DNA from: Sphingobacterium kitahiroshimense
GTDB taxonomy: Bacteria; Bacteroidota; Bacteroidia; Sphingobacteriales; Sphingobacteriaceae
Direction: 5' to 3'
NCBI RefSeq assembly: GCF_025961315.1
Contig: NZ_JAOQNK010000001.1
Location: forward strand, 1,612,001-1,676,000
Length of the DNA: 64,000 bases
Under the pieces are notes generated by a model. The model was not told where the DNA came from. It worked only from the letters and a program-made list of their open reading frames with translations, and did not search any database. The translations under genes were made by a program, and so were the position numbers. Below are positions 1 to 64,000 of this stretch, in pieces (position 1 is the first letter of the stretch; every line of letters starts with the position of its first letter).

Positions 1-668
1 TAGAAAAATCTTTTAGAGTTTCCAAGTAATCCAGAAAATATTAACAAAATTACATATATTACTAAAAATTGATTATCCATTTTCAGAAAATGAATATTTA
101 AATAACCCAACACAAATTGAATAGTGCCTAGTAAAGGCATAAATAACATCATTGTTTCAATATTATCAAATAAAGACGATCTAAACATAAATGTATAAAC
201 TTTCTGATCCAAACCTTGATTTCTTGATATTAAAATATTTCTAATATCATCAACTTCCATATTATGAACTCTGGTAATACCTTCACCATTCAAGAACAAC
301 TTTGCTTCCTCAAATATTTCTGAATTTTTCAAGTCTGTTTCCCATTTATCAGACATTCTGTTTTCTATCAACTTCTTTAAATTACTTGTAGAAGTAGGCT
401 TAAATAGATTAATCAAAAAATTATTAAAACAATCCTGAATAATAGTTTTATATTTTGACATAGAATAAACCACAAATCCAAATACATAAGAAATAACAAT
501 AACTAAGTAATCAACATTAAATATGCTCCAATCAAATAAAAAGTTATTATTGATCCCAATTGAATCAAGTAAAAAGAAATTGAGAACAATCAAAAACAAA
601 AAACCTGGAATAAGAAATCCAATAATATCCCAAACAAACTCTTTTAATGACGTTACAAAATCACTCAT
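1..668 (-). CDS. Membrane protein of the sulfur-module operon (partial, C-terminus outside window)
   Basis: Reading from the ATG at 668 the minus strand stays open for about 222 codons to the window edge, so the gene is truncated only by the window. Hydrophobic segments lie near residues 12-33, 45-70, 165-185 and 195-215, with a soluble helical stretch between the second and third. The start lies 3 bases after the stop of the DndC-like gene, so it is probably the last known member of that operon. I do not recognise the family. An integral membrane partner would be unusual for a classical dnd operon. The function is unknown. Confidence 0.7.
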   Translation of the reverse strand, partial: MSDFVTSLKEFVWDIIGFLIPGFLFLIVLNFFLLDSIGINNNFLFDWSIFNVDYLVIVISYVFGFVVYSMSKYKTIIQDCFNNFLINLFKPTSTSNLKKLIENRMSDKWETDLKNSEIFEEAKLFLNGEGITRVHNMEVDDIRNILISRNQGLDQKVYTFMFRSSLFDNIETMMLFMPLLGTIQFVLGYLNIHFLKMDNQFLVIYVILLIFSGLLGNSKRFF

Positions 669-671
669 AAT

Positions 672-1781
672 CTAAACAAAACAGGCAATACATCCATCAC
701 CTTCATCGGTGAGGATATCCATTAATAAATTAGAATTAGCAGCAGTAGCCTTTTTAGCTCGTTCCTGACGTTTAATATAATCTCGCTTGATCTGTGCTAC
801 ACGCTCAGGTTTAGCGAGATCTTCTAAAGGTTCGTCCATCCAAGAATAACCTTCTTTTTCGTATTCCATCGCTTTAGCAAAACGATCGGGATGTTGTTCT
901 AATAACCAAACCCATTCTATCTTCTGCTGGAAAAAGCAAAAGAAGCAACCTGATCGACTACGGGAATAAGTACCCTTTTTCCCATCTACTTCAAACTCGA
1001 TGGGTTCATAATATGCTGGTACTCCTACTCCACTTTCCCTTAGAATTTTGAAAATATCTGCTTTGATTAAGATATCGTCATTATCTAAAAGTGGAAAGTC
1101 AGTTTCATGGGCCATTGGCTTATCCGTAATCTGCAAAAACTGATAAATCACTTTATTAAATAATGGCGTATCTAAATCAAGTAATAACTTGACTTTCTCT
1201 TCCATTAAAAAGGATTTGGACAATGGTGTCCTGACGACTTCAAAGATGCGCTCTATTGCTGCCGCATCTTCAAATTGCGCATAATATGATTCTATCAATG
1301 GCATATTGACATTGTCAAAAGCCATCTGCATGACATCGACACTCCAAATGTTTTGACGGAAAGGAAATATGGACTGTATATTCTGCTTTTTAGAAATATA
1401 GCCCTCACGATCTTCATCTCCCCGAATACCCACATAGGAAATAACAAGATCGTCGCCAACAAAATCTTCAAAAGGATCTAGCTTTAGCTTTTTGGTACAC
1501 CATCTCGATTGTGATGATGGTAAGTAACCTCCAAATATTTCATAGAAATGATCGAAAGGATTTTGATGACTATCCTCAGCGGCAACAAGCAAGTGTATCT
1601 TTTTACCTAAGTATACTTCTAAGTTATCGATCAGCTGATAAGTTTCTTCAAGCTCCTTACCTGTATCTGTTGTGTAATATTCGACGTCAAGTTCAGGATA
1701 ATGATTTTTCATATAGATGGCAAGGGCAGCACTGTCCTTACCTCCTGATATACCTAATAAATGTCTTACTTTGCGTGCCAT
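672..1781 (-). CDS. DndC-like PAPS-reductase-family sulfurtransferase
   Basis: A 369-residue protein of the ATP-pyrophosphatase (PAPS reductase/DndC) family. The PP-loop SGGKDS is at residues 11-16. Cysteines that could hold an iron-sulfur cluster lie in GCFFC near residue 283 and in a C-terminal CIAC. In DNA phosphorothioation, DndC activates DNA and receives sulfur from a cysteine desulfurase; BREX type 4 carries a related enzyme. Here a desulfurase is encoded three genes upstream in the same operon, which supports sulfur transfer. The gene begins 14 bases after the ATPase stop. I assign the family with confidence; that DNA is the substrate is inferred from context. No DndD, DndE or Ssp proteins were recognised in the window. 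Confidence 0.85.
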   Translation of the reverse strand: MARKVRHLLGISGGKDSAALAIYMKNHYPELDVEYYTTDTGKELEETYQLIDNLEVYLGKKIHLLVAAEDSHQNPFDHFYEIFGGYLPSSQSRWCTKKLKLDPFEDFVGDDLVISYVGIRGDEDREGYISKKQNIQSIFPFRQNIWSVDVMQMAFDNVNMPLIESYYAQFEDAAAIERIFEVVRTPLSKSFLMEEKVKLLLDLDTPLFNKVIYQFLQITDKPMAHETDFPLLDNDDILIKADIFKILRESGVGVPAYYEPIEFEVDGKKGTYSRSRSGCFFCFFQQKIEWVWLLEQHPDRFAKAMEYEKEGYSWMDEPLEDLAKPERVAQIKRDYIKRQERAKKATAANSNLLMDILTDEGDGCIACFV

Positions 1782-1795
1782 ACTTGTCTTTCCTT

Positions 1796-4700
1796 CTATT
1801 TTTTGAGTTGCTCCTCCAACATCCGCGTCAGAATAAAGATATTCAAATTTTTGTCATCAGTCAATGATGCCGTCATTAATTCTTGTTTTTTAACGACTTG
1901 ATCAAATTTTGATTTATTCACCTTGACTACTCGACTTTGTGTACCTGTTCCTATATTAGTCAATTGTATCTTGAAAGCATGATTTAAATCAGTTTCATTG
2001 ACCTCCTTAACAATATCGGTATAGTTATCCAATTCTTCAACCCAATCCTTAAATTTGCGGTGCAATACCTCTTCCTCATGATCTTCTATTTGCTCTAAAG
2101 ATTTACCTAAGATCACCTGAGCAACCGAACTAAGCCACGCCTTCTTATCATCTAATGGTGAATTGATACGTTGCAAAAATGTTTTAAGATGGGGTGCCAT
2201 TACATGTGCTTTGACTTGCTTAAAGCGCTGTTGTAATTTCTCCCTCCAAGACTCAAACGGTAGTTCTTTACGAAGACCTAACACCTCGGAAGTGATATAA
2301 CTTTCGTAACGCTCTAATAAAGCATCGTAACTTAATTGTATCTCTTTGATGGCATGTCTCAATTCATCAAAATAAACATTTAATTTCTCTGATTCTTTAT
2401 TTAACTCAGCCATAGAATAACCAATGGCCTGCGGGAAATCTTCGAAGAATGATTTCTCTGGATCTGTTGCCTTCGTAATAGCATCTCGAAGACGTTGTGC
2501 TTCTTTTGTAATTTTATTAGTTTTCTGCGCAAATATAGGAAGATCACGATAAAATGTTAAGAAAGGAACAATCGTATCGATAAAACTTTTAGATGATAAT
2601 GTATCTGAAGAAGCCTGACTTAGTAGATCTCTATAGTGATTGAACACCTCAAGACGTAAGCCCTCAATATTAAATGCTTTGATACTGTAATCTGCTGGTT
2701 TACGAATTAATAGTTCTAATGTATCTATCGTAAGCTCTGGAATAAACCGTGTACCTTGATAATACAACGCATAATTTTCTTTTTTAACCAGTAGAAATAA
2801 AGGCAGCAAGAAATCAACTAATCCTTTTTTGACCTTAAAAGGCTTTACAACCAAATGTTCCACCAAATCTTGAAGCGAACGCTTAGCTTGCTTAGCCGAG
2901 TCCAGGAAAGCTACGAAAATAGCCCATATAGGTGCGAAACTTTCAGTTGTAGGCTCTGCCAATTGCCAATGACCATCTATAGCTCTATGGAAACCATTTT
3001 GCTTTAATAAAGCTAGATAAATAGTTTTGTCCGGTGGAAATAAATGCGAGGCATAACCTAAGTTTTCCTGATCACTTTGTAATATCAGTTGGGTAAATAA
3101 AGTCTTACGAGCAGTAGAAATAGATGATGAAAGTCGTGTTTTATTGACCATCTCATTCAAGAAATATGGCGTATCGCGATAGATATCGGATACGATATGA
3201 CTGAGATAAGTATTTAACGATTTACGATCTTTAATCCTGTTCGCAAGATCTTCACCTTTATAATATAGTTTAATCTGCGTTGGATCAATCTCGTTGAAAC
3301 AGTCCAGCACGTATTTTTTCAATAATTCACTATGATGAGCATATAAAGTATCAAACTCATTTCTAGCTACACGATCACCTTCAAATTTGTTTCTGGCAAT
3401 TTTAATTTGCTCAATCAATTGAATCTGATCAACGATTGCACTTGTGTTTTTAAAATAAATATAAAGAATAGCTTCTTGCTGAACATCACTAACGAGACGA
3501 ATAGACTCTTCTGAGCTTGTTGTTGAAAAAACAAGGTTGATATAACCATCTACCTCATCCTTTGGTTGTTTACTAATGGGTTCATCGGATAGTTTGAATT
3601 CGAAGTATCGTGGTGTACCTTTTTCCAATAAGTATTTCTTAGCCAACATCGCCGGAAAAGAAAATGTTTTATTGATGTATTGACTGATACTCGTAATCTC
3701 AGGAAGATGATATTTAGCTTCTTCGATAGCGCTATCAATATCAACATCGGTGCCTTCGATGAGAACGTATCGATTATTATGTGTGCGAAAGCGAATCACT
3801 TTAGCCTGCTCCATCAATCGTAAAGTTTCCTTTGTATCGTCTAATCCTAACGTTATAGTACAATAATCTGTTAAGAACTGTTCATCGACGATCAGTGATT
3901 TACGACCAAAAAGGCTTAAAAGACCGATAATTTTAACGAGATGTCTCCCTAATATCAATTGATCTCCATCCAATAACCCCTCGACACGCTCAATATTGTC
4001 TAACATCAATCTCCAAGCTCTATAATCTGGATTTTGATGTACCGTTAATTGTGCGTAGAAATGATAAACGAGATAATCATAGACATGTGATAAACTATAA
4101 AACTTATTCGCACCCTCATTTAAAAATTGACCAATGCCATTATAGTCATTGAACTCTAAAAAGGTAAATAATGAGCGTTCATTTTGACCATAGCGTTGTA
4201 GAGCAAGTGTCAAGATACTTCCTGACAGCAGATCTAACGGAGCTAGGTTATTTGCAACAGTCTTGTTGAAATAATCCTTTAGTGGAAAAGCTTTAGCACG
4301 TTCGATCGTTTTCAATAAATGAGTGATCGTCTTTGCATCAACTTGGTAGTTGTTATTTTTAAGCTTCTCACCTGCGATAAGTAGTAGTTGCTCTGCAGGC
4401 TCATTGAAAGGAATTTCTTTGAAGCGACCTTTAACTTTCAACCATTCTTTGCGATTAGCATCGCTTAATTGATAAGCATATGCTGCAAAGTCTTGATGCA
4501 ATGTTGTAATCAATACAAGATTTCGCTGTTGATCATTGATCATTTCAGCTAATTGCTGTAAAAAATAGAAATCTGCTTCTGGATTATTCTTAGCGGCGTA
4601 TTCTAAATATTTTCCAAACTCATCAATGCGGATAATTAAAGCTTTCTTTTCAGCTTGTAAAGCTTTTGCTTTAACATCTAATGCTGTTAATACATCATCT

Positions 4701-5044
4701 GTGTTAGAACGTAAAGACTTTGAAAAAGCTTTTTTAACAGATGAGTGCTCCCCTACTAAATCAAAAAGTTCATAGTTTGTATACCCTCTTAATATATAAT
4801 CAAAATGATCAAAGTAATCATTGTTCTTTTCAACAGCTTTTCCTAAAGCCCACATAAATGTAGACTTACCTGTACCATATGCACCTACCAGAGTGAAAGC
4901 ACGCGCTCCTAAGCGAGATGATTCTACAATCTGCTCAAAAGAACGCTGACCATTGATCGTCGGGATATAAGCAATTTCCCGATCCTTGTCACGAATAATA
5001 TTGACGGATGGTGAATAATTATAGTCCTGCATTTTCAATTTCAT
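1796..5044 (-). CDS. Large P-loop ATPase of the sulfur module
   Basis: A 1082-residue protein with a Walker A motif GAYGTGKST near residue 55 and a Walker B motif in LIIRIDEFGKYL near residue 140, in an AAA/ORC-like N-terminal domain. The rest is long, helical and without a motif I can name. Size and layout recall the large ATPases of BREX (BrxC/PglY) and DNA-modification systems, but I cannot assign it to either. Its start overlaps the end of the DUF4007 gene by 26 bases, and the DndC-like gene follows after 14 bases, so the products probably act together. It is likely the motor or switch of the module. Confidence 0.8.
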   Translation of the reverse strand: MKLKMQDYNYSPSVNIIRDKDREIAYIPTINGQRSFEQIVESSRLGARAFTLVGAYGTGKSTFMWALGKAVEKNNDYFDHFDYILRGYTNYELFDLVGEHSSVKKAFSKSLRSNTDDVLTALDVKAKALQAEKKALIIRIDEFGKYLEYAAKNNPEADFYFLQQLAEMINDQQRNLVLITTLHQDFAAYAYQLSDANRKEWLKVKGRFKEIPFNEPAEQLLLIAGEKLKNNNYQVDAKTITHLLKTIERAKAFPLKDYFNKTVANNLAPLDLLSGSILTLALQRYGQNERSLFTFLEFNDYNGIGQFLNEGANKFYSLSHVYDYLVYHFYAQLTVHQNPDYRAWRLMLDNIERVEGLLDGDQLILGRHLVKIIGLLSLFGRKSLIVDEQFLTDYCTITLGLDDTKETLRLMEQAKVIRFRTHNNRYVLIEGTDVDIDSAIEEAKYHLPEITSISQYINKTFSFPAMLAKKYLLEKGTPRYFEFKLSDEPISKQPKDEVDGYINLVFSTTSSEESIRLVSDVQQEAILYIYFKNTSAIVDQIQLIEQIKIARNKFEGDRVARNEFDTLYAHHSELLKKYVLDCFNEIDPTQIKLYYKGEDLANRIKDRKSLNTYLSHIVSDIYRDTPYFLNEMVNKTRLSSSISTARKTLFTQLILQSDQENLGYASHLFPPDKTIYLALLKQNGFHRAIDGHWQLAEPTTESFAPIWAIFVAFLDSAKQAKRSLQDLVEHLVVKPFKVKKGLVDFLLPLFLLVKKENYALYYQGTRFIPELTIDTLELLIRKPADYSIKAFNIEGLRLEVFNHYRDLLSQASSDTLSSKSFIDTIVPFLTFYRDLPIFAQKTNKITKEAQRLRDAITKATDPEKSFFEDFPQAIGYSMAELNKESEKLNVYFDELRHAIKEIQLSYDALLERYESYITSEVLGLRKELPFESWREKLQQRFKQVKAHVMAPHLKTFLQRINSPLDDKKAWLSSVAQVILGKSLEQIEDHEEEVLHRKFKDWVEELDNYTDIVKEVNETDLNHAFKIQLTNIGTGTQSRVVKVNKSKFDQVVKKQELMTASLTDDKNLNIFILTRMLEEQLKK

Positions 5045-5897
5045 AGTAGTTTCTCAATAATTGTATGCTATCTAACCCTTCATTTACTTGAAGAACTGGA
5101 TTACCTGCTGTCTCCGTATATACCCCATAAGCTGAGGGAATCTGTTGTAGTCTTTGTGCTAAAGTTGTTTCAGTAAGTAGAAATACATTACCTAAAGATG
5201 TGGGATCATTAGCGAGTGATGATAAGCTAATAGATGATCCATAATCAGTATTGTCCAATATCACATATAACAACGCTTCGATTGGTAAATCTTGTTTTGG
5301 GCTAGTATCAAATCGATACCACTCGACAAGATGATCATTGTCATCGTGTCGTTTTAATGAAGTGATAAGACCAAGTTCTTGTAGGATATTAATAAAGCCT
5401 TCTTCGACTTCATTTGAGTTGCCGGAAAGGTAATTATTAAGGAATGCTTTGATATCTGAATCTAAAGTTTTCTCACTAAATGTTCCTTTATTTTCCTCAA
5501 TCTTACGTTTCAAGAATTTCTTCAGTTGTTCACGTGTAAATTCGGCACGCTCACGTCTAAAGAAGTTAAAAACTAAGCTATAGATACTTGCTTTCTCTTG
5601 CTTAATAAGCTGATAATGCAATAACCATAAACTCAAAGGATCCTCTAAGTATAAATCGACACCTTGATCACCAAATAGGTAATCTGCTAATTGTGTAGTT
5701 TCATCGTTATCATCAACTATACCAAAGGCTTTGAGCCAAAAGCGAATCGAAGTAACCATATTCTTACCTACCCCAAGTTCAACAACTGCATCTTCGTCGG
5801 TAAATTTCTTACCAGACAGGATGAAATCATATCCCTTCTTTAACCAATATATTTTACACGCAAATGTTTCGTGCCCTGAGAATGAAAATTTTTTCAT
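5019..5897 (-). CDS. DUF4007 family protein
   Basis: A 292-residue protein opening with KFSFSGHETFACK, the conserved start of DUF4007 proteins, followed by a segment resembling a DNA-binding helical region (LGVGKNMVTSIRFWLKA, about residues 42-58). DUF4007 genes are often found next to DndC-like, cysteine desulfurase and P-loop ATPase genes in prokaryotic defence loci, as here. The biochemical role is not known to me. It lies 21 bases after the desulfurase gene and overlaps the ATPase gene, which indicates co-translation. A role in sequence recognition by the modification complex is a guess based on the helical motif and context. Confidence 0.85.
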   Translation of the reverse strand: MKKFSFSGHETFACKIYWLKKGYDFILSGKKFTDEDAVVELGVGKNMVTSIRFWLKAFGIVDDNDETTQLADYLFGDQGVDLYLEDPLSLWLLHYQLIKQEKASIYSLVFNFFRRERAEFTREQLKKFLKRKIEENKGTFSEKTLDSDIKAFLNNYLSGNSNEVEEGFINILQELGLITSLKRHDDNDHLVEWYRFDTSPKQDLPIEALLYVILDNTDYGSSISLSSLANDPTSLGNVFLLTETTLAQRLQQIPSAYGVYTETAGNPVLQVNEGLDSIQLLRNYYEIENAGL

Positions 5898-5918
5898 GAA
5901 TTGTATTTCGTCTGTAGA

Positions 5919-7055
5919 TTAATTGGCCATAGCCCTTAATCGTTCAACAACTTTATGTACAGCATCTGCTGTATGAAATATATCTTGTTCTGTAGTATAA
6001 CGCCCTACACTAAAGCGGATGGATTGATTTGCCTGCTCTTTACTTAAACCCATCGCTATTAAAACATGGGAAGGCTCCATCACCAATGAATGGCAAGCAG
6101 AACCGTTTGAAACACAAACATCGTTCAATCCTAATAACAAAGCTTCATTATCTATTCCCTCAAACCGCATATTTGATGTATTGCAAACACGTGGCGCAGA
6201 GGATGTATTTCTAATGGTATATTCTTTAATCAATAAAAGATCTTCTAATGTATCCCGATAATTCTTCATACGAAGTATATCTTCTTTCACTAATTCTGAT
6301 ACCAAAACAGCTGCCGCTCCCATACCAACGATATTAGCTGTAGCTAATGTGCCACTGCGAAGTCCACGTTCATGGCCTCCGCCATAGACCAACGGCTTTA
6401 ATTTGACATGAGGCGCAACATACAGTCCTCCAATTGCTTTCGGTCCATAAAATTTATGTGCTGAAAATGCCATCAAATCAATATTGGAAGCATCAAAAAT
6501 ATACTTTCCAACTGCCTGCGTGGCATCTGTCATGAATAATGCTCCATTTTCATGAGCAATATCAGCATATATGTCAACAGGTAGTAATACACCTGTTTCA
6601 TTATTCGCCATCATGATGCAAACCAAAATTGTATTTTCCTTAAAAGCATCTCGATAAGCTTGCATATCAACCATACCAGCCAAATCAACAGGCAGATAAG
6701 TTACCTCCACTCCGATCGTCTCTAAATATCGACACGTATCCAATACCGCTGGATGTTCGGTCGTTACTGTAATGATATGTTTCGGCAATCCATTTCGAGC
6801 AGGTATACCCTGCAAAGCAATATTAATCGCTTCAGTAGCTCCTGCAGTGAAATAAATATCCTCTTCATTAACATCAATCATATCTGCAACTTGACCTCTA
6901 GCTACGTTAACCGTATTATTTAACATTCGCCCCATACGATGGCTACTTGCAGCATTGCCGTACATATCTGTCAAATAAGGCATCATTGCATCCAAAACCT
7001 TCGGATCCAATGGCGTAGTTGCATTATTATCAAGATAAATGAAGTCTTTTTTCAT
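5919..7055 (-). CDS. Cysteine desulfurase, IscS/DndA-like
   Basis: A 378-residue class V aminotransferase-fold desulfurase. It starts YLDNNATTPLDP, typical of IscS/NifS/DndA. The PLP lysine is in SAHKFYGPKAIGG near residue 195 and the catalytic cysteine is in GSACHS near residue 320. The enzyme removes sulfur from cysteine as a persulfide and passes it to a partner. As first gene of an operon with a DndC-like protein it more probably supplies the sulfur module than general iron-sulfur assembly; no IscU or SUF genes are nearby. It has the length normal for the family and appears intact. Confidence 0.9.
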   Translation of the reverse strand: MKKDFIYLDNNATTPLDPKVLDAMMPYLTDMYGNAASSHRMGRMLNNTVNVARGQVADMIDVNEEDIYFTAGATEAINIALQGIPARNGLPKHIITVTTEHPAVLDTCRYLETIGVEVTYLPVDLAGMVDMQAYRDAFKENTILVCIMMANNETGVLLPVDIYADIAHENGALFMTDATQAVGKYIFDASNIDLMAFSAHKFYGPKAIGGLYVAPHVKLKPLVYGGGHERGLRSGTLATANIVGMGAAAVLVSELVKEDILRMKNYRDTLEDLLLIKEYTIRNTSSAPRVCNTSNMRFEGIDNEALLLGLNDVCVSNGSACHSLVMEPSHVLIAMGLSKEQANQSIRFSVGRYTTEQDIFHTADAVHKVVERLRAMAN

Positions 7056-7067
7056 ATAAATCCACTA

Positions 7068-7088
7068 CAAAAGTAGGTTACAAAGATA
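7068..7088 (-). promoter_or_regulatory. Candidate promoter of the sulfur-module operon
   Basis: Two overlapping candidates for the Bacteroidota -7 element lie just upstream of the desulfurase start on the minus strand: TATCTTTG (7088 to 7081) and TACTTTTG (7075 to 7068). Neither has a clear TTTG 19-20 bp further upstream, nor the palindrome found at the other defence promoters. The region 7089-7403 holds no further gene. Confidence 0.4.
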
Positions 7089-7403
7089 GCTTTAAATAAC
7101 CAGCTACGTGTCATCTAACAGCCCTTATTTTCTACAAATTACTACTTAAAACTTGAATCAATTGACACACAAGTCTATCAATATCTTCAAGCCTGAATTA
7201 TGTTAATAATTATTTCTAATCTAACAATTTTAATTGACGGCAAGTAACATTGTTAGGAATAAATTTCTTTAAACAAATCTAGCAAATATAAATTTACATA
7301 CTAATATTTTTAGCTTTTATTTTTCAACATAAATATTTTTGCTTTTATCAGTTAATGAAAATTATCTTTATCTTGGTTTAATAAGCAGAAGCTAACAAAT
7401 ACA

Positions 7404-7663
7404 ATGATTCCAGAACTAACTTATTACATACACTGTTTTCAAAAATTAAAAAGGGACCATAAAAATGGAGGTGCCCCCCATAAACCGATCTTATTATTGA
7501 GTGTAATAGACTTATTTGAAAAAAAGTCTATTATAGTAATCAACTGTTTATTGTTCCGGAATTAGTATCATCTTTTAAAACGATATGGAGTCAATTGGTA
7601 GATTCAAGACATGATCCTATTTTTGCGTTGCCATTTTACCATATGCAATCAGAACCATTTTAG
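7404..7663 (+). pseudogene. Decayed HNH endonuclease (PHKP family), N-terminal relic
   Basis: From ATG 7404 the frame encodes a start with HKNGGAPHKPILLLSVIDLF, the hallmark N-terminus of an HNH restriction endonuclease family common in Bacteroidota. After about 50 residues the frame is lost. It resumes in another frame at about 7550 with IVPELVSSFKTIW and FALPFYHMQSEPF, the next conserved blocks, then stops at 7663. The C-terminal HNH domain is missing, so a frameshift and a 3' deletion are both visible. Related proteins include readers of phosphorothioate DNA, so the relic may once have been the effector of the neighbouring sulfur module. That link is inference. Confidence 0.75.
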
Positions 7664-7668
7664 AATAT

Positions 7669-7715
7669 TAATACGGAAAACCGTATTAATACCTTAAACT
7701 AACTTTTTAAATTTG
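7669..7715 (+). promoter_or_regulatory. Palindromic operator D with -7 element, upstream of the KAP NTPase gene
   Basis: The palindrome TAATACGG-AAAA-CCGTATTA spans 7669-7688; symmetry extends to 11-4-11 over 7666-7691. Exactly 19 bp later comes TAAATTTG (7708-7715), a perfect TAnnTTTG -7 element. The 8-4-8 geometry and the 19 bp spacing match those at 19.8, 31.0 and 34.4 kb. The KAP gene starts 87 bp downstream of the -7 element. It probably serves as a regulator site covering the -33 region. Confidence 0.75.
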
Positions 7716-7802
7716 TAAATTGTTTACTATTCCCTAGATTTAGTAGTCATCAATAGCCTATATCACTTATTAGCATAAAAGAAATAATAACACATTAAAA
7801 AA

Positions 7803-10319
7803 ATGCTCGAGAAGACTTTAAATAAAATATCACATTTGGATGATACTAAAAGAATAAAACCATTTTGGAAATTTAGATTTGACGAGCATGCATATATTAA
7901 AGATTTTAAATATGGAAATTTAAAAAAACATGCAACAATTGCTTTAATTATATGGTTATTTAGTGATTATTTATCCCAAAAAGTCTTTAAAAAGTCAATA
8001 CTCATTATTAAACAAAACATTAACCTACCAAACTTTACAACATTCGTATATTACATTGTCATACCATTCGTTATATTTTTTTTTATTAAACGTATTAGTA
8101 AAGGTTACACACCGTCCTTTAACTCATTGATTAATTATCTTATATATGTAGCATTATTTGGTTATCTAATAGAAAGTAATTCAGAACTAATTTCCCAGCT
8201 AAAAATAGAGTCACATGAGATCATTCACATTATTTTTGTTAGTTTTTTAATATTGCTTTCAAAATGGTCTTTATATTTCGTACGAGTAAACTCTGAAGAC
8301 CTCAATTATCAATTTTTAATTGATAAAAAAAATGAAAAAGACCTCTTTGCATATAAAGGCCTTAGTAATGAAATTGAGAGATTTATACATAGCACCGAAT
8401 CCGAGCATTCATTTGCAATTGGAGTGCTGGGTAATTGGGGAGATGGTAAATCATTTCTCACGAATACACTTCTAGGAGAACTTAAAAAAAATCGCGAGGA
8501 TTATATTGTATTAGATTTTAATCCTTGGCTTTATGAAAAGAACCAACTCATTGATAGTTTTTTCAATGAATTTCTAAATGCTGTTTCTTCAATAGATCGA
8601 TCGCTAAAAAATGATTTTTCTGCATATGCAAGCAAAATTACGGATCAATCAAATAACGAGAAGATCCAACTAACTAATTTACTCGTCAAACTTTTAACAG
8701 ATTCAAGAACAATTAATGAAGTAAAATGTTCGATTAGTGAGAAATTAAAATATTCAAGAAAGAAAGTCGTCATTTTTATTGATGACACAGATCGGTTGGA
8801 TTTAGAAGAGATCCTTTGTGTTTTAAAAATCATCAGGAACAGTGCTAACTTCTCCAACACTTTTTTCATTACAGGAATAGATTACAACTACCTCCACTCA
8901 AAAGTAGAAGACCCGAAATATCTGGAAAAAATATTTAATGTTTTGGTCGCATTACCTAAAGTTAGTCCTTCCGTTTTAAAAACTGAAATAATTAAACGTT
9001 TCAAAACTAATTTTCAAGAACACCACAAATTAATTGAAGCACTCGAAGATTTACTTCAATATGAGTGGTTTATGTCGTTTCTTAAAAATTTAAGACAAGT
9101 AAATCGATTAATTAATTCATTTAAAATTGCCTATAATAAACTGGGAGAAAATGTTGATCTAATTGACTTATTAGTACTAGAAACTTTAAAGAACAGCGCA
9201 ACTAAAACATATTTTGAATTATTCAATAATAGAATAAAAGCCGAAACTTTCAACTCACCTGACAAGCTTGAAAGTGAATCGTTACGTACTCAAATAAATG
9301 AAGTTAAAAACCCTGACATACTTGAGGCCTTACAATACCTTTTCAAGAAAAAGAGTGACCATCTCAGAACATTCAATAGTAATTATCAATTGATGTTTTT
9401 TAACTATTCATACGAAGGTGTCAATATTTCAGACTTTTATGATATAATAGCTAAAAGTAAATTAGAAATAGTGGACCAATTTAATAAGTGGGTTGCTGAA
9501 AATGAAATTCATAAAAATGAATTACTACAATTATTAACCTTATATTTAAAAGGACGTCCATTGGATGATGATTACAACAATTTTATTAGAATATTATTAG
9601 AACTAGATGATTCAGAATTTTCAGAGAGAATATTTCAGGATATATATATTCCTATACCTGATAAGCATAGTAAAGCCAACGAAGATTTAATCAAAAATAA
9701 TTATTTCAACAATATATTGGGAATAATAAGTGACTATACTGACCCTAACCCCAAATTATCTTTAGACTGGACATTTTCTATTTCAAGATTTTTACTTCAA
9801 CACAGAAAAAACAATACAAATTCTACTCTAAATAATGAAGAACTTTTAATTATCACAGAAAATTACCAAAGATCTTTCGAAAAATTTCTAAAATCTAATG
9901 AAAAATTTGAGGAAAAATATTATGCATTTCAAAAATGCATAATAGAAATTAATGATGATAGAGTAATATATGACGCTGAGTGCAAAAAAATTTTTAAGAA
10001 TTATATTTTAGAAGATGATAACTTGATTGAATTATTAAAAGCATCTATTAAGCCTTTATACGGTAAATTTAATAAAAATGTTCCAGAAATTACCATAGAA
10101 GATTTTCTCCATGTAATTTTTGATGATGAAGATGAATTATTAAAACTTGTTAATAAAATTTCCCCATCTACTACAGTTCCACCAGTAAAATTTATTAAAT
10201 TATATATAAGTGAATATTATAAATACAGAAAGGATAAACAATCTTCATTCTCTAAACATATCCATGATGAGAACTTAGTTAACGAATTTGAAGTGTATTA
10301 TAATATTGATAAAATATAA
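7803..10319 (+). CDS. KAP-family P-loop NTPase with N-terminal membrane segments
   Basis: An 838-residue protein. About four hydrophobic segments lie within residues 35-165. A KAP domain follows, with Walker A GNWGDGKS near residue 210 and Walker B VVIFIDDTDRL near residue 322. The helical C-terminal half has no motif I recognise. KAP NTPases are membrane-linked STAND-like ATPases often found in bacterial conflict systems. It is a single-gene unit behind operator D, so it is probably coexpressed with the distant tubulin/Hsp70 operon. Likely a membrane-associated sensor or effector; the target is unknown. Confidence 0.85.
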   Translation: MLEKTLNKISHLDDTKRIKPFWKFRFDEHAYIKDFKYGNLKKHATIALIIWLFSDYLSQKVFKKSILIIKQNINLPNFTTFVYYIVIPFVIFFFIKRISKGYTPSFNSLINYLIYVALFGYLIESNSELISQLKIESHEIIHIIFVSFLILLSKWSLYFVRVNSEDLNYQFLIDKKNEKDLFAYKGLSNEIERFIHSTESEHSFAIGVLGNWGDGKSFLTNTLLGELKKNREDYIVLDFNPWLYEKNQLIDSFFNEFLNAVSSIDRSLKNDFSAYASKITDQSNNEKIQLTNLLVKLLTDSRTINEVKCSISEKLKYSRKKVVIFIDDTDRLDLEEILCVLKIIRNSANFSNTFFITGIDYNYLHSKVEDPKYLEKIFNVLVALPKVSPSVLKTEIIKRFKTNFQEHHKLIEALEDLLQYEWFMSFLKNLRQVNRLINSFKIAYNKLGENVDLIDLLVLETLKNSATKTYFELFNNRIKAETFNSPDKLESESLRTQINEVKNPDILEALQYLFKKKSDHLRTFNSNYQLMFFNYSYEGVNISDFYDIIAKSKLEIVDQFNKWVAENEIHKNELLQLLTLYLKGRPLDDDYNNFIRILLELDDSEFSERIFQDIYIPIPDKHSKANEDLIKNNYFNNILGIISDYTDPNPKLSLDWTFSISRFLLQHRKNNTNSTLNNEELLIITENYQRSFEKFLKSNEKFEEKYYAFQKCIIEINDDRVIYDAECKKIFKNYILEDDNLIELLKASIKPLYGKFNKNVPEITIEDFLHVIFDDEDELLKLVNKISPSTTVPPVKFIKLYISEYYKYRKDKQSSFSKHIHDENLVNEFEVYYNIDKI

Positions 10320-10520
10320 GATCTAATAAAATATTAGTTTTTAAGGAATCATCCTACAGGTAAGCATGAGAGCTGAGAAAAACATTTACTTAACTACAAT
10401 ACTAGCAGCCTCTATACCAATGGCAGTATACATTCCTAGAAAAATGCTATTAAACGATAATTTCTAAAATTACAATCATTTTTTGACCATAGTGGTAATA
10501 TATAGTAACTTTAAACCACG
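10320..10520 (+). promoter_or_regulatory. Intergenic region with promoter for the NUDIX-helicase operon
   Basis: A TTTG at 10482-10485 is followed after 20 bp by TAACTTTA at 10506-10513, close to the phylum consensus TTTG-N19/20-TAnnTTTG. The NUDIX start codon is at 10521, only 7 bases after the -7 element, so the mRNA would be leaderless or nearly so. An unrecognised 33-codon frame (10366-10467) is probably not a gene. Confidence 0.5.
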
Positions 10521-10901
10521 ATGCTGCAAGTAACCTGTGCTATAATTGAACATAATAATAAAGTGTTGATCTGTCAACGTTCTGAGACGATGAAGCTTCC
10601 TATGAAATGGGAATTTCCGGGTGGTAAGCTAGAACAGGACGAATCGAAGGAAGATTGCATAAAAAGGGAAATCAAAGAAGAATTGGGTATGATCATCACC
10701 ACTGGCCGAGTGCTAAAGCCTGTAGCATATCAATACCCTGAGTTTGCCATATGCCTCTATCCTTTTATCTGCAAATGGGAATCTGGCAAAGTGCTTCCCA
10801 CAGAACATAGGCAGGCGATATGGGTAGATGCATCTGAATTATTAAACTACGACTGGGCGGAAGCTGACCTGCCGATAGTACGTGAATATTTGAGCTTATG
10901 A
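10521..10901 (+). CDS. NUDIX hydrolase, MutT-like
   Basis: A 126-residue NUDIX protein. The Nudix box GG(K)LEQDESKEDCIKREIKEELG at about residues 34-55 fits G-x5-E-x7-REUxEExGU. MutT-type enzymes hydrolyse nucleoside diphosphates linked to another group, such as 8-oxo-dGTP. Its stop overlaps the helicase start (ATGA at 10898), so the two proteins are translationally coupled and probably function together. A decayed copy of this gene's 5' end lies downstream at 14665. The substrate is not deducible from sequence. Confidence 0.9.
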   Translation: MLQVTCAIIEHNNKVLICQRSETMKLPMKWEFPGGKLEQDESKEDCIKREIKEELGMIITTGRVLKPVAYQYPEFAICLYPFICKWESGKVLPTEHRQAIWVDASELLNYDWAEADLPIVREYLSL

Positions 10902-13900
10902 CTTTTGGAATATACGAATCGCTGATAACACAATCCTTAGCAAATAAATTGAAAGAATTGCCTGAAAAGGAATTCTATATAAACAGGACTTCACTTGATA
11001 AGGAAGAGGCGACAAGAACATTGTCAATGCATCTGCAAGAAGTAATTGCTAAGGCTTTTCAATCCATTAAATCCAACAATGATCTTTTACTTGACAAACA
11101 AATTGAAATCAGTAATCGTTTGATTATGTTCTTACACGACGAGATCACGCAATACGAATTTGAAGAAGATCTGATCGAAGTGAATGGCGGTATACTCAAA
11201 GCTGTTTTTGACAAGATTGATTCTCATTATGCCAATTTGGATCTTAGGTTAAAAGAGATTACGCCCGCTAGTCGATTGACGCAGAGTGAGCTGTTTACTG
11301 GTGGCAATATGGGTCTTTCTTTAGATAGTGAATTGAAAAAAGAAATTCGATCGGCAGACCGCATCGACCTATTAGTTTCCTTTATAAAATGGAAAGCAAT
11401 CGTGATCTTAAAAGATGCTTTCCAAGAATTCACAGCAAGAGGTGGACAATTACGCATCATTACAACCACTTATATGGGTGCGACTGATGCGAAAGCGATA
11501 CAAGAATTATCACTTTTGCCTAACACGCAAATTAAAGTATCCTACAATACAGGGAATGAACGCTTGCATGCTAAAGCGTATCTTTTTTATCGAAATACTG
11601 GTTTTCACACTGGATATATCGGCTCTTCCAATTTTTCTAGATCGGCACTTACGGATGGCCTTGAATGGAATGTAAAAGTAACGACAAAAGAAATACCACA
11701 TATCATTGATAAATTCCAGAAAACTTTTGAATCGTACTGGGAGAATGCTGAATTTGAACTTTATGATGATCAAAAGCATTTTGTACAATTGGACCGTGCG
11801 CTGAAAAGAAATAAGCTGGGTAAATCGGATCAGAATATCTTCACCCTGTTTGATCTTAAACCTTATCATTATCAAAATGAAATCTTAGAGAAGCTAAAGG
11901 TTGAGCGTAAAGTACACAATAGATATCGAAACTTAGTAGTTGCTGCGACAGGAACGGGAAAGACGGTGATCTCAGCATTTGATTTTAAAAATTACTTAAA
12001 GGATAACCCACACAGTAATTTTCTATTTATTGCGCATCGTATCGAAATATTAACGCATGCTCAAAATACATTTCGTAATGTCTTAAAAGATCAAAACTTT
12101 GGTGAGCTGCTAGGTAGTGGCTATACTGTTGCAGACAGAAGAAACGTATTTGCGACCATACAAACATTGGCTAATAGAATAAAAGAGAGCGATTTTTCTG
12201 CAGAATACTATGATTATGTGATCATGGATGAAGTACACCATATACAGGCGGATAGCTATCAACAGGTGATCAAATACTTAAAACCAAAGATAATCCTCGG
12301 ATTGACGGCTACTCCTGAACGAGCGGATGGGAAGAGCATATTAGCTGATTTCGACCAACATATTGCGGCAGAGATTCGCTTGCCAGATGCATTAAACAAC
12401 AAACTACTTTGCCCTTTCCAATATTTTGCTGTATCTGATTCGGTAGATTTGGATAAAGCGAAATGGATCAAGGGCAAATATGATACGGGAGATTTGACTC
12501 GAATCTATACGCAAAGTGATGATCGGGTAAGAGAAATCTTGCACAACTTAAACAAATACTGCAAAGATATACATGATGTAAAGGCAATCGGGTTTTGTAT
12601 CAGTATCGAGCATGCGCAATACATGCGTGATAAATTTACAAGCGCGGGTTTACTTGCTGAATCACTAACGAGTGTAAATACAGACAGGCGTCAGGAAATC
12701 ATGCATCAGTTTAGAAAAGGTGAGATCAACTACCTCTTTGTGGTAGATATCTTTAATGAAGGGATCGATATCCCTGAAATAGATACGGTTATCTTTTTAA
12801 GACCTACGGAAAGCTTAACAATATTCTTACAACAACTGGGTCGTGGTCTTCGACTACATGATCATAAAGACTCCTTAACTGTGCTGGACTTTGTAGGTAA
12901 TGCAAATCCTAATTATGACTTTGAGTCTAAATTTAGAGCCTTAATCGGTAAAACGAATACAACGGTACAGAAGGAAATTGAAAATGATTTTATTCACCTA
13001 CCCTTAGGATGCTCTATAATTTTGGAGAAAAAGGCGAAGGAAGTCATCTTAACTAACATCCGAAAAGCAACTTCTTTAAATAAGCGAGATCTGAAAAGAC
13101 GATTAGAAAACTATATCAATCAAACGGAACTTCCGTTGACATTGGAAAACTTTCTGTTTATCAACAATATTTCATTTGAACGTTTGTACCTACGCCATAC
13201 TTGGACATCGCTACGCGAAGAGGCGGGAATTATTAAAAATGTAGATCGTACGAATGAAAAAAACTATCGTGCGATGCTGTCTAAAAAATGGGCGGCGACA
13301 AATTCGCTTTCCTACTTTCGGTTTTTACTCGATTTAGCGGAAAAGGATTTTGTGTTAAACGAACTTTCAGTTTCAGAAATCGATACGTTATACCTGACGA
13401 TGCTGCACTATGATTTTTGGCAAGATGCTTCAAATGAGAGATCGCTGTTTGAGTCCATTGCAATAATAGGTAGTAACAAAAGTTATGTAGAGGAAATAAA
13501 AGTCTACTTAAAAATGCGCATCAACCTGATCGATTTTGAAGAACTAGATTGTAAGGAATTGGGATATGAACAACCGCTTAAATTGCATGCTCGATATACC
13601 CGGGACCAAATATTAGTTGCTTTTGGACTGAGCACGCTAGCAAAGAAAAATCCAAACCGTGAGGGTTCTGCAGAAAACAAAGAACTGAATACAGAGTTGT
13701 TATTTATAAACCTACAGAAATCTGAAGAGGACTTCTCTCCTACCACGATGTATGAGGATTATGCGATCAATGAAACACTGTTCCATTGGCAATCTCAAAA
13801 TGAAGCTGGCCCGCATACGACAAAGGGCTTAGGTTATATCAATCAAAGGGAACGTAATAAGAAGATATTGCTGTTCGTACGTGAGTCTCCAAAAGATAGT

Positions 13901-14047
13901 TTGGGTAATACTGCAGGTTACGTATTTGTGGGGCTTGGTAATTTTCTCAAACACCAGGGCTCAAAGCCCATGTCGATCACTTGGAAATTGGAAGAACCGA
14001 TTCCCGAATACTTATGGACAGCTTCTGCTAAAATGGCTGTTGGTTGA
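10898..14047 (+). CDS. PLD-nuclease/superfamily 2 helicase/DUF3427 fusion protein
   Basis: A 1049-residue multidomain protein. Residues 130-280 resemble a phospholipase-D-type nuclease, with HAKAYLF near 224 and GSSNFS about 20 residues later. A superfamily 2 helicase follows: Walker A ATGTGKT near 350, DEVH near 445, LTATPE near 468 and the arginine-finger block QLGRGLR near 646. The C-terminal 350 residues match the DUF3427 type. Proteins of this layout occur widely in defence islands. Coupled to the NUDIX gene by a 4-base overlap. Probable role: DNA translocation and cleavage against foreign DNA; this is inferred. Confidence 0.88.
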   Translation: MTFGIYESLITQSLANKLKELPEKEFYINRTSLDKEEATRTLSMHLQEVIAKAFQSIKSNNDLLLDKQIEISNRLIMFLHDEITQYEFEEDLIEVNGGILKAVFDKIDSHYANLDLRLKEITPASRLTQSELFTGGNMGLSLDSELKKEIRSADRIDLLVSFIKWKAIVILKDAFQEFTARGGQLRIITTTYMGATDAKAIQELSLLPNTQIKVSYNTGNERLHAKAYLFYRNTGFHTGYIGSSNFSRSALTDGLEWNVKVTTKEIPHIIDKFQKTFESYWENAEFELYDDQKHFVQLDRALKRNKLGKSDQNIFTLFDLKPYHYQNEILEKLKVERKVHNRYRNLVVAATGTGKTVISAFDFKNYLKDNPHSNFLFIAHRIEILTHAQNTFRNVLKDQNFGELLGSGYTVADRRNVFATIQTLANRIKESDFSAEYYDYVIMDEVHHIQADSYQQVIKYLKPKIILGLTATPERADGKSILADFDQHIAAEIRLPDALNNKLLCPFQYFAVSDSVDLDKAKWIKGKYDTGDLTRIYTQSDDRVREILHNLNKYCKDIHDVKAIGFCISIEHAQYMRDKFTSAGLLAESLTSVNTDRRQEIMHQFRKGEINYLFVVDIFNEGIDIPEIDTVIFLRPTESLTIFLQQLGRGLRLHDHKDSLTVLDFVGNANPNYDFESKFRALIGKTNTTVQKEIENDFIHLPLGCSIILEKKAKEVILTNIRKATSLNKRDLKRRLENYINQTELPLTLENFLFINNISFERLYLRHTWTSLREEAGIIKNVDRTNEKNYRAMLSKKWAATNSLSYFRFLLDLAEKDFVLNELSVSEIDTLYLTMLHYDFWQDASNERSLFESIAIIGSNKSYVEEIKVYLKMRINLIDFEELDCKELGYEQPLKLHARYTRDQILVAFGLSTLAKKNPNREGSAENKELNTELLFINLQKSEEDFSPTTMYEDYAINETLFHWQSQNEAGPHTTKGLGYINQRERNKKILLFVRESPKDSLGNTAGYVFVGLGNFLKHQGSKPMSITWKLEEPIPEYLWTASAKMAVG

Positions 14048-14121
14048 TATTAATTTAGACGCTTTTGTAATCATAAATTTTGTAAAACAAAAATTGAAGG
14101 AGCTTGCTCAAAAAAACAAGC

Positions 14122-14571
14122 TTAACCAGGTTCGTAAATAGCAATATTGACATCAAGATCTTGAAGTGCTTCAATAATCATTGGCCTAACAACATCCCAA
14201 TCTAATCCGCCAAGTCCACAGCCTAAAGGAGGAATAGCGATACTTTGAATATCATATTCTTTAATAGCCTTTTTTAAGGCAATTAATCCATCCTGGATAT
14301 AAGAAATTTCTGATGGTGATCTCCAATGTTGTTTAGTGGGGAAATTGACAATGACTTTTTCATTTATTAGATCACGTTCTTTCACAACTAGAATTTTCCC
14401 GATACTTAACTCACCTTTTTTACAAGCCTCCTTATATACCTTATAGTTTGTAGGATATCGATTTTTAAACTGCAGGGCTATCCCTTTACCCATTACACCT
14501 ACTGTATTGACAGCATTGACCAATGCCTCGGCATCTGATTTCAGTAAATCTCCCTTTAAAAATTTAATCAT
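14122..14571 (-). CDS. Macro-domain protein (DarG/ALC1-like ADP-ribosylglycohydrolase)
   Basis: A 149-residue single macro domain. Motifs are DALVNAVNTVGVMGKGIALQF near residues 14-34 and IPPLGCGLGGLDW near residues 113-125. Macro domains of this type remove ADP-ribose from DNA or protein; in DarTG the DarG macro domain reverses DarT ADP-ribosylation of DNA. Full DarG is longer and paired with darT. Here neither darT nor the DarG C-terminal part is present, so it stands alone, convergent with the helicase gene. It may be a solitary detoxifier or an anti-toxin relic, but the macro domain itself looks intact. Confidence 0.85.
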   Translation of the reverse strand: MIKFLKGDLLKSDAEALVNAVNTVGVMGKGIALQFKNRYPTNYKVYKEACKKGELSIGKILVVKERDLINEKVIVNFPTKQHWRSPSEISYIQDGLIALKKAIKEYDIQSIAIPPLGCGLGGLDWDVVRPMIIEALQDLDVNIAIYEPG

Positions 14572-14664
14572 CTTAGTAATGTTGCTTTCCTTATGTTACT
14601 TTTAGATCTAAAAACAAAACGAAATTACAATTAAATTGATAAAGATTCATTATTAGTAAAAACG

Positions 14665-14860
14665 ATGTTTCAAGTGCGCTATATTATAATAGACATGATA
14701 TTAAAGTGTTGATCTGTCAACCTTCTGCGACTATGTGGCTCCCATTTAAAAGGGAATTCCAAGGAGAAAGAATACAACCAGATGAATCTATCGCTAGACC
14801 ATTTATCCTCCCCTTGGAAAGTAAAAAGCATATAAATGAAATTACGTAGTCGATTCCAAG
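14665..14860 (+). pseudogene. Decayed partial copy of the NUDIX gene
   Basis: Starting at the ATG at 14665, the DNA follows the first about 120 bases of the NUDIX gene at 10521. It includes a nearly identical block AAAGTGTTGATCTGTCAAC (about 14703-14721 versus about 10559-10577) and shared pieces around the Nudix box. Many substitutions and indels break the frame. The copy and the intact gene flank the helicase and macro genes in the same orientation. The rest of the 14572-14962 interval shows no gene. Confidence 0.7.
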
Positions 14861-14962
14861 CCTTTTCTCCTGATGTATAGCTAACTTATTATATTTCTAT
14901 TCTTTAAAAGAACCATTTCAAACTCTGAGGGATAGTAATGATTTTTACCCCCATTGTTAAAA

Positions 14963-15307
14963 TCATTGTTTTGCTCGATTAATGGAATACACGGAGAGCA
15001 CAAAAATTAAAAACAAAATTCCATTTACAATAATGTATGACGCTTCTTTGAAGTCAGTAAACGAAAAAGTAAGATTACTAAAAAATGCAATAGCAAAAAA
15101 TATTATCGAAATTGTCCTGATAAGCGATGTTGTCCGCGGTAAATCAAACCTAATTCCGATCGTAAACGTTAGTGTAATGATCAAAAAAAGTAAACTTCCG
15201 AAAGTCAGTAAGTCCTTATTAAAACTGACACTGAACATATTGAAACCGTAAGCGATTAAACTACTTACAGCAACTGCAATAATTGTTTTTACAAGATCTA
15301 TTTTCAT
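14963..15307 (-). CDS. Small four-helix membrane protein
   Basis: A 114-residue hydrophobic protein with about four transmembrane segments (residues 8-25, 33-50, 62-80, 90-108). It has no catalytic motif. It lies 5 bases after the SPFH gene and is the last gene of a minus-strand set with the SPFH and TerB/zinc-ribbon genes. Probably a membrane partner of the SPFH protein. Family unknown to me. The overlapping plus-strand frame at 14982 is a shadow. Confidence 0.65.
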   Translation of the reverse strand: MKIDLVKTIIAVAVSSLIAYGFNMFSVSFNKDLLTFGSLLFLIITLTFTIGIRFDLPRTTSLIRTISIIFFAIAFFSNLTFSFTDFKEASYIIVNGILFLIFVLSVYSINRAKQ

Positions 15308-15312
15308 ACTTT

Positions 15313-16578
15313 TTAAATTGTTGGAAAAGGAGGTGGAACTACTAAAAAAAGACTTGCAAGTTCAGCAACACTACTTGCCAATACCCAAGCGGGCATTCCT
15401 TCTTTCCAAACGTAGTGTTGCTCTGTGAACAGTCCATTTTGTACAGATTGTTTCAGCTCTTCCAACGAAAATTGACCTAATTGCTGTCCGTTAAATGCAA
15501 CAAAGTAAGTTGATAATGGTGGAGGTGTGTTGTTAATATTGGTCATCATTCCACCCATCTGGCTACCCATTGCTCCGCCAATTCCCATTCCGACCATCAA
15601 TCCTACTGCATTCACCCCCCCTGCTCCACCTAGATCCATACTACCCATTCCTCCAAGGTTTTCGGCTGCGGTTTTTAATACATCAGATTGTTGATTAAGT
15701 TGATGAACGGCAAAGTTTTTACCCTCAACTCCTAATTCCATTTCTTTTCTTTGAATACGTGTAACTTCTGACAAGTTTTCGATTTCTATATCTGTTTTGG
15801 CTGCAGAAAATTTGGTCTGCTGATCTGCAGTTGTTTTTTTGAGTTGTTGATAGTGTGGATGCTCCTTATCCAATTCTATTGCTCCAATGTCCAAACGTTT
15901 AAGATTGACACCAAAATGGTCTTCTAATTCTGCTGCTAATTTTGACTCCACTATATTGCTTATCTCATCAATCTTTCTTTCAATCTGCATAACAGAAATA
16001 TTATTATCTTGTGGTGTATTGAGAATAACAGACTTTGCTTTTCGTTGAAAAAAATCCTTGATTTGTTTTTTAAAATCGTCCAAATCAAAATTAATTAGAC
16101 GATTCAGTTTGATGAAACTCCTATAATCAGTTAGATTAAAAGTAAGCGTGCCACGAACAGCACAAGGGATGCCCAAATCTATAAATCTTGGATCATAGAT
16201 ATCAAAATACGGGATACCGAATCTGATTTGTATATTTCCTGAAAGGTTGATGAAATAGATTTCTGCCTGAAAAGGAGAGTTTCCACCAAAAGCTGTTCCT
16301 ACAATATTTGTAAGAACAGGAAAATTAGCAGATTTTATAGTTTGATCATGAGGACCTTGTATAAAGTCCTGCATTGTTCCACTGTTTTGTTTATAAAAAA
16401 ATACGGCAAGTTCCCCATCTTTTACACGCAAACTGCTCCCGTACCGTATTGCATTTTCTTTTTTGGTAGAGTTAGCTGCACCTGTAGGTCGCCATTTCCA
16501 AACTAAATATTCTGATTCATCGCAACGGATAACGTCCATTAATCCGCCTTCTGATTTTTTACTTTTGAATATGCTCAT
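15313..16578 (-). CDS. SPFH (band 7) protein with C-terminal GYF_2-like domain
   Basis: A 421-residue protein. The N-terminal 250 residues resemble the SPFH family often annotated as virion-core-protein-like (YdjI type). Then come a charged helical segment, a Gly/Met-rich segment near residues 300-345, and a GYF_2-like module (YFVAFNGQQLGQFSLEEL to AWVLASSV, residues 357-410). SPFH proteins oligomerise at membranes and organise microdomains; GYF_2 modules bind peptides. It sits 22 bases after the TerB/zinc-ribbon gene. Likely role: membrane scaffold or stress response. Its place in an operon led by an HsdR_N gene suggests a defence-linked use. Confidence 0.8.
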   Translation of the reverse strand: MSIFKSKKSEGGLMDVIRCDESEYLVWKWRPTGAANSTKKENAIRYGSSLRVKDGELAVFFYKQNSGTMQDFIQGPHDQTIKSANFPVLTNIVGTAFGGNSPFQAEIYFINLSGNIQIRFGIPYFDIYDPRFIDLGIPCAVRGTLTFNLTDYRSFIKLNRLINFDLDDFKKQIKDFFQRKAKSVILNTPQDNNISVMQIERKIDEISNIVESKLAAELEDHFGVNLKRLDIGAIELDKEHPHYQQLKKTTADQQTKFSAAKTDIEIENLSEVTRIQRKEMELGVEGKNFAVHQLNQQSDVLKTAAENLGGMGSMDLGGAGGVNAVGLMVGMGIGGAMGSQMGGMMTNINNTPPPLSTYFVAFNGQQLGQFSLEELKQSVQNGLFTEQHYVWKEGMPAWVLASSVAELASLFLVVPPPFPTI

Positions 16579-16600
16579 TTCTGAAATTGTATACTTAAGT

Positions 16601-17845
16601 TTATAATGAATATTCGCTTTCTATTTTTGCTCGTTTATCTTCTGGCATTTGGTTATTTAAAGCTTCTTTCTTTCTAATGAAATTTTTAAAAGATTCTTTT
16701 TCTATACTTTCTAAATCCCAATCTGACTTTGGAGTTATTTTAGTCCACATCAATTTCTCAAGCTCCATTTTGAGTTTTGAATATTCTTTTCTGTTCAATA
16801 GAGGTTCTAAATTGTCTAATTTCTCACTCATTTTTGAGAGTTGAATTTTACTTTTAATTTCTACTTTATGCTTACTATCTACCTCCTTTAAGAGATTTTC
16901 TGCCTCATCATATTTTTTGTCTTCTATTAATTTTTCAGCAGAAGTTACTATAGAAGTATAAATATTATTTCTATTATCATCAATTTTCGTTGAGATGATA
17001 GTCCAAATAATAAATGTGAGAATGATAAGTGTAAGTATAGCTAAAACCTGAAAAATTTTTTTAGTATTATCTTTTGCAATTCCTTTTGCATTTTTTACTA
17101 AATTTTCTACTTCTTTTAAAGAGGCGGAATCTCCTTTCATCGCTATAATAGCCTTTGAATTAATTTGTTCAATCTTTTTCAACCATATTTTGTTCCAAGC
17201 ATTACGATATTTTGTATCTTCTGAAAATAAGTTGAAATAGGTAGACGAATGTAATTTACTGGATGAAAGTGTCAAAAATTCAAGAATAGCTTCCTTGGAG
17301 ACAGGTACAGGGTAATTCATTATCAATTCTTCTTTTCGCGAATCGGTAGTTGACCACTTTGCCGATTTAGATTTGTATATTAAAAATTGAATTAATTTGA
17401 TAAAAATGATTACGTGCCAAAAACAAAGCCATAATAAAATCGTTCCTATTCCAATGCTTTTTTTTTGACTCAATTCGTATACATTTGTTGCGCGAGTAGC
17501 TTCAACTTCATCTAATTTATCAAAGAATTTAATGACGCTATTTGAAGCTTCAATATTCCTAAATTCGGTACCGCAATCGGAGCATTTTATTGTAAAACTT
17601 TCTGCAATAGCACCACAAGACGGACATTTTTTTACATCCCCCAACTTGTCTGATTTTGGTGCAACTGCTGCATTCGGCTTACTTTTGATTTTTCCATAAA
17701 TTCGAGCTTCCAAAACCATTTCAAATTCATCTAGATCTATACCCTCGGTTTCAGCTCTTTTGAAAAGTACTTGTTTCTCTTTTTCAGTCAACTCGCCGTC
17801 TGCTAATGCAAGTTCTATTAGTTTTTCTATTTGTTCGCTGTACAT
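16601..17845 (-). CDS. TerB-like/zinc-ribbon membrane protein
   Basis: A 414-residue protein. Residues 1-45 form an acidic helical TerB-like start (ALADGELTEKEKQVL). A zinc ribbon CPSC...CSDC lies at about 75-95. Membrane segments lie near 132-157 and 267-288, followed by a coiled-coil periplasmic or cytosolic tail. TerB-like modules occur at membranes in stress and conflict systems. It is next to the SPFH gene and likely co-transcribed. The domain assignment of the first 45 residues is moderate; the zinc ribbon and the two membrane segments are clear. No enzymatic motif is visible. Confidence 0.7.
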   Translation of the reverse strand: MYSEQIEKLIELALADGELTEKEKQVLFKRAETEGIDLDEFEMVLEARIYGKIKSKPNAAVAPKSDKLGDVKKCPSCGAIAESFTIKCSDCGTEFRNIEASNSVIKFFDKLDEVEATRATNVYELSQKKSIGIGTILLWLCFWHVIIFIKLIQFLIYKSKSAKWSTTDSRKEELIMNYPVPVSKEAILEFLTLSSSKLHSSTYFNLFSEDTKYRNAWNKIWLKKIEQINSKAIIAMKGDSASLKEVENLVKNAKGIAKDNTKKIFQVLAILTLIILTFIIWTIISTKIDDNRNNIYTSIVTSAEKLIEDKKYDEAENLLKEVDSKHKVEIKSKIQLSKMSEKLDNLEPLLNRKEYSKLKMELEKLMWTKITPKSDWDLESIEKESFKNFIRKKEALNNQMPEDKRAKIESEYSL

Positions 17846-17967
17846 TGTTTATTTTAAATTTTATTGATTTTTGGCATGTGGAAATTTATTCGGTATCATA
17901 ATTTGTTAGCCCTAATTTGCTTGATGGTAGCCCATATATTATCTATGAGCTACCACCCTAGTAATCC

Positions 17968-18058
17968 ATTTCTGGAAACTTTCATCATTTTCAATTCTAT
18001 ATCAGTAATAATTAAATCGTAAGAACGACTACTGCGAATTGCTGTGTTAATACATGTG
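17968..18058 (-). pseudogene. Relic of a second response regulator
   Basis: On the minus strand the segment encodes pieces such as YDLIITDIE, the phospho-acceptor region also present in the intact response regulator at 31373-32038. DNA identity is high over about 45 bases around it (compare 31840-31890), and then the frame and similarity are lost. It is a short remnant, not a gene. The rest of 17846-18114 holds only an imperfect hairpin (17922-17956). Confidence 0.65.
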
Positions 18059-18114
18059 CATAAACGACTGGTATTTGAGAAGTTATTTATCCCACCAAAC
18101 ACTTAATCTCTCCC

Positions 18115-18627
18115 CTACATTTCACCAATTACTTTCATTAATTTAGTTTGCAATTTCAAAAATTTAGCTACTTGTAACCCAGTAAGATCCTCTTTAGCAT
18201 TTTCAATTTTCTCCTGCAAATCGGTTGCTTTTTGCATATATTCTGCATATTGTGCTATCGCATTTAAATCTCCATTTTTTGCTTTTTTCATCAATACAAC
18301 ATAATGATCAATGTAGTCTTCATAACTTTTCAATAAAGCATCCCAATTTTCACTACCTTTTGATGAACTAGCAGTTTTTACAATTTCTTCTTCTGCATTG
18401 TCAGATTCTTCATTGGCATCATGATCATTTTCTGAGTTTGAACTTTCTATAATACCTTCTTTATCGTCAGAGATCTCTGCTATATCGGGCGCTAAACTTT
18501 TACTTGTTAATGCTGTTTCGTCTGCCAATTGGGCCTTATCTTTGTGATCGGAATTTCCTCCGCAAGAAATATGTATTGCAGAAATTAGAATAACTGCAAA
18601 TACAATTGATTTATTAATATTTATCAT
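18115..18627 (-). CDS. Small lipoprotein
   Basis: A 170-residue protein with a signal peptide ending in a lipobox-like IHISCGG (Cys near residue 22), an acidic low-complexity region (residues 30-90) and a helical C-terminal domain of about 75 residues. It lies 36 bases after the HsdR_N-type gene and is probably co-transcribed from operator A. I do not recognise the family. The likely location is a lipid-anchored position in the cell envelope. Confidence 0.65.
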   Translation of the reverse strand: MININKSIVFAVILISAIHISCGGNSDHKDKAQLADETALTSKSLAPDIAEISDDKEGIIESSNSENDHDANEESDNAEEEIVKTASSSKGSENWDALLKSYEDYIDHYVVLMKKAKNGDLNAIAQYAEYMQKATDLQEKIENAKEDLTGLQVAKFLKLQTKLMKVIGEM

Positions 18628-18663
18628 GTATAATTTTTAGATTGGATTAGTTTTTAATAATTG

Positions 18664-19713
18664 TTAATAGTTCGCGACTGTCTCCACAATCTGCTCGGAG
18701 TATTTGTATATATCGTCTAACGATTGGAGATCATATTTCACTTCCTTTTTCTCTTTATCGAACAATCCAATACGTAGGCGATTTGGAGTGAAATAAAATC
18801 GACAGATAGGCTTCCGGTTATTATCATCGAGCAGTATACCACAATAAGACTGGTTGTCGCGCATAAAAATGCGTCCCACTTCAATGTCTTTGCGCAAAAT
18901 AGACTTCACGACTAAAAATCCGTCAATCTCCTCTTCTGTTGTTACAATAACCGCATCATGCTCAATCGGAACTGTGGATGCATTTTGCTCCTCAACCTCC
19001 GTTTCTTTTTTAAGCGCACTTTTGAGTCGTTCGGCTATTTGGTCATTAATGATTTGGGTAAATACGCGCTTTACAAGTGGAGTGAATTGTTCTAATACTT
19101 TTGCCGTGACAACACTCGGATATACTTGTTTGGTGAAAAATCGAACAAACTCATCACTTGGGTTCTGTATTTCAGAATTGGCCAAAATAGTCAATTCATT
19201 AAAATATTTTAAATCGCTGGCTACACTAGAGATGCTCTCTAGATCAAATACTGTTTTATGGAATTTTTTCAACTCGGACACTTCATTGTCCTTGATATCC
19301 ATAATCTTGAATTCGAAGAAGGGTTTTTCATCCATCTTATTGGCCGTCACAAGATCTGTATAGAAACGGTACTCAATACCATTGGTCAATAGTCCGAACT
19401 TGGCCTCTGTGGTATGAAAATAACGGAATAGCTGTGAGTTGTGTGGATCAAGGCCATCAGCGAAATGCTTGCACTCGATCAAAATAACGGGTTTTTCGTC
19501 GCGTAAGATGGCGTAATCAACTTTCTCACCTTTCTTAATACCAATATCAGCTATAAATTCTGGTTGTACCTCAAAAGGATCAAAAACATCGTACCCTAAT
19601 ATTTTGAGAAATGGCATCACGAGGGATGTTTTGGTAGCTTCTTCGGTTTTGATCTGCGGTAAAAGTCGATCTACTCTTTTGGAGAACTGACGAATTTCAT
19701 CTTTAAAATCCAT
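18664..19713 (-). CDS. HsdR_N-type PD-(D/E)xK nuclease-domain protein
   Basis: A 349-residue protein with the N-terminal nuclease domain of type I restriction R subunits. The catalytic pattern is visible as D in KVDYAIL and ExK in LIECKH (about residues 64-82), with LTNGIEYRFYTD following. It lacks the helicase motor and has no hsdM or hsdS beside it. Solitary HsdR_N proteins are common in Bacteroidota and are not proven restriction enzymes. It is transcribed from the minus side of operator A, so it probably belongs to the regulon that includes the ZorAB-like operon. The C-terminal 150 residues are of unknown fold. Confidence 0.8.
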   Translation of the reverse strand: MDFKDEIRQFSKRVDRLLPQIKTEEATKTSLVMPFLKILGYDVFDPFEVQPEFIADIGIKKGEKVDYAILRDEKPVILIECKHFADGLDPHNSQLFRYFHTTEAKFGLLTNGIEYRFYTDLVTANKMDEKPFFEFKIMDIKDNEVSELKKFHKTVFDLESISSVASDLKYFNELTILANSEIQNPSDEFVRFFTKQVYPSVVTAKVLEQFTPLVKRVFTQIINDQIAERLKSALKKETEVEEQNASTVPIEHDAVIVTTEEEIDGFLVVKSILRKDIEVGRIFMRDNQSYCGILLDDNNRKPICRFYFTPNRLRIGLFDKEKKEVKYDLQSLDDIYKYSEQIVETVANY

Positions 19714-19762
19714 AATAAAATTATTTAGTGTTATATAAATGAGAACATACGTTTATGATCCC

Positions 19763-19836
19763 CAAAAGTAACAAGTAACCTAAAGGGGTAGTTACGGGAT
19801 ACCATAACTGCAGAAATAATTTAAATGATACTTTTG
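19763..19836. promoter_or_regulatory. Operator A: palindrome with a -7 element on each side (divergent promoter)
   Basis: The palindrome AGTTACGG-GATA-CCATAACT covers 19790-19809. On the minus side, after 19 bp, lies TACTTTTG (19770 to 19763), directed at the HsdR_N gene. On the plus side, also after 19 bp, lies TACTTTTG (19829-19836), directed at the zinc-ribbon/thermonuclease genes. The mirror symmetry and identical spacing strongly suggest one regulator driving both directions. Confidence 0.8.
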
Positions 19837-19879
19837 ACATCATTATTAAACTGATTATTCACGACTAAATAACTAAAAC

Positions 19880-20047
19880 ATGTATAATTCATGCTCCTGG
19901 TGCAACAAAGAAATCCCGTCTGGAAAAGAAAAAAAAAGTTATAAAGGGAAAAGTTTCCCAATGAAAGTCCTAACGCTTTTTTTTGGAAAATCCTATTGCT
20001 GTGAAAGGTGTCGCAATTCGGCAGAGAAAAGAAAAGGAAGAAGGTAG
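19880..20047 (+). CDS. Small zinc-ribbon protein
   Basis: A 55-residue protein from ATG 19880 with two CxxC pairs, CSWC near residue 5 and CCERC near residue 40, spaced as in small treble-clef or ribbon proteins, and a basic C-terminus. It is the first gene after the plus-strand side of operator A, and the thermonuclease gene starts 18 bases after its stop. It could bind nucleic acid or act as a partner of the nuclease. Family not recognised. Confidence 0.6.
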   Translation: MYNSCSWCNKEIPSGKEKKSYKGKSFPMKVLTLFFGKSYCCERCRNSAEKRKGRR

Positions 20048-20065
20048 ATAAAACAAAACCTGAAT

Positions 20066-20632
20066 ATGAAAAATACTTATCGAAAATGGAGCTTACTGTT
20101 CAGTTCTCTTCTTCTGATATCATCTCCGATAACTGGATGCCATTCTAAATCAAAAGATCACAAACAGAAAATGTTGGGATTTTCGGACAATGGAATAACC
20201 GACAGTAAAATTGCATCTGACATTTATCTCGTCACTAAGGTATCTGATGGAGATACTTTCTGGTGTAAAAACGATCGAGAGCAGCGAATCAAAATTCGTC
20301 TTATCGGAATAGATGCGCCGGAGCCCCGCAATTACTTTCGGATGAAAGAGCAGGCTTTTGGGAAAGAGGCTTCTCAATATGCAAAAAATCTTCTTCTAAA
20401 TGAAAAAGTTAGACTGGAATTTGATGTAGATTCATTGGATCAATTTGGTCGTACACTAGCTTATGCTTATCTACTTGATAATACTTTTGTAAATGAAAAA
20501 ATTATCAAAGATGGGTATGCGGTCCTGATGACGATTGCTCCGAATGTAAAATATGAAAAACGTTTCTTTGAGGGCCAAAAATATGCTCGGGAAAATAAAT
20601 TAGGTTTGTGGGCAAAACCAATTACAGAATGA
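20066..20632 (+). CDS. Thermonuclease (SNase) lipoprotein
   Basis: A 188-residue protein with a lipoprotein signal (TGC near residue 25) and a staphylococcal-nuclease domain (residues 50-185). The motifs are VSDGDTFW, RLIGIDAPE, the E in GKEAS and the R in FGRTLAY, equivalent to the catalytic Arg, Glu and Arg residues. SNases cut DNA and RNA with calcium. The protein should sit lipid-anchored outside the cytoplasm. Second gene in the unit from operator A; its stop overlaps the next start. An exported nuclease in a defence regulon could attack incoming DNA at the envelope; this is inferred. Confidence 0.85.
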   Translation: MKNTYRKWSLLFSSLLLISSPITGCHSKSKDHKQKMLGFSDNGITDSKIASDIYLVTKVSDGDTFWCKNDREQRIKIRLIGIDAPEPRNYFRMKEQAFGKEASQYAKNLLLNEKVRLEFDVDSLDQFGRTLAYAYLLDNTFVNEKIIKDGYAVLMTIAPNVKYEKRFFEGQKYARENKLGLWAKPITE

Positions 20633-20931
20633 ATCTAAAAAATCTTAAAATAATATTGATATGCGGATTGATCTTAGCATTACTTCCCTTACCTTATGGC
20701 TACTTTACTGTACTTCGCGTATTTTCATGTGTTGTATTTATCCTGCTCATATTAAATATCCCTAAGAGCAAAAGAAAGAGAGATAATAGAGAACTTATTA
20801 TCTATTTAATATTATTAATCTTATTTCAACCTATTCTAAAACTTCCATTAGGACGGACAATCTGGAACATCGTTGATGTCTTTACTGCAATATGGTTACT
20901 ACTGAATCTGAATAGTAAGAAAAAGAAATGA
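20629..20931 (+). CDS. Small membrane protein
   Basis: A 100-residue hydrophobic protein with three to four membrane segments and a basic tail. I chose ATG 20629, which overlaps the thermonuclease stop (ATGA), over the GTG at 20608. Co-translated with the thermonuclease. No recognised family. Its last codons lie within the long terminator stem at 20921-20961. Confidence 0.6.
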   Translation: MNLKNLKIILICGLILALLPLPYGYFTVLRVFSCVVFILLILNIPKSKRKRDNRELIIYLILLILFQPILKLPLGRTIWNIVDVFTAIWLLLNLNSKKKK

Positions 20932-20961
20932 CAGCATTAAATCAATGCTGTCATTTCTTTT
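20921..20961. terminator. Bidirectional terminator between convergent operons
   Basis: A perfect stem of about 18 bp with arms AAAAGAAATGACAGCATT and its complement, and a 5-base loop. It has A and T runs on either side, so it can stop the plus-strand thermonuclease unit and the minus-strand ZorAB-like operon. Confidence 0.9.
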
Positions 20962-20976
20962 TCTGTCATTGCCACT

Positions 20977-21666
20977 CTATAACTTACGATTCGAAATCTT
21001 AGGAACGATTTGTATAATAAAACGTTGGTTATTATCTTCATTATCAATCTTACGTCCTACTCCCCCCCATCCATTGCCAGATAGCTGTAAATCTATAAGT
21101 TCTCCATAAGCTTTCTCTTCAAAATCTATCCCTTCTTTTTTCCAAAACTCCCAAAGGGCGTATGCACGATTATAACTCAGGTCGTACTCTTTTTTCATTC
21201 CAATAGGAGAAGTATCTGCACTATAGAGTTTTGATGCATATCCAGATATGATAACTAAGTAAGATACCTTCTCTTTATTCTCCCGATTTTGTTCTTTAGC
21301 AGAATTGACAACGTCATCTAAAACTTGTTTAAGCTTTTTACCGGCATTAATAATATTAGTTTTGGTTTCTTGATATCTTTCCAAATTACCATCCATAATC
21401 TCAAACTTGGAAGGTTTAAATTTAACATCGAAGCTAAGTAAAAAACGTTTGTACTTGTCCTCGTAGGTAAATGAACTATTGTCCTTTAAAGGCATGAGCG
21501 AATTTTCGACTTCTTTATAAACTTGTAATTGTTCATCTTGTGCAATAATGGTATTTCTATTGTTGACATATGTAACAACAAATAAGACCAGTACAATAAA
21601 AAACAAACTTGTCATCAAGTCAGAAAATCCAACCCAGAAAATATTGTTTCCTTCTTTTTTAGCCAT
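20977..21666 (-). CDS. ZorB/MotB-like protein with OmpA-like domain
   Basis: A 229-residue protein. A single N-terminal membrane helix carries an ion-binding-type aspartate in WVGFSDLMTSLFFIV (Asp near residue 17), as in MotB and ZorB. The C-terminal half resembles OmpA/MotB peptidoglycan-binding domains (VIISGYAS, LSYNRAYALWEFW). Its length fits ZorB. It lies 3 bases after the ZorA/MotA-like gene and is last in the operon. ZorAB form a proton-driven rotary complex in Zorya phage defence; here ZorC and ZorD are absent and other NTPases are present. Likely the stator partner that ties the complex to the cell wall. Confidence 0.85.
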   Translation of the reverse strand: MAKKEGNNIFWVGFSDLMTSLFFIVLVLFVVTYVNNRNTIIAQDEQLQVYKEVENSLMPLKDNSSFTYEDKYKRFLLSFDVKFKPSKFEIMDGNLERYQETKTNIINAGKKLKQVLDDVVNSAKEQNRENKEKVSYLVIISGYASKLYSADTSPIGMKKEYDLSYNRAYALWEFWKKEGIDFEEKAYGELIDLQLSGNGWGGVGRKIDNEDNNQRFIIQIVPKISNRKL

Positions 21667-21669
21667 CGT

Positions 21670-23295
21670 TTACTTCTTTTGGAAAATACGTTTAAAAAAG
21701 CTTTCGTTATTTTTTTCAACTTCTTCTTTGAGCTTATTAACAAGGTTATACATAGAGTTTAACTTACTGATTTCTTCCTTTCTATCTGTTACATTGGATA
21801 CCTTACTATTTACCTCATTAAGTGTGCTCACAATCGTTGATATTTGTTCTTTGTTCTGATGGATATCTAAACCTAATTTGTTCACTTGATCAACATGATT
21901 AACTTGCTTAATGAGCATATCAGATTGATGCTGATCAAATCCTTGTTTTATCTCAGGTAATACGGTAAGATTATCCAAAAGATCGAATTTGTCAAATTTG
22001 GTTACATTTTCAGTGTAGGCTTTTTCCAATAACTCATGTTGCTGATTAATCAAGTTAACGAGACCTTCACGCTTCATAATGACATGATTTTCGAACGATT
22101 TCAACGTATCATCCAGATTATCATCTACTCTGAGAATCATCTTTTGATAGCGACTGGACATGTCATCTAAACTTGAAAACTGCTGCTTTAAAAAGGATAT
22201 AATTGAATTGGTATCATCAACCCGTGAATCAATTTTATTGGCTATCCCTTCAAAGTTATTGGCGCGATCCAGTAATTTTGATATACTATCGCTCAGTGCT
22301 CTTGTTTCACCTAAACGGCTATTAAGGCTTTCGACAAAAACATTAAATTTATCAAAGTTATTGGTTGCTTTTTCAAGTCTTAATAAAACATTGGCATTCA
22401 ACTGTACGAAATCATTCGCATTGAGTTGTTCCAATCTCCCTAAAACAGTATCCTGAACTTTTAACGTTTCATAATTCTTTTTAAACAAATAACTCAATGT
22501 ATTAATATTGGCTGTAAACTCCATATTAAAAGAATTCATAGTATTCGTCAACTTCGTAACTGAAGATCCAAAATCTTGACTAACGACAGGAAGAAGATCT
22601 GTCTGCACAAAATTGTAAAACCCATTTTTATTTAGTTCTACTGTTCTTTTTGCTTTTTTAAATGAATTTAAACCAATAAATGAGGTAATAAATAGTCCCA
22701 AAAAACTTGAAACCATTGCAATACACACAGCTAACAAAAAGTCATTCAATTCTAATTGTTTAACAGCACCAGATGCAATTGAATCATCAGTACTCCAAAG
22801 TTTGATCAGCATAGTGAAAAGACCAAATATGATACCAACGATTGTAGCCATTAAACCTAAGTAAAGCGGCTTATTAATGGTTTCTTTGATTTCTTCCTCT
22901 TCTACGTTCACATTACGCTCAACTAGATCTTTTACGATGCTGAAATCTGCAATACCGCCATTGTTTTTAAGCAAATAGATATTTAGAGATTCAATAATCT
23001 TATCAAAGTAAGTCCCTGATGTACTATAGGGGTTGATTAATGTTACATTTACAGTTCCTTCTGAACTGATTGCTGTATTTTCTTCGTTTTGTAAACTTTG
23101 AAATATTTCGGCAACTTCACCTTCTTGCAATAAAGTTTTTGAAACAGATAATTTCTCTGTTTTAAAGTAATCGTGACGCGGAATAAATCGTTCAAACTGC
23201 CGGATGGCTTCTTTAAGAGCGATACCTGTCTTCACCTGTTGAACAACAAAATACCCAACAACTAATAATTCTAAAATAATATGAACCTGACCCAT
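21670..23295 (-). CDS. ZorA/MotA-like channel protein with long coiled-coil tail
   Basis: A 541-residue protein. One N-terminal hydrophobic segment (5-20) and two strong membrane helices at about 147-170 and 188-213 match the MotA/TolQ/ExbB core. Residues 215-535 form a long coiled coil. A long cytoplasmic tail after a MotA core is the signature of ZorA. A stretch between residues 25 and 145 is larger than in MotA. It lies directly before the ZorB-like gene. With that partner it probably forms an ion-driven rotary or channel complex whose tail reaches the cytoplasmic NTPases of the operon. The assignment rests on topology and neighbours, not on a unique motif. Confidence 0.8.
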   Translation of the reverse strand: MGQVHIILELLVVGYFVVQQVKTGIALKEAIRQFERFIPRHDYFKTEKLSVSKTLLQEGEVAEIFQSLQNEENTAISSEGTVNVTLINPYSTSGTYFDKIIESLNIYLLKNNGGIADFSIVKDLVERNVNVEEEEIKETINKPLYLGLMATIVGIIFGLFTMLIKLWSTDDSIASGAVKQLELNDFLLAVCIAMVSSFLGLFITSFIGLNSFKKAKRTVELNKNGFYNFVQTDLLPVVSQDFGSSVTKLTNTMNSFNMEFTANINTLSYLFKKNYETLKVQDTVLGRLEQLNANDFVQLNANVLLRLEKATNNFDKFNVFVESLNSRLGETRALSDSISKLLDRANNFEGIANKIDSRVDDTNSIISFLKQQFSSLDDMSSRYQKMILRVDDNLDDTLKSFENHVIMKREGLVNLINQQHELLEKAYTENVTKFDKFDLLDNLTVLPEIKQGFDQHQSDMLIKQVNHVDQVNKLGLDIHQNKEQISTIVSTLNEVNSKVSNVTDRKEEISKLNSMYNLVNKLKEEVEKNNESFFKRIFQKK

Positions 23296-23300
23296 CGTGG

Positions 23301-24155
23301 TTAAATATATTTGATATTAATTTTTTCTATAACCTGCAACCTATTTTCAACTTTCTGAAGCCTGCCAACTTTAGATTCTTGAACAAAAGACTTTGCACCA
23401 GGAAAGTAATTATTCAATGATTCACAAAAACCATCAATATAGCTATCACGATGTTGTAATGAGTTTGTAATGGCGTCCAGATTTGATTCATCCAAGCGAA
23501 AATAATATTCATTATCACGCATTGAGATAATATATGGTGTACGTCTATCTTTTTTACTGACAGACTGAAGGTCCTGAAAAGCTCCACCAGTCATACAATT
23601 CCCGACGTATTCCTGCTGCTGAGGAACTGAAAGAATTATCGGTTCCGAAGGAGTCTCCACATCTTGGTGAATTACGGATTCTATTGTCTCAACAGTTGAT
23701 GAAGATTCAGTCGAAACACTTCCATCTACAGGAACTACTTGATTAGACTTTACATCATTCGCATCAACTTTTTTGTTCAATTCCTCGATCTTTCGCACCA
23801 GTTCTTGAATCTGCTTTTTTAGTGTATCAATATCTGATTCATTAGACCTACTTAAGGTTGAAGATACTTGTGGTCTGGACGTTTGACTTTGATTCAAAGA
23901 CTGTTTATCCAGAAATTTGATTCTGTTTTCTAATTCAGAAATCGCTCCTTTTTGATTATTCGATTGGATTATCATTGCGACCAGGAGAAACAAAACTGTC
24001 ACCCCTAATCCGATAACTACATATTGCAACGTCATATCAGACATTAAAAGTGTTTGACTATCAATATCACTCTGTTGAGCAAATGCAGAGCTTGGTTTGA
24101 TTGCCAATAGCAGTGCTACAATTATTAAACTTTTGTTTATTTTACCAATTTTCAT
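23301..24155 (-). CDS. Membrane coiled-coil linker protein
   Basis: A 284-residue protein with a cleavable-type signal or first helix (residues 8-26), a second membrane helix near 46-65, a coiled coil (70-130), a Ser/Glu-rich linker and a C-terminal domain of about 100 residues beginning near GNCMTGGAFQDLQ. Its start overlaps the Hsp70-like gene by 14 bases, and the ZorA-like gene follows after 5 bases. Probably links the membrane complex to the cytoplasmic NTPase. No family recognised. Confidence 0.6.
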   Translation of the reverse strand: MKIGKINKSLIIVALLLAIKPSSAFAQQSDIDSQTLLMSDMTLQYVVIGLGVTVLFLLVAMIIQSNNQKGAISELENRIKFLDKQSLNQSQTSRPQVSSTLSRSNESDIDTLKKQIQELVRKIEELNKKVDANDVKSNQVVPVDGSVSTESSSTVETIESVIHQDVETPSEPIILSVPQQQEYVGNCMTGGAFQDLQSVSKKDRRTPYIISMRDNEYYFRLDESNLDAITNSLQHRDSYIDGFCESLNNYFPGAKSFVQESKVGRLQKVENRLQVIEKINIKYI

Positions 24156-27100
24156 CTTCTTGTAATTTATTTAACATTTCACCTAGCATACCGCGAACGA
24201 TGTGGAAAGACAGATTATCCGATACCATATCTGTCATCGAAATCTGTTTGAGTCGCTGTGCGAGACCTGCTTCCAGAAATTCAATGGCAACCTTCTTATC
24301 TAGTAGGATACTTTCAAATTTTCGTTTGAGATCATAATCGATACCAAAATCATTCTTATAATTAATCCCTGGCAGTTGAAGGAACAAGGAAACAAACTCC
24401 TTATAAGCTACAAATACACTTTCATTAAATTGACCTTTTAGATCCTCGTAATTCAATGGATTATCATTAGATATAATGGTTCCTTCGTTATCTCCTAAAT
24501 AACTTCGAAACTTTTCATCGAGACTATTCATGGAAAGTTCTGCGAGAATCTCTTCTCCTTCTTCCAGTACATTTATTGCTCCTTTTGAAGTCAGTTCTTT
24601 TGGATTATCCGGCACCAATACCTTTACTCGCATTTTGTCGGGAGATTCATGCAATCCGTAAACAGCATTAATAATTGCAGTTGCATATGTGACAATACTT
24701 TCCTTTTTAATAGTCTTATCAATAATCGATAAGAATTTAGATCCTGTTCCGGAAAAGGTCAAGTAGCTGGGGGCAGGTATATCAGCAATCTTCATTGCTT
24801 TAACGCTATTATAGATGATAGCGGCAAGATAGAATAAAAATACAGCCCGTTCATTAGAATGCATTGCTAAGAATCCATTAAAGCTTTTGTTGTTCACATC
24901 TTGTAGTTCTTTTTTCTTATCAATGGAAAAATAATAAGCAATGATATCTTCGATCTTACCACCTTGCTGGATTGTAGCCTCTATCTCATGTAAATTATGG
25001 TAGCCTTTTACACTAGATAATCCAGAAAAAAACTTAGTACCAAGTTTGTAAAATCCATTGGATCTAAAATCTGTCGCATAACCCGCGGAATAAAGATAAT
25101 TGGCGCCAAAAAGTACAGATGAAATATTAATAACTTTTCGATTCTGATATACAACGCTATCAATAGTTCCACCTCCAATGTCTAGAGATAAAATGGTATT
25201 AGTAGTTCCTAAAATCTTTCCGGTACTCGCAATTGAATAAAATGGAGCAATAGACTCGGAGAGTTTTATTATTTCAATTCCTTGACCAAAATGAATGGCA
25301 ACAAGTTGTTCTATCAATCCAGCAATTAAATTTATTTTATACTGCCCATAACTTAATGGATAAGTCCAAGTAAATCTTGTTTTAGAAAGGTCGCCTCGTT
25401 CGACTAACACTTTGGTTTTACACATGACAACAAGCTGTTCCAAAAAGGAATGTACCCAAGCTTCACCCTCTAGATTCTCAATACCATTTACCCATTTAAG
25501 ATTAGTTCTTGGTGTAACATTATTGAAAGTAGGTAAGCTAGTTTTTTCGTAAGTAAACCCAATATTATAATCCAAAATGGATTGATAGTTAGCTGGATTA
25601 AAATTATTATAATCGAAAAGGACTGTTCGAATTGGGAAATTATAATTCGATCCTTTTGACACATTCTCTGCTATAAATTCTAAATCCTTATGATTCTGAA
25701 TTTCATTCAAGCTACTAATATCAGTATCTAGCTTATTAAATGACGTAGCAAAACCATTTTTATCGAATGGTAGATCCAATGGTGAAGGTACACTTCCATT
25801 AACAGCATACTCAACATGAGTGTTAGAGGTACCAAAATCAAGGGCAAAAGTAAATGCTCCACCAATATGGCGTTCATCTCGCCATAAAGGAATAAGATAA
25901 TTACGGCAAGAACTTCCTTCTTCTTGAAAATGGATGGCATTAAAATGCTGTCTACATCTAAAATAATAGGTATTATAAAATGATCCATTGCGGCTATCAC
26001 GCCTCGCTTTCATACTCCTGGCAGCAGCAGGCATGCCATCAAAAGCAAGCTGAAAGGCATGGCTATAATCATTTAATCCCTCGTCGATAACCTGAACATA
26101 ATAATTAGGATTCACAGTAGCCTTTTGAATTGGAAATAACTGGAAATATTTAGCACAAGGTATTATTTTCCCTTTCTGAGAATTCATATCCATTGTATCA
26201 TACTTCTTTTCCAATTCGACAACATGCCGTCCCCCGTCAATCGGAATCCGCAACTTCACATTAACTGAACTCTTCTTCTTTATTATCTCAATCATTTTCT
26301 TTCCAGAAAAACTACATTCGATCAGATCTTTCTCGCTGAAATAAGTGAAAAATGTAGATTTTAAAGGGAGAAGATAGCCAACCCCTTGCTGGTCGGAATC
26401 GTTAGAGAAATTTCCATCAAAAAAAGATTCTTTATTAACTTCATAAGGTGTCTCGTAAATCTCGGACTCCAGAAAATCATCTACGGTCAAAAAAGGGTAC
26501 TTAATATCCTTGCCGGGTAAGATCCGTATATCTAGTATTTGATCCGTCGGATGCTGAACCTTTGTATTGACGTCCCATTTAACTCCTTGGTACAAATAAT
26601 CAAGCATACCTAAATTTCCGTTGGTCGCAAGTACCATAGGGAGAAGACCTTGTACCGTTTTGGATGCATGAATCAAAAACTGAGATTCTCTACCGATTCG
26701 CTCATGGGTATTTTTTACACTTTTGGTACGAAAAGGCACATTAAATACTTCAACGAGATAATCATTTCCATCGATCGTTGTTTTGTTCTCTAAAAATTGA
26801 GCATCCAAAGTATTCACCGCCGTCATAAATACGCTGTCTGTATCCATTTTTTCTTTGATATTGCGTTTTACGTAATTATGAAACGTGGACATATACTGGT
26901 TCAATGAAGGATTTTCCTTAAAAAAAGCCATCAAATAGAGAATAAAGTCTTCATCTCTATTTTTTAGTGATGCAGGCTCCGTAAATAACTTACGGTCATG
27001 TAAAGTAACTTGTGCAAAACCCAAATCATTGGCTGAAGTAAATACGAGTGTCTTTGGAGAGGTGGCACCAATAATTTTATGATTGAAATAGAAAATGTAA

Positions 27101-27543
27101 ATTCGATTAAGCTTATCAAAATTAAATGCTTGATCGTCCTGTTTAAGAAAAAGATCCAATGTACGTCCCAGTAATTGGTGACGGGAATAACTGGATTCTA
27201 CTAACTTGACCAGATCGCGCTGTTTATCCCAAACCTTAATTGTCAACTCACCATTGATAGAATCTTTATTATAGAGCAGTTCCAATAGATCCAGACAATC
27301 ACTTACTAATTTGTGATGATGCGTATATCCATCTAATTTATTCTTTAAATCATTGAAATGTTTAAATGCCGAATGAAACAAATCCAATCGCGCAAATGGT
27401 GATGGTATAGAGGTTGGTAATGCATTACTTTGATCGCCGTCAGGGCTTATAATTTTATCAATAACAACACTACTATAATCTGTTCCTCGTGCTTGCCAAT
27501 GTGTCATTGGGGTATCTTCAAAAAGTCTAAAAACTTTTGCCAT
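24142..27543 (-). CDS. Giant Hsp70/actin-fold ATPase with large N-terminal extension
   Basis: A 1133-residue protein. The C-terminal half has actin/Hsp70 ATPase motifs in order: phosphate-1 FALDFGTSNTHVEY near residue 570, phosphate-2 LSLDIGGGTIDSVVY near 785 and the adenosine motif LTFSGTGSKFL near 930. The N-terminal about 560 residues show no motif known to me. It is twice the usual size of DnaK and has no substrate-binding domain of the DnaK type. It lies 4 bases after the tubulin-like gene. It could be a polymer-forming or switch ATPase that controls the ZorAB-like channel. ATP binding is well supported; the rest is inference. Confidence 0.85.
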   Translation of the reverse strand: MAKVFRLFEDTPMTHWQARGTDYSSVVIDKIISPDGDQSNALPTSIPSPFARLDLFHSAFKHFNDLKNKLDGYTHHHKLVSDCLDLLELLYNKDSINGELTIKVWDKQRDLVKLVESSYSRHQLLGRTLDLFLKQDDQAFNFDKLNRIYIFYFNHKIIGATSPKTLVFTSANDLGFAQVTLHDRKLFTEPASLKNRDEDFILYLMAFFKENPSLNQYMSTFHNYVKRNIKEKMDTDSVFMTAVNTLDAQFLENKTTIDGNDYLVEVFNVPFRTKSVKNTHERIGRESQFLIHASKTVQGLLPMVLATNGNLGMLDYLYQGVKWDVNTKVQHPTDQILDIRILPGKDIKYPFLTVDDFLESEIYETPYEVNKESFFDGNFSNDSDQQGVGYLLPLKSTFFTYFSEKDLIECSFSGKKMIEIIKKKSSVNVKLRIPIDGGRHVVELEKKYDTMDMNSQKGKIIPCAKYFQLFPIQKATVNPNYYVQVIDEGLNDYSHAFQLAFDGMPAAARSMKARRDSRNGSFYNTYYFRCRQHFNAIHFQEEGSSCRNYLIPLWRDERHIGGAFTFALDFGTSNTHVEYAVNGSVPSPLDLPFDKNGFATSFNKLDTDISSLNEIQNHKDLEFIAENVSKGSNYNFPIRTVLFDYNNFNPANYQSILDYNIGFTYEKTSLPTFNNVTPRTNLKWVNGIENLEGEAWVHSFLEQLVVMCKTKVLVERGDLSKTRFTWTYPLSYGQYKINLIAGLIEQLVAIHFGQGIEIIKLSESIAPFYSIASTGKILGTTNTILSLDIGGGTIDSVVYQNRKVINISSVLFGANYLYSAGYATDFRSNGFYKLGTKFFSGLSSVKGYHNLHEIEATIQQGGKIEDIIAYYFSIDKKKELQDVNNKSFNGFLAMHSNERAVFLFYLAAIIYNSVKAMKIADIPAPSYLTFSGTGSKFLSIIDKTIKKESIVTYATAIINAVYGLHESPDKMRVKVLVPDNPKELTSKGAINVLEEGEEILAELSMNSLDEKFRSYLGDNEGTIISNDNPLNYEDLKGQFNESVFVAYKEFVSLFLQLPGINYKNDFGIDYDLKRKFESILLDKKVAIEFLEAGLAQRLKQISMTDMVSDNLSFHIVRGMLGEMLNKLQEDENW

Positions 27544-27547
27544 AATA

Positions 27548-29062
27548 TTAAAATAAGTTTTTGATTAACATACTATCAGTCGCATTATAAAACTTCACCA
27601 ATAGCTTGTTTTCTACTGTTGGATATTTACTTTTACGATGTTCATTCAAGGCTGCAGTCAATAAATCATAGCTTTTCTCCTTAAATAATTTGAAGAGTCC
27701 TTTTCTCTCTGCGATGCCAGCAACTAATTGAAGTAAATCCGAGTTCTGGGTAGTAATTCCAGTAACGGAACCTTGATTATCGATAATTTCTTTGATATTA
27801 AAAGGAGCAAAACTGATCCTATTTCGTTTCATTTCTCCTAACCATATTCGATATTGTTGTAAGAATCTGGTTAAATGAGCGTAAAATGTAGAACTTAAAA
27901 AGTTTTGATCGATTAATGGTGATGTTTCCTTTGCAAAAGGTGCAGATAAGTTTTCCTTTAGCTCATTTTCCAAGTACAATGAAAAACACAACAATTGGGT
28001 TAAATTAACTTGGATCTGATTTTGAGTTTCAAGAGCTAAATCTTTAAAAGTAACTACAGGATGTTCCAATGATAGATCATTAACACCAAACTCTTTGTAC
28101 TTCGGGTTTTGGGCATTTCCATTGCTGGTTTCCAATGTATTATCATTGGCAAAATCAACGATAGCGAGCGCCGCCGCTAATTCGACAAAATGGCTATCAT
28201 TTTTCTGTCCACTACCACCAACGACATTCTTATAAACATTGTTATTATCATCTGCGATATAATAAAGGGCATTGATATCCTTGCTTTCACTTATATTATT
28301 ATGATAATATTGTAATGCCGCCTTGGTTTTAGAATAGAAAGTCGAGCTCTGAATACTATCTGTAAGATCACCATCTAACTTGAAATAAGGCATGACCGTT
28401 ATTGCGCCAACAACAGCATTGCGAAGGTGATCAAAGTTTTTTCCATTAACAATGCCTTGTCGAATATTCTTCAGAATTAATGGAAAACCTGCTGCACCCG
28501 TTCCTCCAAAAATGGATGAAATAATAAAGATTCGGTCACTACTGGTAAAGCAATTAGCAAATTGATTAAATTCATCCGATTCGGTAAACTTATTTAATAC
28601 AATAGAACCAATATTGGGATTACCTTGAAACCCAACCTCTAGATCTAAATTGAGATTTGCTTCTGAAAATAATATATCCATGAGTGCTTGATTACTGCCC
28701 CCATCTTCTAGCACATTGTAATCGATAAAATCTTTAAATTTTCCCCCATTAAGTCCGTCAATACTCAAACGAAACTCTTTTCCTATAGCATTTGTCCCGA
28801 CTGTACCGATCACGTCTCCAAGAGATTCTATCTTGTTCTTAAAAAAAACATTTTCGTTTTCTGGAGCTACGGCTTTCTGAATATTACGATATTCATTTAA
28901 TAAGGACTCCGTTTTAGCGACATCAGCTGCAGATGAGTCCGGATCTAATATGATTGGAACTACCTCATATCCTGTACGAACTCCTGAAGCAAGTAGCATT
29001 GTTAATGATTTCAATACGCGAGACCCTGTCCCCCCTATTGCAAAAACATATAATTTAGGCAT
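27548..29062 (-). CDS. Tubulin/FtsZ-like GTPase (Tubulin_2 type)
   Basis: A 504-residue protein. A Rossmann start VFAIGGTGSRVLKSL is at residues 6-20, and the tubulin signature is seen as IFGGTGAAGFP near residue 190, a variant of GGGTGSG. This is the arrangement of the Tubulin_2-like bacterial family. The C-terminal about 250 residues are helical and unlike FtsZ. Cytoskeletal GTPases of this kind occur in predicted conflict operons. The gene is 2 bases after a small membrane protein gene and 4 bases before the Hsp70-like gene, so a direct complex is likely. GTP use is expected but not shown. Confidence 0.85.
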   Translation of the reverse strand: MPKLYVFAIGGTGSRVLKSLTMLLASGVRTGYEVVPIILDPDSSAADVAKTESLLNEYRNIQKAVAPENENVFFKNKIESLGDVIGTVGTNAIGKEFRLSIDGLNGGKFKDFIDYNVLEDGGSNQALMDILFSEANLNLDLEVGFQGNPNIGSIVLNKFTESDEFNQFANCFTSSDRIFIISSIFGGTGAAGFPLILKNIRQGIVNGKNFDHLRNAVVGAITVMPYFKLDGDLTDSIQSSTFYSKTKAALQYYHNNISESKDINALYYIADDNNNVYKNVVGGSGQKNDSHFVELAAALAIVDFANDNTLETSNGNAQNPKYKEFGVNDLSLEHPVVTFKDLALETQNQIQVNLTQLLCFSLYLENELKENLSAPFAKETSPLIDQNFLSSTFYAHLTRFLQQYRIWLGEMKRNRISFAPFNIKEIIDNQGSVTGITTQNSDLLQLVAGIAERKGLFKLFKEKSYDLLTAALNEHRKSKYPTVENKLLVKFYNATDSMLIKNLF

Positions 29063-29064
29063 GA

Positions 29065-29457
29065 TTAAAATGGAATTTTGGATACATTCTTTGATAGCTT
29101 TTTGAATAAAAGCGATAAAACAATGAAAAGCAATGTGGTTAAAAGAAAACTGCCAAAAGCTAGTGCTGAATATGCTTCACTTCGAAAATCTAAACTTTCG
29201 TTTTCAAAAATCCCCTTACAATCATTGTATAAAAATACTGCACTTATTACAGCGCTTAATAATAGCAGTATTAACCAAACAATACGTTTAGCAAACTTTG
29301 GTCTATCTAATAGAAAATAATAAATTAGTGAAAACGCAAGAGCACATAAAATCGCAGCAAGTGCATACCTTTGATAGAGAAACCGTTCGAACATCTCTAA
29401 TGAGAAATCTGTTGCGTAATAAAACTTCTCATAAAAACTTGCAAAAAAATCATTCAT
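29065..29457 (-). CDS. Small membrane protein of the tubulin/Hsp70 operon
   Basis: A 130-residue protein with three membrane segments (about residues 32-52, 58-76, 97-118) and a short basic tail. It lies between the vWA-like lipoprotein gene (6 bases) and the tubulin-like gene (2 bases). Unrecognised family. It could anchor the tubulin-like protein to the inner membrane. Confidence 0.7.
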   Translation of the reverse strand: MNDFFASFYEKFYYATDFSLEMFERFLYQRYALAAILCALAFSLIYYFLLDRPKFAKRIVWLILLLLSAVISAVFLYNDCKGIFENESLDFRSEAYSALAFGSFLLTTLLFIVLSLLFKKLSKNVSKIPF

Positions 29458-29463
29458 AGTTGG

Positions 29464-30933
29464 TTATTTAGTTAGATTATATTTAATTTCAAATAAGACG
29501 TCATTGTTGTTATTGTGAATTTTGTAAGCTTCATAAACTCCATGAACTAAATTATTGAAGCCAAATGTCTGTTGAAGCGTGCTATGTACATCGGAATCAT
29601 CTCTTGTTGACGAGCTGCTTATCCAATTTGGAATTTGACTTCGATAGCTGATATTTAATTGTTCAGGAAATGTTTTTTGATCAATTTTCAAGGTCATTAA
29701 ATGAGTAAATCCGTTGTCTTTAATTCTATTCCAATCATTTTGTTTGATCAATGCCGGTTGATTATTTTTTGGAATTTCTTGAATAGCAACTACACTAGCA
29801 CCAGAACTGATGGAATAGTTATCAATATCCAATAGCGATTTTTTATCGGGAAAATTATTTAGATCTACTGCTAAAGAAAACTGAAATATTCCATCTAAAA
29901 ACTTAATCTTCTTCAAAGATGTGGGTTCGTTAGCACGGTAATGTGCTTGACCTTTACTATTCGTGGACAGATACTGTGTATTTGGATTAACATCTTTCTT
30001 TCCTTCTAAAAAAAAGCTATTCTGATAACCGGGTAAATCTTCTAGTTTAAGTTTACTCAATAGATCTTGAACCAGTATATCATCTCCCATAATCCAAACA
30101 TAATAGGGTCTGTCTACATTGTGTAGACTCGTTTTTTCATTTTTATAATTATAGTATACCCCATTGAAACTAGAGTTCAGTTTAATTATTGCAGTTGAAA
30201 AATCTGACTGTTTCAAGCGTTGCATGTAAGCATTCTTGGTTAAGTTCTCCTGATAAATCAAACCTTCCTGACTTGACCTACCTTTTTCTAACGAATAGAT
30301 ACAATCTGATACAAAAATGGAAACATCGTTTTGCTTCATTTTAGTTAAGACTTTCTCAAAACATTGATTCAACTCGGAAACAAACTGATTTCCAACCTTG
30401 AAAGGCGCTACTCCAGGTTCTAGGGATTTAAAAAAACTATCTACATTACTGATATCGCTAGGATATATATCAGAATTAATGAAACTGAATTTAACGTGTT
30501 CTTGATCATAATGATAATTAAGTCCAATAACCAGGTTTGATAAAACTGCTTCGAAATTAGAAACGCCCTTTACGTAACCATCCATACTCGCAGAATTTTC
30601 TAAATAAATAGAAAAATTAGGAACTACTTTAATTCCATCACAGTTTCCGAGATCAAGTTTACTTTTGCCAGCATTTTTACCTAAATATTCCTTGATAGAA
30701 GACTGCTCTACTTTACCGTTTTTAATAAATCTCTTTAATGATCTATCCTCATAATTCTTTTGAACATATTTGGTTAACTCATTTAGATCATTACAATCCA
30801 ATACTCCATCTTTACCTAGCTCCTCTATTTTTTTTGTTAATTCTGACTTTGTGCCAAAAATCCCACAACTATAATACAGGATACTACATGTCAGGATAAC
30901 TAAAACTACCTTCCCATAATTGTTTATTTTCAT
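29464..30933 (-). CDS. vWA-like lipoprotein, first gene of the tubulin/Hsp70/ZorAB-like operon
   Basis: A 489-residue protein with a signal peptide and lipobox-type YYSCG (Cys near residue 23). After a helical region (30-100) comes FSIYLENSASMDGYVKG (near 108-124), which resembles the metal-site loop of vWA domains with E-N-S-A-S-M in place of DxSxS. VSIFVSDCIYSL (near 205) fits the next strand and loop of such a domain. The C-terminal 200 residues are beta-rich and unknown. It should face the periplasm or the outer membrane and could sense an envelope signal. Expressed from the promoter of operator B. Confidence 0.65.
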   Translation of the reverse strand: MKINNYGKVVLVILTCSILYYSCGIFGTKSELTKKIEELGKDGVLDCNDLNELTKYVQKNYEDRSLKRFIKNGKVEQSSIKEYLGKNAGKSKLDLGNCDGIKVVPNFSIYLENSASMDGYVKGVSNFEAVLSNLVIGLNYHYDQEHVKFSFINSDIYPSDISNVDSFFKSLEPGVAPFKVGNQFVSELNQCFEKVLTKMKQNDVSIFVSDCIYSLEKGRSSQEGLIYQENLTKNAYMQRLKQSDFSTAIIKLNSSFNGVYYNYKNEKTSLHNVDRPYYVWIMGDDILVQDLLSKLKLEDLPGYQNSFFLEGKKDVNPNTQYLSTNSKGQAHYRANEPTSLKKIKFLDGIFQFSLAVDLNNFPDKKSLLDIDNYSISSGASVVAIQEIPKNNQPALIKQNDWNRIKDNGFTHLMTLKIDQKTFPEQLNISYRSQIPNWISSSSTRDDSDVHSTLQQTFGFNNLVHGVYEAYKIHNNNNDVLFEIKYNLTK

Positions 30934-30970
30934 TTTAGATTAATTTTTAAAATTTTGTTGAGATTGTGAA

Positions 30971-31017
30971 CAAAAGTAAAAGATGCGAGTATGCGTTGGT
31001 TACGGTTTCCCATAACC
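30971..31017 (-). promoter_or_regulatory. Operator B and promoter of the tubulin/Hsp70/ZorAB-like operon
   Basis: On the minus strand the palindrome GGTTATGG-GAAA-CCGTAACC (31017 to 30998) is followed after 19 bp by TACTTTTG (30978 to 30971); the start codon is 38 bp further on. It has the same 8-4-8 layout and the same spacing as operators A, C and D. The region 31018-31372 otherwise contains only the terminator of the response regulator gene. Confidence 0.8.
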
Positions 31018-31211
31018 AAAAGAATCATTTAAGAAAAAAGAAAGCAGTAAAAAACTCTAGAAGAGAATATTAAAGTTGAATAACCTTTTCAGGTAATGGA
31101 ATTGATAATTTGCTGATAAGTTTTTACAAAAGAATCCAATTAATATTCTCTCACTATTAAGACACCTGAATATTACTTAAAGACTAAAAGTCACTTTCAA
31201 ACAAATAAAAA

Positions 31212-31231
31212 AGGCTATCCAAAGATAGCCT
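31212..31231 (-). terminator. Terminator of the two-component operon
   Basis: The hairpin AGGCTATC-CAAA-GATAGCCT is followed on the minus strand by a run of T. It separates the response regulator gene from the ZorAB-like operon, so the two are independent transcription units. Confidence 0.8.
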
Positions 31232-31372
31232 AATATTAAATTTATAATTGTATTAAAATATTGACAAACAAATACTTATTGCAAAATTTTTTATTAAAGA
31301 ATGATTTTTAAAAGTATCAAATTTAGACTATGTAATTCCTTTTTTCTAAAACAAATTCGAAGTGAAAAAAAT

Positions 31373-32038
31373 CTAAATAATACCTAGCTCTTTGCAATGT
31401 GCAACTAACTGTTCATTTTTGGTGAAATTTAGCACATCTTTCATGATATTGAGCCGCTTTTCAATACTGCTTAAACTAGATGGAATAACTTCTCTTTGCT
31501 GCAAATAAAGTGGCATATCTTTTTGAGATATCCCTTCGTATAATAACCGAATGATGTGTAGATCAAATTGTGTAAACTCATGCGAGTTGCGCTCTTGAAT
31601 AACTTTTTTTACATCTGGCGATTGATAGGTTTTATTATTATATACAATCTGAAGTGCTTCGCGTAAATGTCGCCCGTCATGCCGTGCTTTACGGACCATG
31701 CCATCAATTTCATTTAACTTAAACATCTCACTTATCTTACTAGTTCGATCTTTTGCTGTGAATAATATGACCTTAATATCAGGTTGCACCATCTTAATCG
31801 CTTTAATCAGTGATAAGCCATCTTTTAATTGCTGTGGACTTTCATCATCTTCAAATTCGATATCGGTAATAATCAAATCATATGGATCCTTATCGCGAAG
31901 TGCATTATTTATCCAAGTCAATGCATGATCGCAATAATGAACGTACTTGACATCTTCTACACCAAGATCTTTAAGTGTTTTCTGTACTGAAATATTGGTC
32001 ATCTCGTGATCTTCGGCAATGAGTACTTTTTTAAACAT
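31373..32038 (-). CDS. NarL/LuxR-type response regulator
   Basis: A 221-residue regulator. The receiver domain is at 1-125, with acidic ED at 9-10, phospho-acceptor Asp59 in LIITDIEF and conserved Lys96 in LFTAKD. The C-terminal part (150-210) fits a LuxR-type helix-turn-helix in the order of helices (IIRLLYEGISQKDMPLYL, SSLSSIEKRLNIM), though it departs from the usual consensus. It lies 13 bases after its histidine kinase gene. Beside a set of operons sharing palindrome WTAYGG-N4-CCGTAW it is the best candidate to bind it; that is inference. A decayed paralogue lies at 17968-18058. Confidence 0.85.
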   Translation of the reverse strand: MFKKVLIAEDHEMTNISVQKTLKDLGVEDVKYVHYCDHALTWINNALRDKDPYDLIITDIEFEDDESPQQLKDGLSLIKAIKMVQPDIKVILFTAKDRTSKISEMFKLNEIDGMVRKARHDGRHLREALQIVYNNKTYQSPDVKKVIQERNSHEFTQFDLHIIRLLYEGISQKDMPLYLQQREVIPSSLSSIEKRLNIMKDVLNFTKNEQLVAHCKELGII

Positions 32039-32051
32039 ACATTATCGTTTT

Positions 32052-33734
32052 TTATAATATGGGTATATTGATTTTCACACTAAGCCCCTTCCTCTCTTCT
32101 TTGACAAAGATAATTTCACCACCAATACCTTCGATACGGGAAACCATATTAGATAAACCTTTTCCATATGTTTTTGAATCTGCTAGACCAATCCCATTAT
32201 CTTTATAAAAAATTTCTAACTGATTACCCTGGTTTTCAAAACGAATAACAACTTGATCAGCTTGACTGTGCTTTTTCATATTGACCATTAATTCCTGCAG
32301 GACATGACTAACCTCTTCCTTGGCCCTTTTATTTAGTCGTGTCCATAGATCTGGTTCATTTCCGGCAATAAGGACACGACGGTGATCACTTGCAAATGAT
32401 TTGAGGAGATCTGCCAGTTTTTCACTGTAAGAAACCTCAGCTACAGTCTGCTCTTCAACATCATGTGAGATATCCCGCGATTTTTGGTACATATCGTCTA
32501 GTTTGTCCAGTACACCTTCCCGATCAATATCTTCCTTATACTCGATTTCAGTCATTACACGATATATTCCATTGGCCACTACATCGTGAATTTTCTTCGA
32601 AAGATGAAGCTGATTTTCTTTGATCTTATTCTGTGCTTCAAGTTCAAGTCGCTGTTTACGTTTTTTGTACCAGAATACTCCAAGGACAATTGAAAACATA
32701 AGAAAACCTATACCAATACGCTGAATAATTAAATGCGATTCCTTTTTTTCATTCTCTTTTTCTAATACTAAATTCTGTGCTTTGCTCTTTTCGGACTCAT
32801 AACGAATTAAAGCAAACTGATTCTTAGCTGCTGTTCTTGCAGTTTGAAGACTATCGTTTAAACTAAGATATGTGCTGAGATAGCGCTCAGAGTAAATAGG
32901 GTTCATTTGGACCAAACCTCTTAATGCGTTGAGTTGATCATCAGCACTTTTAATTTTTTTAGCGATCTCATATTGCTTACTCAGATAATATATGGATGAA
33001 TCCATATCTCTACCTTCATAGTATTTAGAAAGTGTTGCATAACTTGAGTTTTGCCCCCATAGATCATTTTCTTTTAACCGTATATTTAAAGCTATATGGT
33101 AGACTAGAATTGGATTATAAGAATGACTAGACGCCCATTTCGTTTTTGCCAAATTATTTAAAAACTTAGCGTACGCAGTAGTACCTTTTGGAGTCTTAGT
33201 AAGAATATCATCATAAAGCTTAATAGATTCATCATAGCGTTTGACATTTCTTAAACAAACGGCTAAATTATTTTTATATAACAAAATATTGTCATGATCT
33301 ATTGAATACTGAATGGCTAGCCTATAATATGGAATAGCTTGATCAAACTGTTGCATTTCATCTGTTGCATTGGCTATTGTATTATAAGTATGACTTAATA
33401 TTGCTTGCTGATTCTTGTCTTTCGGATCCAAATACTTGATGGCTTCCACAGCTGTCTCTTGAGCTCCAAAAAAATCACCCGAATCATATTGGATAGTAGC
33501 CATATAAATTAAACAACGTGCAACGTAAACGCTGTTTTTGTACTGAAGATACTTTTCCTTTGCCTTATTAAAGTAATAAAATGTACTATCACTTCTGCCA
33601 TTTTCCCATAAAAAAAATGCTTTGTCATAGTATTCATTTTCATTCAATATTTTTTCTGCCTCTTTGTGCTTAACATCTGTACAAGAAACAGTAAAACTAA
33701 GTAGTAGAAGGCAAAAGATTAAGATTTTATACAC
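32052..33734 (-). CDS. TPR sensor histidine kinase (HisKA_3/HATPase_c)
   Basis: A histidine kinase of about 560 residues. A lipoprotein-like signal ends in TVSC. TPR repeats fill residues about 40-310, a coiled coil lies before the membrane helix near 340-365, the HisKA_3 histidine is in KKIHDVVANG (near 390), and the HATPase motifs NMKKHS, DNGIGL and GKGLSNM lie near 485-540. A TTG at 33761 gives 569 residues, but a TAAAATTTG element overlaps that TTG (33767-33759), so the GTG at 33734 is the better start and puts the signal peptide first. Sensing is likely by TPR in the periplasm. It pairs with the response regulator gene downstream. Confidence 0.85.
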   Translation of the reverse strand: MYKILIFCLLLLSFTVSCTDVKHKEAEKILNENEYYDKAFFLWENGRSDSTFYYFNKAKEKYLQYKNSVYVARCLIYMATIQYDSGDFFGAQETAVEAIKYLDPKDKNQQAILSHTYNTIANATDEMQQFDQAIPYYRLAIQYSIDHDNILLYKNNLAVCLRNVKRYDESIKLYDDILTKTPKGTTAYAKFLNNLAKTKWASSHSYNPILVYHIALNIRLKENDLWGQNSSYATLSKYYEGRDMDSSIYYLSKQYEIAKKIKSADDQLNALRGLVQMNPIYSERYLSTYLSLNDSLQTARTAAKNQFALIRYESEKSKAQNLVLEKENEKKESHLIIQRIGIGFLMFSIVLGVFWYKKRKQRLELEAQNKIKENQLHLSKKIHDVVANGIYRVMTEIEYKEDIDREGVLDKLDDMYQKSRDISHDVEEQTVAEVSYSEKLADLLKSFASDHRRVLIAGNEPDLWTRLNKRAKEEVSHVLQELMVNMKKHSQADQVVIRFENQGNQLEIFYKDNGIGLADSKTYGKGLSNMVSRIEGIGGEIIFVKEERKGLSVKINIPIL

Positions 33735-33797
33735 GGCTAAAGATTTAACCGAATTTATCAAATTTTACCCAACAATACAATTGTGAGTAACTAAAAA

Positions 33798-33817
33798 GGA
33801 GTAAGTTTCCTTACCCC
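33798..33817 (-). terminator. Terminator after the 52-codon gene
   Basis: On the minus strand the hairpin GGGGTAAG-GAAA-CTTACTCC with a GAAA tetraloop is followed by a T run. It ends the small transcript just 11 bases past the stop of the small gene, and separates it from the kinase gene. Confidence 0.75.
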
Positions 33818-33827
33818 TTAAAAAAAA

Positions 33828-33986
33828 TTAATGTTTTGGTGGTACTGTATTACCTTTATCTCCACCATCACCATCATCTGGATCATCATAGCCTGATGTT
33901 TGCATAGTTGTTGGATTTCCTTGTGTTGGCTGTGAACTACTTGGTTGACCTATTCCGAATAAAAAATATAATATTAAACTCCACAT
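33828..33986 (-). CDS. Small Pro/Gly/Asp-rich peptide gene, 52 codons
   Basis: The frame opens at ATG 33986, encodes a short hydrophobic start (MWSLILYFLFGIG), then a low-complexity Gln/Pro/Thr region and an acidic GYDDPDDGDGGDKG tail, and stops at 33828. A terminator follows at once, and a structured segment plus a TACCTTTG -7 element (34227 to 34220) precede it. That arrangement argues for a real short transcript of about 410 nt. The product could be an exported peptide or signal. No homology is recognised. Confidence 0.5.
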   Translation of the reverse strand: MWSLILYFLFGIGQPSSSQPTQGNPTTMQTSGYDDPDDGDGGDKGNTVPPKH

Positions 33987-34014
33987 GATTCAAAAAATTA
34001 GAATGTAAAAACCT

Positions 34015-34147
34015 GGTAGTTCCATATGCTCCGTGCATAGGATTACTACATGTGTTTTCAGAAGGCCTTCTGAATTTTTTGGGAAGTAAGAGTGTCACTC
34101 ACGGGAGGCAAAAGCTGCTTCCCAAACCGGCTAACGACTACCGTGAG
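34015..34147 (-). ncRNA. Candidate structured RNA leader
   Basis: An unusually dense set of complementary segments: TATGC/GCATA (34025-34039), the 18-bp palindrome TTCAGAAGGCCTTCTGAA (34057-34074), GGGAAG/CTTCCC (34081-34123) enclosing GAGTG/CACTC, and long-range pairs GGTAGT with ACTACC (34015, 34137) or, alternatively, CTCACGG with CCGTGAG (34098, 34141). The last two pairings compete, as in a switch. It lies between a -7 element at 34227-34220 and the 52-codon gene on the minus strand. I cannot match it to a known class; a 6S-Flavo-like RNA or a leader are possibilities. Confidence 0.4.
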
Positions 34148-34219
34148 ATCTTCTCATTGTGAAATCTATTTAGTATCTTAGTCTCATAAACTAATCAATC
34201 TATCATCTGACTTCGAAAA

Positions 34220-34227
34220 CAAAGGTA
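34220..34227 (-). promoter_or_regulatory. -7 element upstream of the structured leader
   Basis: TACCTTTG on the minus strand is a perfect TAnnTTTG. A partial half-site of the regulon palindrome (GTCGG followed by AAAC) lies at the corresponding distance, but the other half is absent. It would start the transcript near 34212. Confidence 0.4.
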
Positions 34228-34349
34228 TAGCGGTTAAAAAGCTATACACCAACCGTTTCCGACATTACTGCTTTTACTGATATATTACTGGGATTACCGA
34301 TGTATTTCCGATATTTCCGGTACATGAAGGAAGAATTTAAAGATGTTTT

Positions 34350-34396
34350 GATTATGGTTTTCCGTAATTACCGATTGGATAATTGATTTATTTTTG
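34350..34396 (+). promoter_or_regulatory. Operator C and promoter of the 414-residue protein gene
   Basis: The palindrome GATTATGG-TTTT-CCGTAATT (34350-34369) is followed after 19 bp by TATTTTTG (34389-34396). The start codon is at 34402, so the transcript would be leaderless or almost so, unless a later start is used. Same geometry as operators A, B and D. Confidence 0.75.
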
Positions 34397-34401
34397 CAAG
34401 G

Positions 34402-35646
34402 ATGTCTACGTTCGATAAATTTAAAAAAGCTGTAAGAGAGGCTTACTTGGAAAAAAAATCTCTGGAAGTATTACCTGATGAGTTAAATACGCCATCACCT
34501 GCAAACTTGCGGGAGTATAGTTTGATACGATTACATGAGCAATTGTCTCAGGATGATATTAACGTCTTTAAAAATTATTTTTCTCGTCCAAATAAAGATG
34601 AGAGTATAGAAACTGCTATCAATAATGCAGACCTAAGTAAACTTAGATCTTTACAAAATTTTATCATAGGTGAAACGCTAAAACCAAGCGAAAGAATCGT
34701 CAAAATGGTCGCTATTTTAATCGATTTTCCAAAAAGGCCTTATAAAAGTGCTGATTGGATAGAAACGAACATATCCAGCGACCTAGATGAATCGAACTTG
34801 TACGAGGAAGATGACGTTACACAAGCAATGAAGCAAGAAAATGAACCTGGTATTCTTGAAGAACCAAAAGATTGTGAAGAAACAATTACTTTCCCTGAAG
34901 GTCAAATAAAGTATGAAGAAGAATTAGTTAATCCAGATACTCTGGTAATACATAACGGGAATACTGAAGGGAAAGCTGTAGATATTGTTGATACAGTATC
35001 TACTCTGGTAAGTAACCAACCTGTCGATAAAGATTCACCAATCATAAAAGATCAGGGAAAATATAGTAATGTTGATAATGGAAAAGCTGAAGATACACCA
35101 CTATCAGGAGACAATTTATTTGGGATTAAAGGTTTTTATGGAGAATCAATTGGGGATAATAAACTATCAACTTCTAGCGATGGATCTGGGGGAGTTAATA
35201 CTATAGCAGTTTCTAAACCAAATACTATAAAGGGTAAAACTTTTTTTAGGAACAAAGCAAATTATCCATATGGAGGTTTAATATTGGTTATTATTGTAAT
35301 CGTTATATTTTCATTTATAAATAAGGAGTGTATGTGCTGGAATGGGATCAAGTATATAAAGGTAGATTGTAGGGATAATACACAATCCAACCAGATCGTA
35401 GGTCTAAATGAGGATAAGCTTAATAATTTTGAGAAAATTATGGAGCCAGATACCTTAAGTAAAGCAGATGTAGGAAAAGTTTGGTATTCAAAAATTGATA
35501 ATGAGGTTGAGTTTTTTACTCATGCGGGGCATCATCCTGTACACAATAAAAAATCTCTTAAAGCGGCTACAGAACATATCATCAATACTTGGGCAGGTCG
35601 TAAAAGCGTAAATTTGGATAATAAATCCATTGAAGCTTTACCTTAA
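34402..35646 (+). CDS. Single-pass membrane protein of the operator C unit
   Basis: A 414-residue protein. The N-terminal 120 residues are a helical domain (FDKFKKAVREAYLEKKSL, then LIRLHEQLSQDDINVFKNYF). An acidic, disordered linker fills 130-285, a membrane helix lies near 291-308 (LILVIIVIVIFSF), and the last 100 residues form an outside domain with CMC early and a conserved-looking VEFFTHAGHHPV segment. Start beside the -7 element. Followed after 21 bases by a small secreted protein gene. I do not recognise either domain. The topology suggests signalling between cytoplasm and periplasm. Confidence 0.65.
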   Translation: MSTFDKFKKAVREAYLEKKSLEVLPDELNTPSPANLREYSLIRLHEQLSQDDINVFKNYFSRPNKDESIETAINNADLSKLRSLQNFIIGETLKPSERIVKMVAILIDFPKRPYKSADWIETNISSDLDESNLYEEDDVTQAMKQENEPGILEEPKDCEETITFPEGQIKYEEELVNPDTLVIHNGNTEGKAVDIVDTVSTLVSNQPVDKDSPIIKDQGKYSNVDNGKAEDTPLSGDNLFGIKGFYGESIGDNKLSTSSDGSGGVNTIAVSKPNTIKGKTFFRNKANYPYGGLILVIIVIVIFSFINKECMCWNGIKYIKVDCRDNTQSNQIVGLNEDKLNNFEKIMEPDTLSKADVGKVWYSKIDNEVEFFTHAGHHPVHNKKSLKAATEHIINTWAGRKSVNLDNKSIEALP

Positions 35647-35667
35647 AATCTTTATTAATAACAAAAC

Positions 35668-35985
35668 ATGATAAAAAATCTAATTTTAATATTCACACTA
35701 TCGCTAATTGTAGTGACTTTATTTGGTCAAAGCCAGTATGCTACTACAGCTAGTGGTCAGAAGGTGATTTTAAAATCGGATGGAACATGGGAGTATGTAA
35801 AATCTAATTCATCATCTATAAATAAACTATCTTCTGGAACTGGTAACCCCAATTTGAAAGAAAAATCTTCTAAGAAACAAAGAAATTCTTCCGCCAGATC
35901 ATATATCAGAGGTCCACGTGGTGGATGTTACTACATTAATGGTAACGGAGGGAAAACCTATGTGGATAGAAGTATGTGTGATTAA
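35668..35985 (+). CDS. Small secreted protein with GGCYYIN C-terminal motif
   Basis: A 105-residue protein with a signal peptide (residues 1-20), a short QYATTASGQKVILKSDGTWEY segment seen at the start of many Bacteroidota secreted proteins, a basic linker and the C-terminal motif PRGGCYYINGNGGKTYVDRS. To my knowledge this C-terminal motif is often found at the end of Bacteroidota thermonuclease and nuclease-like proteins. It is the second gene of the operator C unit. A link to the thermonuclease at 20066 is suggestive only. The molecular function is unknown. Confidence 0.65.
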   Translation: MIKNLILIFTLSLIVVTLFGQSQYATTASGQKVILKSDGTWEYVKSNSSSINKLSSGTGNPNLKEKSSKKQRNSSARSYIRGPRGGCYYINGNGGKTYVDRSMCD

Positions 35986-36036
35986 GAATTGAAAAAGCTG
36001 TAATTAATAATACGGCTTTATTTAGAATTGCTTTTG

Positions 36037-36076
36037 GTCATAGTTCCTGCAAAATAACCATTTCAGAAACTATGAC
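36037..36076. terminator. Bidirectional terminator
   Basis: The stem GTCATAGTT / AACTATGAC with a 22-base loop is followed by a T run on the plus strand. It lies between convergent genes (35985 plus end and 36093 minus end). Confidence 0.6.
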
Positions 36077-36092
36077 TTCCTTTTTTGAAGTC

Positions 36093-38270
36093 CTATATTA
36101 GCACCTTCTTAAACACGCCAACTACTTTCAAATCCAATAGCTCTTCATCTCGCAACATAATAGGCTGAAAAGATGTATCGGTTGATTTCGGTAAAAGCGT
36201 AATCTCTTGGTGTTCCCATCCCTCTTCACTGATGGTTTTCTTGCTACTATATTCTTTTATGGTATAGTTAGCTCCGAATTCGCTATCTATAAAATCATTT
36301 GATTCGACTAAACAGATCAATCCATTTCGAGAACCTCCTTGATATTTCTCGAAGAGACAAATAGCGGCATTAGGGATAATCTTGTTCATAGACTCCCCCA
36401 CTACTTTACATGCAAAATAACGAGCCAGATCTACTTTGATTCCATTTACTTGAATATAACGAGTATGTTCTGCTTGTTGGAGCTCAGAGAAACTCCCTGC
36501 TGCGACCTCAAGGTCATAGTATGGAACTGAATTTTCAGATGGGGTATCGGTAATGCTATAATCAGTTTCAATTTTGTCTGCTGTCCACTGTCTTTTAATG
36601 TACTGTGCTAGATATTTTCTTAGATTGTCATTGCAGACATACACATAACTTCCCTGAATACCGCGAAAAAGGATGGTACGATAAATATTGAGGATATAAT
36701 TTTTAAGAACTGATAGATCTTTGACTGAGTTCTTCCCATTTTTGTCTTTATATCGATCTTTATATACAACAAAAGCATTCGTATCAAAATCATAATCCAG
36801 TTCTGGACCGATAATCAGACCAGTATAGTTGAGGTCATAGCCTTGCGTTGTATGAATACAGCCAACTTCATGGATCGCATTGGCCGAGTTAACCCAATCC
36901 ACTTCAGTACTATTCCAACGAAGCGCAGTATTACCTATAACAATGTCGTGAAGCGACTTATCACTCTTGGAGATCCAATCCCAGGCGAATCCTGCTACCA
37001 TACGGCACAGGCCTTCAGAATCATCCTTACGCTTGATCTCCTTGACCATGGCATCCAGATCATCAAATAACTGAAAATCGTAGTGCACGCTCTCAAAAGG
37101 TTTTGGCGAAAGTGCATTGTTATCTGAGAAGATCTGATGTACGAACTCCATATAATGTGCTCCTCCTTTTACGCGGAACTGAGAGCGCAAACGTTCAATC
37201 CGTGTACTTTCTAATGCCTGCAAATCGATAAAACGTTGTTTATCAGCATCAGACGGTTTGACAGACTGAAACTCGTCATAGAAAATAATGGATTTATCGG
37301 ATTGCAACTGCACCCAATCCAATTCAGTACACGTCAATTCATCTAAACCCAGTTGCTGTGATACTTTACGAAATGTACCATAATAAGCCGCAAGATTTTT
37401 CCATTGACGTAAGCGATGACCTTCATCTACAATCAAGAGATCATACTTTTGTTTAGCCACTTCAGCCGGTCCAATGACCATCTTTGGTGACAATCCTTTA
37501 ATGTTTTTGAACACCTTACTGATGGTTTTACGAAATGACTGCATTGGAATAACGAGAGCCATTTCCAAGTCTCCATATTTTTGACGGACAGCTTCCACCA
37601 GATTAAATAGCTCCTCATCTGACTCGTCAAAATCTGCTTTATTGAAATCCTGTAAATCGGTCTTCAATAATTTAAAAAGAAATATAGCCAGGATAGACTT
37701 GCCTGTTCCTGCTCCACCGTGAATCAAGCTAACCTTTGCACGATCATCAAGCAGGCATCTAAGAATCATCTTTAATCCATTTGTCTGTTCTCGCGATAAG
37801 CTTTTGTAGGGAGAATACTTAAAAAGATCTGAATTATCGATATGCTCAAGTGAATGACGAGCTATACCCATTTGCCTTAATTCTGACCAGATATCACGAA
37901 AAAGTTCCCAGTAAACTTCTTTCTGTTGATAGAACTTATGATTGGAGATCCCAAGATTACCATTTTGCAAATCAAATTGCCCATCAGCGGCGATATAGCG
38001 GATCAAATTGGACTCGATATCTAAAGTAGCTGACTTATTGAACAGTTCACTCCGAATAAGCGCTACAGACTGTAACTGTTGTTTCCTCACAGTCTTAAGA
38101 TGTGCTTTGAAGCGAGTAACCATATCAGTGGTTTCACCAACATAAGCTTCTTTTTTATCTTGAAGGAAGTATACTATCGGCCATGAAAGATAATCACGCT
38201 GTTGTTGCAATAAAGTAAGTTCCAACTGCGCATCAAATGGATAAGGAATAATCTGGAAAGGTTTGATCAT
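36093..38270 (-). CDS. GIY-YIG nuclease / DUF2075 helicase / S24-like fusion
   Basis: A 725-residue protein. A GIY-YIG-type nuclease domain comes first (IVYFLQDKKEAYVGETTD, residues 32-50). The DUF2075 superfamily 1 helicase-like ATPase follows, with Walker A GGAGTGKS near 185 and the DEGH box in LLIVDEGHRL near 280. The last 120 residues resemble a LexA/S24 peptidase domain (CKVVGESMNKIIPN near 622, with Ser in a typical position). This is a nuclease-helicase-protease-like fusion. It directly follows a MazG-like gene (stop and start adjoin at 38270). Such pairs occur in defence islands. Probable role: recognition and degradation of foreign DNA with self-control by the S24 module. Confidence 0.8.
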   Translation of the reverse strand: MIKPFQIIPYPFDAQLELTLLQQQRDYLSWPIVYFLQDKKEAYVGETTDMVTRFKAHLKTVRKQQLQSVALIRSELFNKSATLDIESNLIRYIAADGQFDLQNGNLGISNHKFYQQKEVYWELFRDIWSELRQMGIARHSLEHIDNSDLFKYSPYKSLSREQTNGLKMILRCLLDDRAKVSLIHGGAGTGKSILAIFLFKLLKTDLQDFNKADFDESDEELFNLVEAVRQKYGDLEMALVIPMQSFRKTISKVFKNIKGLSPKMVIGPAEVAKQKYDLLIVDEGHRLRQWKNLAAYYGTFRKVSQQLGLDELTCTELDWVQLQSDKSIIFYDEFQSVKPSDADKQRFIDLQALESTRIERLRSQFRVKGGAHYMEFVHQIFSDNNALSPKPFESVHYDFQLFDDLDAMVKEIKRKDDSEGLCRMVAGFAWDWISKSDKSLHDIVIGNTALRWNSTEVDWVNSANAIHEVGCIHTTQGYDLNYTGLIIGPELDYDFDTNAFVVYKDRYKDKNGKNSVKDLSVLKNYILNIYRTILFRGIQGSYVYVCNDNLRKYLAQYIKRQWTADKIETDYSITDTPSENSVPYYDLEVAAGSFSELQQAEHTRYIQVNGIKVDLARYFACKVVGESMNKIIPNAAICLFEKYQGGSRNGLICLVESNDFIDSEFGANYTIKEYSSKKTISEEGWEHQEITLLPKSTDTSFQPIMLRDEELLDLKVVGVFKKVLI

Positions 38271-38599
38271 TATAATTCGTTATACTTCTTGGCCGTTCCT
38301 TTTGCTTTCTCCACAGGATATTTTTCATTATTAAGTTTCATCTTTTCCTCAACAATCTCTTTTATATCCAAACCATGCTTATCGGCAAGCAATAAAGCAT
38401 ACATCAAAACATCGGCTAGTTCCTTTTTGAGTTTATCAGGATCCGCATCTTCATTGTCTTTCCATAAGAAAAGCTCAAGAAGCTCAGAGGCTTCAATACT
38501 CAATGCCAAAGCTAAATCTTTGGAATTGTGAAACTGCTCCCAATCGCGGGCATCTCGGAACTGACGGATCTGCTCTAATAAATGTTGAATGTCGGACAT
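38270..38599 (-). CDS. MazG-like nucleotide pyrophosphohydrolase
   Basis: A 109-residue all-helical NTP pyrophosphatase of the MazG/RS21-C6 class. Metal-binding acidic residues are in SIEASELLELFLW (near 32-44) and ELADVLMYALLLADKHG (near 60-76). These enzymes hydrolyse (d)NTPs to the monophosphate. It is joined to the helicase-nuclease gene with no gap, so the unit may deplete or monitor nucleotides during infection. Normal length, no defects. Confidence 0.85.
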   Translation of the reverse strand: MSDIQHLLEQIRQFRDARDWEQFHNSKDLALALSIEASELLELFLWKDNEDADPDKLKKELADVLMYALLLADKHGLDIKEIVEEKMKLNNEKYPVEKAKGTAKKYNEL

Positions 38600-38748
38600 G
38601 ATGAAATATTTTAACTGCTAAGGGTTCTACCCAAATATCTGAAATATTGTTTGAAATACAATTAGAGAGAGGAATTAATCAAAAAACTTCTATATCCAGT
38701 ACTACATAACTATTGTACAATTTATCGGGATTATCCTTCCTTAAATAT

Positions 38749-39131
38749 TTACACTCTATGCCATGCTAAATTTTCTGGTGCTGGATGATATTGTTCTGAT
38801 TTTGGTAATATAAGTTTAGCCCCTTCTAATTTTTTGAGACTATAGGGATGCTCCCCAAGCTCTCGTATATGTTTTGAAACCAAAATACGATAATATTGAT
38901 CTACAGCAACCAATCCACTATCAAAAGCCCGGTGCAGATTGGGACATAGCGCAAGTCCATTGGTGACATTACCATCGTGCGAAATGAAAAATGATTGTCA
39001 TGATCCAAGTCTTTCTCAATTAACTCAATCAAGGTCAATAGGAAAACTGGCTTATGTGGTGCTTTTCCATATTTGGTAATCCCTTGTTTTAATCTTACAA
39101 ATGCTTTTAGATATAGGTTTAGTTCGTTCAT
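38749..39131 (-). pseudogene. HNH endonuclease relic with an internal deletion
   Basis: The start encodes GKAPHKPVFLLTLIELIEKD, the same family N-terminus as the relic at 7404. A second frame then continues with HDGNVTNGLALCPNLHRAFD, the HNH active-site region (His and Asn/Cys pattern), up to the stop at 38749. The middle of the gene (about 180 residues) is missing and the two halves are in different frames. It lies downstream of the MazG operon's promoter region on the same strand. It was probably an intact restriction-type nuclease. Confidence 0.75.
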
Positions 39132-39233
39132 TTAATTCAAAAAAAATGAAATGGAAAGTAAAATATTGATGGAGTTTCTTACTAAACATAAGAGTGATAT
39201 TTTCATATTTATAATTCCCACGTCCTTAAATCT

Positions 39234-40049
39234 TTATTTGTCATTTTGTTCAAAAAATGATTTCGCCATATTTCGTATTAAATCTCTATTTTCCTGAGAA
39301 TTATCGATTGCACTTCGAATATGGGATTCGGGGCCATATATATCTTCATAAATTGTTGTTTTTTTGAATTTAGCATAATCCCCCTTCATCATTAATAACA
39401 TGAGCAAAGTATATAAATCATTATTCTCTTTTTTATCCAATTGCTCCAATACAATAGGAATCCCTTCTATAAAATTCAGGGATTCCATCATAAGTAAAGA
39501 ATTAGTTCCTATAAATCCATCCTTACTTATGACATTACGCAAAAGATGAAATATGGTATCTCTATGCTGCTTTAAAGCATTCAATTGCCTATCGCTCCAA
39601 ACAAATTCCCTATACTTTCTATAAAAAGTGCCATATAATTGTGGTTCATCTTCCTTTGTTATTATTCTTCCACTACAATTTTGATTATACCATTCATAGT
39701 TAATCATGCAATATGTAAATAATTCAGATGGACTTAGACTCTGGAAATTAGGTTGGGCAATAATTGTATTCATACCGCCCCAATGAGGAATCTGATAAAA
39801 ATATAAAATACTGTCTTTTTCTTCTTTCGGAATATTGCCGCTATTTATCATGCTCAAGATTTTCACTAAATGAAAATCAGGAACATTTGACTTGGTCCAC
39901 TGCTTTATCCAGACTATATCCTTTTCTACCCTTCTTTCAATACTATCATCTGATGTTTGTGCTTGGGAATAACCAATTGATAGCATAGCGAATAATATAA
40001 GAATAGAGATATTGAGCAGGCATTTATTTGAAAGATATTTAACCCTCAT
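39234..40049 (-). CDS. Secreted protein of unknown function
   Basis: About 271 residues from the inner ATG at 40049, which places a signal peptide (ISILILFAMLSIGYSQA) near the start. The ATG at 40082 adds 11 residues. The mature part is helical and tryptophan-rich, without known motifs. No operon partner. Typical of lineage-specific exported proteins. Confidence 0.5.
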   Translation of the reverse strand: MRVKYLSNKCLLNISILILFAMLSIGYSQAQTSDDSIERRVEKDIVWIKQWTKSNVPDFHLVKILSMINSGNIPKEEKDSILYFYQIPHWGGMNTIIAQPNFQSLSPSELFTYCMINYEWYNQNCSGRIITKEDEPQLYGTFYRKYREFVWSDRQLNALKQHRDTIFHLLRNVISKDGFIGTNSLLMMESLNFIEGIPIVLEQLDKKENNDLYTLLMLLMMKGDYAKFKKTTIYEDIYGPESHIRSAIDNSQENRDLIRNMAKSFFEQNDK

Positions 40050-40435
40050 TCTGACATGGTTTGATACCTTGAAGGTAATCAAAAATATTCATTTTTATGT
40101 AGGTTGTAAATATTTGATTATCCCTCTAAACACCTTATTTACATGTAGATCTGAGTTTAAATACACTTGCAGCAGATACATAATCAATCACATAACTTAA
40201 TCTCCAATTTATGAATGTTGTATAACATGAAAATTCAATCTGAGTAAGATTGAACACAATAACTATTAAACTCACCACCAGTTGTATCATACTGAACTCT
40301 CTTCCATAGTTTTTCCTCCATGTAACCCAGTCCACTATAATTGAAATAATCTTGATATAAGGCACCATTTTTATCTATGTCCTCAAATAATGAAGCATAA
40401 TTTCTATTAACTTTACAATTATAAGGAAATAATAG

Positions 40436-40906
40436 ATGCCCAAAATTGAAATTATTACTATAATCAATGCACCTATAGCATTGTGTTTTGATCTTGCTAG
40501 GAGTATTGATTTACATACTATTTCGACTTCAAAAACAAATGAAAAAGCTATTGGTGGTAGAACACAAGGATTAATAGAGCTAAATGAATATGTTACTTGG
40601 CAAGCCACACATTTTGGTATTAGACAGATTCTAACTTCAAAAATAACAGCTTTTGAAAGACCTTATTACTTTGTCGATGAGCAAATAAGTGGTGCATTCA
40701 AATCGCTATACCACGAACATGTATTTGAACAGGATGGTGAAAAAGTAATCATGAAAGATATCTTTACATTTCAATCGCCTATGTGGATATTTGGAAGGTT
40801 ATTTAACAAACTTATTCTAACAGCATATCTTCGCAAATTTCTCATGACAAGAAATAGTATGATTAAAGAATTCGCAGAATCGGACAAATGGAAAAGACTG
40901 ATCTAA
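40436..40906 (+). CDS. SRPBCC-family (START-like) protein
   Basis: A 156-residue protein with the pattern of SRPBCC/cell-division-inhibitor SulA-like proteins: INAPIALCFDLARSID near residues 9-24, RQILTSKITAF, and a C-terminal helix. The family binds hydrophobic ligands. Single gene on the plus strand. The upstream region 40083-40435 shows no other gene. The 3' side carries a short open frame (40912-41113) without a start. Confidence 0.75.
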   Translation: MPKIEIITIINAPIALCFDLARSIDLHTISTSKTNEKAIGGRTQGLIELNEYVTWQATHFGIRQILTSKITAFERPYYFVDEQISGAFKSLYHEHVFEQDGEKVIMKDIFTFQSPMWIFGRLFNKLILTAYLRKFLMTRNSMIKEFAESDKWKRLI

Positions 40907-40911
40907 TTATT

Positions 40912-41113
40912 GCACAAAAGACGAAAATGCCTGGTTTCATGCTACCAACAAAGACTATGTCATTTCACTAATGAAACCTTATGATGGAGAACTACGTAGT
41001 CACCAAGTGGTACGAATGACAGATCCTAAGCTGACAGACACAAATCTCCCCCACATTCAAAAGCTATTTAGGTGGTTTGAAAGTTATATCATAATCTTCA
41101 AGCTTTTTCAATA
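40912..41113 (+). pseudogene. Possible gene fragment without start
   Basis: An open frame without an initiator encodes ENAWFHATNKDYVISLMKPY and then MTDPKLTDTNLPHIQKL, which looks like protein sequence rather than random translation. It overlaps the end of the minus-strand gene at 41064. I cannot name the family. It may be the tail of a decayed gene. Confidence 0.25.
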
Positions 41114-41384
41114 AGGCTTGAAGTTCCTCATTTGCTCTTTTTATCCATCCAGCCCTTTGTTTAATAGCAGCATATGGACTTTTAACTGCAAAATCTTTTA
41201 TATTACTTAAGCCAGTATGTTCTTCTTTATAAACCTGCTCCCACTTTTCCAAAAACTCTTCTGGTGTATAAAATATCCTTGTATTATCGTGATAGATCCA
41301 ACAGTTATTCTGAATTGCAAACCGGTGCAAAGAAGTAACTTCTGCAGGAATACCTTCTTTCTCTTTAACTCTCCACGGTTCCAT
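41064..41384 (-). CDS. Hypothetical protein
   Basis: About 106 residues from ATG 41384 (MEPWRVKEKEG); the longer frame from 41429 adds 15 hydrophobic residues and is less likely. Contains IYHDNTRIFYTPEEFLEKWEQVY and a basic helical end. Small proteins like this, with a nucleotide-independent fold, are common as accessory genes in Bacteroidota. No family recognised. Terminator-like hairpins follow on the other side (41465-41488). Confidence 0.6.
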   Translation of the reverse strand: MEPWRVKEKEGIPAEVTSLHRFAIQNNCWIYHDNTRIFYTPEEFLEKWEQVYKEEHTGLSNIKDFAVKSPYAAIKQRAGWIKRANEELQALLKKLEDYDITFKPPK

Positions 41385-41464
41385 AATTTTAATTTTATTC
41401 AAAGCTAGAATTAAAAATACTAAAATCAAACTAAATTAACACTAAAAATTATAGTAATCAAAAA

Positions 41465-42233
41465 AAACCTAGGCGAGCACCTAGGTTTGAAAATTTAACC
41501 AAATTTCTGACTTTGGGAGCCAATTAAAGTTTTTATTATGATATACAAATAAATAATTTATAATTCCAAGATATTAAACAAAAATGCCTTTGGTCCGCAA
41601 AACCAAAGGCTTCAATATTCATAAAATAATAAGGTAAATTATTGATCTAAAAATAATATGATTTTTTATATTTTCAATGTGTAAAACAAAAAAAAGCTCC
41701 AAATGATTATCTGGAGCTTGAATTTTCAGCATTGGGTACTGACTAAATGTATTTGATATGATTGGAAGCTTCCGACGGCTTCAAAATAAAGTTAATGAAT
41801 TAATTTTCAGCTCGCAATAGCGTTTTGAAAATTTATTTCAAGAGTTCAAAAGCCCTTATTCGCAATGAATAGGGACTTTAAACTTACAACATATAGAAGA
41901 GGATTTCTACAACATCCTTCCTATCAAGTACGTATTGACTTAGGTCCAACTGGACTTTCGCTTTGTTGGGATGAACAGCTTAAGGCACCCGCTTAAAGCT
42001 GTTTTAGCATGTTTAAAATACTGGAAATCGATAAGTACAAACACTGTTTTTTAATTTTGAGCATTGAACAAAAAAATATTTTTTATAATTTCATCACGAG
42101 CTTCAATTATAATTTAGTAATCGACAGATTGCGGGGTTCTATCAGTTTGATAGAACCCTTTTTTATCCTGAAAAAGTTGTAGTTTATTTATGGCCAATGT
42201 TTATTTTCAAGCCTCAGGTTGTTTCGATCTGAG
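41465..42233. terminator. Gene-poor stretch with six hairpins
   Basis: About 870 bases (41430-42304) without a convincing gene. Hairpins: 41465-41488 (AAACCTAGG stem), 41586-41610 (GCCTTTGGT), 41694-41719 (AAGCTCCA), 41848-41879 (AAAGCCCTTATTC, imperfect), 42133-42157 (GGGTTCTATCA, followed by TTTTTT) and 42213-42233 (CTCAG, followed by TTTTT). The last two are plus-strand terminators with no annotated gene upstream. One short frame (41865-41996, 43 codons) has no known relative. Confidence 0.5.
41865..41996 (+). CDS. Possible 43-codon small gene
   Basis: The frame from ATG 41865 encodes MNRDFKLTTYRRGFLQHPSY and further on IDLGPTGLSLCWDEQ, which reads like protein. It lies upstream of strong plus-strand terminators at 42133 and 42213, giving a reason for them. 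It also overlaps the 41848 hairpin. Could be a relic or a real small gene. Not recognised. Confidence 0.25.
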   Translation: MNRDFKLTTYRRGFLQHPSYQVRIDLGPTGLSLCWDEQLKAPA

Positions 42234-42304
42234 ACTTTTTTAACTTTAAAATTTACTTATTGAGATTCTGCGAGTTATCAATTTATTTAATATCCATAAA
42301 CGTT

Positions 42305-43033
42305 TTAAAGCTGGCGAGCATCTTCTTTTTCATCTTTATCATAAGTTTTTAACATATAATCTTGTCCTAAATTCCCGGAAAAGACCTTTACTTCAGCAGT
42401 CATCTCCTCATAAAAAGCTCCTTCATTCTCCATAAAAAACAGATTCATATATCTTGAACCCCAATCCGGATTCACAAACACTGCATCATTATAATTACCA
42501 CCGAAAGTAACTAAAAGGCAAAATGTTGATATTTTAGCTTGTTCCCATTTTACAAATTGTCTGGCATTAAAAATATTACCAAGTGAAAGCAATCCATTTA
42601 AATAAATAGTGGTAAATAAGACTAAAACACTTAAATCAATTAATTTAGAAACCGATTTGGGCATACCCATATTTTTTGTTTTTACAAATACGATTACAAC
42701 AACTGATATCACTCCTCCTATTAATACTGCATAAGGAAGAAAATACCAATCATTTTTGAGATGAACCTGATCATACAAAAAATATGCGAAACCCAACACA
42801 CTCATAAAAGTACCAATTGCTACTACCCAGGTCATCTCCGATCTATAATGATACCAGTTTCCAAAAAATAAAATAAGCTGAAGGCCCACAAATATTCCGT
42901 AAATTAGGGCAATGGACTGATTAAAAACGGTAAAGCCAAGGGCTTGCATAAATCCAGCTAACACAAAGCCAAAAAAAGCTAACTTTTCATAATTTGTCGT
43001 AGTATACAAATTCAGGTTTTTAAGAAATTTCAT
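42305..43033 (-). CDS. Multi-pass membrane protein
   Basis: A 242-residue protein with about five to six membrane segments between residues 15 and 155 and a soluble C-terminal part of about 85 residues (VNPDWGSRYMNLFFMENEGA). No motif known to me. Single gene; the region upstream (43034-43300) carries only degenerate sequence. Function unknown. Confidence 0.6.
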   Translation of the reverse strand: MKFLKNLNLYTTTNYEKLAFFGFVLAGFMQALGFTVFNQSIALIYGIFVGLQLILFFGNWYHYRSEMTWVVAIGTFMSVLGFAYFLYDQVHLKNDWYFLPYAVLIGGVISVVVIVFVKTKNMGMPKSVSKLIDLSVLVLFTTIYLNGLLSLGNIFNARQFVKWEQAKISTFCLLVTFGGNYNDAVFVNPDWGSRYMNLFFMENEGAFYEEMTAEVKVFSGNLGQDYMLKTYDKDEKEDARQL

Positions 43034-43302
43034 TTAATTAACACAATTGATTATTACACTAAATTAGCTAACAAATAAATAAAAAGCAAAAAAATAATGT
43101 TTTTACAGCTTGATATTTAATTAATAAATACAACATCATTGCTTGCCGTCCATGTGATCAGGAAGCTGAATGTGAGTTTCCCGAATCGACGTACAACAAA
43201 AGAGGTCCATTTTAGTGAGATATTAAATCCTGGTTTCAATCCAATTTACAATTTTTAAAATAATCTATTGTAGCTTTTTTAGGTAGGAAGCTTTTACTAT
43301 TT

Positions 43303-43535
43303 AAGGAAACGATATTGCAGCGCAGCTGGGAAATGCCAGTATGTTGAAACATGCGGTCTTTAAACTGGAAAAATCGGGCCTAGTAAAAGTCTTTAACAAT
43401 GATAATCCTTTAAAACGTAAGAACAAGAAATCTTACGATAACGTGGGAATATATTATGTTAGCCCATTTAGTTTTGCTCCTGTCAATATGTACAATCTGG
43501 ATTCGAACAGCAAGCTACTGTTAACGGATAATTAG
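43303..43535 (+). pseudogene. Possible fragment of a winged-helix-like gene
   Basis: The open frame contains NDIAAQLGNASMLKHAVFKL and then EKSGLVKVF, close to the winged-helix pattern of replication or transcription regulators. It has no upstream start before an ATG in the middle of the helix. The flanking 43034-43302 also holds protein-like debris (EFPESTYNKRGPF near 43190). Probably the remnant of a larger lost gene. Confidence 0.3.
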
Positions 43536-43684
43536 CTAATAAATTTGAAAGCGAATCAGATTCTTGATTAGCTTGTGCTATTTTTTAAGAAGATGATTAA
43601 AGATTTGATTTTGAAAGAATAATTGAACTGCAAGTACAAAGTCCATATGAAGTCGGTGAAACATTTGAAAACGCACAAAAAAGT

Positions 43685-44629
43685 TTATGACAAATATTCA
43701 ATTTTGCACGGAGCTCTCTTTTCCCAATCTTCTGGAAAACCTAAATTGCTGACTTTAATCTGATGAGTTTTTACCAATTCTTCAATTTTATCCGTAAATG
43801 AATTTGAAATATTAAAAGTATTCAATAAATGGTTAATCGCAATTATTGCCCCATATACATTTGAATTAGCCTTTTCAGGAATATTCCCCATTATTTTGTG
43901 CTTATCCCTACTTGGAAATGATAATTTATTTGCCGTAAACTTTCTATTCCATAATCTTGAATGATGAGCACAAACATTTCGAACATCATTTAAAAATAAC
44001 AACCAATTAACTAAAGACTTACCATTTGGTAATTTAAAATTTTTAGCGATACTATTTTTATATTCATCATTTTTTAAGCAGGTATATAACTTAATTAATT
44101 TACCGAAAGAAAGTACTTCAAAAGACATATTTTCAGGAGGAAGTATCTCGCTTGTATATTTCAATTTAAAAGCTCTAAGAAATTGTTCCTTAGGATCTTT
44201 CAATGATACTCGAATGGAATCCAAAACATAATTTTGATAACCTAAAATCTCCTCCTTCTCATCTCTTAATTCATTTTTATTGAGAAAGTAATTATCATTG
44301 ATATACCAATAAAATCCGTATTGATTTGAATAGGTATTTATTATTTTTGTTCTAAAACTTACTTCAATTCTTTCCAAATACTCAAGAAAAATACGTCTGA
44401 GGTTTTTATCAAATGTATATAGATTGATAATATCGTCAAACGTAGTTCCATCCAAAAATTTAGTATCTCCAGTTTTAGTCTGTAGATGGAACATATAACC
44501 ACTCAATCGATAATAACTTACATTTTGAAGATACTTTTCAGCTCGAATTAAACAACCAATAGATAATTCTCGTTTTTGCAAAAGCTCAATCTGCTTATCG
44601 ATAGATAAGGCTTCCTTAGAATATTTCAT
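43685..44629 (-). CDS. abiF: Abi_2-family abortive infection protein (AbiD/AbiF-like)
   Basis: A 314-residue protein of the Abi_2 family. The N-terminus shows LSIDKQIELLQKRELSIG and LQNVSYYRLSGYMFHL, the family hallmarks. The HEPN-type nuclease motif RxxxxH is present as RNVCAHHSRLWNR near residue 215. AbiF/AbiD proteins are RNase toxins that abort phage infection and have been proposed as ancestors of the Cas13 effectors. A promoter and a short terminator-ended RNA precede the gene (44640-44726), as is known for AbiF loci. Full length for the family with its key motif intact. The gene symbol follows family membership only. Confidence 0.85.
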   Translation of the reverse strand: MKYSKEALSIDKQIELLQKRELSIGCLIRAEKYLQNVSYYRLSGYMFHLQTKTGDTKFLDGTTFDDIINLYTFDKNLRRIFLEYLERIEVSFRTKIINTYSNQYGFYWYINDNYFLNKNELRDEKEEILGYQNYVLDSIRVSLKDPKEQFLRAFKLKYTSEILPPENMSFEVLSFGKLIKLYTCLKNDEYKNSIAKNFKLPNGKSLVNWLLFLNDVRNVCAHHSRLWNRKFTANKLSFPSRDKHKIMGNIPEKANSNVYGAIIAINHLLNTFNISNSFTDKIEELVKTHQIKVSNLGFPEDWEKRAPCKIEYLS

Positions 44630-44639
44630 AAATTAGGCA

Positions 44640-44689
44640 AAAAAAAACCTCGCAAGATGCGCTTGAGTCAGAGGCGTGCGAGGGTATAA
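44640..44689 (-). ncRNA. Short RNA ending in a terminator just before the Abi gene (abiF-type ncRNA)
   Basis: Between promoter 44695-44726 and the Abi ATG at 44629 lies a minus-strand RNA of about 50 nt. It has a stem CCTCGCA / TGCGAGG enclosing an inner pair (CGC/GCG) and a single-stranded CTGACTCAA part, then TTTTTTT. A terminator placed before the gene rather than after it fits a separate small RNA. Weinberg and colleagues reported an abiF RNA motif upstream of abiF genes. In related loci the RNA acts as antitoxin. That assignment here is inferred from position and shape; sequence match to the model was not tested. Confidence 0.65.
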
Positions 44690-44694
44690 CAGTA

Positions 44695-44726
44695 CAAATA
44701 TAGATTTTAAATATTTAATTCACAAA
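44695..44726 (-). promoter_or_regulatory. Promoter of the short Abi-linked RNA
   Basis: On the minus strand TTTG (44726 to 44723) is followed after exactly 20 bp by TATATTTG (44702 to 44695), a full match to the Bacteroidota promoter consensus. Transcription would start near 44689. Confidence 0.75.
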
Positions 44727-45040
44727 TATTTTCAAACTATTTCACTCTTCCTCAATGAATTAGATTTAGCGACACATACATCGTAAATTGTGAGAGCTTG
44801 ATGATCAGTTTAAAAGCAACATTTACAATGTTGCTGCTTACACTAAAAGTACTATCCCTAGTACATACTGATACAGGGAAGTAAAATCGCATCATTTTTT
44901 GACTTTCAGAAAGGGGAAAACTCATCTTACATCTTCTTACATCTTTATGTCATATCAATAATGATCTTAATCAAAAAATATCGTCCTGAAGATGACAAGA
45001 AACAGGAATTAAAAGGTATTAAAAACATATTTCCGATAGA

Positions 45041-45078
45041 AAACACAGTCCCATCCAGTGAAAGATTGGGCTGTGTTT
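45041..45078. terminator. Hairpin near the end of the immunity-like gene
   Basis: Stem AAACACAG-CCCA paired with TGGG-CTGTGTTT around a 12-base loop, 20 bases past the stop at 45098. Works as a terminator for the minus-strand set. The stretch 44727-45040 upstream shows no gene. Confidence 0.5.
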
Positions 45079-45097
45079 CATAAATAGCTTACAGCAA

Positions 45098-45568
45098 TCA
45101 CAGCTCCTCTATGATAAGCGTATCCAAAAGATCTAAACGATTTTGCAAAATTTCTGCATACTCTTTTGTTGCCGGAACTTCTACTGGATAACAATCTTCT
45201 ATAGGTTCCCCATTTAGCACTGCCTCTACCCAATCTCTCATTATCGTAACATAACTCCCCAGAGCACTTCGTGGATCCCTTCCACTTTCCACATCAATAT
45301 AGGCACGAGGAATATCACCAACAACAATCCAAACAAACTGATCAACACCATTACAAGCAGGCTCTATTTCAAAGAGGAAAATGCCTAATATTCCCTCCCA
45401 GTAGACAGCGAGCCAACCTGAAAGAATACTTTTACACCAATGATGTCTCAATAGATAATTCTTAGCTTCTATTGATAAGTCATAAAGATGACTATTATCT
45501 TTTTTAGATAACCCGTCAATATTATCAAAGGTCGACGCTTGATATTTTATATTTTTATGATCGCTCAT
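45098..45568 (-). CDS. Immunity-type protein of unknown family
   Basis: A 156-residue acidic protein (FVWIVVGDIPRAYIDVESG, AVLNGEPIEDCYPVEVP). It is one of a row of small acidic proteins on the same strand next to an Imm53 gene, so an immunity role against a polymorphic toxin is likely. The reading frame is open upstream of its ATG and encodes protein-like sequence (see the relic 45575-45790), so it may be the second half of a larger or fused protein. No toxin partner in the window. Confidence 0.5.
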   Translation of the reverse strand: MSDHKNIKYQASTFDNIDGLSKKDNSHLYDLSIEAKNYLLRHHWCKSILSGWLAVYWEGILGIFLFEIEPACNGVDQFVWIVVGDIPRAYIDVESGRDPRSALGSYVTIMRDWVEAVLNGEPIEDCYPVEVPATKEYAEILQNRLDLLDTLIIEEL

Positions 45569-45574
45569 AATACT

Positions 45575-45790
45575 TCTGTTTTCTTTTTTATTTGTTTCTT
45601 TAGCCCATCTTTCAAAGTCTGCCAGCAGTTTGTAAGACTCCTGGTATGATATCCATGGTTGAGAAAAAAAATCATCAAGATCATTAACCCCTCCATCTTT
45701 CAGAGTTTTCTTATGACATCAATAACGTCTTGGTCTATATGTAATTCAAGCGCATTGATATTCAACAATAACTTTTCTCTCAAATAGAAC
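45575..45790 (-). pseudogene. Frameshifted coding remnant upstream of the immunity-like gene
   Basis: Two frames give consecutive protein-like pieces: INALELHIDQDVIDVIRKL, then KDGGVNDLDDFFSQPWISY and LADFERWAKETNKKE. A frameshift near 45708 joins them. The second piece runs in frame into the gene at 45568. It seems to be a decayed upstream part or separate immunity gene. Confidence 0.45.
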
Positions 45791-45827
45791 TAATTGTAGT
45801 GATAACATTACATTCAAATATCTCTTT

Positions 45828-46154
45828 CTATTTGCTATTAATAATACTCCAGATGTATTCGTCTTTAATTTCTCCTTTTTCGGTCAACTCTCTAAAAAGA
45901 CTAATTAATACTTCTAGCTTGAAGGGATCACCAGCTGCATAAAAGATACGGTCATGTATCTTAAATCCTATCCAATTATTATCTGATAATGCATATAGGG
46001 TCCAACTTTTAGGTAAAATATCTGAACCACATTTACTAATATCAATTTCAATACTCCATCCTGGGTTATCAATTGACTCAATACGAATACGATTCTCATG
46101 TTCCCATTCTCCATCGCATAATTGGTAATACCAATTTTGTAACCATTTTATCAT
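45828..46154 (-). CDS. Imm53-family immunity protein
   Basis: A 108-residue protein starting with MIKWLQNWYYQLCDGEWEHE and IESIDNPGWSIEID, the hallmark of the Imm53 family. Immunity proteins of this type neutralise polymorphic toxins delivered by contact or secretion. Here the cognate toxin is not adjacent, so it is an orphan. Acidic and small as expected. It lies within a minus-strand set of similar genes. Confidence 0.8.
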   Translation of the reverse strand: MIKWLQNWYYQLCDGEWEHENRIRIESIDNPGWSIEIDISKCGSDILPKSWTLYALSDNNWIGFKIHDRIFYAAGDPFKLEVLISLFRELTEKGEIKDEYIWSIINSK

Positions 46155-46164
46155 ATTTACTTCT

Positions 46165-46480
46165 TCCTAGGTATATCTTTCTCTGTTACAGGTCTTAGTC
46201 TTACTTCTTCGTTCTATTAAACAAGTGATGTTTCAATTTTTGCCATCAGTCTTTTTATCTACATGGACCGCTCCTTTGCAGTCAACACGTTTTATTGTTT
46301 CAAAAACAAGCCTTTTATTATTCTTAGGATTGTTGATTAACTCTATAAGATGTATTATTATTTACCACTGCATGATCACCTTCCGTATCATTGCTCTATG
46401 AGCTCTAAAAACAGTTATAATATCTTCTATATCATTAACTCGATTAGCAAATTTTACAGATAAATGTCCCACATCTTTCG
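46165..46480 (-). pseudogene. Decayed small gene in the immunity cluster
   Basis: Protein-like pieces are spread over frames with stops: FANRVNDIEDIITVFRAH, then RLVFETIKRVDCKGAVHVDK, then a third segment. They suggest one small gene broken by indels. No family recognised. It fits the general decay of this cluster. Confidence 0.35.
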
Positions 46481-46481
46481 A

Positions 46482-46751
46482 CTAGTAGATTGGCTTAAAA
46501 ATAGAGATCAATTCATTTTCAAATAGTTTTTCATCTTCAATAATTTTATCCGCTTTTGAATCAAATGCAACATTATTATCAACTTCTGATATACCAATAT
46601 GATTTGATTCAAAATGAAACACATAGAACTTTTCATTGTACCAGACATCTAAAATTACAATTCCCGAAGAGAATTTTGTATGATTATGTTTAATCTTATT
46701 CTCCAATAAAAAACTAATAACCTTTTCTAATAAATTTAAAGTGTTTTTCAT
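46482..46751 (-). CDS. Small hypothetical protein, immunity-like
   Basis: An 89-residue acidic protein (IVILDVWYNEKFYVFHFESN, ADKIIEDEKLFENEL). Size, charge and setting in a row of immunity-type genes suggest a similar role. No motif known to me. Start is at the first ATG of the frame, 46751. Confidence 0.45.
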   Translation of the reverse strand: MKNTLNLLEKVISFLLENKIKHNHTKFSSGIVILDVWYNEKFYVFHFESNHIGISEVDNNVAFDSKADKIIEDEKLFENELISIFKPIY

Positions 46752-46789
46752 GAATTTATATTTCTTTAAATAAGATAATCACTCCTTCC

Positions 46790-47995
46790 CTAGCTTGTCG
46801 GTTGAAGAGCATCGTAACGGTATTCAAGGCTATCTAACGACACTATATTTCCTTTATTATCTTCACTGTAAAAGATCACCATTTTTCGTTTAAAATATAA
46901 GGTTCTCCTATTTTCCCAAGCCGCTGTCCAAACGCAGGAATGCTGCTTGATGGCCTGTAGAAACTTTGCATGAACTGGCTTTTGCGAGCTAATGGATTCA
47001 AGTCCAGTAATTGCTCCGTTATGAAGAACAATAAACTGCACCAGGATCGAATCACGTGTGGTTTCTGCCTGAGGTTGATCTGCAACTAGGCCCATATAAG
47101 CAGACAGCTTTTTCAGATAAGCCGCTTCTCCAAGTGATGGCTTTGGTTCCCCTTGTGCACGACTACGGATATCTTTGCCAGCAATATCAAAATCGGCTAT
47201 ATAACAGGGTGCTTTAGGATCAAAATCCCTAGGTTTAAAGAAGACCACGAAATTCTTTTGGGGTGTCTCCCAACCCTTTTCAGTCAAATTGTTGTACCGA
47301 TATCCTTGGTCTACTAGATGTACGAAATAGCGTTCGCCATCGGCAAACCGAACACGATCAACTTTGACTTCCTCTAGACCTTTGGGATTGATATAATATA
47401 AAGGAAAGTGGTCCTGGATGATAACGCCAGGATTGGCAGGTCCCCAATAGCGACTGCGCCAATATACTGTGACATTTTTGAGCGGTAAACCGGTATACTT
47501 CTTGACGATCTCGGCAATAGTCATGCGGTTGGAAAAAAAATCTTCATCGGTATCCACATGTATTGAACCTTGATACATAATACCGTCAATAAGAGTATCC
47601 TGCTCCGATCGCCTAATAGCAGTATACTCTTCTACTAATGTAGACCGGATGGCATAGGGGCTGACCTGTATGTTATTGATAAAATAAGCCGGATCATCGG
47701 CATGCTGATCGGCTGGTGAAGGTGGATACCACGGTGTCTGGAGATAAAGAACGCCTTGATATTTAATCTTTGGTACTCCACTATAATCAAATACGCGCCC
47801 AAATGTGGCCTCCGGATAATTCAACAGTTCGTCCTTCTCAATGCGTGCACCATTTAAGATAAACTCATAATTTTCAAATGTTCCATATTTCTTCGGGTAT
47901 AACAGCGTGTTGTCCAAGATCTTGTCTCTCAGTCGCTGTGATTGCGCATTGAGGCTACAAACCAGCATGAGCAATAATATTTGGTAATATTTCAT
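46790..47995 (-). CDS. Secreted paralogue 1 with TonB-like C-terminus
   Basis: About 401 residues from ATG 47995, which puts the signal peptide (ILLLMLVCSLNAQSQ) first; a start at 48010 overlapping the previous stop is also possible. Shares the pattern PKKYGTFENYEFILNG, AYFINNIQVSPYAIR, GSIHVDTDEDFF with two other genes in the window. The C-terminal 90 residues (VQFIVLHNGAITGLES, HSCVWTAAWENRRT, KMVIFYS) resemble TonB-type C-terminal domains. Coupled to paralogue 2 by a 4-base overlap. The function is unknown; an envelope role is likely. Confidence 0.6.
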   Translation of the reverse strand: MKYYQILLLMLVCSLNAQSQRLRDKILDNTLLYPKKYGTFENYEFILNGARIEKDELLNYPEATFGRVFDYSGVPKIKYQGVLYLQTPWYPPSPADQHADDPAYFINNIQVSPYAIRSTLVEEYTAIRRSEQDTLIDGIMYQGSIHVDTDEDFFSNRMTIAEIVKKYTGLPLKNVTVYWRSRYWGPANPGVIIQDHFPLYYINPKGLEEVKVDRVRFADGERYFVHLVDQGYRYNNLTEKGWETPQKNFVVFFKPRDFDPKAPCYIADFDIAGKDIRSRAQGEPKPSLGEAAYLKKLSAYMGLVADQPQAETTRDSILVQFIVLHNGAITGLESISSQKPVHAKFLQAIKQHSCVWTAAWENRRTLYFKRKMVIFYSEDNKGNIVSLDSLEYRYDALQPTS

Positions 47996-48006
47996 ATAGG
48001 CTGTGA

Positions 48007-49215
48007 TCATGGTTTATTGTTAGTTTGAACGAAGTTGTAGCGATATTTAAGACCATCTAACGACTGAATATTCCCTTTTTGATCCTTACTGTAGAAGATC
48101 ACCATTTTCCGTCTAAATAACACTGGTCTGCCCCCCTGCACGGACGACAACCAGATGCAGGCATTTTTTTTGATCGCATTAAGCATGTTTCCATGACCAG
48201 GTTTATCTGGCACTACGCTCTTTAAATTGGCAATCATACCATCCTTGAGTATGATAAACTGAACGGTGATTGAGTCGACCTGAGTAGCTGTACTCGGTTT
48301 AACTGCAGGAAGCCCCATCGTCGATGATAATTTCTTCAGGTAAAAATCTATTCCGTTCTTAGGCCTTGGCTCAACCTCTACATAGTTAAAAATACCATCT
48401 TCTTGCACATCAAAATCTGGTACATAACAAGGAAAAATCGTATCAAGAGTTAAAAGATCTCCCATGAATAAACCGGTCTTTGGTAAACTAGATTTATAGC
48501 TATTGTCGTTAAGATGAACCACGTAGCGATCGCCTTTGGCAAAATGCACACGATCCACTCTCACTCCTTTAACGGATAAATCACTGATTGTAAATGAATA
48601 AAGCGGAAAATTATTTTCGATGATCATACCAATATCGCCTTCGTAAATATACCTGTATTGGGTGTGATGCCAATGGATGATGACCTCGTCAGGTGCTAAG
48701 CCTGTATACTTTGTGATGAGATCGGGCAAGGAAATACGGTGAGCAAAAAAATTCTCTTCGGTATCCACATGTATGGAGCCCCGGTACAATATGCCATTTA
48801 TCGTGGTATCCTGTGTTGACTTTGCGATCCGCTTATACAATTCCATCTTGATCAAACGAATCTGATAAGGGCTAACCTGAGTTCCATTGATGAAATACGC
48901 AGGTAGATTAATATCTCGAACTGGAGGCGCATAGCGTGCTTCAGTATGAAAATATACGGCTCCAAGATAGCGCCTCCCTCCCAACCTAATCGGATAAGGG
49001 AAAATATTATTTAGCTGTGCTTCCGGATTAGCGACCAACGTTTGATGCTCAATAACCTTTCCGTTAAGCACAAAGGCATAGTGTTCAAATGCGCCATATT
49101 TTTTAGGGAACATGGCTGCGCTATCAGGAGTATGGGAGTATGCAGACTGGGAAAAGACCTCTAATCCGGATAAAACTAAAATAAAAAGTAGGATATATTT
49201 GCTCATTGAAAACAT
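48007..49215 (-). CDS. Secreted paralogue 2 with TonB-like C-terminus
   Basis: About 402 residues from ATG 49215 (MFSMSKYILLFILVLSGLEV); the frame reaches 49254 through a TTG. The same domain plan as paralogues 1 and 3: KYGAFEHYAFVLNGK, YFINGTQVSPYQIRL, GSIHVDTEENFF, and C-terminal VQFIILKDGMIANLKS and KMVIFYS. Nearly full-length similarity to paralogue 3 (50749), including the upstream non-coding DNA, points to a recent duplication. First gene of a two-gene unit with paralogue 1. Confidence 0.6.
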   Translation of the reverse strand: MFSMSKYILLFILVLSGLEVFSQSAYSHTPDSAAMFPKKYGAFEHYAFVLNGKVIEHQTLVANPEAQLNNIFPYPIRLGGRRYLGAVYFHTEARYAPPVRDINLPAYFINGTQVSPYQIRLIKMELYKRIAKSTQDTTINGILYRGSIHVDTEENFFAHRISLPDLITKYTGLAPDEVIIHWHHTQYRYIYEGDIGMIIENNFPLYSFTISDLSVKGVRVDRVHFAKGDRYVVHLNDNSYKSSLPKTGLFMGDLLTLDTIFPCYVPDFDVQEDGIFNYVEVEPRPKNGIDFYLKKLSSTMGLPAVKPSTATQVDSITVQFIILKDGMIANLKSVVPDKPGHGNMLNAIKKNACIWLSSVQGGRPVLFRRKMVIFYSKDQKGNIQSLDGLKYRYNFVQTNNKP

Positions 49216-49299
49216 CTTATTACCTGGCCGATTTTTGCTGCATTGCACTAGCAATCAAATAAGGGTTGAATAGTATCTTGTTGGTTAGTTGCATAAAGG

Positions 49300-49392
49300 T
49301 CTATCATTAATCTCCTCCTAAAATACCATTAAAATGTTATTGATGATGATTATATTCAATAAATAAAAGCCATTCTTGGCAGAATGGCTTTT
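49300..49392. repeat. Duplicated upstream segment, copy 1
   Basis: This 93-bp intergenic segment matches 52019-52111 almost base for base. It holds AGGAGGAG plus ATTAATG on the minus strand and the terminator hairpin 49365-49392. After it on the minus strand a frame of 19 codons starts (49307 to 49248) that is not conserved in copy 2 (5 codons), so it is not taken as a gene. Confidence 0.8.
49365..49392 (-). terminator. Terminator of the Fic gene
   Basis: Perfect stem AAAAGCCATTC / GAATGGCTTTT around a TTGGCA loop, 52 bases past the Fic stop. An identical hairpin exists at 52084-52111. Confidence 0.8.
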
Positions 49393-49444
49393 CATGATCT
49401 TGATAAAAGGTGATGTATCTTATAGTCTGTTAAAAATGAAAAGA

Positions 49445-50539
49445 CTACCAATTTAGTTCATAATTTGTGCTTCTGCCACCGGAATCTGCTTTTATTAGAA
49501 TACCTTTATTAACTAAATCTGTAAGATCTCGTAATGCGGTATCAGCCGATATCTTGGTCATCTTTGCCCACTTTGATGAAGTCAGATTTCCTTCAAAATT
49601 ATCCATTAATTTATTCAACATCATACGTTGCCTTTCATTACTGATATGAACATTGTTTTGCATCCAAAAGTGATGTTTTCTCACGACTTTATCTATTATC
49701 GTATTCGAAGCAATAATAGCTTCTTTAAGGCAGTTTAAAAACCAAACTACCCAATTGGTAATATCAGAATCGCCTTTTTGCGTTTTCTCTAGAATCGTAT
49801 AATATTCCTTACGTTCTTGTTTAATTTGCGCAGACATACTATAAAAGCGTTGATTGACACCATCCGCTTTCGATAGTTGCATATCTGTTAATGCACGAGC
49901 AATACGTCCATTTCCATCATCAAATGGATGTACAGTCACAAACCATAAATGTACAATAGCAGCTTTTAAGACTGGATCTATACTAGAATCCGTATTAAAC
50001 CAGCCTATGAATCTCTTCATTTCCTCTTCGAGACGTTCAGCTTTAGGTCCTTCAAAGTGTATAACTTCTTTTCCCATTCCTCCCGAAACCACTTGCATAT
50101 CTCCACTTCTCCATTGTGCTACATCAATCTTGTACAAGCCACTTCTACCGATTGGAAATAATGCGCCATGCCAGCCAAATAATCTTTCTATACTTATGGT
50201 CTTATCTGTATTCTGTGTAGCATCTAACATCATCTCTACCACACCATCAATATGTCGGTCAGATTGTATCAAACCTGAATTATCTAATCCTAATCGAGTA
50301 GCTATTGAAGAGCGAACTTGTTCTGGATTAAGTATTTCACCCTCTATTTCTGATGATTTCACTACATCTTGTATAAGTGTTTCTAAGTTTGCTTCATCTT
50401 GTAATTCAAATCCTAGCAACTCTACTTTTCCAATAAGTTTTCCTTGCAGATGTCGAACTTCACTTAATAAATTAAGTATCTTTTGATCTTCCCATTGGAA
50501 ATCTGTCCAACTATGTCGCTCGTGTATATAGACTGCCAT
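49445..50539 (-). CDS. Fic-domain protein (class II, N-terminal inhibitory helix)
   Basis: About 364 residues from ATG 50539 (MAVYIHERHSW); the ATG at 50572 adds 11 residues. The N-terminal domain resembles DUF4172 of Fic proteins and holds the inhibitory motif SxxxEG in SSEIEGEIL near residue 85. The core motif HPFDDGNGR lies near residue 210. The C-terminal part is a winged helix (residues 300-360). Fic enzymes transfer AMP to proteins, with the motif blocking ATP until relieved. Intact. It sits between paralogues 2 and 3, which may mark an insertion or a duplicated block. Confidence 0.85.
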   Translation of the reverse strand: MAVYIHERHSWTDFQWEDQKILNLLSEVRHLQGKLIGKVELLGFELQDEANLETLIQDVVKSSEIEGEILNPEQVRSSIATRLGLDNSGLIQSDRHIDGVVEMMLDATQNTDKTISIERLFGWHGALFPIGRSGLYKIDVAQWRSGDMQVVSGGMGKEVIHFEGPKAERLEEEMKRFIGWFNTDSSIDPVLKAAIVHLWFVTVHPFDDGNGRIARALTDMQLSKADGVNQRFYSMSAQIKQERKEYYTILEKTQKGDSDITNWVVWFLNCLKEAIIASNTIIDKVVRKHHFWMQNNVHISNERQRMMLNKLMDNFEGNLTSSKWAKMTKISADTALRDLTDLVNKGILIKADSGGRSTNYELNW

Positions 50540-50748
50540 CGCTTCTAAAGTGTATGCGGTAAATATAAGCATTATTCACCGCAATAAAAGCGGAGAATAA
50601 ACTATTTAATATCCGCACAAAATAAGCAGCACAATATTAGTGTCCTTTAGATCACCTTATTGAGTCACACCCCAATGTGATATTGCAGCTTATTTAGAAT
50701 CTAAGCTGTGATTCATCAAAATTTGAAATATCTGTGGGTTATATTCGG

Positions 50749-51939
50749 TTAATGATGATCATAACGGTATTCAACACGATCTAATGATTGAATTTTTCCA
50801 TTATTATCTATGCTATAGAAGATCACCATTTTTTTATGACAAAAAACAGGTCTACCGCCCATTATGGCCGGAGACCAGACACAGGCATTTTTTTTTATAG
50901 CAGAAAGAATGTCTCCATGACCAGGTTTATCTGATTCGATACTGCTTAGAGCGGTAATCATACCATTCTTCATCACGATAAACTGAACGGTAATCGAATC
51001 AGGCTGTGTAGCCGTACTCGGTTTAACTGCAAGAAGTTCCATTGTCGATGATAATTTCTTTAGGTAAAAATTTAGACCATTATAGACCATCGGATCAATT
51101 TCTGCGTGAGTAAAAATACTATATTCTTGCATATCATAGTCCGAAACATAACAGGGAAATACCGTATCAAGAGCCAAAGGCTCTTCAAAGAATAATGCAG
51201 CTTTAGATTTACTCCATTTATAACTGTAATCACTAAGATGAACCACATACCGCTTACCCTGAGCGAAGTGGACACGATCTACCTCTATTTTCTCAACGGA
51301 TAAATTACCGATTTTGAATGAATACAGTGGAAAATTACTTCGGATTATCGTACCCGTATCATTTTCACTATTATATAGGTTTTGAGAACCGAGCCAACGA
51401 ACGGTGACCAGTTCAGGTTTTAAACCGGTATACTTTTCAATAAGATCGGGCAAGGCAATACGGTCTGCAAAAAAATCTTCATCGGTATCTACATGTATAG
51501 AACCCCGGTAAAGGCCACCATTTATCGTTGTATCCTGTACTGACTTCGAGATCCGCTTATAGAGTTCCAACTTGATCAACCGGATCTGATAAGGACTAAC
51601 CTGTCTGCCATTAATGAAATAGGCCGGTTGATCGGCATATCGGACATGAGGAGCATACCGCTCTTCCGTATGAAAATATACTGCTCCGGCATAACGCTTA
51701 GCTTCCAGTGTAATACTGTTCGAGAAAACATTATTCAGCTTAGCTTCTGGATTATTAAGCAAAGCCTTTCGCTTGATAAGCTTTCCATTAAGCAAAAATG
51801 CGTAATCTTTGAAAGTCCCATATTGTTTCGGGTATAACGCGGCACTGTCAGAAGTATTGGAGTATGTGGACTGGGAAAAGACCTGTAATCCAGATAGAAC
51901 TATAATAAAAACTAGGATATATCTGTTCATTGAATACAT
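50749..51939 (-). CDS. Secreted paralogue 3 with TonB-like C-terminus
   Basis: About 396 residues from ATG 51939 (MYSMNRYILVFIIVLSGL); the frame extends to 51972. The close paralogue of 48007-49215 with the same motifs: KQYGTFKDYAFLLNGK, YFINGRQVSPYQIRL, GSIHVDTDEDFF, VQFIVMKNGMITALSS. Both the gene and its upstream region are duplicated. Function unknown; exported. Fic gene lies directly downstream on the same strand. Confidence 0.6.
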   Translation of the reverse strand: MYSMNRYILVFIIVLSGLQVFSQSTYSNTSDSAALYPKQYGTFKDYAFLLNGKLIKRKALLNNPEAKLNNVFSNSITLEAKRYAGAVYFHTEERYAPHVRYADQPAYFINGRQVSPYQIRLIKLELYKRISKSVQDTTINGGLYRGSIHVDTDEDFFADRIALPDLIEKYTGLKPELVTVRWLGSQNLYNSENDTGTIIRSNFPLYSFKIGNLSVEKIEVDRVHFAQGKRYVVHLSDYSYKWSKSKAALFFEEPLALDTVFPCYVSDYDMQEYSIFTHAEIDPMVYNGLNFYLKKLSSTMELLAVKPSTATQPDSITVQFIVMKNGMITALSSIESDKPGHGDILSAIKKNACVWSPAIMGGRPVFCHKKMVIFYSIDNNGKIQSLDRVEYRYDHH

Positions 51940-52018
51940 GTTATTGTCTGTCCGATGTTTGCTGCACTGCATATCCCATCAAGTTAGTATTAAAAAGAAT
52001 TTTACTGGTTAGTTAGAG

Positions 52019-52111
52019 TCTATCATTAATCTCCTCCTAAAATAACATTAAAATGTTATTGATGATGATTATATTTAAGAAATAAAAGCCATTCTTGGCA
52101 GAATGGCTTTT
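52019..52111. repeat. Duplicated upstream segment, copy 2
   Basis: Second copy of the segment at 49300-49392, directly upstream of paralogue 3. Includes the same SD-like AGGAGGAG, the same hairpin (52084-52111) and the same spacing. It probably carries the terminator of the gene at 52302 and part of the promoter of paralogue 3. Confidence 0.8.
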
Positions 52112-52301
52112 ATGATTTATGCGAAATTTGATTGATTCATTTTAATTTTTCAATTTCCTCAACAATAGTATCCCATAGTAATCTAGTAAAGGATAACGCT
52201 TAAAATGTTATAGAAAATCAGGTCAGAACTGGAATTTTTCTACTTTACAATGTTTCTACAATCTGGAGGAGATCATCATTTTGAAATTGTTAAATCGCTT
52301 G

Positions 52302-52772
52302 TTAGGGATTAAATACAGACATCATGTTATGAAGAATACCTTTATCATTAAATTCTAGTATACAGCTTGTATATTCATTTTCGATAGACTTTCTATTAAC
52401 ATAATATTTAAAATGCGTTTTCGACGGTCCTTCCATATCAATAGCAACAAGTTTATTCCCTAACAAAGCTTTAACTTGCTTATAATTTTTTCCAATTAAT
52501 GTAGTTTCAATACCACTAAGTCTAACTAAAGGTGATGATGAAGTGATTACCCAAAGTTGTAGACGACCTTCACTTTCTTGGAAACTCAATTCCAATGGCA
52601 CTCCTTCATATATTACTTTTGCAATATCATCCTTTAGTCTAAAGTTAATCACCTCTCGAGCCTCCTGGACGGCCATTCCAAGTTTTAATTTTTTATATCC
52701 TAAATCGGACATTTGACAAATAGCTGGTAAAGCTGCCAATAAAGCAATACAAAGCAATAGATATTTTTTCAT
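52302..52772 (-). CDS. Small secreted protein
   Basis: A 156-residue protein from ATG 52772 (MKKYLLLCIALLAALPAICQ), signal peptide about 18 residues long. The mature part is a two-repeat-like domain with LKLGMAVQEAREVINF and LIGKNYKQVKALLG, reminiscent of small SmpA/BamE-type folds that recognise envelope components; this is a weak resemblance. A -7 element TATCTTTG lies at 52805 to 52798, and the GGGTAGT direct repeat lies just upstream (52850-52877). Confidence 0.55.
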   Translation of the reverse strand: MKKYLLLCIALLAALPAICQMSDLGYKKLKLGMAVQEAREVINFRLKDDIAKVIYEGVPLELSFQESEGRLQLWVITSSSPLVRLSGIETTLIGKNYKQVKALLGNKLVAIDMEGPSKTHFKYYVNRKSIENEYTSCILEFNDKGILHNMMSVFNP

Positions 52773-52849
52773 ATTCATTTAATAATTTATTCTTCTGCAA
52801 AGATAGGTTGGCAAAATCATGTCTTGCAGTTTTACGAGAGTAGTATTAG

Positions 52850-52877
52850 GGGTAGTTTAAATTTCACGAAGGGTAGT
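52850..52877. promoter_or_regulatory. GGGTAGT direct repeat, 21 bp period
   Basis: GGGTAGT at 52850-52856 and 52871-52877. The same pair occurs at 55913-55940 with exactly the same 21 bp spacing, which is two turns of the helix. Related CTACC units lie at 53287, 53309 (CTACA) and 53321. The remaining part of the gap 52878-53499 shows no gene. Confidence 0.5.
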
Positions 52878-53499
52878 AATATCTATAAATAATTACTACA
52901 CTGACAGTTATGAGGTCATTATTATAAAGGAATGAAAATAATATTGCACCCTATCAAGAACTGCTAAATGAACTAAAAGCTTTTTGAAAGTGCATAAATG
53001 GAGTTGTTTTCGGAGTCTATATTTATTTGATAAGGTTACTTTTCTTAAGGACTTTTAAAGTCAGAGGAGATTATTGCTCAAAATTAGCATTAAAGAGATA
53101 ACCTGTCGAATATTAATATTAATCCTTTTAAGATATTATTAATGCATAAGATGCAAACAGCGGTTATCATACCATTTAAACAGCTTTCAAAATAGAAAAG
53201 CAAGCGGTCCTATTTAGGCATTTAGAAAATACTGAACTAGCAACTCCAGAATATTTTAATAATTATTTTGGAATATTCGATATATACTACCTGTCGACTA
53301 TATTTAAACTACACGAATTACTACCCTTGATATTTATAACATCTAGATCAATATGATTTACCTTTATCATGACAAAAATATGTTTGAAAATGGTTTATAA
53401 AAATATTCCTACGTCAAAATTTTCATCCCATTACGATTTAATTTTAAACAAAAAATCCACATAATTATCTTTTAGTAAATTTAGTAACATTACATTATT

Positions 53500-54378
53500 A
53501 TGAAAAAATTATTTTCACTCCTCTTTGCAATTATTATAACATGCATGAATGCTTTCTCGCAAACCTCTATTAAATTACCTTATTTCAAAGAGTTCAATGA
53601 GACCAGTAAAAAATGGCCGGTTGAGTGGTTGAGTTCTAAAAAGGAATTTGATTTTATACCTATTTTAAGTATTAAAAAATTGGATAATGAAATATTTACG
53701 ATAAATATAGACTTTGGAGGCTCTTCATCAGGTATTTTTAAAAATAATGTTGTATACGATCCAGCAGAAACAAAGAAAATACAAAAGAATAATGCTAATA
53801 CAAATTTGATGGCTTATCGATATACCGGGTCAGATGACTACTTATGGACCGAAAATATAACTTTGAACGAAATATGGACTAATCCTACTAAATGGACGTC
53901 TTCTTCCAATGCCAAAATCTATACTTTTGAAAAATCTATCGGTAATAAATCCGTTTATTCAGCAAATCTTGCTGTTCAGTCAGCAAAGAAATTTCCAGTA
54001 AAATTTATATCAACAAATAAGCAAATTAAAGGAACCTGGGAAGGCTTTACAAATTGGACTTCTGTCCCTACAAACTCATATTTTGAATTAAAAGTTATTA
54101 CAGAATTAAAAGTTTATAATTTTAAATACTTTGAAAATGGTACTTTAAAAATGAATTATGATATTACTTATAATGATGCGAAAACGAAGGAGTTAAGAAA
54201 AGAAAATAATACCATTTCATGCTATAAAGTTAACGGTTCGCAAGATGCTTGGGTCTATCTATTAAATACAACTATGGGTAATATATTTTTAAATCCGGAT
54301 AAATGGTCTAATGAAAACAATGCTGTGGTCAGCATTGTGGATTTACAGAAAAATGGAAAATTAATAAAAATTAAATAG
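53500..54378 (+). CDS. Secreted protein with two copies of a small repeat domain
   Basis: A 292-residue protein with a signal peptide (residues 1-20). Two similar halves carry VVYDPAETKKIQKNNANTN and VTYNDAKTKELRKENN-like segments, each followed by YRYTGSDDYLWTE or YKVNGSQDAWVYL and by a W-rich IWTNPTKW or LNPDKW. The related single-domain protein lies at 54550-55002. Looks like an exported beta-rich protein of unknown use. A strong terminator follows. Confidence 0.6.
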   Translation: MKKLFSLLFAIIITCMNAFSQTSIKLPYFKEFNETSKKWPVEWLSSKKEFDFIPILSIKKLDNEIFTINIDFGGSSSGIFKNNVVYDPAETKKIQKNNANTNLMAYRYTGSDDYLWTENITLNEIWTNPTKWTSSSNAKIYTFEKSIGNKSVYSANLAVQSAKKFPVKFISTNKQIKGTWEGFTNWTSVPTNSYFELKVITELKVYNFKYFENGTLKMNYDITYNDAKTKELRKENNTISCYKVNGSQDAWVYLLNTTMGNIFLNPDKWSNENNAVVSIVDLQKNGKLIKIK

Positions 54379-54400
54379 CGATCTAGACTAGTTTATAATC

Positions 54401-54445
54401 AAAAAAAGCCCATCTTAATTTTAAAATTAAGATGGGCTTTTTTTT
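54401..54445 (+). terminator. Strong bidirectional terminator
   Basis: A stem of about 20 bp, arms AAAAAGCCCATCTTAATTTT and its complement, with flanking A and T runs. It ends the gene at 53500-54378 and may serve the opposite strand. Confidence 0.9.
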
Positions 54446-54549
54446 GATATATTTTGGTTTCCCTCCTAAACGTTTAATAAAGTGTTGTTTTACTTTAGAT
54501 GGATTTTGATCAAGCTTTGTAATGTATCAAAGCTTAGTGTTTAGTAAAG

Positions 54550-55002
54550 TTATCGATTATATTTTGTGATTGTTCCAGCTTTTGTTTTAGACCAATATAT
54601 CCAAATTGAACCGTCGCTAAAGTAACTTTTTCTTTCTATTAGGGATTTAAAAGAAGTCTTTACAATATAAAAGTAATCTCCATTTGAAACCTGATAGCAA
54701 TTTAATGTTTTATCGTTCCAAGCTATCCGCTCTGACTTTGTTTTTTGAGGATCGTAGATTGCACTTAATCTGACTTTTGATGTGTTATCATCCAAAAACA
54801 AATCGTAAGTACCCGATTCCGAATTCAGTGTAATGACAAATGTTGCAGGATAATTATTCGCAAAGTATTTTAATGTTGATGGATAGTGCTTCTCTTTAAT
54901 GTTTTTTGTTTGATAGGTGTTAAAGTTTAATGATACCGATTGTCCAAAGGACTCCAGAGAGCAAGTCATGAATGTTAGTGTCAGAATAATTATAAATTTC
55001 AT
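54550..55002 (-). CDS. Secreted single-repeat relative of the 53500 protein
   Basis: A 150-residue protein with a signal peptide (LTFMTCSLESFGQS) and one copy of the repeat seen twice in the neighbour: AIYDPQKTKSERIAWNDKTL, then YQVSNGDYFYIV and a tryptophan-rich end. It is convergent with that gene. Likely arisen from the same ancestor. Function unknown. Confidence 0.6.
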   Translation of the reverse strand: MKFIIILTLTFMTCSLESFGQSVSLNFNTYQTKNIKEKHYPSTLKYFANNYPATFVITLNSESGTYDLFLDDNTSKVRLSAIYDPQKTKSERIAWNDKTLNCYQVSNGDYFYIVKTSFKSLIERKSYFSDGSIWIYWSKTKAGTITKYNR

Positions 55003-55124
55003 AATGATAAAGAATTATTTAATATTTAAAAATAAATTAAAAGAGATGATAAAGCAACTAATTGAATGGCAACTACCCAGTAAGCATCAATTACCGAATG
55101 TTTATAAGATTGATTACTAACTAC

Positions 55125-55165
55125 TTAATTCACCAAGTAGTTAATAATACTACCCGGTGAATTAA
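55125..55165. repeat. Nested hairpin with operator-like repeats
   Basis: TTAATTCACC (55125-55134) pairs with GGTGAATTAA (55156-55165), and inside AGTAGTTAATAATACTACC folds again (GTAGT/ACTAC). Lies about 125 bp upstream of the minus-strand secreted protein gene. Contains CTACCC like the GGGTAGT elements. A regulatory site or an attenuator are possible. The stretch 55166-55368 shows only short debris. Confidence 0.4.
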
Positions 55166-55368
55166 ATGCATGGAACAAATCAATATGAGTATGTATACTG
55201 CTCATAGATATAGTAAGTTGAAGATGAACCTTCATTATGGTTAACTGATTAAATAGTCAGTAACATCAGAACACTTTGTTAATAATCTGCGAGCGTGTTT
55301 TCCTGGTAAAATCGCAACAGAAATCATTAAAGATGTCGTCGCAGTACGCGAAGAATCTCCACAAATTG

Positions 55369-55791
55369 TTATAAATAGGCTGTAGCAAAAAGAATAATTA
55401 TAAGCTGTATCATAGAGCTAAATAACCAAAATAAAAGTCCGACGAGATACCCTGTACCCTTCATTTTTCCAAATACATATACGGCAGACCAGCTCTGAAC
55501 ACATCTAAGGATTACCAAAATTGATGTAGCAAGCAAACCTATTAGCCCCAAGAATATACACAACCCCTGTATTGTCCTGGGCACAACACTTATAAAAATC
55601 ATATTTGGAAATAAAAAATTTAAATTGATTAATAACATAGTAACGGAACTAAGAAGAATAGTAGATCTGATCAACACTTTTCCCCAAATGTTCTGTAGAT
55701 TAAAGAATGCTAACGTAGGGTTAGGATAACTAAGGCAAGATCCGATCAAGATAACACTTAATGTCCCAATAACTGTGCAGGAAATAATCAT
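55369..55791 (-). CDS. Small multi-pass membrane protein
   Basis: A 140-residue hydrophobic protein with about four membrane segments (residues 3-20, 35-55, 68-90, 112-135). No catalytic motif and no family known to me. A GGGTAGT direct repeat lies 122 bp upstream of its start. Single gene. Confidence 0.55.
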   Translation of the reverse strand: MIISCTVIGTLSVILIGSCLSYPNPTLAFFNLQNIWGKVLIRSTILLSSVTMLLINLNFLFPNMIFISVVPRTIQGLCIFLGLIGLLATSILVILRCVQSWSAVYVFGKMKGTGYLVGLLFWLFSSMIQLIIILFATAYL

Positions 55792-55912
55792 AGTAAAATA
55801 ACTTTTATTCTAAATAAAATGATAAGAAAAACAAAACATATTTAAAACTCTTGTTTTCTTATGAACTAGTACAAATATCGGTCTGTAAGAGGTTAATGAA
55901 CAAATTCTATTA

Positions 55913-55940
55913 GGGTAGTTTTAGCCTTTTAATGGGTAGT
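55913..55940. promoter_or_regulatory. GGGTAGT direct repeat, second locus
   Basis: GGGTAGT at 55913-55919 and 55934-55940, again 21 bp apart in the same orientation as at 52850. It lies between the divergent membrane-protein gene (minus) and the TPR-LuxR gene (plus), so it could serve either. A CCTACCC lies just after it (55950). Confidence 0.5.
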
Positions 55941-56185
55941 ATTCAGATCCTACCCGAGAATAGTGCCTCATAAAAGTATATTCATCTTCCTTAGAAAATA
56001 TTGAATAGTAAGATGTAATTGAGGACATAACATTTTGGTCGAATTATCTGTTTATCAATAAACATGAAAAGTATTTCTATTATATTTTAAATGAATTTAT
56101 TTTGAATTTTCCATATATTTGGGCATTTCTAGTTACATATCCTAACGGAAGGACTAGGTGTTAGCCATTATTTGCAATAAAATTT

Positions 56186-57412
56186 ATGTTTTTCTTTAAA
56201 AAGTATTTATTATTTATTATAATTTCACTTTATTTCACGCAGTTATATAGTCAAAACATTGATCATAAATCTTTGGAGCTTGAAATCTCAAACTTTAATG
56301 ATAAAAATCAAAACGAGAAGTCAATAGTAAAGCTTGACAAAATCATAAATGACACGAAATCTACTGATTATGATCGATATCACGCTTACTTACAAAAGTC
56401 ATTGACGTACAAAAATCTCTATAATTATACAGGAGCACTGACTAATCTAACATTAGCAGAAAAAGCGGGTAGAAACACGAAATATAATAAGGAAACAAGT
56501 ACACGAGTTCTAATTGAGCAACTATTTATTTACTTTGATCTGAAAAAAAACAAAGAGTTTAACGAATTACTTCTGCAAGTAAAACCAGAGAACCTCAAAT
56601 ATATCAAAAATGAAACTAGAGCATTTTATGAGTGTATCCTGGGCAATTTGGAAATGAAAAAAGGGAACTATGTCCTTGCTGATAAATATTTTGATAACTG
56701 TATTATACTCCTAAAAAAAGAAAATCCCAAGCATTTACCTATTATTTATAAAGTAAAAGTAGAGCTATATAATTTGATGGGAAAACATAAGGAGGCAATA
56801 AAAGCTTTTGAAATAGGAATGGACTATGCCGAGAAGTTTCAAATAGATATTTATAAAATCACGATGCTAGAGACCATAATCTATTATTACACCTCCAATG
56901 AGCAATATAAAGAAGCATACCTGGCGCAAAGTGAGGTAACACGACAGAGAAAATTATATGATGCTGCAAATAGAAGCGGACAACTTAATAATCTAGAAAA
57001 AGAGCTGCTTCAACAAAGGAGTGACATCGAATTGAATAATAAGAAGAATATGCAACTCGTGCTCAGCACTATAATTATATTGCTGTGTATTTTAATTTTC
57101 GTTCTTTTTAAACTTTTTCAATCAAATAAACAACGAAGACTTTTAATTGAAAAAGAAATAGCGCGTATGAGAATTCAGCTAGAATCCTATATCAATCATA
57201 CTGCAGAAAATAAAAATGATCAACTATACTTAAACCTTGAAAAGTATAATTTGAAGCCTCGTCATCTCGAAATCATTGAACTGATTAGAAAAGGAAAAAC
57301 AAATAAGGAAATTGGAAATGAATTGTTTATTTCAGAAAACACTGTTAAATACCACTTAAAAATAATTTATGAAATATTAGATATCGACAATCGATCTGAA
57401 TTAACCAAATAA
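56186..57412 (+). CDS. TPR-containing LuxR-type regulator, membrane anchored
   Basis: A 408-residue protein with an N-terminal signal or anchor (residues 5-22), TPR-like helical repeats (35-270), a membrane helix near 290-312 (LVLSTIIILLCILIFVLF), a coiled coil and a C-terminal LuxR HTH (HLEIIELIRKGKTNKEIG, SENTVKYHLKIIYEIL, residues 355-405). Regulators of this architecture are typical for Sphingobacteriaceae; they sense envelope signals and bind DNA in the cytoplasm. The nearest candidate sites are the GGGTAGT repeats. Confidence 0.8.
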   Translation: MFFFKKYLLFIIISLYFTQLYSQNIDHKSLELEISNFNDKNQNEKSIVKLDKIINDTKSTDYDRYHAYLQKSLTYKNLYNYTGALTNLTLAEKAGRNTKYNKETSTRVLIEQLFIYFDLKKNKEFNELLLQVKPENLKYIKNETRAFYECILGNLEMKKGNYVLADKYFDNCIILLKKENPKHLPIIYKVKVELYNLMGKHKEAIKAFEIGMDYAEKFQIDIYKITMLETIIYYYTSNEQYKEAYLAQSEVTRQRKLYDAANRSGQLNNLEKELLQQRSDIELNNKKNMQLVLSTIIILLCILIFVLFKLFQSNKQRRLLIEKEIARMRIQLESYINHTAENKNDQLYLNLEKYNLKPRHLEIIELIRKGKTNKEIGNELFISENTVKYHLKIIYEILDIDNRSELTK

Positions 57413-57427
57413 ATAAATGCTCGATAA

Positions 57428-57975
57428 CTATGCTGTATACGTCCTAGTAACTGATTTTACCTTATTATAGCTAATCCATTTAAGATTTTTGTAACCCATC
57501 GTTTTGAAAATGCTTTTTATCATTGCTTTCTTAATTAAGTTACCAATAAGCAGGGAGTACATTATATTGGGCTTATTCATGGTTGTAATTACTGTCACAC
57601 CTTTTAAGTTTTTTAAAAGTGGTACTAAACCAAAACCCCGTGGATGGTGGTCGTACACAACTCCTGGAGTAAGAACTCGATCAACAAATCCTTTAGTCAT
57701 TGCAGGCATCAGATCCCACCAAATGGGAAAAATGAAAATTAGGTGGCCTGCTTTTTCCAGACGTACATTATAGTCTATTACTTGTGGATCCACAGGTTTG
57801 TGATCGACAAATGCTTTCAAATCTGTCTTTGACATTACTGGATTAAATCCATCATTATCAAGATGCATCAGATCAACTTCGTGATTTGCACCTGTAAGCT
57901 CTTTGGTTACAGCATTTAAGATTGCGTTACCAAACTACCCTCATAGGAATGATTAAATACCATTACTACTCTCAT
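57428..57975 (-). pseudogene. NAD(P)H-dependent FMN oxidoreductase gene with frameshift
   Basis: The minus strand opens at ATG 57975 with MRVVMVFNHSYEGS, the flavodoxin-like start of quinone reductases, then loses frame near 57930. A second frame gives AILNAVTKELTGANHEVDLM and HLIFIFPIWWDLMPAMTKGF, the conserved core, to the stop at 57428. Intact relatives reduce quinones using NAD(P)H and FMN. A one- or two-base indel breaks it, so the product is unlikely to be made, unless the break is a sequencing error. Confidence 0.75.
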
Positions 57976-58105
57976 TTTTTACTTTGTCAAATTTTACTCT
58001 GCAAAGTTGGGAAGTAGCAAATAGTTGGACGATAGCAATTGTTAAGAAATCGCAAAGCGATTCACGAACACAAAAGATAATCAAAAAACCGGTGAGTAAA
58101 TGAAC

Positions 58106-58297
58106 TTATCGTCTGTTTCGTATCCTGCTTAATGAAACAGAAGTTATACCTAAATAGGATGCGATATAATGTTGCGGAATACGCTGAATAATGTATGGAT
58201 GTTGCTTAATAAGTTCTTCGTACCTTTTTTGATGTGAATTCTTTAAATAGGAAAAAAAAAGATTTTGAACATTTAAAGTCGTCTGAATTGTCTTCAT
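58106..58297 (-). pseudogene. C-terminal relic of a Crp/Fnr-family regulator
   Basis: The frame encodes RYEELIKQHPYIIQRIPQHY and IASYLGITSVSLSRIR, the recognition-helix end of Crp/Fnr regulators in Bacteroidota. The cyclic-nucleotide-like domain is absent. The ATG at 58297 starts inside the family domain. It is a remnant of a lost regulator. Confidence 0.6.
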
Positions 58298-58445
58298 TTA
58301 TTTCTTCACTGACTTTTACCAAACGTCTAAAATATTTTGAAAATCCATTTGAGAGATAGTTTATAAAGAAACGACTCTGAACTTTCGATACTGAACAAGC
58401 TCGAGTTTATCTGCCGACAATTTTAAAAAAGTCCGCAAATCATGT

Positions 58446-58817
58446 TTACATGAGAATAGATTCAGAATTTATATTTTCTTGCCTCTTGTAAAAATCATTC
58501 ATAAAATCACTTCCCCAGTTTTCCATCATATCAACAAGAGGTAAAAGCGATTCGCCTACTTCAGTTAAAAAATATTCAACCTTAGGAGGAAGTACCGGAT
58601 AAATAACTTTTCTTACAACACCATATGCTTCCAGCTCTTTTAGTTGTAAGTTCAAAACTCTTTTGCTCGCAAGCGGATGTTTCTTCGCGAGTTCACTCGG
58701 TCTTCGTATTCCTCGATTGATGGAATCAATTAAGCAGGGCTTCCATTTACCTCCAATAATCTCAAAAGTAATGCTCATGCCGCAACTAAAATCTTTTGGT
58801 ATTTTTTTCTCGTACAT
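58446..58817 (-). CDS. HxlR-family transcriptional regulator
   Basis: A 123-residue winged-helix regulator with ITFEIIGGKWKPCLIDSI, LAKKHPLASKRVLNLQLKEL and LTEVGESLLPLVDMMENWG, the classic HxlR pattern. It lies divergently to a SnoaL-like gene (58970) with 152 bp between, so it probably regulates that unit. Such regulators respond to reactive compounds. Confidence 0.85.
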   Translation of the reverse strand: MYEKKIPKDFSCGMSITFEIIGGKWKPCLIDSINRGIRRPSELAKKHPLASKRVLNLQLKELEAYGVVRKVIYPVLPPKVEYFLTEVGESLLPLVDMMENWGSDFMNDFYKRQENINSESILM

Positions 58818-58969
58818 TGCTATTCTATTTTATGGAATAAATTTACGACATATTTCGTTCTCAGTGACATAGGGATAAAATTATCCCTATAACAATATTT
58901 TTTCACTTATTTTCCCGCATGTATAAGGTCAGTACATTTGCTCATAATTAATCATTAAAATTAAAAAAA

Positions 58970-59737
58970 ATGGAATTATCAAATAGAGACAAAGCTGAAG
59001 CTATACAAAATAGCATTGAAACTGAAACTTTGGCAGAAATAGGGTTGATCAGTCCGACCTCCTATACACAACACAATCCAAATGTAGCAACGGGCTTAAA
59101 AGCAATTTTGGGATTGCATGATCAAATGCCAATGGATAAAGTTTATACAAATGTAGTTCGTAAGTTTCAAGATGGAGATTATGGATTTGTTCACGTAGAT
59201 TATTTTCTTTTTGAACCCACCGTGGCTTTTGATATACACCGGTTTGAAAATGGAGTAAGTGTTGAACATTGGGATAATCTCCAATCAAATCCAAAAAAAC
59301 TGAATAAAAGCGGAAGAACAATGACCGACGGAAAGACCAAGGCAAAAGATCATCATAAAACGGAGGTTAACAAAGCACTTGTTAAAGACTTTGTTCAAAA
59401 CGTTCTTATTAATGGACAACTCGATTTGGTGTCAAATTATTTCAAGGAAGATGAATTGATTCAACATAATCCGTATATGGCTGACGGGGTACAAGAATTT
59501 TTAAATATGTTGAATCAATGGCAGGAAGATGGGAAACCTCAAATTTATAAGAAAATACATAAAGTGCTTGGGGAAGGAAATTTTGTCCTAGTATTAAGTG
59601 AAGGTACTTTTAAAGGAGAACACGTTGCTTTCTATGATCTTTATAGAATTGAAGACGGTAAAATTGTAGAACATTGGGATGTCGTTGAAGCAATACCTGA
59701 AACTGGAAAACGAAAAAATAGTAATGGTAAATTCTAA
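58970..59737 (+). CDS. Tandem SnoaL-like (NTF2-fold) protein
   Basis: A 255-residue protein of two NTF2/SnoaL-like halves. Each shows YTQHNPNVATGLKAIL or LIQHNPYMADGVQEFL near its start and AFDIHRFENGVSVEHWD or FYDLYRIEDGKIVEHWDV near its end. Single-domain proteins of this type are common; the fused duplicate is typical of a Bacteroidota subset. Divergent from the HxlR gene. The reaction is not known. Overlaps the next start by 14 bases. Confidence 0.8.
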   Translation: MELSNRDKAEAIQNSIETETLAEIGLISPTSYTQHNPNVATGLKAILGLHDQMPMDKVYTNVVRKFQDGDYGFVHVDYFLFEPTVAFDIHRFENGVSVEHWDNLQSNPKKLNKSGRTMTDGKTKAKDHHKTEVNKALVKDFVQNVLINGQLDLVSNYFKEDELIQHNPYMADGVQEFLNMLNQWQEDGKPQIYKKIHKVLGEGNFVLVLSEGTFKGEHVAFYDLYRIEDGKIVEHWDVVEAIPETGKRKNSNGKF

Positions 59738-59969
59738 GAAAAACAGACGCTATAGAATAATTAGTACCTTTTTTGTAGTTCTGCCAACAACTTTTGTAAT
59801 GGCCATTTTATCAAGTGTTACTAATGATGTTTTAGTAGAAAATTGGATTGGTGAACTTTTTAAATCATGGTTTTTTTCACTGCCTATTGTTTACGCTTGC
59901 GTACTCCTTCTATTGCCACTTGCTCATAAAATTACGAGCAAGATTTTAGATAGAAAAGTAAATTTATAA
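59724..59969 (+). CDS. DUF2798-type small membrane protein
   Basis: An 81-residue protein from ATG 59724 with two membrane helices (FFVVLPTTFVMAILSSVT and FFSLPIVYACVLLLLPLAHKI), the pattern of the DUF2798 family. The start lies 14 bases inside the end of the SnoaL-like gene, so it is co-translated. Function unknown. A terminator follows at 59971. Confidence 0.7.
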   Translation: MVNSKKNRRYRIISTFFVVLPTTFVMAILSSVTNDVLVENWIGELFKSWFFSLPIVYACVLLLLPLAHKITSKILDRKVNL

Positions 59970-59970
59970 T

Positions 59971-60018
59971 ATATAGAGTGTTCCTAAAAATTTATCTTGT
60001 TTTGGGAATACTCTATAT
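59971..60018 (+). terminator. Terminator of the SnoaL/DUF2798 unit
   Basis: Stem ATATAGAGTGTTCC / GGGAATACTCTATAT around an AT-rich loop, then TTTTTT. The rest of the stretch up to 60285 shows only a weak 66-codon frame. Confidence 0.8.
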
Positions 60019-60285
60019 TGTTTTTTAGTTACCAATAATTATAATTGAAAAATAATGTCAAACATATTTTAAAAAGCTCTTCAGTAGATAAATATTGGGT
60101 TTCTTATTATTTTTATTTCCAATGTAAGCAACATCATTCCAAGCGTCGGATTTATTTCAAAAACGTTAATCATAAACAAAATTCAAGAAAAAAATATTCA
60201 TTTTCCCATATCATCATCCAAATAATTGCTTATTTTTCGATGTAATTGCTTACGCTGACGTACAGTTTTGTGAAGTTTTTGTCTT

Positions 60286-61638
60286 TTATTGTTTAAAATT
60301 TTTATAGTGATTGATGACGACATTTTGCGCTTTCAGATCGTGCATCATATTGTACAATCCAAAAAATGTGCGGTTCAGATAAATAAAATGTTTCGAACCC
60401 CTGTTGGTGTTCATCCCTTTTATATTACTCAGTTTCGCATACCGCTGACCTAAATCTGCAATTTCCTGAAAGAAAGTTTCATCAGAAAAATCAAAATTCA
60501 CGACATTGAAAGGTCTTGTAAATAATTCCAACAATTCGTAGAATAATTTAGTAAAAAACTCCTGTTCCTCTGCAGAATCTTGAGCAAGCAAGATCTCAAG
60601 CTCGTATAATTTTTCTTTGTAAAATTCAGGATTATCCAGATTCTTACGTTCAGCCAATTCAAAATAAGGTTTGTAAAAATCATTCGGAATTTCTTTGATG
60701 CAACCAAAATCAATCACAAGCAACTTTTTATCTGCCGAAACCAAAAAATTTCCGGGATGCGGGTCGGCGTGTACCTGCTTCAGAACATGCATCTGGTACA
60801 TATAAAAATCCCAAAGTGTCTGTCCGATCTTGTTCAAATCATCCTGAGAATTATCTAGTTTTGTAAATTCTGAGAAATGCTTTCCGTTCATCCAATCCAT
60901 CGTGATGATTCTTCCACAGGAAAATTCTGGATAATATGTAGGAAAAGCAAGATTCGGAAGATGTGCACATTTTTCAGAAATTTCCTGACTTCTTTTGAGT
61001 TCCAGATCATAATCTGTCTCTTCAAATAATTTATTTTCTACTTCCTGAAAATACGATTCTGAACCTTCTTTTTTGATATTAAACATCTTCATCGCAATCG
61101 GTTTTACCATTTTCAGATCGCTTGAAATACTTTCTCTCACGCCCGGATATTGAATTTTGACTGCAAAATCTTGACCATCTTTCTTGGCTTTATGAACTTG
61201 TCCGATGCTTGCTGCATTAACAGATTCATCAGTAAACTCATCAAATAGGTCTTCCGGATTTTTCCCGAAATATTTTCTAAAAGTTTTTTTCACCAAAGCT
61301 CCGGAAAGTGGCGGAACCGAAAATTGAGATAAAGAAAATTTCTCTACATAGGCTTGCGGAAGAATATTTTTTTCCATGCTCAGCATCTGAGCAACTTTTA
61401 GAGCAGAACCTTTCAATTCTTTTAAAGAATCGTAAATATCGGTCGCATTGTCTTCATTTAAAGTTTTTCGGGCTTCGTCCTCATCTTTATCTTTTGTAAT
61501 TTTATTTCCGTAATATTTGATGTAATTAACGCCAACTTTGGCGCCTGCTTTCAGCAAACTGCTTGTTCTTTCTAACTTTCCTGTCGGTATTTTATGGAGT
61601 GTTTTCATTTTTGAAATTTCATTGCTAATAGACGTCAA
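60286..61638 (-). CDS. ABC1/UbiB/AarF-family kinase-like protein
   Basis: A 450-residue atypical kinase. It shows GSALKVAQMLSM (near residue 75), the family's KxGQ-like motif, VSAASIGQVHKAK and FAVKIQYPGVRE with the ATP-binding lysine, and VHADPHPGNFLVSAD followed by LLVIDFGCIKEI with the catalytic and metal-binding Asp residues. UbiB/ABC1 proteins support quinone and lipid metabolism. It lies 53 bases after a TetR gene and is probably regulated by it. The base usage and gene pair are reminiscent of Chryseobacterium-type flavobacteria. Confidence 0.88.
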   Translation of the reverse strand: MTSISNEISKMKTLHKIPTGKLERTSSLLKAGAKVGVNYIKYYGNKITKDKDEDEARKTLNEDNATDIYDSLKELKGSALKVAQMLSMEKNILPQAYVEKFSLSQFSVPPLSGALVKKTFRKYFGKNPEDLFDEFTDESVNAASIGQVHKAKKDGQDFAVKIQYPGVRESISSDLKMVKPIAMKMFNIKKEGSESYFQEVENKLFEETDYDLELKRSQEISEKCAHLPNLAFPTYYPEFSCGRIITMDWMNGKHFSEFTKLDNSQDDLNKIGQTLWDFYMYQMHVLKQVHADPHPGNFLVSADKKLLVIDFGCIKEIPNDFYKPYFELAERKNLDNPEFYKEKLYELEILLAQDSAEEQEFFTKLFYELLELFTRPFNVVNFDFSDETFFQEIADLGQRYAKLSNIKGMNTNRGSKHFIYLNRTFFGLYNMMHDLKAQNVVINHYKNFKQ

Positions 61639-61691
61639 GAATTTCCATCATGTTGATTGAAAATAGTAGGATTTTAATGCAGATGTGTCAT

Positions 61692-62351
61692 TTAACTTTT
61701 TCTAAATTTCTCTTTAAATAAAAACTTCCCAAGGTCAACTACTTTTCGCAATGGTTCATTATCCATCAATTCAAAACCTGTATCAATTGTTTTTTCAATG
61801 AAAATATCTGTTTTTTCAAATGATGGCGAGGTATCTTTTTTCCAAAACTCGATGGCAGAAACCAAATGAAGCCAAAATGCTTCTTCTCTAGCCTTGTCAT
61901 GAAAATTTTTCACATCATCTTTTGCTTCTTTAATTATACTCCAATCGTTAAAATCGAGTGTTTTGATGAAATTTCGATGCGTTTCTTTGAGTTGATCTGA
62001 AATTTTTGCAGCATGTAATTTATCATTCCCCAGAATCATCAAAACCAACGAACGATTCATCGTCATGTTTTCAAAAAAGATAAAATATACGTTCAAAAGC
62101 TTTTCTTTCGAAGTGATCTTATCAGAAATATTAACTTCTGACGCCAATGCTACGGACTTTTCAAAAAGATTGACCAACATTGATTTTTCAATCTGTTCGA
62201 AACTTGTAAAATAATCGTAGAAGTCTTTTTCTTCAAAATCATTGTCCTTTGCAAAACGATAAATATTTTTTGGTCGCTCTCCGTGATTCAAAATGTACTC
62301 TCCATACAATTCAAATATTTTATCTGCTGTAATTTGATTTTCCTTTTCCAT
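61692..62351 (-). CDS. TetR-family transcriptional regulator
   Basis: A 219-residue protein. The N-terminal helix-turn-helix spans residues 8-55 (KIFELYGEYI, NIYRFAKDNDFEEKDFYDYF), and the C-terminal helical domain follows (TetR_C-like). First gene of a pair with the UbiB-like gene; the two probably form one transcription unit regulated by this protein. A small-molecule ligand is expected, of unknown kind. Confidence 0.8.
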   Translation of the reverse strand: MEKENQITADKIFELYGEYILNHGERPKNIYRFAKDNDFEEKDFYDYFTSFEQIEKSMLVNLFEKSVALASEVNISDKITSKEKLLNVYFIFFENMTMNRSLVLMILGNDKLHAAKISDQLKETHRNFIKTLDFNDWSIIKEAKDDVKNFHDKAREEAFWLHLVSAIEFWKKDTSPSFEKTDIFIEKTIDTGFELMDNEPLRKVVDLGKFLFKEKFRKS

Positions 62352-62644
62352 CTTTGTATGTATATCTTACCATACACAATTTAGTTATATTTTAAACCAA
62401 CTTAGTAAAATAAGGTGTAATTTTACACTATATAAATGATCCAATAGATGAATAATGGTAAAATATAGGTTTAATCCAATTTAAGGCCGATTTTGGAATT
62501 TTAACGGTTTACTCATTATTTGAGCATGAGCGGATCCAACATATGGGTTAGATTGCCGAAAATGTATATTTAATCTATTTATACTTATACATTTCTTTAT
62601 CGAATCTCGTATGTTGTTTGCCGTAGTTTATCAATAACTACCTC

Positions 62645-62770
62645 ATTGCTGACCGATAGCTTTTTCAAATAAGTTATTTCTCCTCGAGATGGTCTAGGTT
62701 CTCTTTCTATACGTTTGAACGGATATCTTTAGCTACGATATCAAAGTCTGCCTCATAGCTATACTTAAGG
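62645..62770 (-). pseudogene. Relic of a fourth secreted paralogue
   Basis: The plus-strand DNA around CGATAGCTTTTTCAAATAAG and GGATATCTTTAGCTACGATA follows the paralogue 1 segment at 47101-47210 with the same order of words and many mismatches. It covers only the central part of the coding sequence. The remainder of 62352-62857 shows no gene. Confidence 0.6.
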
Positions 62771-62857
62771 GTGGATGAACATTTCTATATCAGGATTGTT
62801 ATATTCTTATATCATCATTTTAAGCATTTAATCGATATAAATAGGAATTCCGTCAAT

Positions 62858-63544
62858 ATGCAGAAAACTCGTAAAATACTTAAGATCTTGCCACCGCAGA
62901 AGATGTTGCTACCTCTGATCATTTCATGTGTTGTTACTGCATGTACAGATCGAGCAGGTTCTGATAAAAGCAAAACAAATACAACTATGCATAAAGTTGA
63001 AACACTGTCACCCACAAGATCAGCAGAAGAGCATACTCCTCCCCTTAATATCGATGCTATAAAAAAGGCTTATACTGCTGTCAATAAACAACTCGAAGAT
63101 GGTCAATTGGATTCCACAACATTTAAATATTCTTGCAAAGATGAAAAAAATGGGACGGTGGGTTACTTTACAAAAAATGGTAACCTGAAACTAATTGTCC
63201 ACAGTTATAATGAGTATGATCATTATGAAGCTGTAGATCGTTATTTTGTACAGGACAGTACTTTATTTTTCACTTACAGTACCAGTACCGCGTGGTCATT
63301 TGATGATGGTCCAGAAGGCTCAACAAAGGATAACATCAAAGAAAATCGAACTTATCTCATAGCGGAGAAGCCGGTTAAATGTTTGGAGAAAAATTTCACA
63401 ATACGATCAAAAGCATCCACTAATCCTGATCCGGAATCAGTTCCTAACCGAGATGTTAATTGCCAATCTGCGGCAATTGTATTAAAACCGTATCACATAT
63501 TGACAAAATACAGATTTAAATCTACTGCAAATTGCTTGGAATGA
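62858..63544 (+). CDS. Lipoprotein of unknown function
   Basis: A 228-residue protein from ATG 62858; the frame itself extends to 62771, but the later start gives a normal signal (LLPLIISCVVTACTD, lipobox Cys near residue 35). The mature part has GYFTKNGNLKLIVHSYNEYD and a beta-rich pattern of exported Bacteroidota proteins. No family recognised. Followed by another lipoprotein gene. Confidence 0.6.
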   Translation: MQKTRKILKILPPQKMLLPLIISCVVTACTDRAGSDKSKTNTTMHKVETLSPTRSAEEHTPPLNIDAIKKAYTAVNKQLEDGQLDSTTFKYSCKDEKNGTVGYFTKNGNLKLIVHSYNEYDHYEAVDRYFVQDSTLFFTYSTSTAWSFDDGPEGSTKDNIKENRTYLIAEKPVKCLEKNFTIRSKASTNPDPESVPNRDVNCQSAAIVLKPYHILTKYRFKSTANCLE

Positions 63545-63631
63545 TCATAAATCTCTTTTATTTAGATATAACAGGCAAAACCAAATCCACTAACTGCTAT
63601 TCAGTAATTACCCAAAATTAAATATATACAT

Positions 63632-64000
63632 ATGATTCGCACCTTCTCTTTCTTAATTCTTGCAGCTATATTAATTACGGGCTGTCAAAATCAAAAAAAT
63701 GTTTCTGACACAACTGAAGTTAAACGTGATACGTCAACGTTAATTTCTCTGGAGACACAACTACAGGCGATTGACACTAATTTTTCCACAGATTCCGTAC
63801 TATTATCATTCTCGGTGTTCAACCATTCAGACACGGTACAGCGGTTTTGTAAATGGGAAACACCTTTTGAACCGATGTTAGGAAAATATATGGAGATTGT
63901 CGATGAACAGGGAATAGAAGCGCAGTTTACGGGTCCGATGGCGAGAAGGGTGATGCCACCTCCTGCAGAAAGTTATATTCTAGTGCAACCAAATGATTGC
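63632..64000 (+). CDS. Lipoprotein (partial, runs off the right edge)
   Basis: ATG 63632 opens a frame of at least 123 codons to the window end. The signal peptide ends with ITGCQ (lipobox Cys near residue 18). The mature part includes FCKWETPFEPMLGKYMEI and GPMARRVMPPPAESY. Similar wording occurs in exported protease-related proteins, but I make no assignment. Complete length unknown. Confidence 0.6.
   Translation, partial: MIRTFSFLILAAILITGCQNQKNVSDTTEVKRDTSTLISLETQLQAIDTNFSTDSVLLSFSVFNHSDTVQRFCKWETPFEPMLGKYMEIVDEQGIEAQFTGPMARRVMPPPAESYILVQPNDC

Follow-up and report, generated by a model that had tools for sequence, protein, structure and literature searches.

Our results suggest that a single two-component system very probably controls genes that are scattered across the genome of this Sphingobacterium. 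The 64-kb window (the whole stretch of DNA that was analysed) contains a recurring palindromic box, WTAYGG-N4-CCGTAW, to which the response regulator (RR) encoded nearby most likely binds. A TPR-containing kinase would phosphorylate this NarL-type RR (31373-32038), the phosphorylated RR would bind the palindrome as a dimer, and the bound dimer would recruit RNA polymerase to a TAnnTTTG promoter at a set distance of 19 bp downstream. One kinase-RR pair would in this way turn on dispersed operons. What the sequence shows directly is a box with strict spacing that is scattered over the genome, is conserved within a kinase gene, and occurs together with the gene for the RR across genomes. Because the box recurs at scattered genes and a copy lies ahead of the RR gene, the pair likely activates a shared set of genes; and because the Sphingobacterium targets that we scanned are rich in anti-phage systems, it likely coordinates defence in that genus. 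The features of the window are as follows.

7669..7688, palindrome: box 1, TAATACGGAAAACCGTATTA
7708..7715, plus strand: -7 element TAAATTTG, 19 bp past box 1
7803..10319, plus strand: KAP NTPase, 838 aa, first gene past box 1 (PADLOC PifA, E 7.5e-42)
10521..10901, plus strand: NUDIX protein, behind the KAP gene on the same strand
10898..14047, plus strand: PLD/ResIII/DUF3427 helicase, behind the KAP gene on the same strand (PADLOC mREase_IV, E 6.6e-212)
14963..18627, minus strand: the block of genes behind the HsdR_N gene, same strand, made up of the next four
14963..15307, minus strand: 114-aa protein
15313..16578, minus strand: SPFH/GYF protein
16601..17845, minus strand: 414-aa protein with a weak zinc ribbon
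18115..18627, minus strand: DUF6591 lipoprotein-like protein
18664..19713, minus strand: stand-alone HsdR_N protein, 349 aa
19763..19770, minus strand: -7 element TACTTTTG of the HsdR_N gene
19790..19809, palindrome: box 2, bidirectional, AGTTACGGGATACCATAACT
19829..19836, plus strand: -7 element TACTTTTG of the thermonuclease gene
20066..20632, plus strand: thermonuclease (SNase) with a lipoprotein-like N-terminus
20977..30933, minus strand: seven-gene operon (489, 130, 504 [tubulin-like], 1133, 284, 541, and 229 aa)
30971..30978, minus strand: -7 element TACTTTTG, 19 bp past box 3
30998..31017, palindrome: box 3, GGTTACGGTTTCCCATAACC
31373..32038, minus strand: RR of 221 aa with a receiver and a NarL-type HTH, predicted to bind the box
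32052..33761, minus strand: TPR sensor histidine kinase, 569 aa
32105..32112, minus strand: -7 element TATCTTTG, 19 bp past box 4 and 66 bp ahead of the RR start
32132..32151, minus strand: box 4, within the kinase gene, core ATATGGTTTCCCGTAT
34350..34369, palindrome: box 5, GATTATGGTTTTCCGTAATT
34389..34396, plus strand: -7 element TATTTTTG, 19 bp past box 5
34402..35646, plus strand: membrane partner protein, 414 aa, divergent neighbour of the kinase gene
35668..35985, plus strand: 105-aa protein with a signal-peptide-like start, behind the membrane partner

The core matches at five places in the window (six strand-matches), compared with 0.03 matches on average, and never more than 1, in 100 dinucleotide shuffles. 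The full arrangement (the 16-bp core, N21, and TAnnTTTG) occurs six times, with one box used in two directions, and never in 100 shuffles. (N21 from the core corresponds to 19 bp if the whole 20-bp box, with its 8-4-8 layout, is taken as the starting point.) That prediction had put four palindromes at 7669-7688, 19790-19809, 30998-31017, and 34350-34369, all with correct coordinates, and the exact 19-bp gap that it described holds in all six arrangements. Three of the sites do share TTATGG-N4-CCGTAA, as it had said, if one strand is read; the other, with its core at 7671, is ATACGGAAAACCGTAT. At 19790-19809, TACTTTTG lies exactly 19 bp away on both flanks, so this site would serve both the HsdR_N gene (minus strand) and the thermonuclease gene (plus strand). 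A fifth site, at 32132-32151 on the minus strand, had been missed: it lies within the histidine kinase gene, has TATCTTTG at 19 bp, and is oriented towards the RR gene.

What does the regulon contain? We scanned 17 of the 27 Sphingobacterium promoters, with the genes of each operon picked by eye. Nine of the 17 lead to a protein that matches PADLOC at 1e-10 or better (including Shango, DruH-like, SIR2-HerA, type I-B Cas, and KAP, among others), and eight do not. Our first control, 10 proteins at boxes that have no -7 element, was impure, as loci L077 (SIR2) and L088 (methyltransferase and dGTPase) are themselves defence matches, so we scanned a separate background of 65 genes. At most 8 of these had a PADLOC match (enrichment P 8e-4). 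Many genes of the Sphingobacterium regulon are predicted to be anti-phage defences. Profile searches gave the following for three labels in the original prediction: the 541-residue "Hsp70" has no Pfam match, the match of the 504-aa protein to tubulin falls under Pfam's cut-off, and PADLOC found no Zorya match among the four proteins of the 20977-30933 operon that we scanned (489, 504, 1133, and 541 aa).

In Flavobacterium, none of 10 scanned target proteins reached 1e-10 in PADLOC, so the support for a "defence regulon" extends to Sphingobacterium alone. We propose, tentatively and as something a little more apt to fail than to hold, that the class Bacteroidia has a dedicated immune two-component system that senses attack at the envelope and switches on many unrelated defences jointly, through a NarL-type RR that binds a box like that of ComA (see below) where the -33 element would otherwise be. 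The TPR kinase and the conserved membrane partner would sense the attack; acquired islands would join the regulon wherever they carry the box; and the system would amplify itself from an operator within the kinase coding sequence, which is present at loci of four families. Another possibility, which we consider unlikely but worth taking seriously, is that the same DNA mechanism deals with stress at the envelope, or in general with foreign DNA and nucleases that are exported, and that defence genes were captured secondarily, as mobile islands profited from the box. Exported nucleases of the EEP type are among the targets in Flavobacterium, together with lipoproteins and an HsdR_N protein, and some Sphingobacterium targets are lipoproteins or uncharacterised proteins. 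Homologues of the SNase lipoprotein-like protein recur behind boxes at 13 loci, and HsdR_N homologues at 18 (both counts include the window). Against this stand the defence systems behind the Sphingobacterium boxes, which exceed the background.

The arrangement extends well beyond the window. In the whole 6.29-Mb genome there are 23 palindromes on the forward strand and 28 on the reverse, as compared to 7 and 3 for a reversed control pattern. About a dozen copies belong to a repeat family (ATACGGGAAGCCGTAA, at 0.68-1.18 Mb) and form part of this excess; the flanks of the other sites differ from each other. Among 89 boxes in 78 regions of six related genomes, a perfect TAnnTTTG lies at 19 bp in 23 cases, at 18 bp in 6, and at all other offsets from 0 to 39 in just 4. 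In two Flavobacterium genomes with 28 boxes, the -7 element is at 19 bp 13 times and elsewhere 4 times. In the related-genome regions, boxes without a -7 element are intragenic in 34 of 47 cases, versus 5 of 29 for boxes with a perfect one, and all five of those are the kinase-gene boxes. The sequence thus supports the original idea of one multi-operon regulon, which reaches genome-wide and into related genera. Broad use at housekeeping genes, which would have spoken against that idea, was not observed, but there are exceptions: at L118 the box precedes a gene for a 649-residue lipoprotein-like protein followed by pyrR-like and pyrB-like genes, and at L117 it precedes a WbqC-like gene (all named by eye).

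Sigma-A promoters of Bacteroidota have TTTG as their -33 element. In 171 aligned sites, no TTTG is conserved upstream of the -7 element, and the box occupies the place of the -33. It fits with this that the box stands in for the -33 contact, and the same evidence suggests that binding activates. TAnnTTTG, the sigma-A -7 consensus of Bacteroidota (PMC9723704), is present in all six arrangements in the window. The RR could instead repress, blocking polymerase at -33 and keeping costly genes silent until a signal arrives. The box does overlap the expected -33 contact of polymerase, and BrxR and RptR, which are known regulators of defence islands, are described as repressors (PMC9122601, PMC12255303). 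We nevertheless think that repression is quite improbable, as the gap is fixed (23 plus 6 of the 33 perfect -7 elements) and no TTTG is conserved upstream of the -7 element. Both suggest contact with polymerase; a site for blocking could lie at more positions. Binding and activation by the RR at the box is our best reading.

The box inside the kinase gene supports this RR as the probable binder of the palindrome. It is kept at 55 of 56 RR loci in the Sphingobacteriaceae, with TAnnTTTG exactly 19 bp away in 54; in three other families, a kinase-gene box with a perfect -7 element is found at only 11 of 21 RR loci. In the Sphingobacteriaceae, the arginine codon in the box is always CGT (55/55) and the threonine codon is always ACG (53/53). 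In the RR genes, by comparison, CGT makes up 119/543 and ACG 72/423. The pair of residues in the middle of the site differs between loci (V-S, G-N, E-N, G-T, or G-S). With synonymous codons frozen and the middle residues variable, we reject protein conservation as the source of this box. We infer that it is an extra, autoregulated promoter for the RR gene.

The number of boxes also tracks the regulator, and together with the box in its own kinase gene this argues for the RR as the binder. Genomes that carry the RR gene have 2-4 times more boxes than those that lack it, and the controls show no such excess. In the Sphingobacteriales (168 genomes with the RR and 132 without), the box number is 16.3 with the RR (control 9.2) and 7.0 without it (control 9.9), a difference that none of 5000 within-genus permutations reached. 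In Flavobacterium, which is an independent group (51 versus 50 genomes), it is 12.6 versus 3.3, with controls of 3.1 and 2.9 (P 1.6e-11). One small genus had no significant difference (3 versus 4 genomes, P 0.2). Could a different regulator, such as an unlinked NarL-type protein, bind the box and control this two-component system as well? In its favor, 22 Sphingobacteriales genomes without the RR have at least 12 palindrome matches each; in the 12 of these that we searched, there are distant regulators only (best E 1.1e-13). We think this very unlikely: genomes with this RR have more boxes in each of two distant groups, and the adjacent kinase gene so consistently contains a box. In the genome of the window, just one further RR is close to this one (59%); it belongs to a second cluster, which has boxes of its own. 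Finally, we give almost no credence to chance, copies of one repeat, or the kinase protein as the main source of the palindromes: the repeat family accounts for some copies, but the spacing, the kinase-gene conservation, the frozen codons, the shuffles, and the differing flanks all contradict it.

The RR itself models as a regulator of the NarL/RcsB type, by profile and by fold. Pfam identifies the receiver (Response_reg, E 1.3e-10) but neither an HTH model nor WYL, so the assignment of a C-terminal LuxR/GerE-type HTH rests on the fold. The predicted structure (pLDDT 87.6) has four C-terminal helices, and its best full-length matches are RcsB, LiaR, and VraR, with identities of about 20% when the folds are aligned; RcsB is also the best sequence-profile match (E 2.7e-11). 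The DNA sites of these three regulators differ from our box, but its geometry suits an inverted repeat to which a dimer of such a regulator would bind. The receiver has the expected phospho-acceptor aspartate together with acidic and lysine residues: E9, D10, D59, and K117 are invariant across 38 sequences. The kinase has HATPase_c (E 3.1e-6) and TPR repeats in Pfam, and an H-D motif, visible by eye in the translation, would mark its phospho-histidine region. Candidate sensors are its TPR region and the membrane partner (34402-35646). The family of this partner is conserved next to the kinase-RR pair, with a strict box at its gene in only 2 of 19 loci from other genera. Its predicted fold has a mean pLDDT of 69.9, with a best PDB match of E 1.6, and a homologue search gave 18 proteins, none with Pfam domains or informative names. 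A scan for loci related to the window found just two.

The closest known site may be the ComA box of the ComP-ComA system of Bacillus subtilis, which also has two inverted hexamers and a 4-nt spacer: TTGCGG-N4-CCGCAA, versus TTACGG-N4-CCGTAA here (PMC4797271). ComA differs in its hexamer, its phylum, and its role in a quorum response, and the available portion of that paper mentions no copy of the box in the kinase gene, as is present here. For immunity, PpoS/PpoR of Marinomonas mediterranea (BarA/UvrY type) is likewise a histidine kinase with a LuxR-type RR, and it controls two CRISPR-Cas systems and phage resistance (PMC8523701). In that gammaproteobacterium the cascade is of the BarA/UvrY-CsrA kind, and CsrA sites are predicted where the cas genes lie; a direct common DNA box is not mentioned in the accessible part of PMC8523701. 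In Streptococcus agalactiae, the response regulator CovR directly controls an immune operon, but it is a virulence regulator that represses a distal cas9 promoter, and the available portion of PMC12216829 names one immune target. BrxR (WYL family) and RptR are dedicated regulators of phage-defence islands that act on inverted or direct repeats. They repress their own islands and are not two-component regulators, and the available portions of PMC9122601 and PMC12255303 mention no dispersed regulon. With its receiver and HTH, the RR is neither a WYL protein nor a small one-component repressor of that kind. Among the literature matches listed, with subscription papers mostly outside them, none describes several defence systems of Bacteroidota under the control of a two-component regulator.

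These results bear on how bacteria time the expression of costly defence systems. One short and exactly spaced site predicts which operons are commanded jointly across two large genera. If our reading is confirmed, then the RR would be a conserved regulator, and removing it should lower several defences together. Guilt by regulon would also become a route to new defence genes, with the tubulin-like operon, the stand-alone HsdR_N protein, the nuclease lipoprotein, and the membrane partner as candidates. And the kinase gene would provide a clear example of an operator within coding sequence, seen as frozen synonymous codons.

We re-checked the sequence, and the four palindromes of the original prediction, each with TAnnTTTG (the -7 element) 19 bp on, are all present. 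Their pattern, WTAYGG-N4-CCGTAW (the box), is found at five places in the window (shuffle mean 0.03), and the complete arrangement of box and 19-bp-spaced -7 element is found six times (never in shuffles).

Boxes and regulatory genes in the window
7669-7688, box
19790-19809, box with a perfect -7 element on either side
30998-31017, box
32132-32151, fifth box, within the kinase gene
34350-34369, box
31373-32038 (-), NarL-type response regulator (RR)
32052-33761 (-), TPR sensor histidine kinase
34402-35646 (+), 414-residue protein (the membrane partner)

The genome that contains the window is a single contig of 6.29 Mb. Outside the window, boxes at 88944, 659380, 662189, and 5280831 have a perfect -7 element at 19 bp, the box at 5284936 has one at 18 bp, and a second kinase gene contains a box with a perfect -7 element inside its coding region (locus L021, 14864). 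Near-perfect elements are at 1569465 (TATATTCG), 1606313 (TATATTTT), and, read by eye, at 14598 and 5933603 (both TATTATTG). The box count for this genome is inflated because a repeat family at about 0.68-1.18 Mb (L010-L016) carries the box ATACGGGAAGCCGTAA. In several copies of this family, TATTTTCG lies 19 bp from the box and directly 5' of genes or fragments that begin MIVTSTNTIEGREVLRYFDP and that, by eye, are YbjQ-like.

The spacing also recurs in related genomes. Among 89 boxes from six RR-containing Sphingobacterium genomes (78 regions around listed boxes), 23 have a perfect -7 element at 19 bp and 6 at 18 bp, and all the remaining offsets from 0 to 39 together account for 4. Of the 29 boxes that have a perfect element at 18 or 19 bp, 24 lie between genes and 5 are kinase-gene boxes. 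Among the 13 boxes with five of six -7 bases, 12 are intergenic. Of the 47 with fewer than five matching bases, 34 are intragenic. We also examined 28 boxes in 25 regions of two Flavobacterium genomes: 13 have a perfect element at 19 bp, none has one at 18 bp, and 4 have one elsewhere. When we aligned 171 promoters with the 19-bp spacing, both central spacer bases were A or T without exception, and we saw no conserved TTTG upstream of the -7 element.

The box inside the kinase gene is conserved. It lies near the end of the gene at 55 of 56 distinct Sphingobacteriaceae RR loci, with TAnnTTTG at exactly 19 bp in 54 of the 56; the exceptions are L043, which has no kinase-gene box, and L146, which has TAATTTTA. 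Translated in the kinase reading frame, it encodes N/S, T/M, two variable residues, R, and I/M. The arginine codon is always CGT (55/55, vs. 119/543 in RR genes) and the threonine codon is always ACG (53/53, vs. 72/423), and the palindrome is maintained while the middle residues change (G-N, 27; V-S, 17; E-N, 5; G-T, 4; G-S, 2). Judging from sequence, frozen codons around changing residues are the pattern that we would expect from selection on the DNA. Outside the Sphingobacteriaceae, a kinase-gene box with a perfect -7 element at 19 bp is found at 11 of 21 loci (1/1, 3/5, and 7/15 in families f2, f3, and f4). At L169, a box has a perfect element at 18 bp and is outside the kinase gene according to the ORF caller, and several loci that lack the box are second RR copies of a genome (L166, L171) or have RRs in tandem (L158/L176, L160).

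The RR has 221 residues, its receiver residues are invariant in the alignment, and two named Sphingobacterium records contain relatives with 79% identity, which places the genome in this genus. RcsB is the top PDB match for its profile (E = 2.7e-11), and its structure model (pLDDT 87.6), which has four C-terminal helices, matches the folds of full-length RcsB, LiaR, and VraR. This genome encodes only one close paralogue of it (59%), which belongs to a second cluster that also has boxes of its own; matches beyond that one reach only E = 7e-4. A genome of the same species, G175, has only a second RR, 59% identical to the window's; the window copy is absent at E = 1e-20, so the window's two-component system is variable within the species.

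Boxes are more numerous where the RR is present. We found the RR (E of 1e-20 or better) in 168 of 300 Sphingobacteriales genomes, and these average 16.3 box strand-matches (control 9.2), vs. 7.0 (control 9.9) in genomes without it. The difference has P = 4.7e-9, 2.3e-12, and 2.9e-5 in the three largest genera; for three small genera (g4, g9, and g12), P is 0.03, 0.05, and 0.2. Within-genus label permutation reached the difference in 0 of 5,000 runs. In Flavobacterium, the RR is present in 51 of 101 genomes (E of 1e-40 or better), and genomes with it have 12.6 boxes vs. 3.3 in those without (P = 1.6e-11; controls 3.1 vs. 2.9). When the comparison is limited to genomes 3.0-4.5 Mb in size and 90% or more complete (25 vs. 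17), P is 6e-4. Kinship among the genomes is controlled at the genus level only. In a phylum-wide sample, the RR is found in 30 of 296 genomes, spread over four families. As counter-evidence, however, 22 Sphingobacteriales genomes without the RR have at least 12 box matches. An RR-profile search of 12 of these found only distant regulators (best E = 1.1e-13), and none at all in one. Three g12 genomes without the RR (G187, G223, and G132) have 20-28 palindrome matches (controls 11-20), and there too the search gave only distant regulators.

A relative of the membrane partner adjoins the kinase on the opposite strand at 19 of 20 RR loci from other genera. The partner is modeled with a confident helical N-terminal domain and a small C-terminal domain beyond a predicted membrane helix, and the model matched no known fold. 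In the Sphingobacterium loci listed, the partner gene has a strict box, as it does in 2 of 19 other-genus loci (at 18 bp); some others have a 9/10 version, and the rest have none, amid repeated ATTCCG-like units. TTTCCG/ATTCCG units about 9-11 bp apart also lie between the kinase and partner genes (window 34250-34380; upstream of the partner gene in L137-L156); perhaps they are half-sites or a second regulator's sites. In the window, the partner-gene -7 element (34389-34396) ends 5 bp 5' of the ATG, so the mRNA would be almost leaderless. By eye, a YH....C.GL..C motif is shared by small exported proteins whose genes follow boxes and by the C-terminus of one partner protein (L189, L207, L155).

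In Sphingobacterium, many genes behind the boxes are predicted defense genes.

Some genes behind boxes elsewhere in the genome
L006, vWA protein and N6-methylase/HATPase protein
L007, DruH-like protein
L009, FtsK-like protein; Shango SngA/SngB
L018, PbeA
L023, PDC-S06, LmuA

Across this and the six other genomes, there are 27 intergenic promoters with a perfect -7 element (partner gene excluded), of which we scanned 17 with PADLOC. Matches for nine of these reached 1e-10: KAP/PifA, SNase C3a212 (twice), DruH, FtsK/SspH-like, Shango, PDC-S46, SIR2+HerA, and Cas6+Cas8b. The other eight had none at that threshold (HsdR_N, the tubulin-like operon [4 proteins], L061, L093, L095, L117, L118, and L133; L095 has a weak match, 1.5e-5). 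At most 8 of 65 genes near chance palindromes match at 1e-10 (8 families, one member each), which gives Fisher P = 8e-4 counting 8 background matches or 4e-5 counting 4; these values are rough because genes within operons were picked by eye. Of the promoters with five of six -7 bases, L064 (HKD+Snf2) and L096 (Ppl) have PADLOC matches and L073, L081, and L128 do not. Across families, the HsdR_N protein recurs at 18 loci and the SNase lipoprotein at 13 (within 6 genes of the box). In Flavobacterium, 0 of 10 target proteins matched at 1e-10 (best LeoA, 1.7e-8); among the genes behind boxes there are those for exported nucleases of the EEP type and for HsdR_N, PLD, SH3, and lipoprotein-like proteins.

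We also noticed several gene groups in the window. A seven-gene operon (20977-30933, -) encodes a weakly tubulin-like protein of 504 residues and, by eye, a ZorB/OmpA-like protein of 229; akin operons begin behind boxes at L066 and L129. PAPS-reductase-domain, weak AAA_16, DUF4007, and class V aminotransferase genes form a row at 672-7055 (-), resembling a phosphorothioation-type cluster. The gene at 36093-38599 (-) encodes a Schlafen group 3 helicase that also matches S24 peptidase, and it adjoins a MazG-like gene.

Two-component systems that control single immune systems have been described: the PpoS/PpoR pair is reported to control two CRISPR-Cas systems (PMC8523701) and CovR to control cas9 (PMC12216829). 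BrxR (PMC9122601) and RptR (PMC12255303) are described as island repressors, and the ComA site (PMC4797271) has the same layout as the box. Among the papers listed in our literature searches, none describes a two-component system in Bacteroidota with a dispersed regulon of several systems. The sequences themselves show the sites, their spacing and conservation, their co-occurrence with the RR, and, in Sphingobacterium, the target enrichment. We infer that the RR binds the box in response to a signal: most likely, a phosphorylated RR dimer, positioned at -33, would activate transcription. The kinase-gene box would give autoregulation, and in Sphingobacterium, the RR would drive a defense program.
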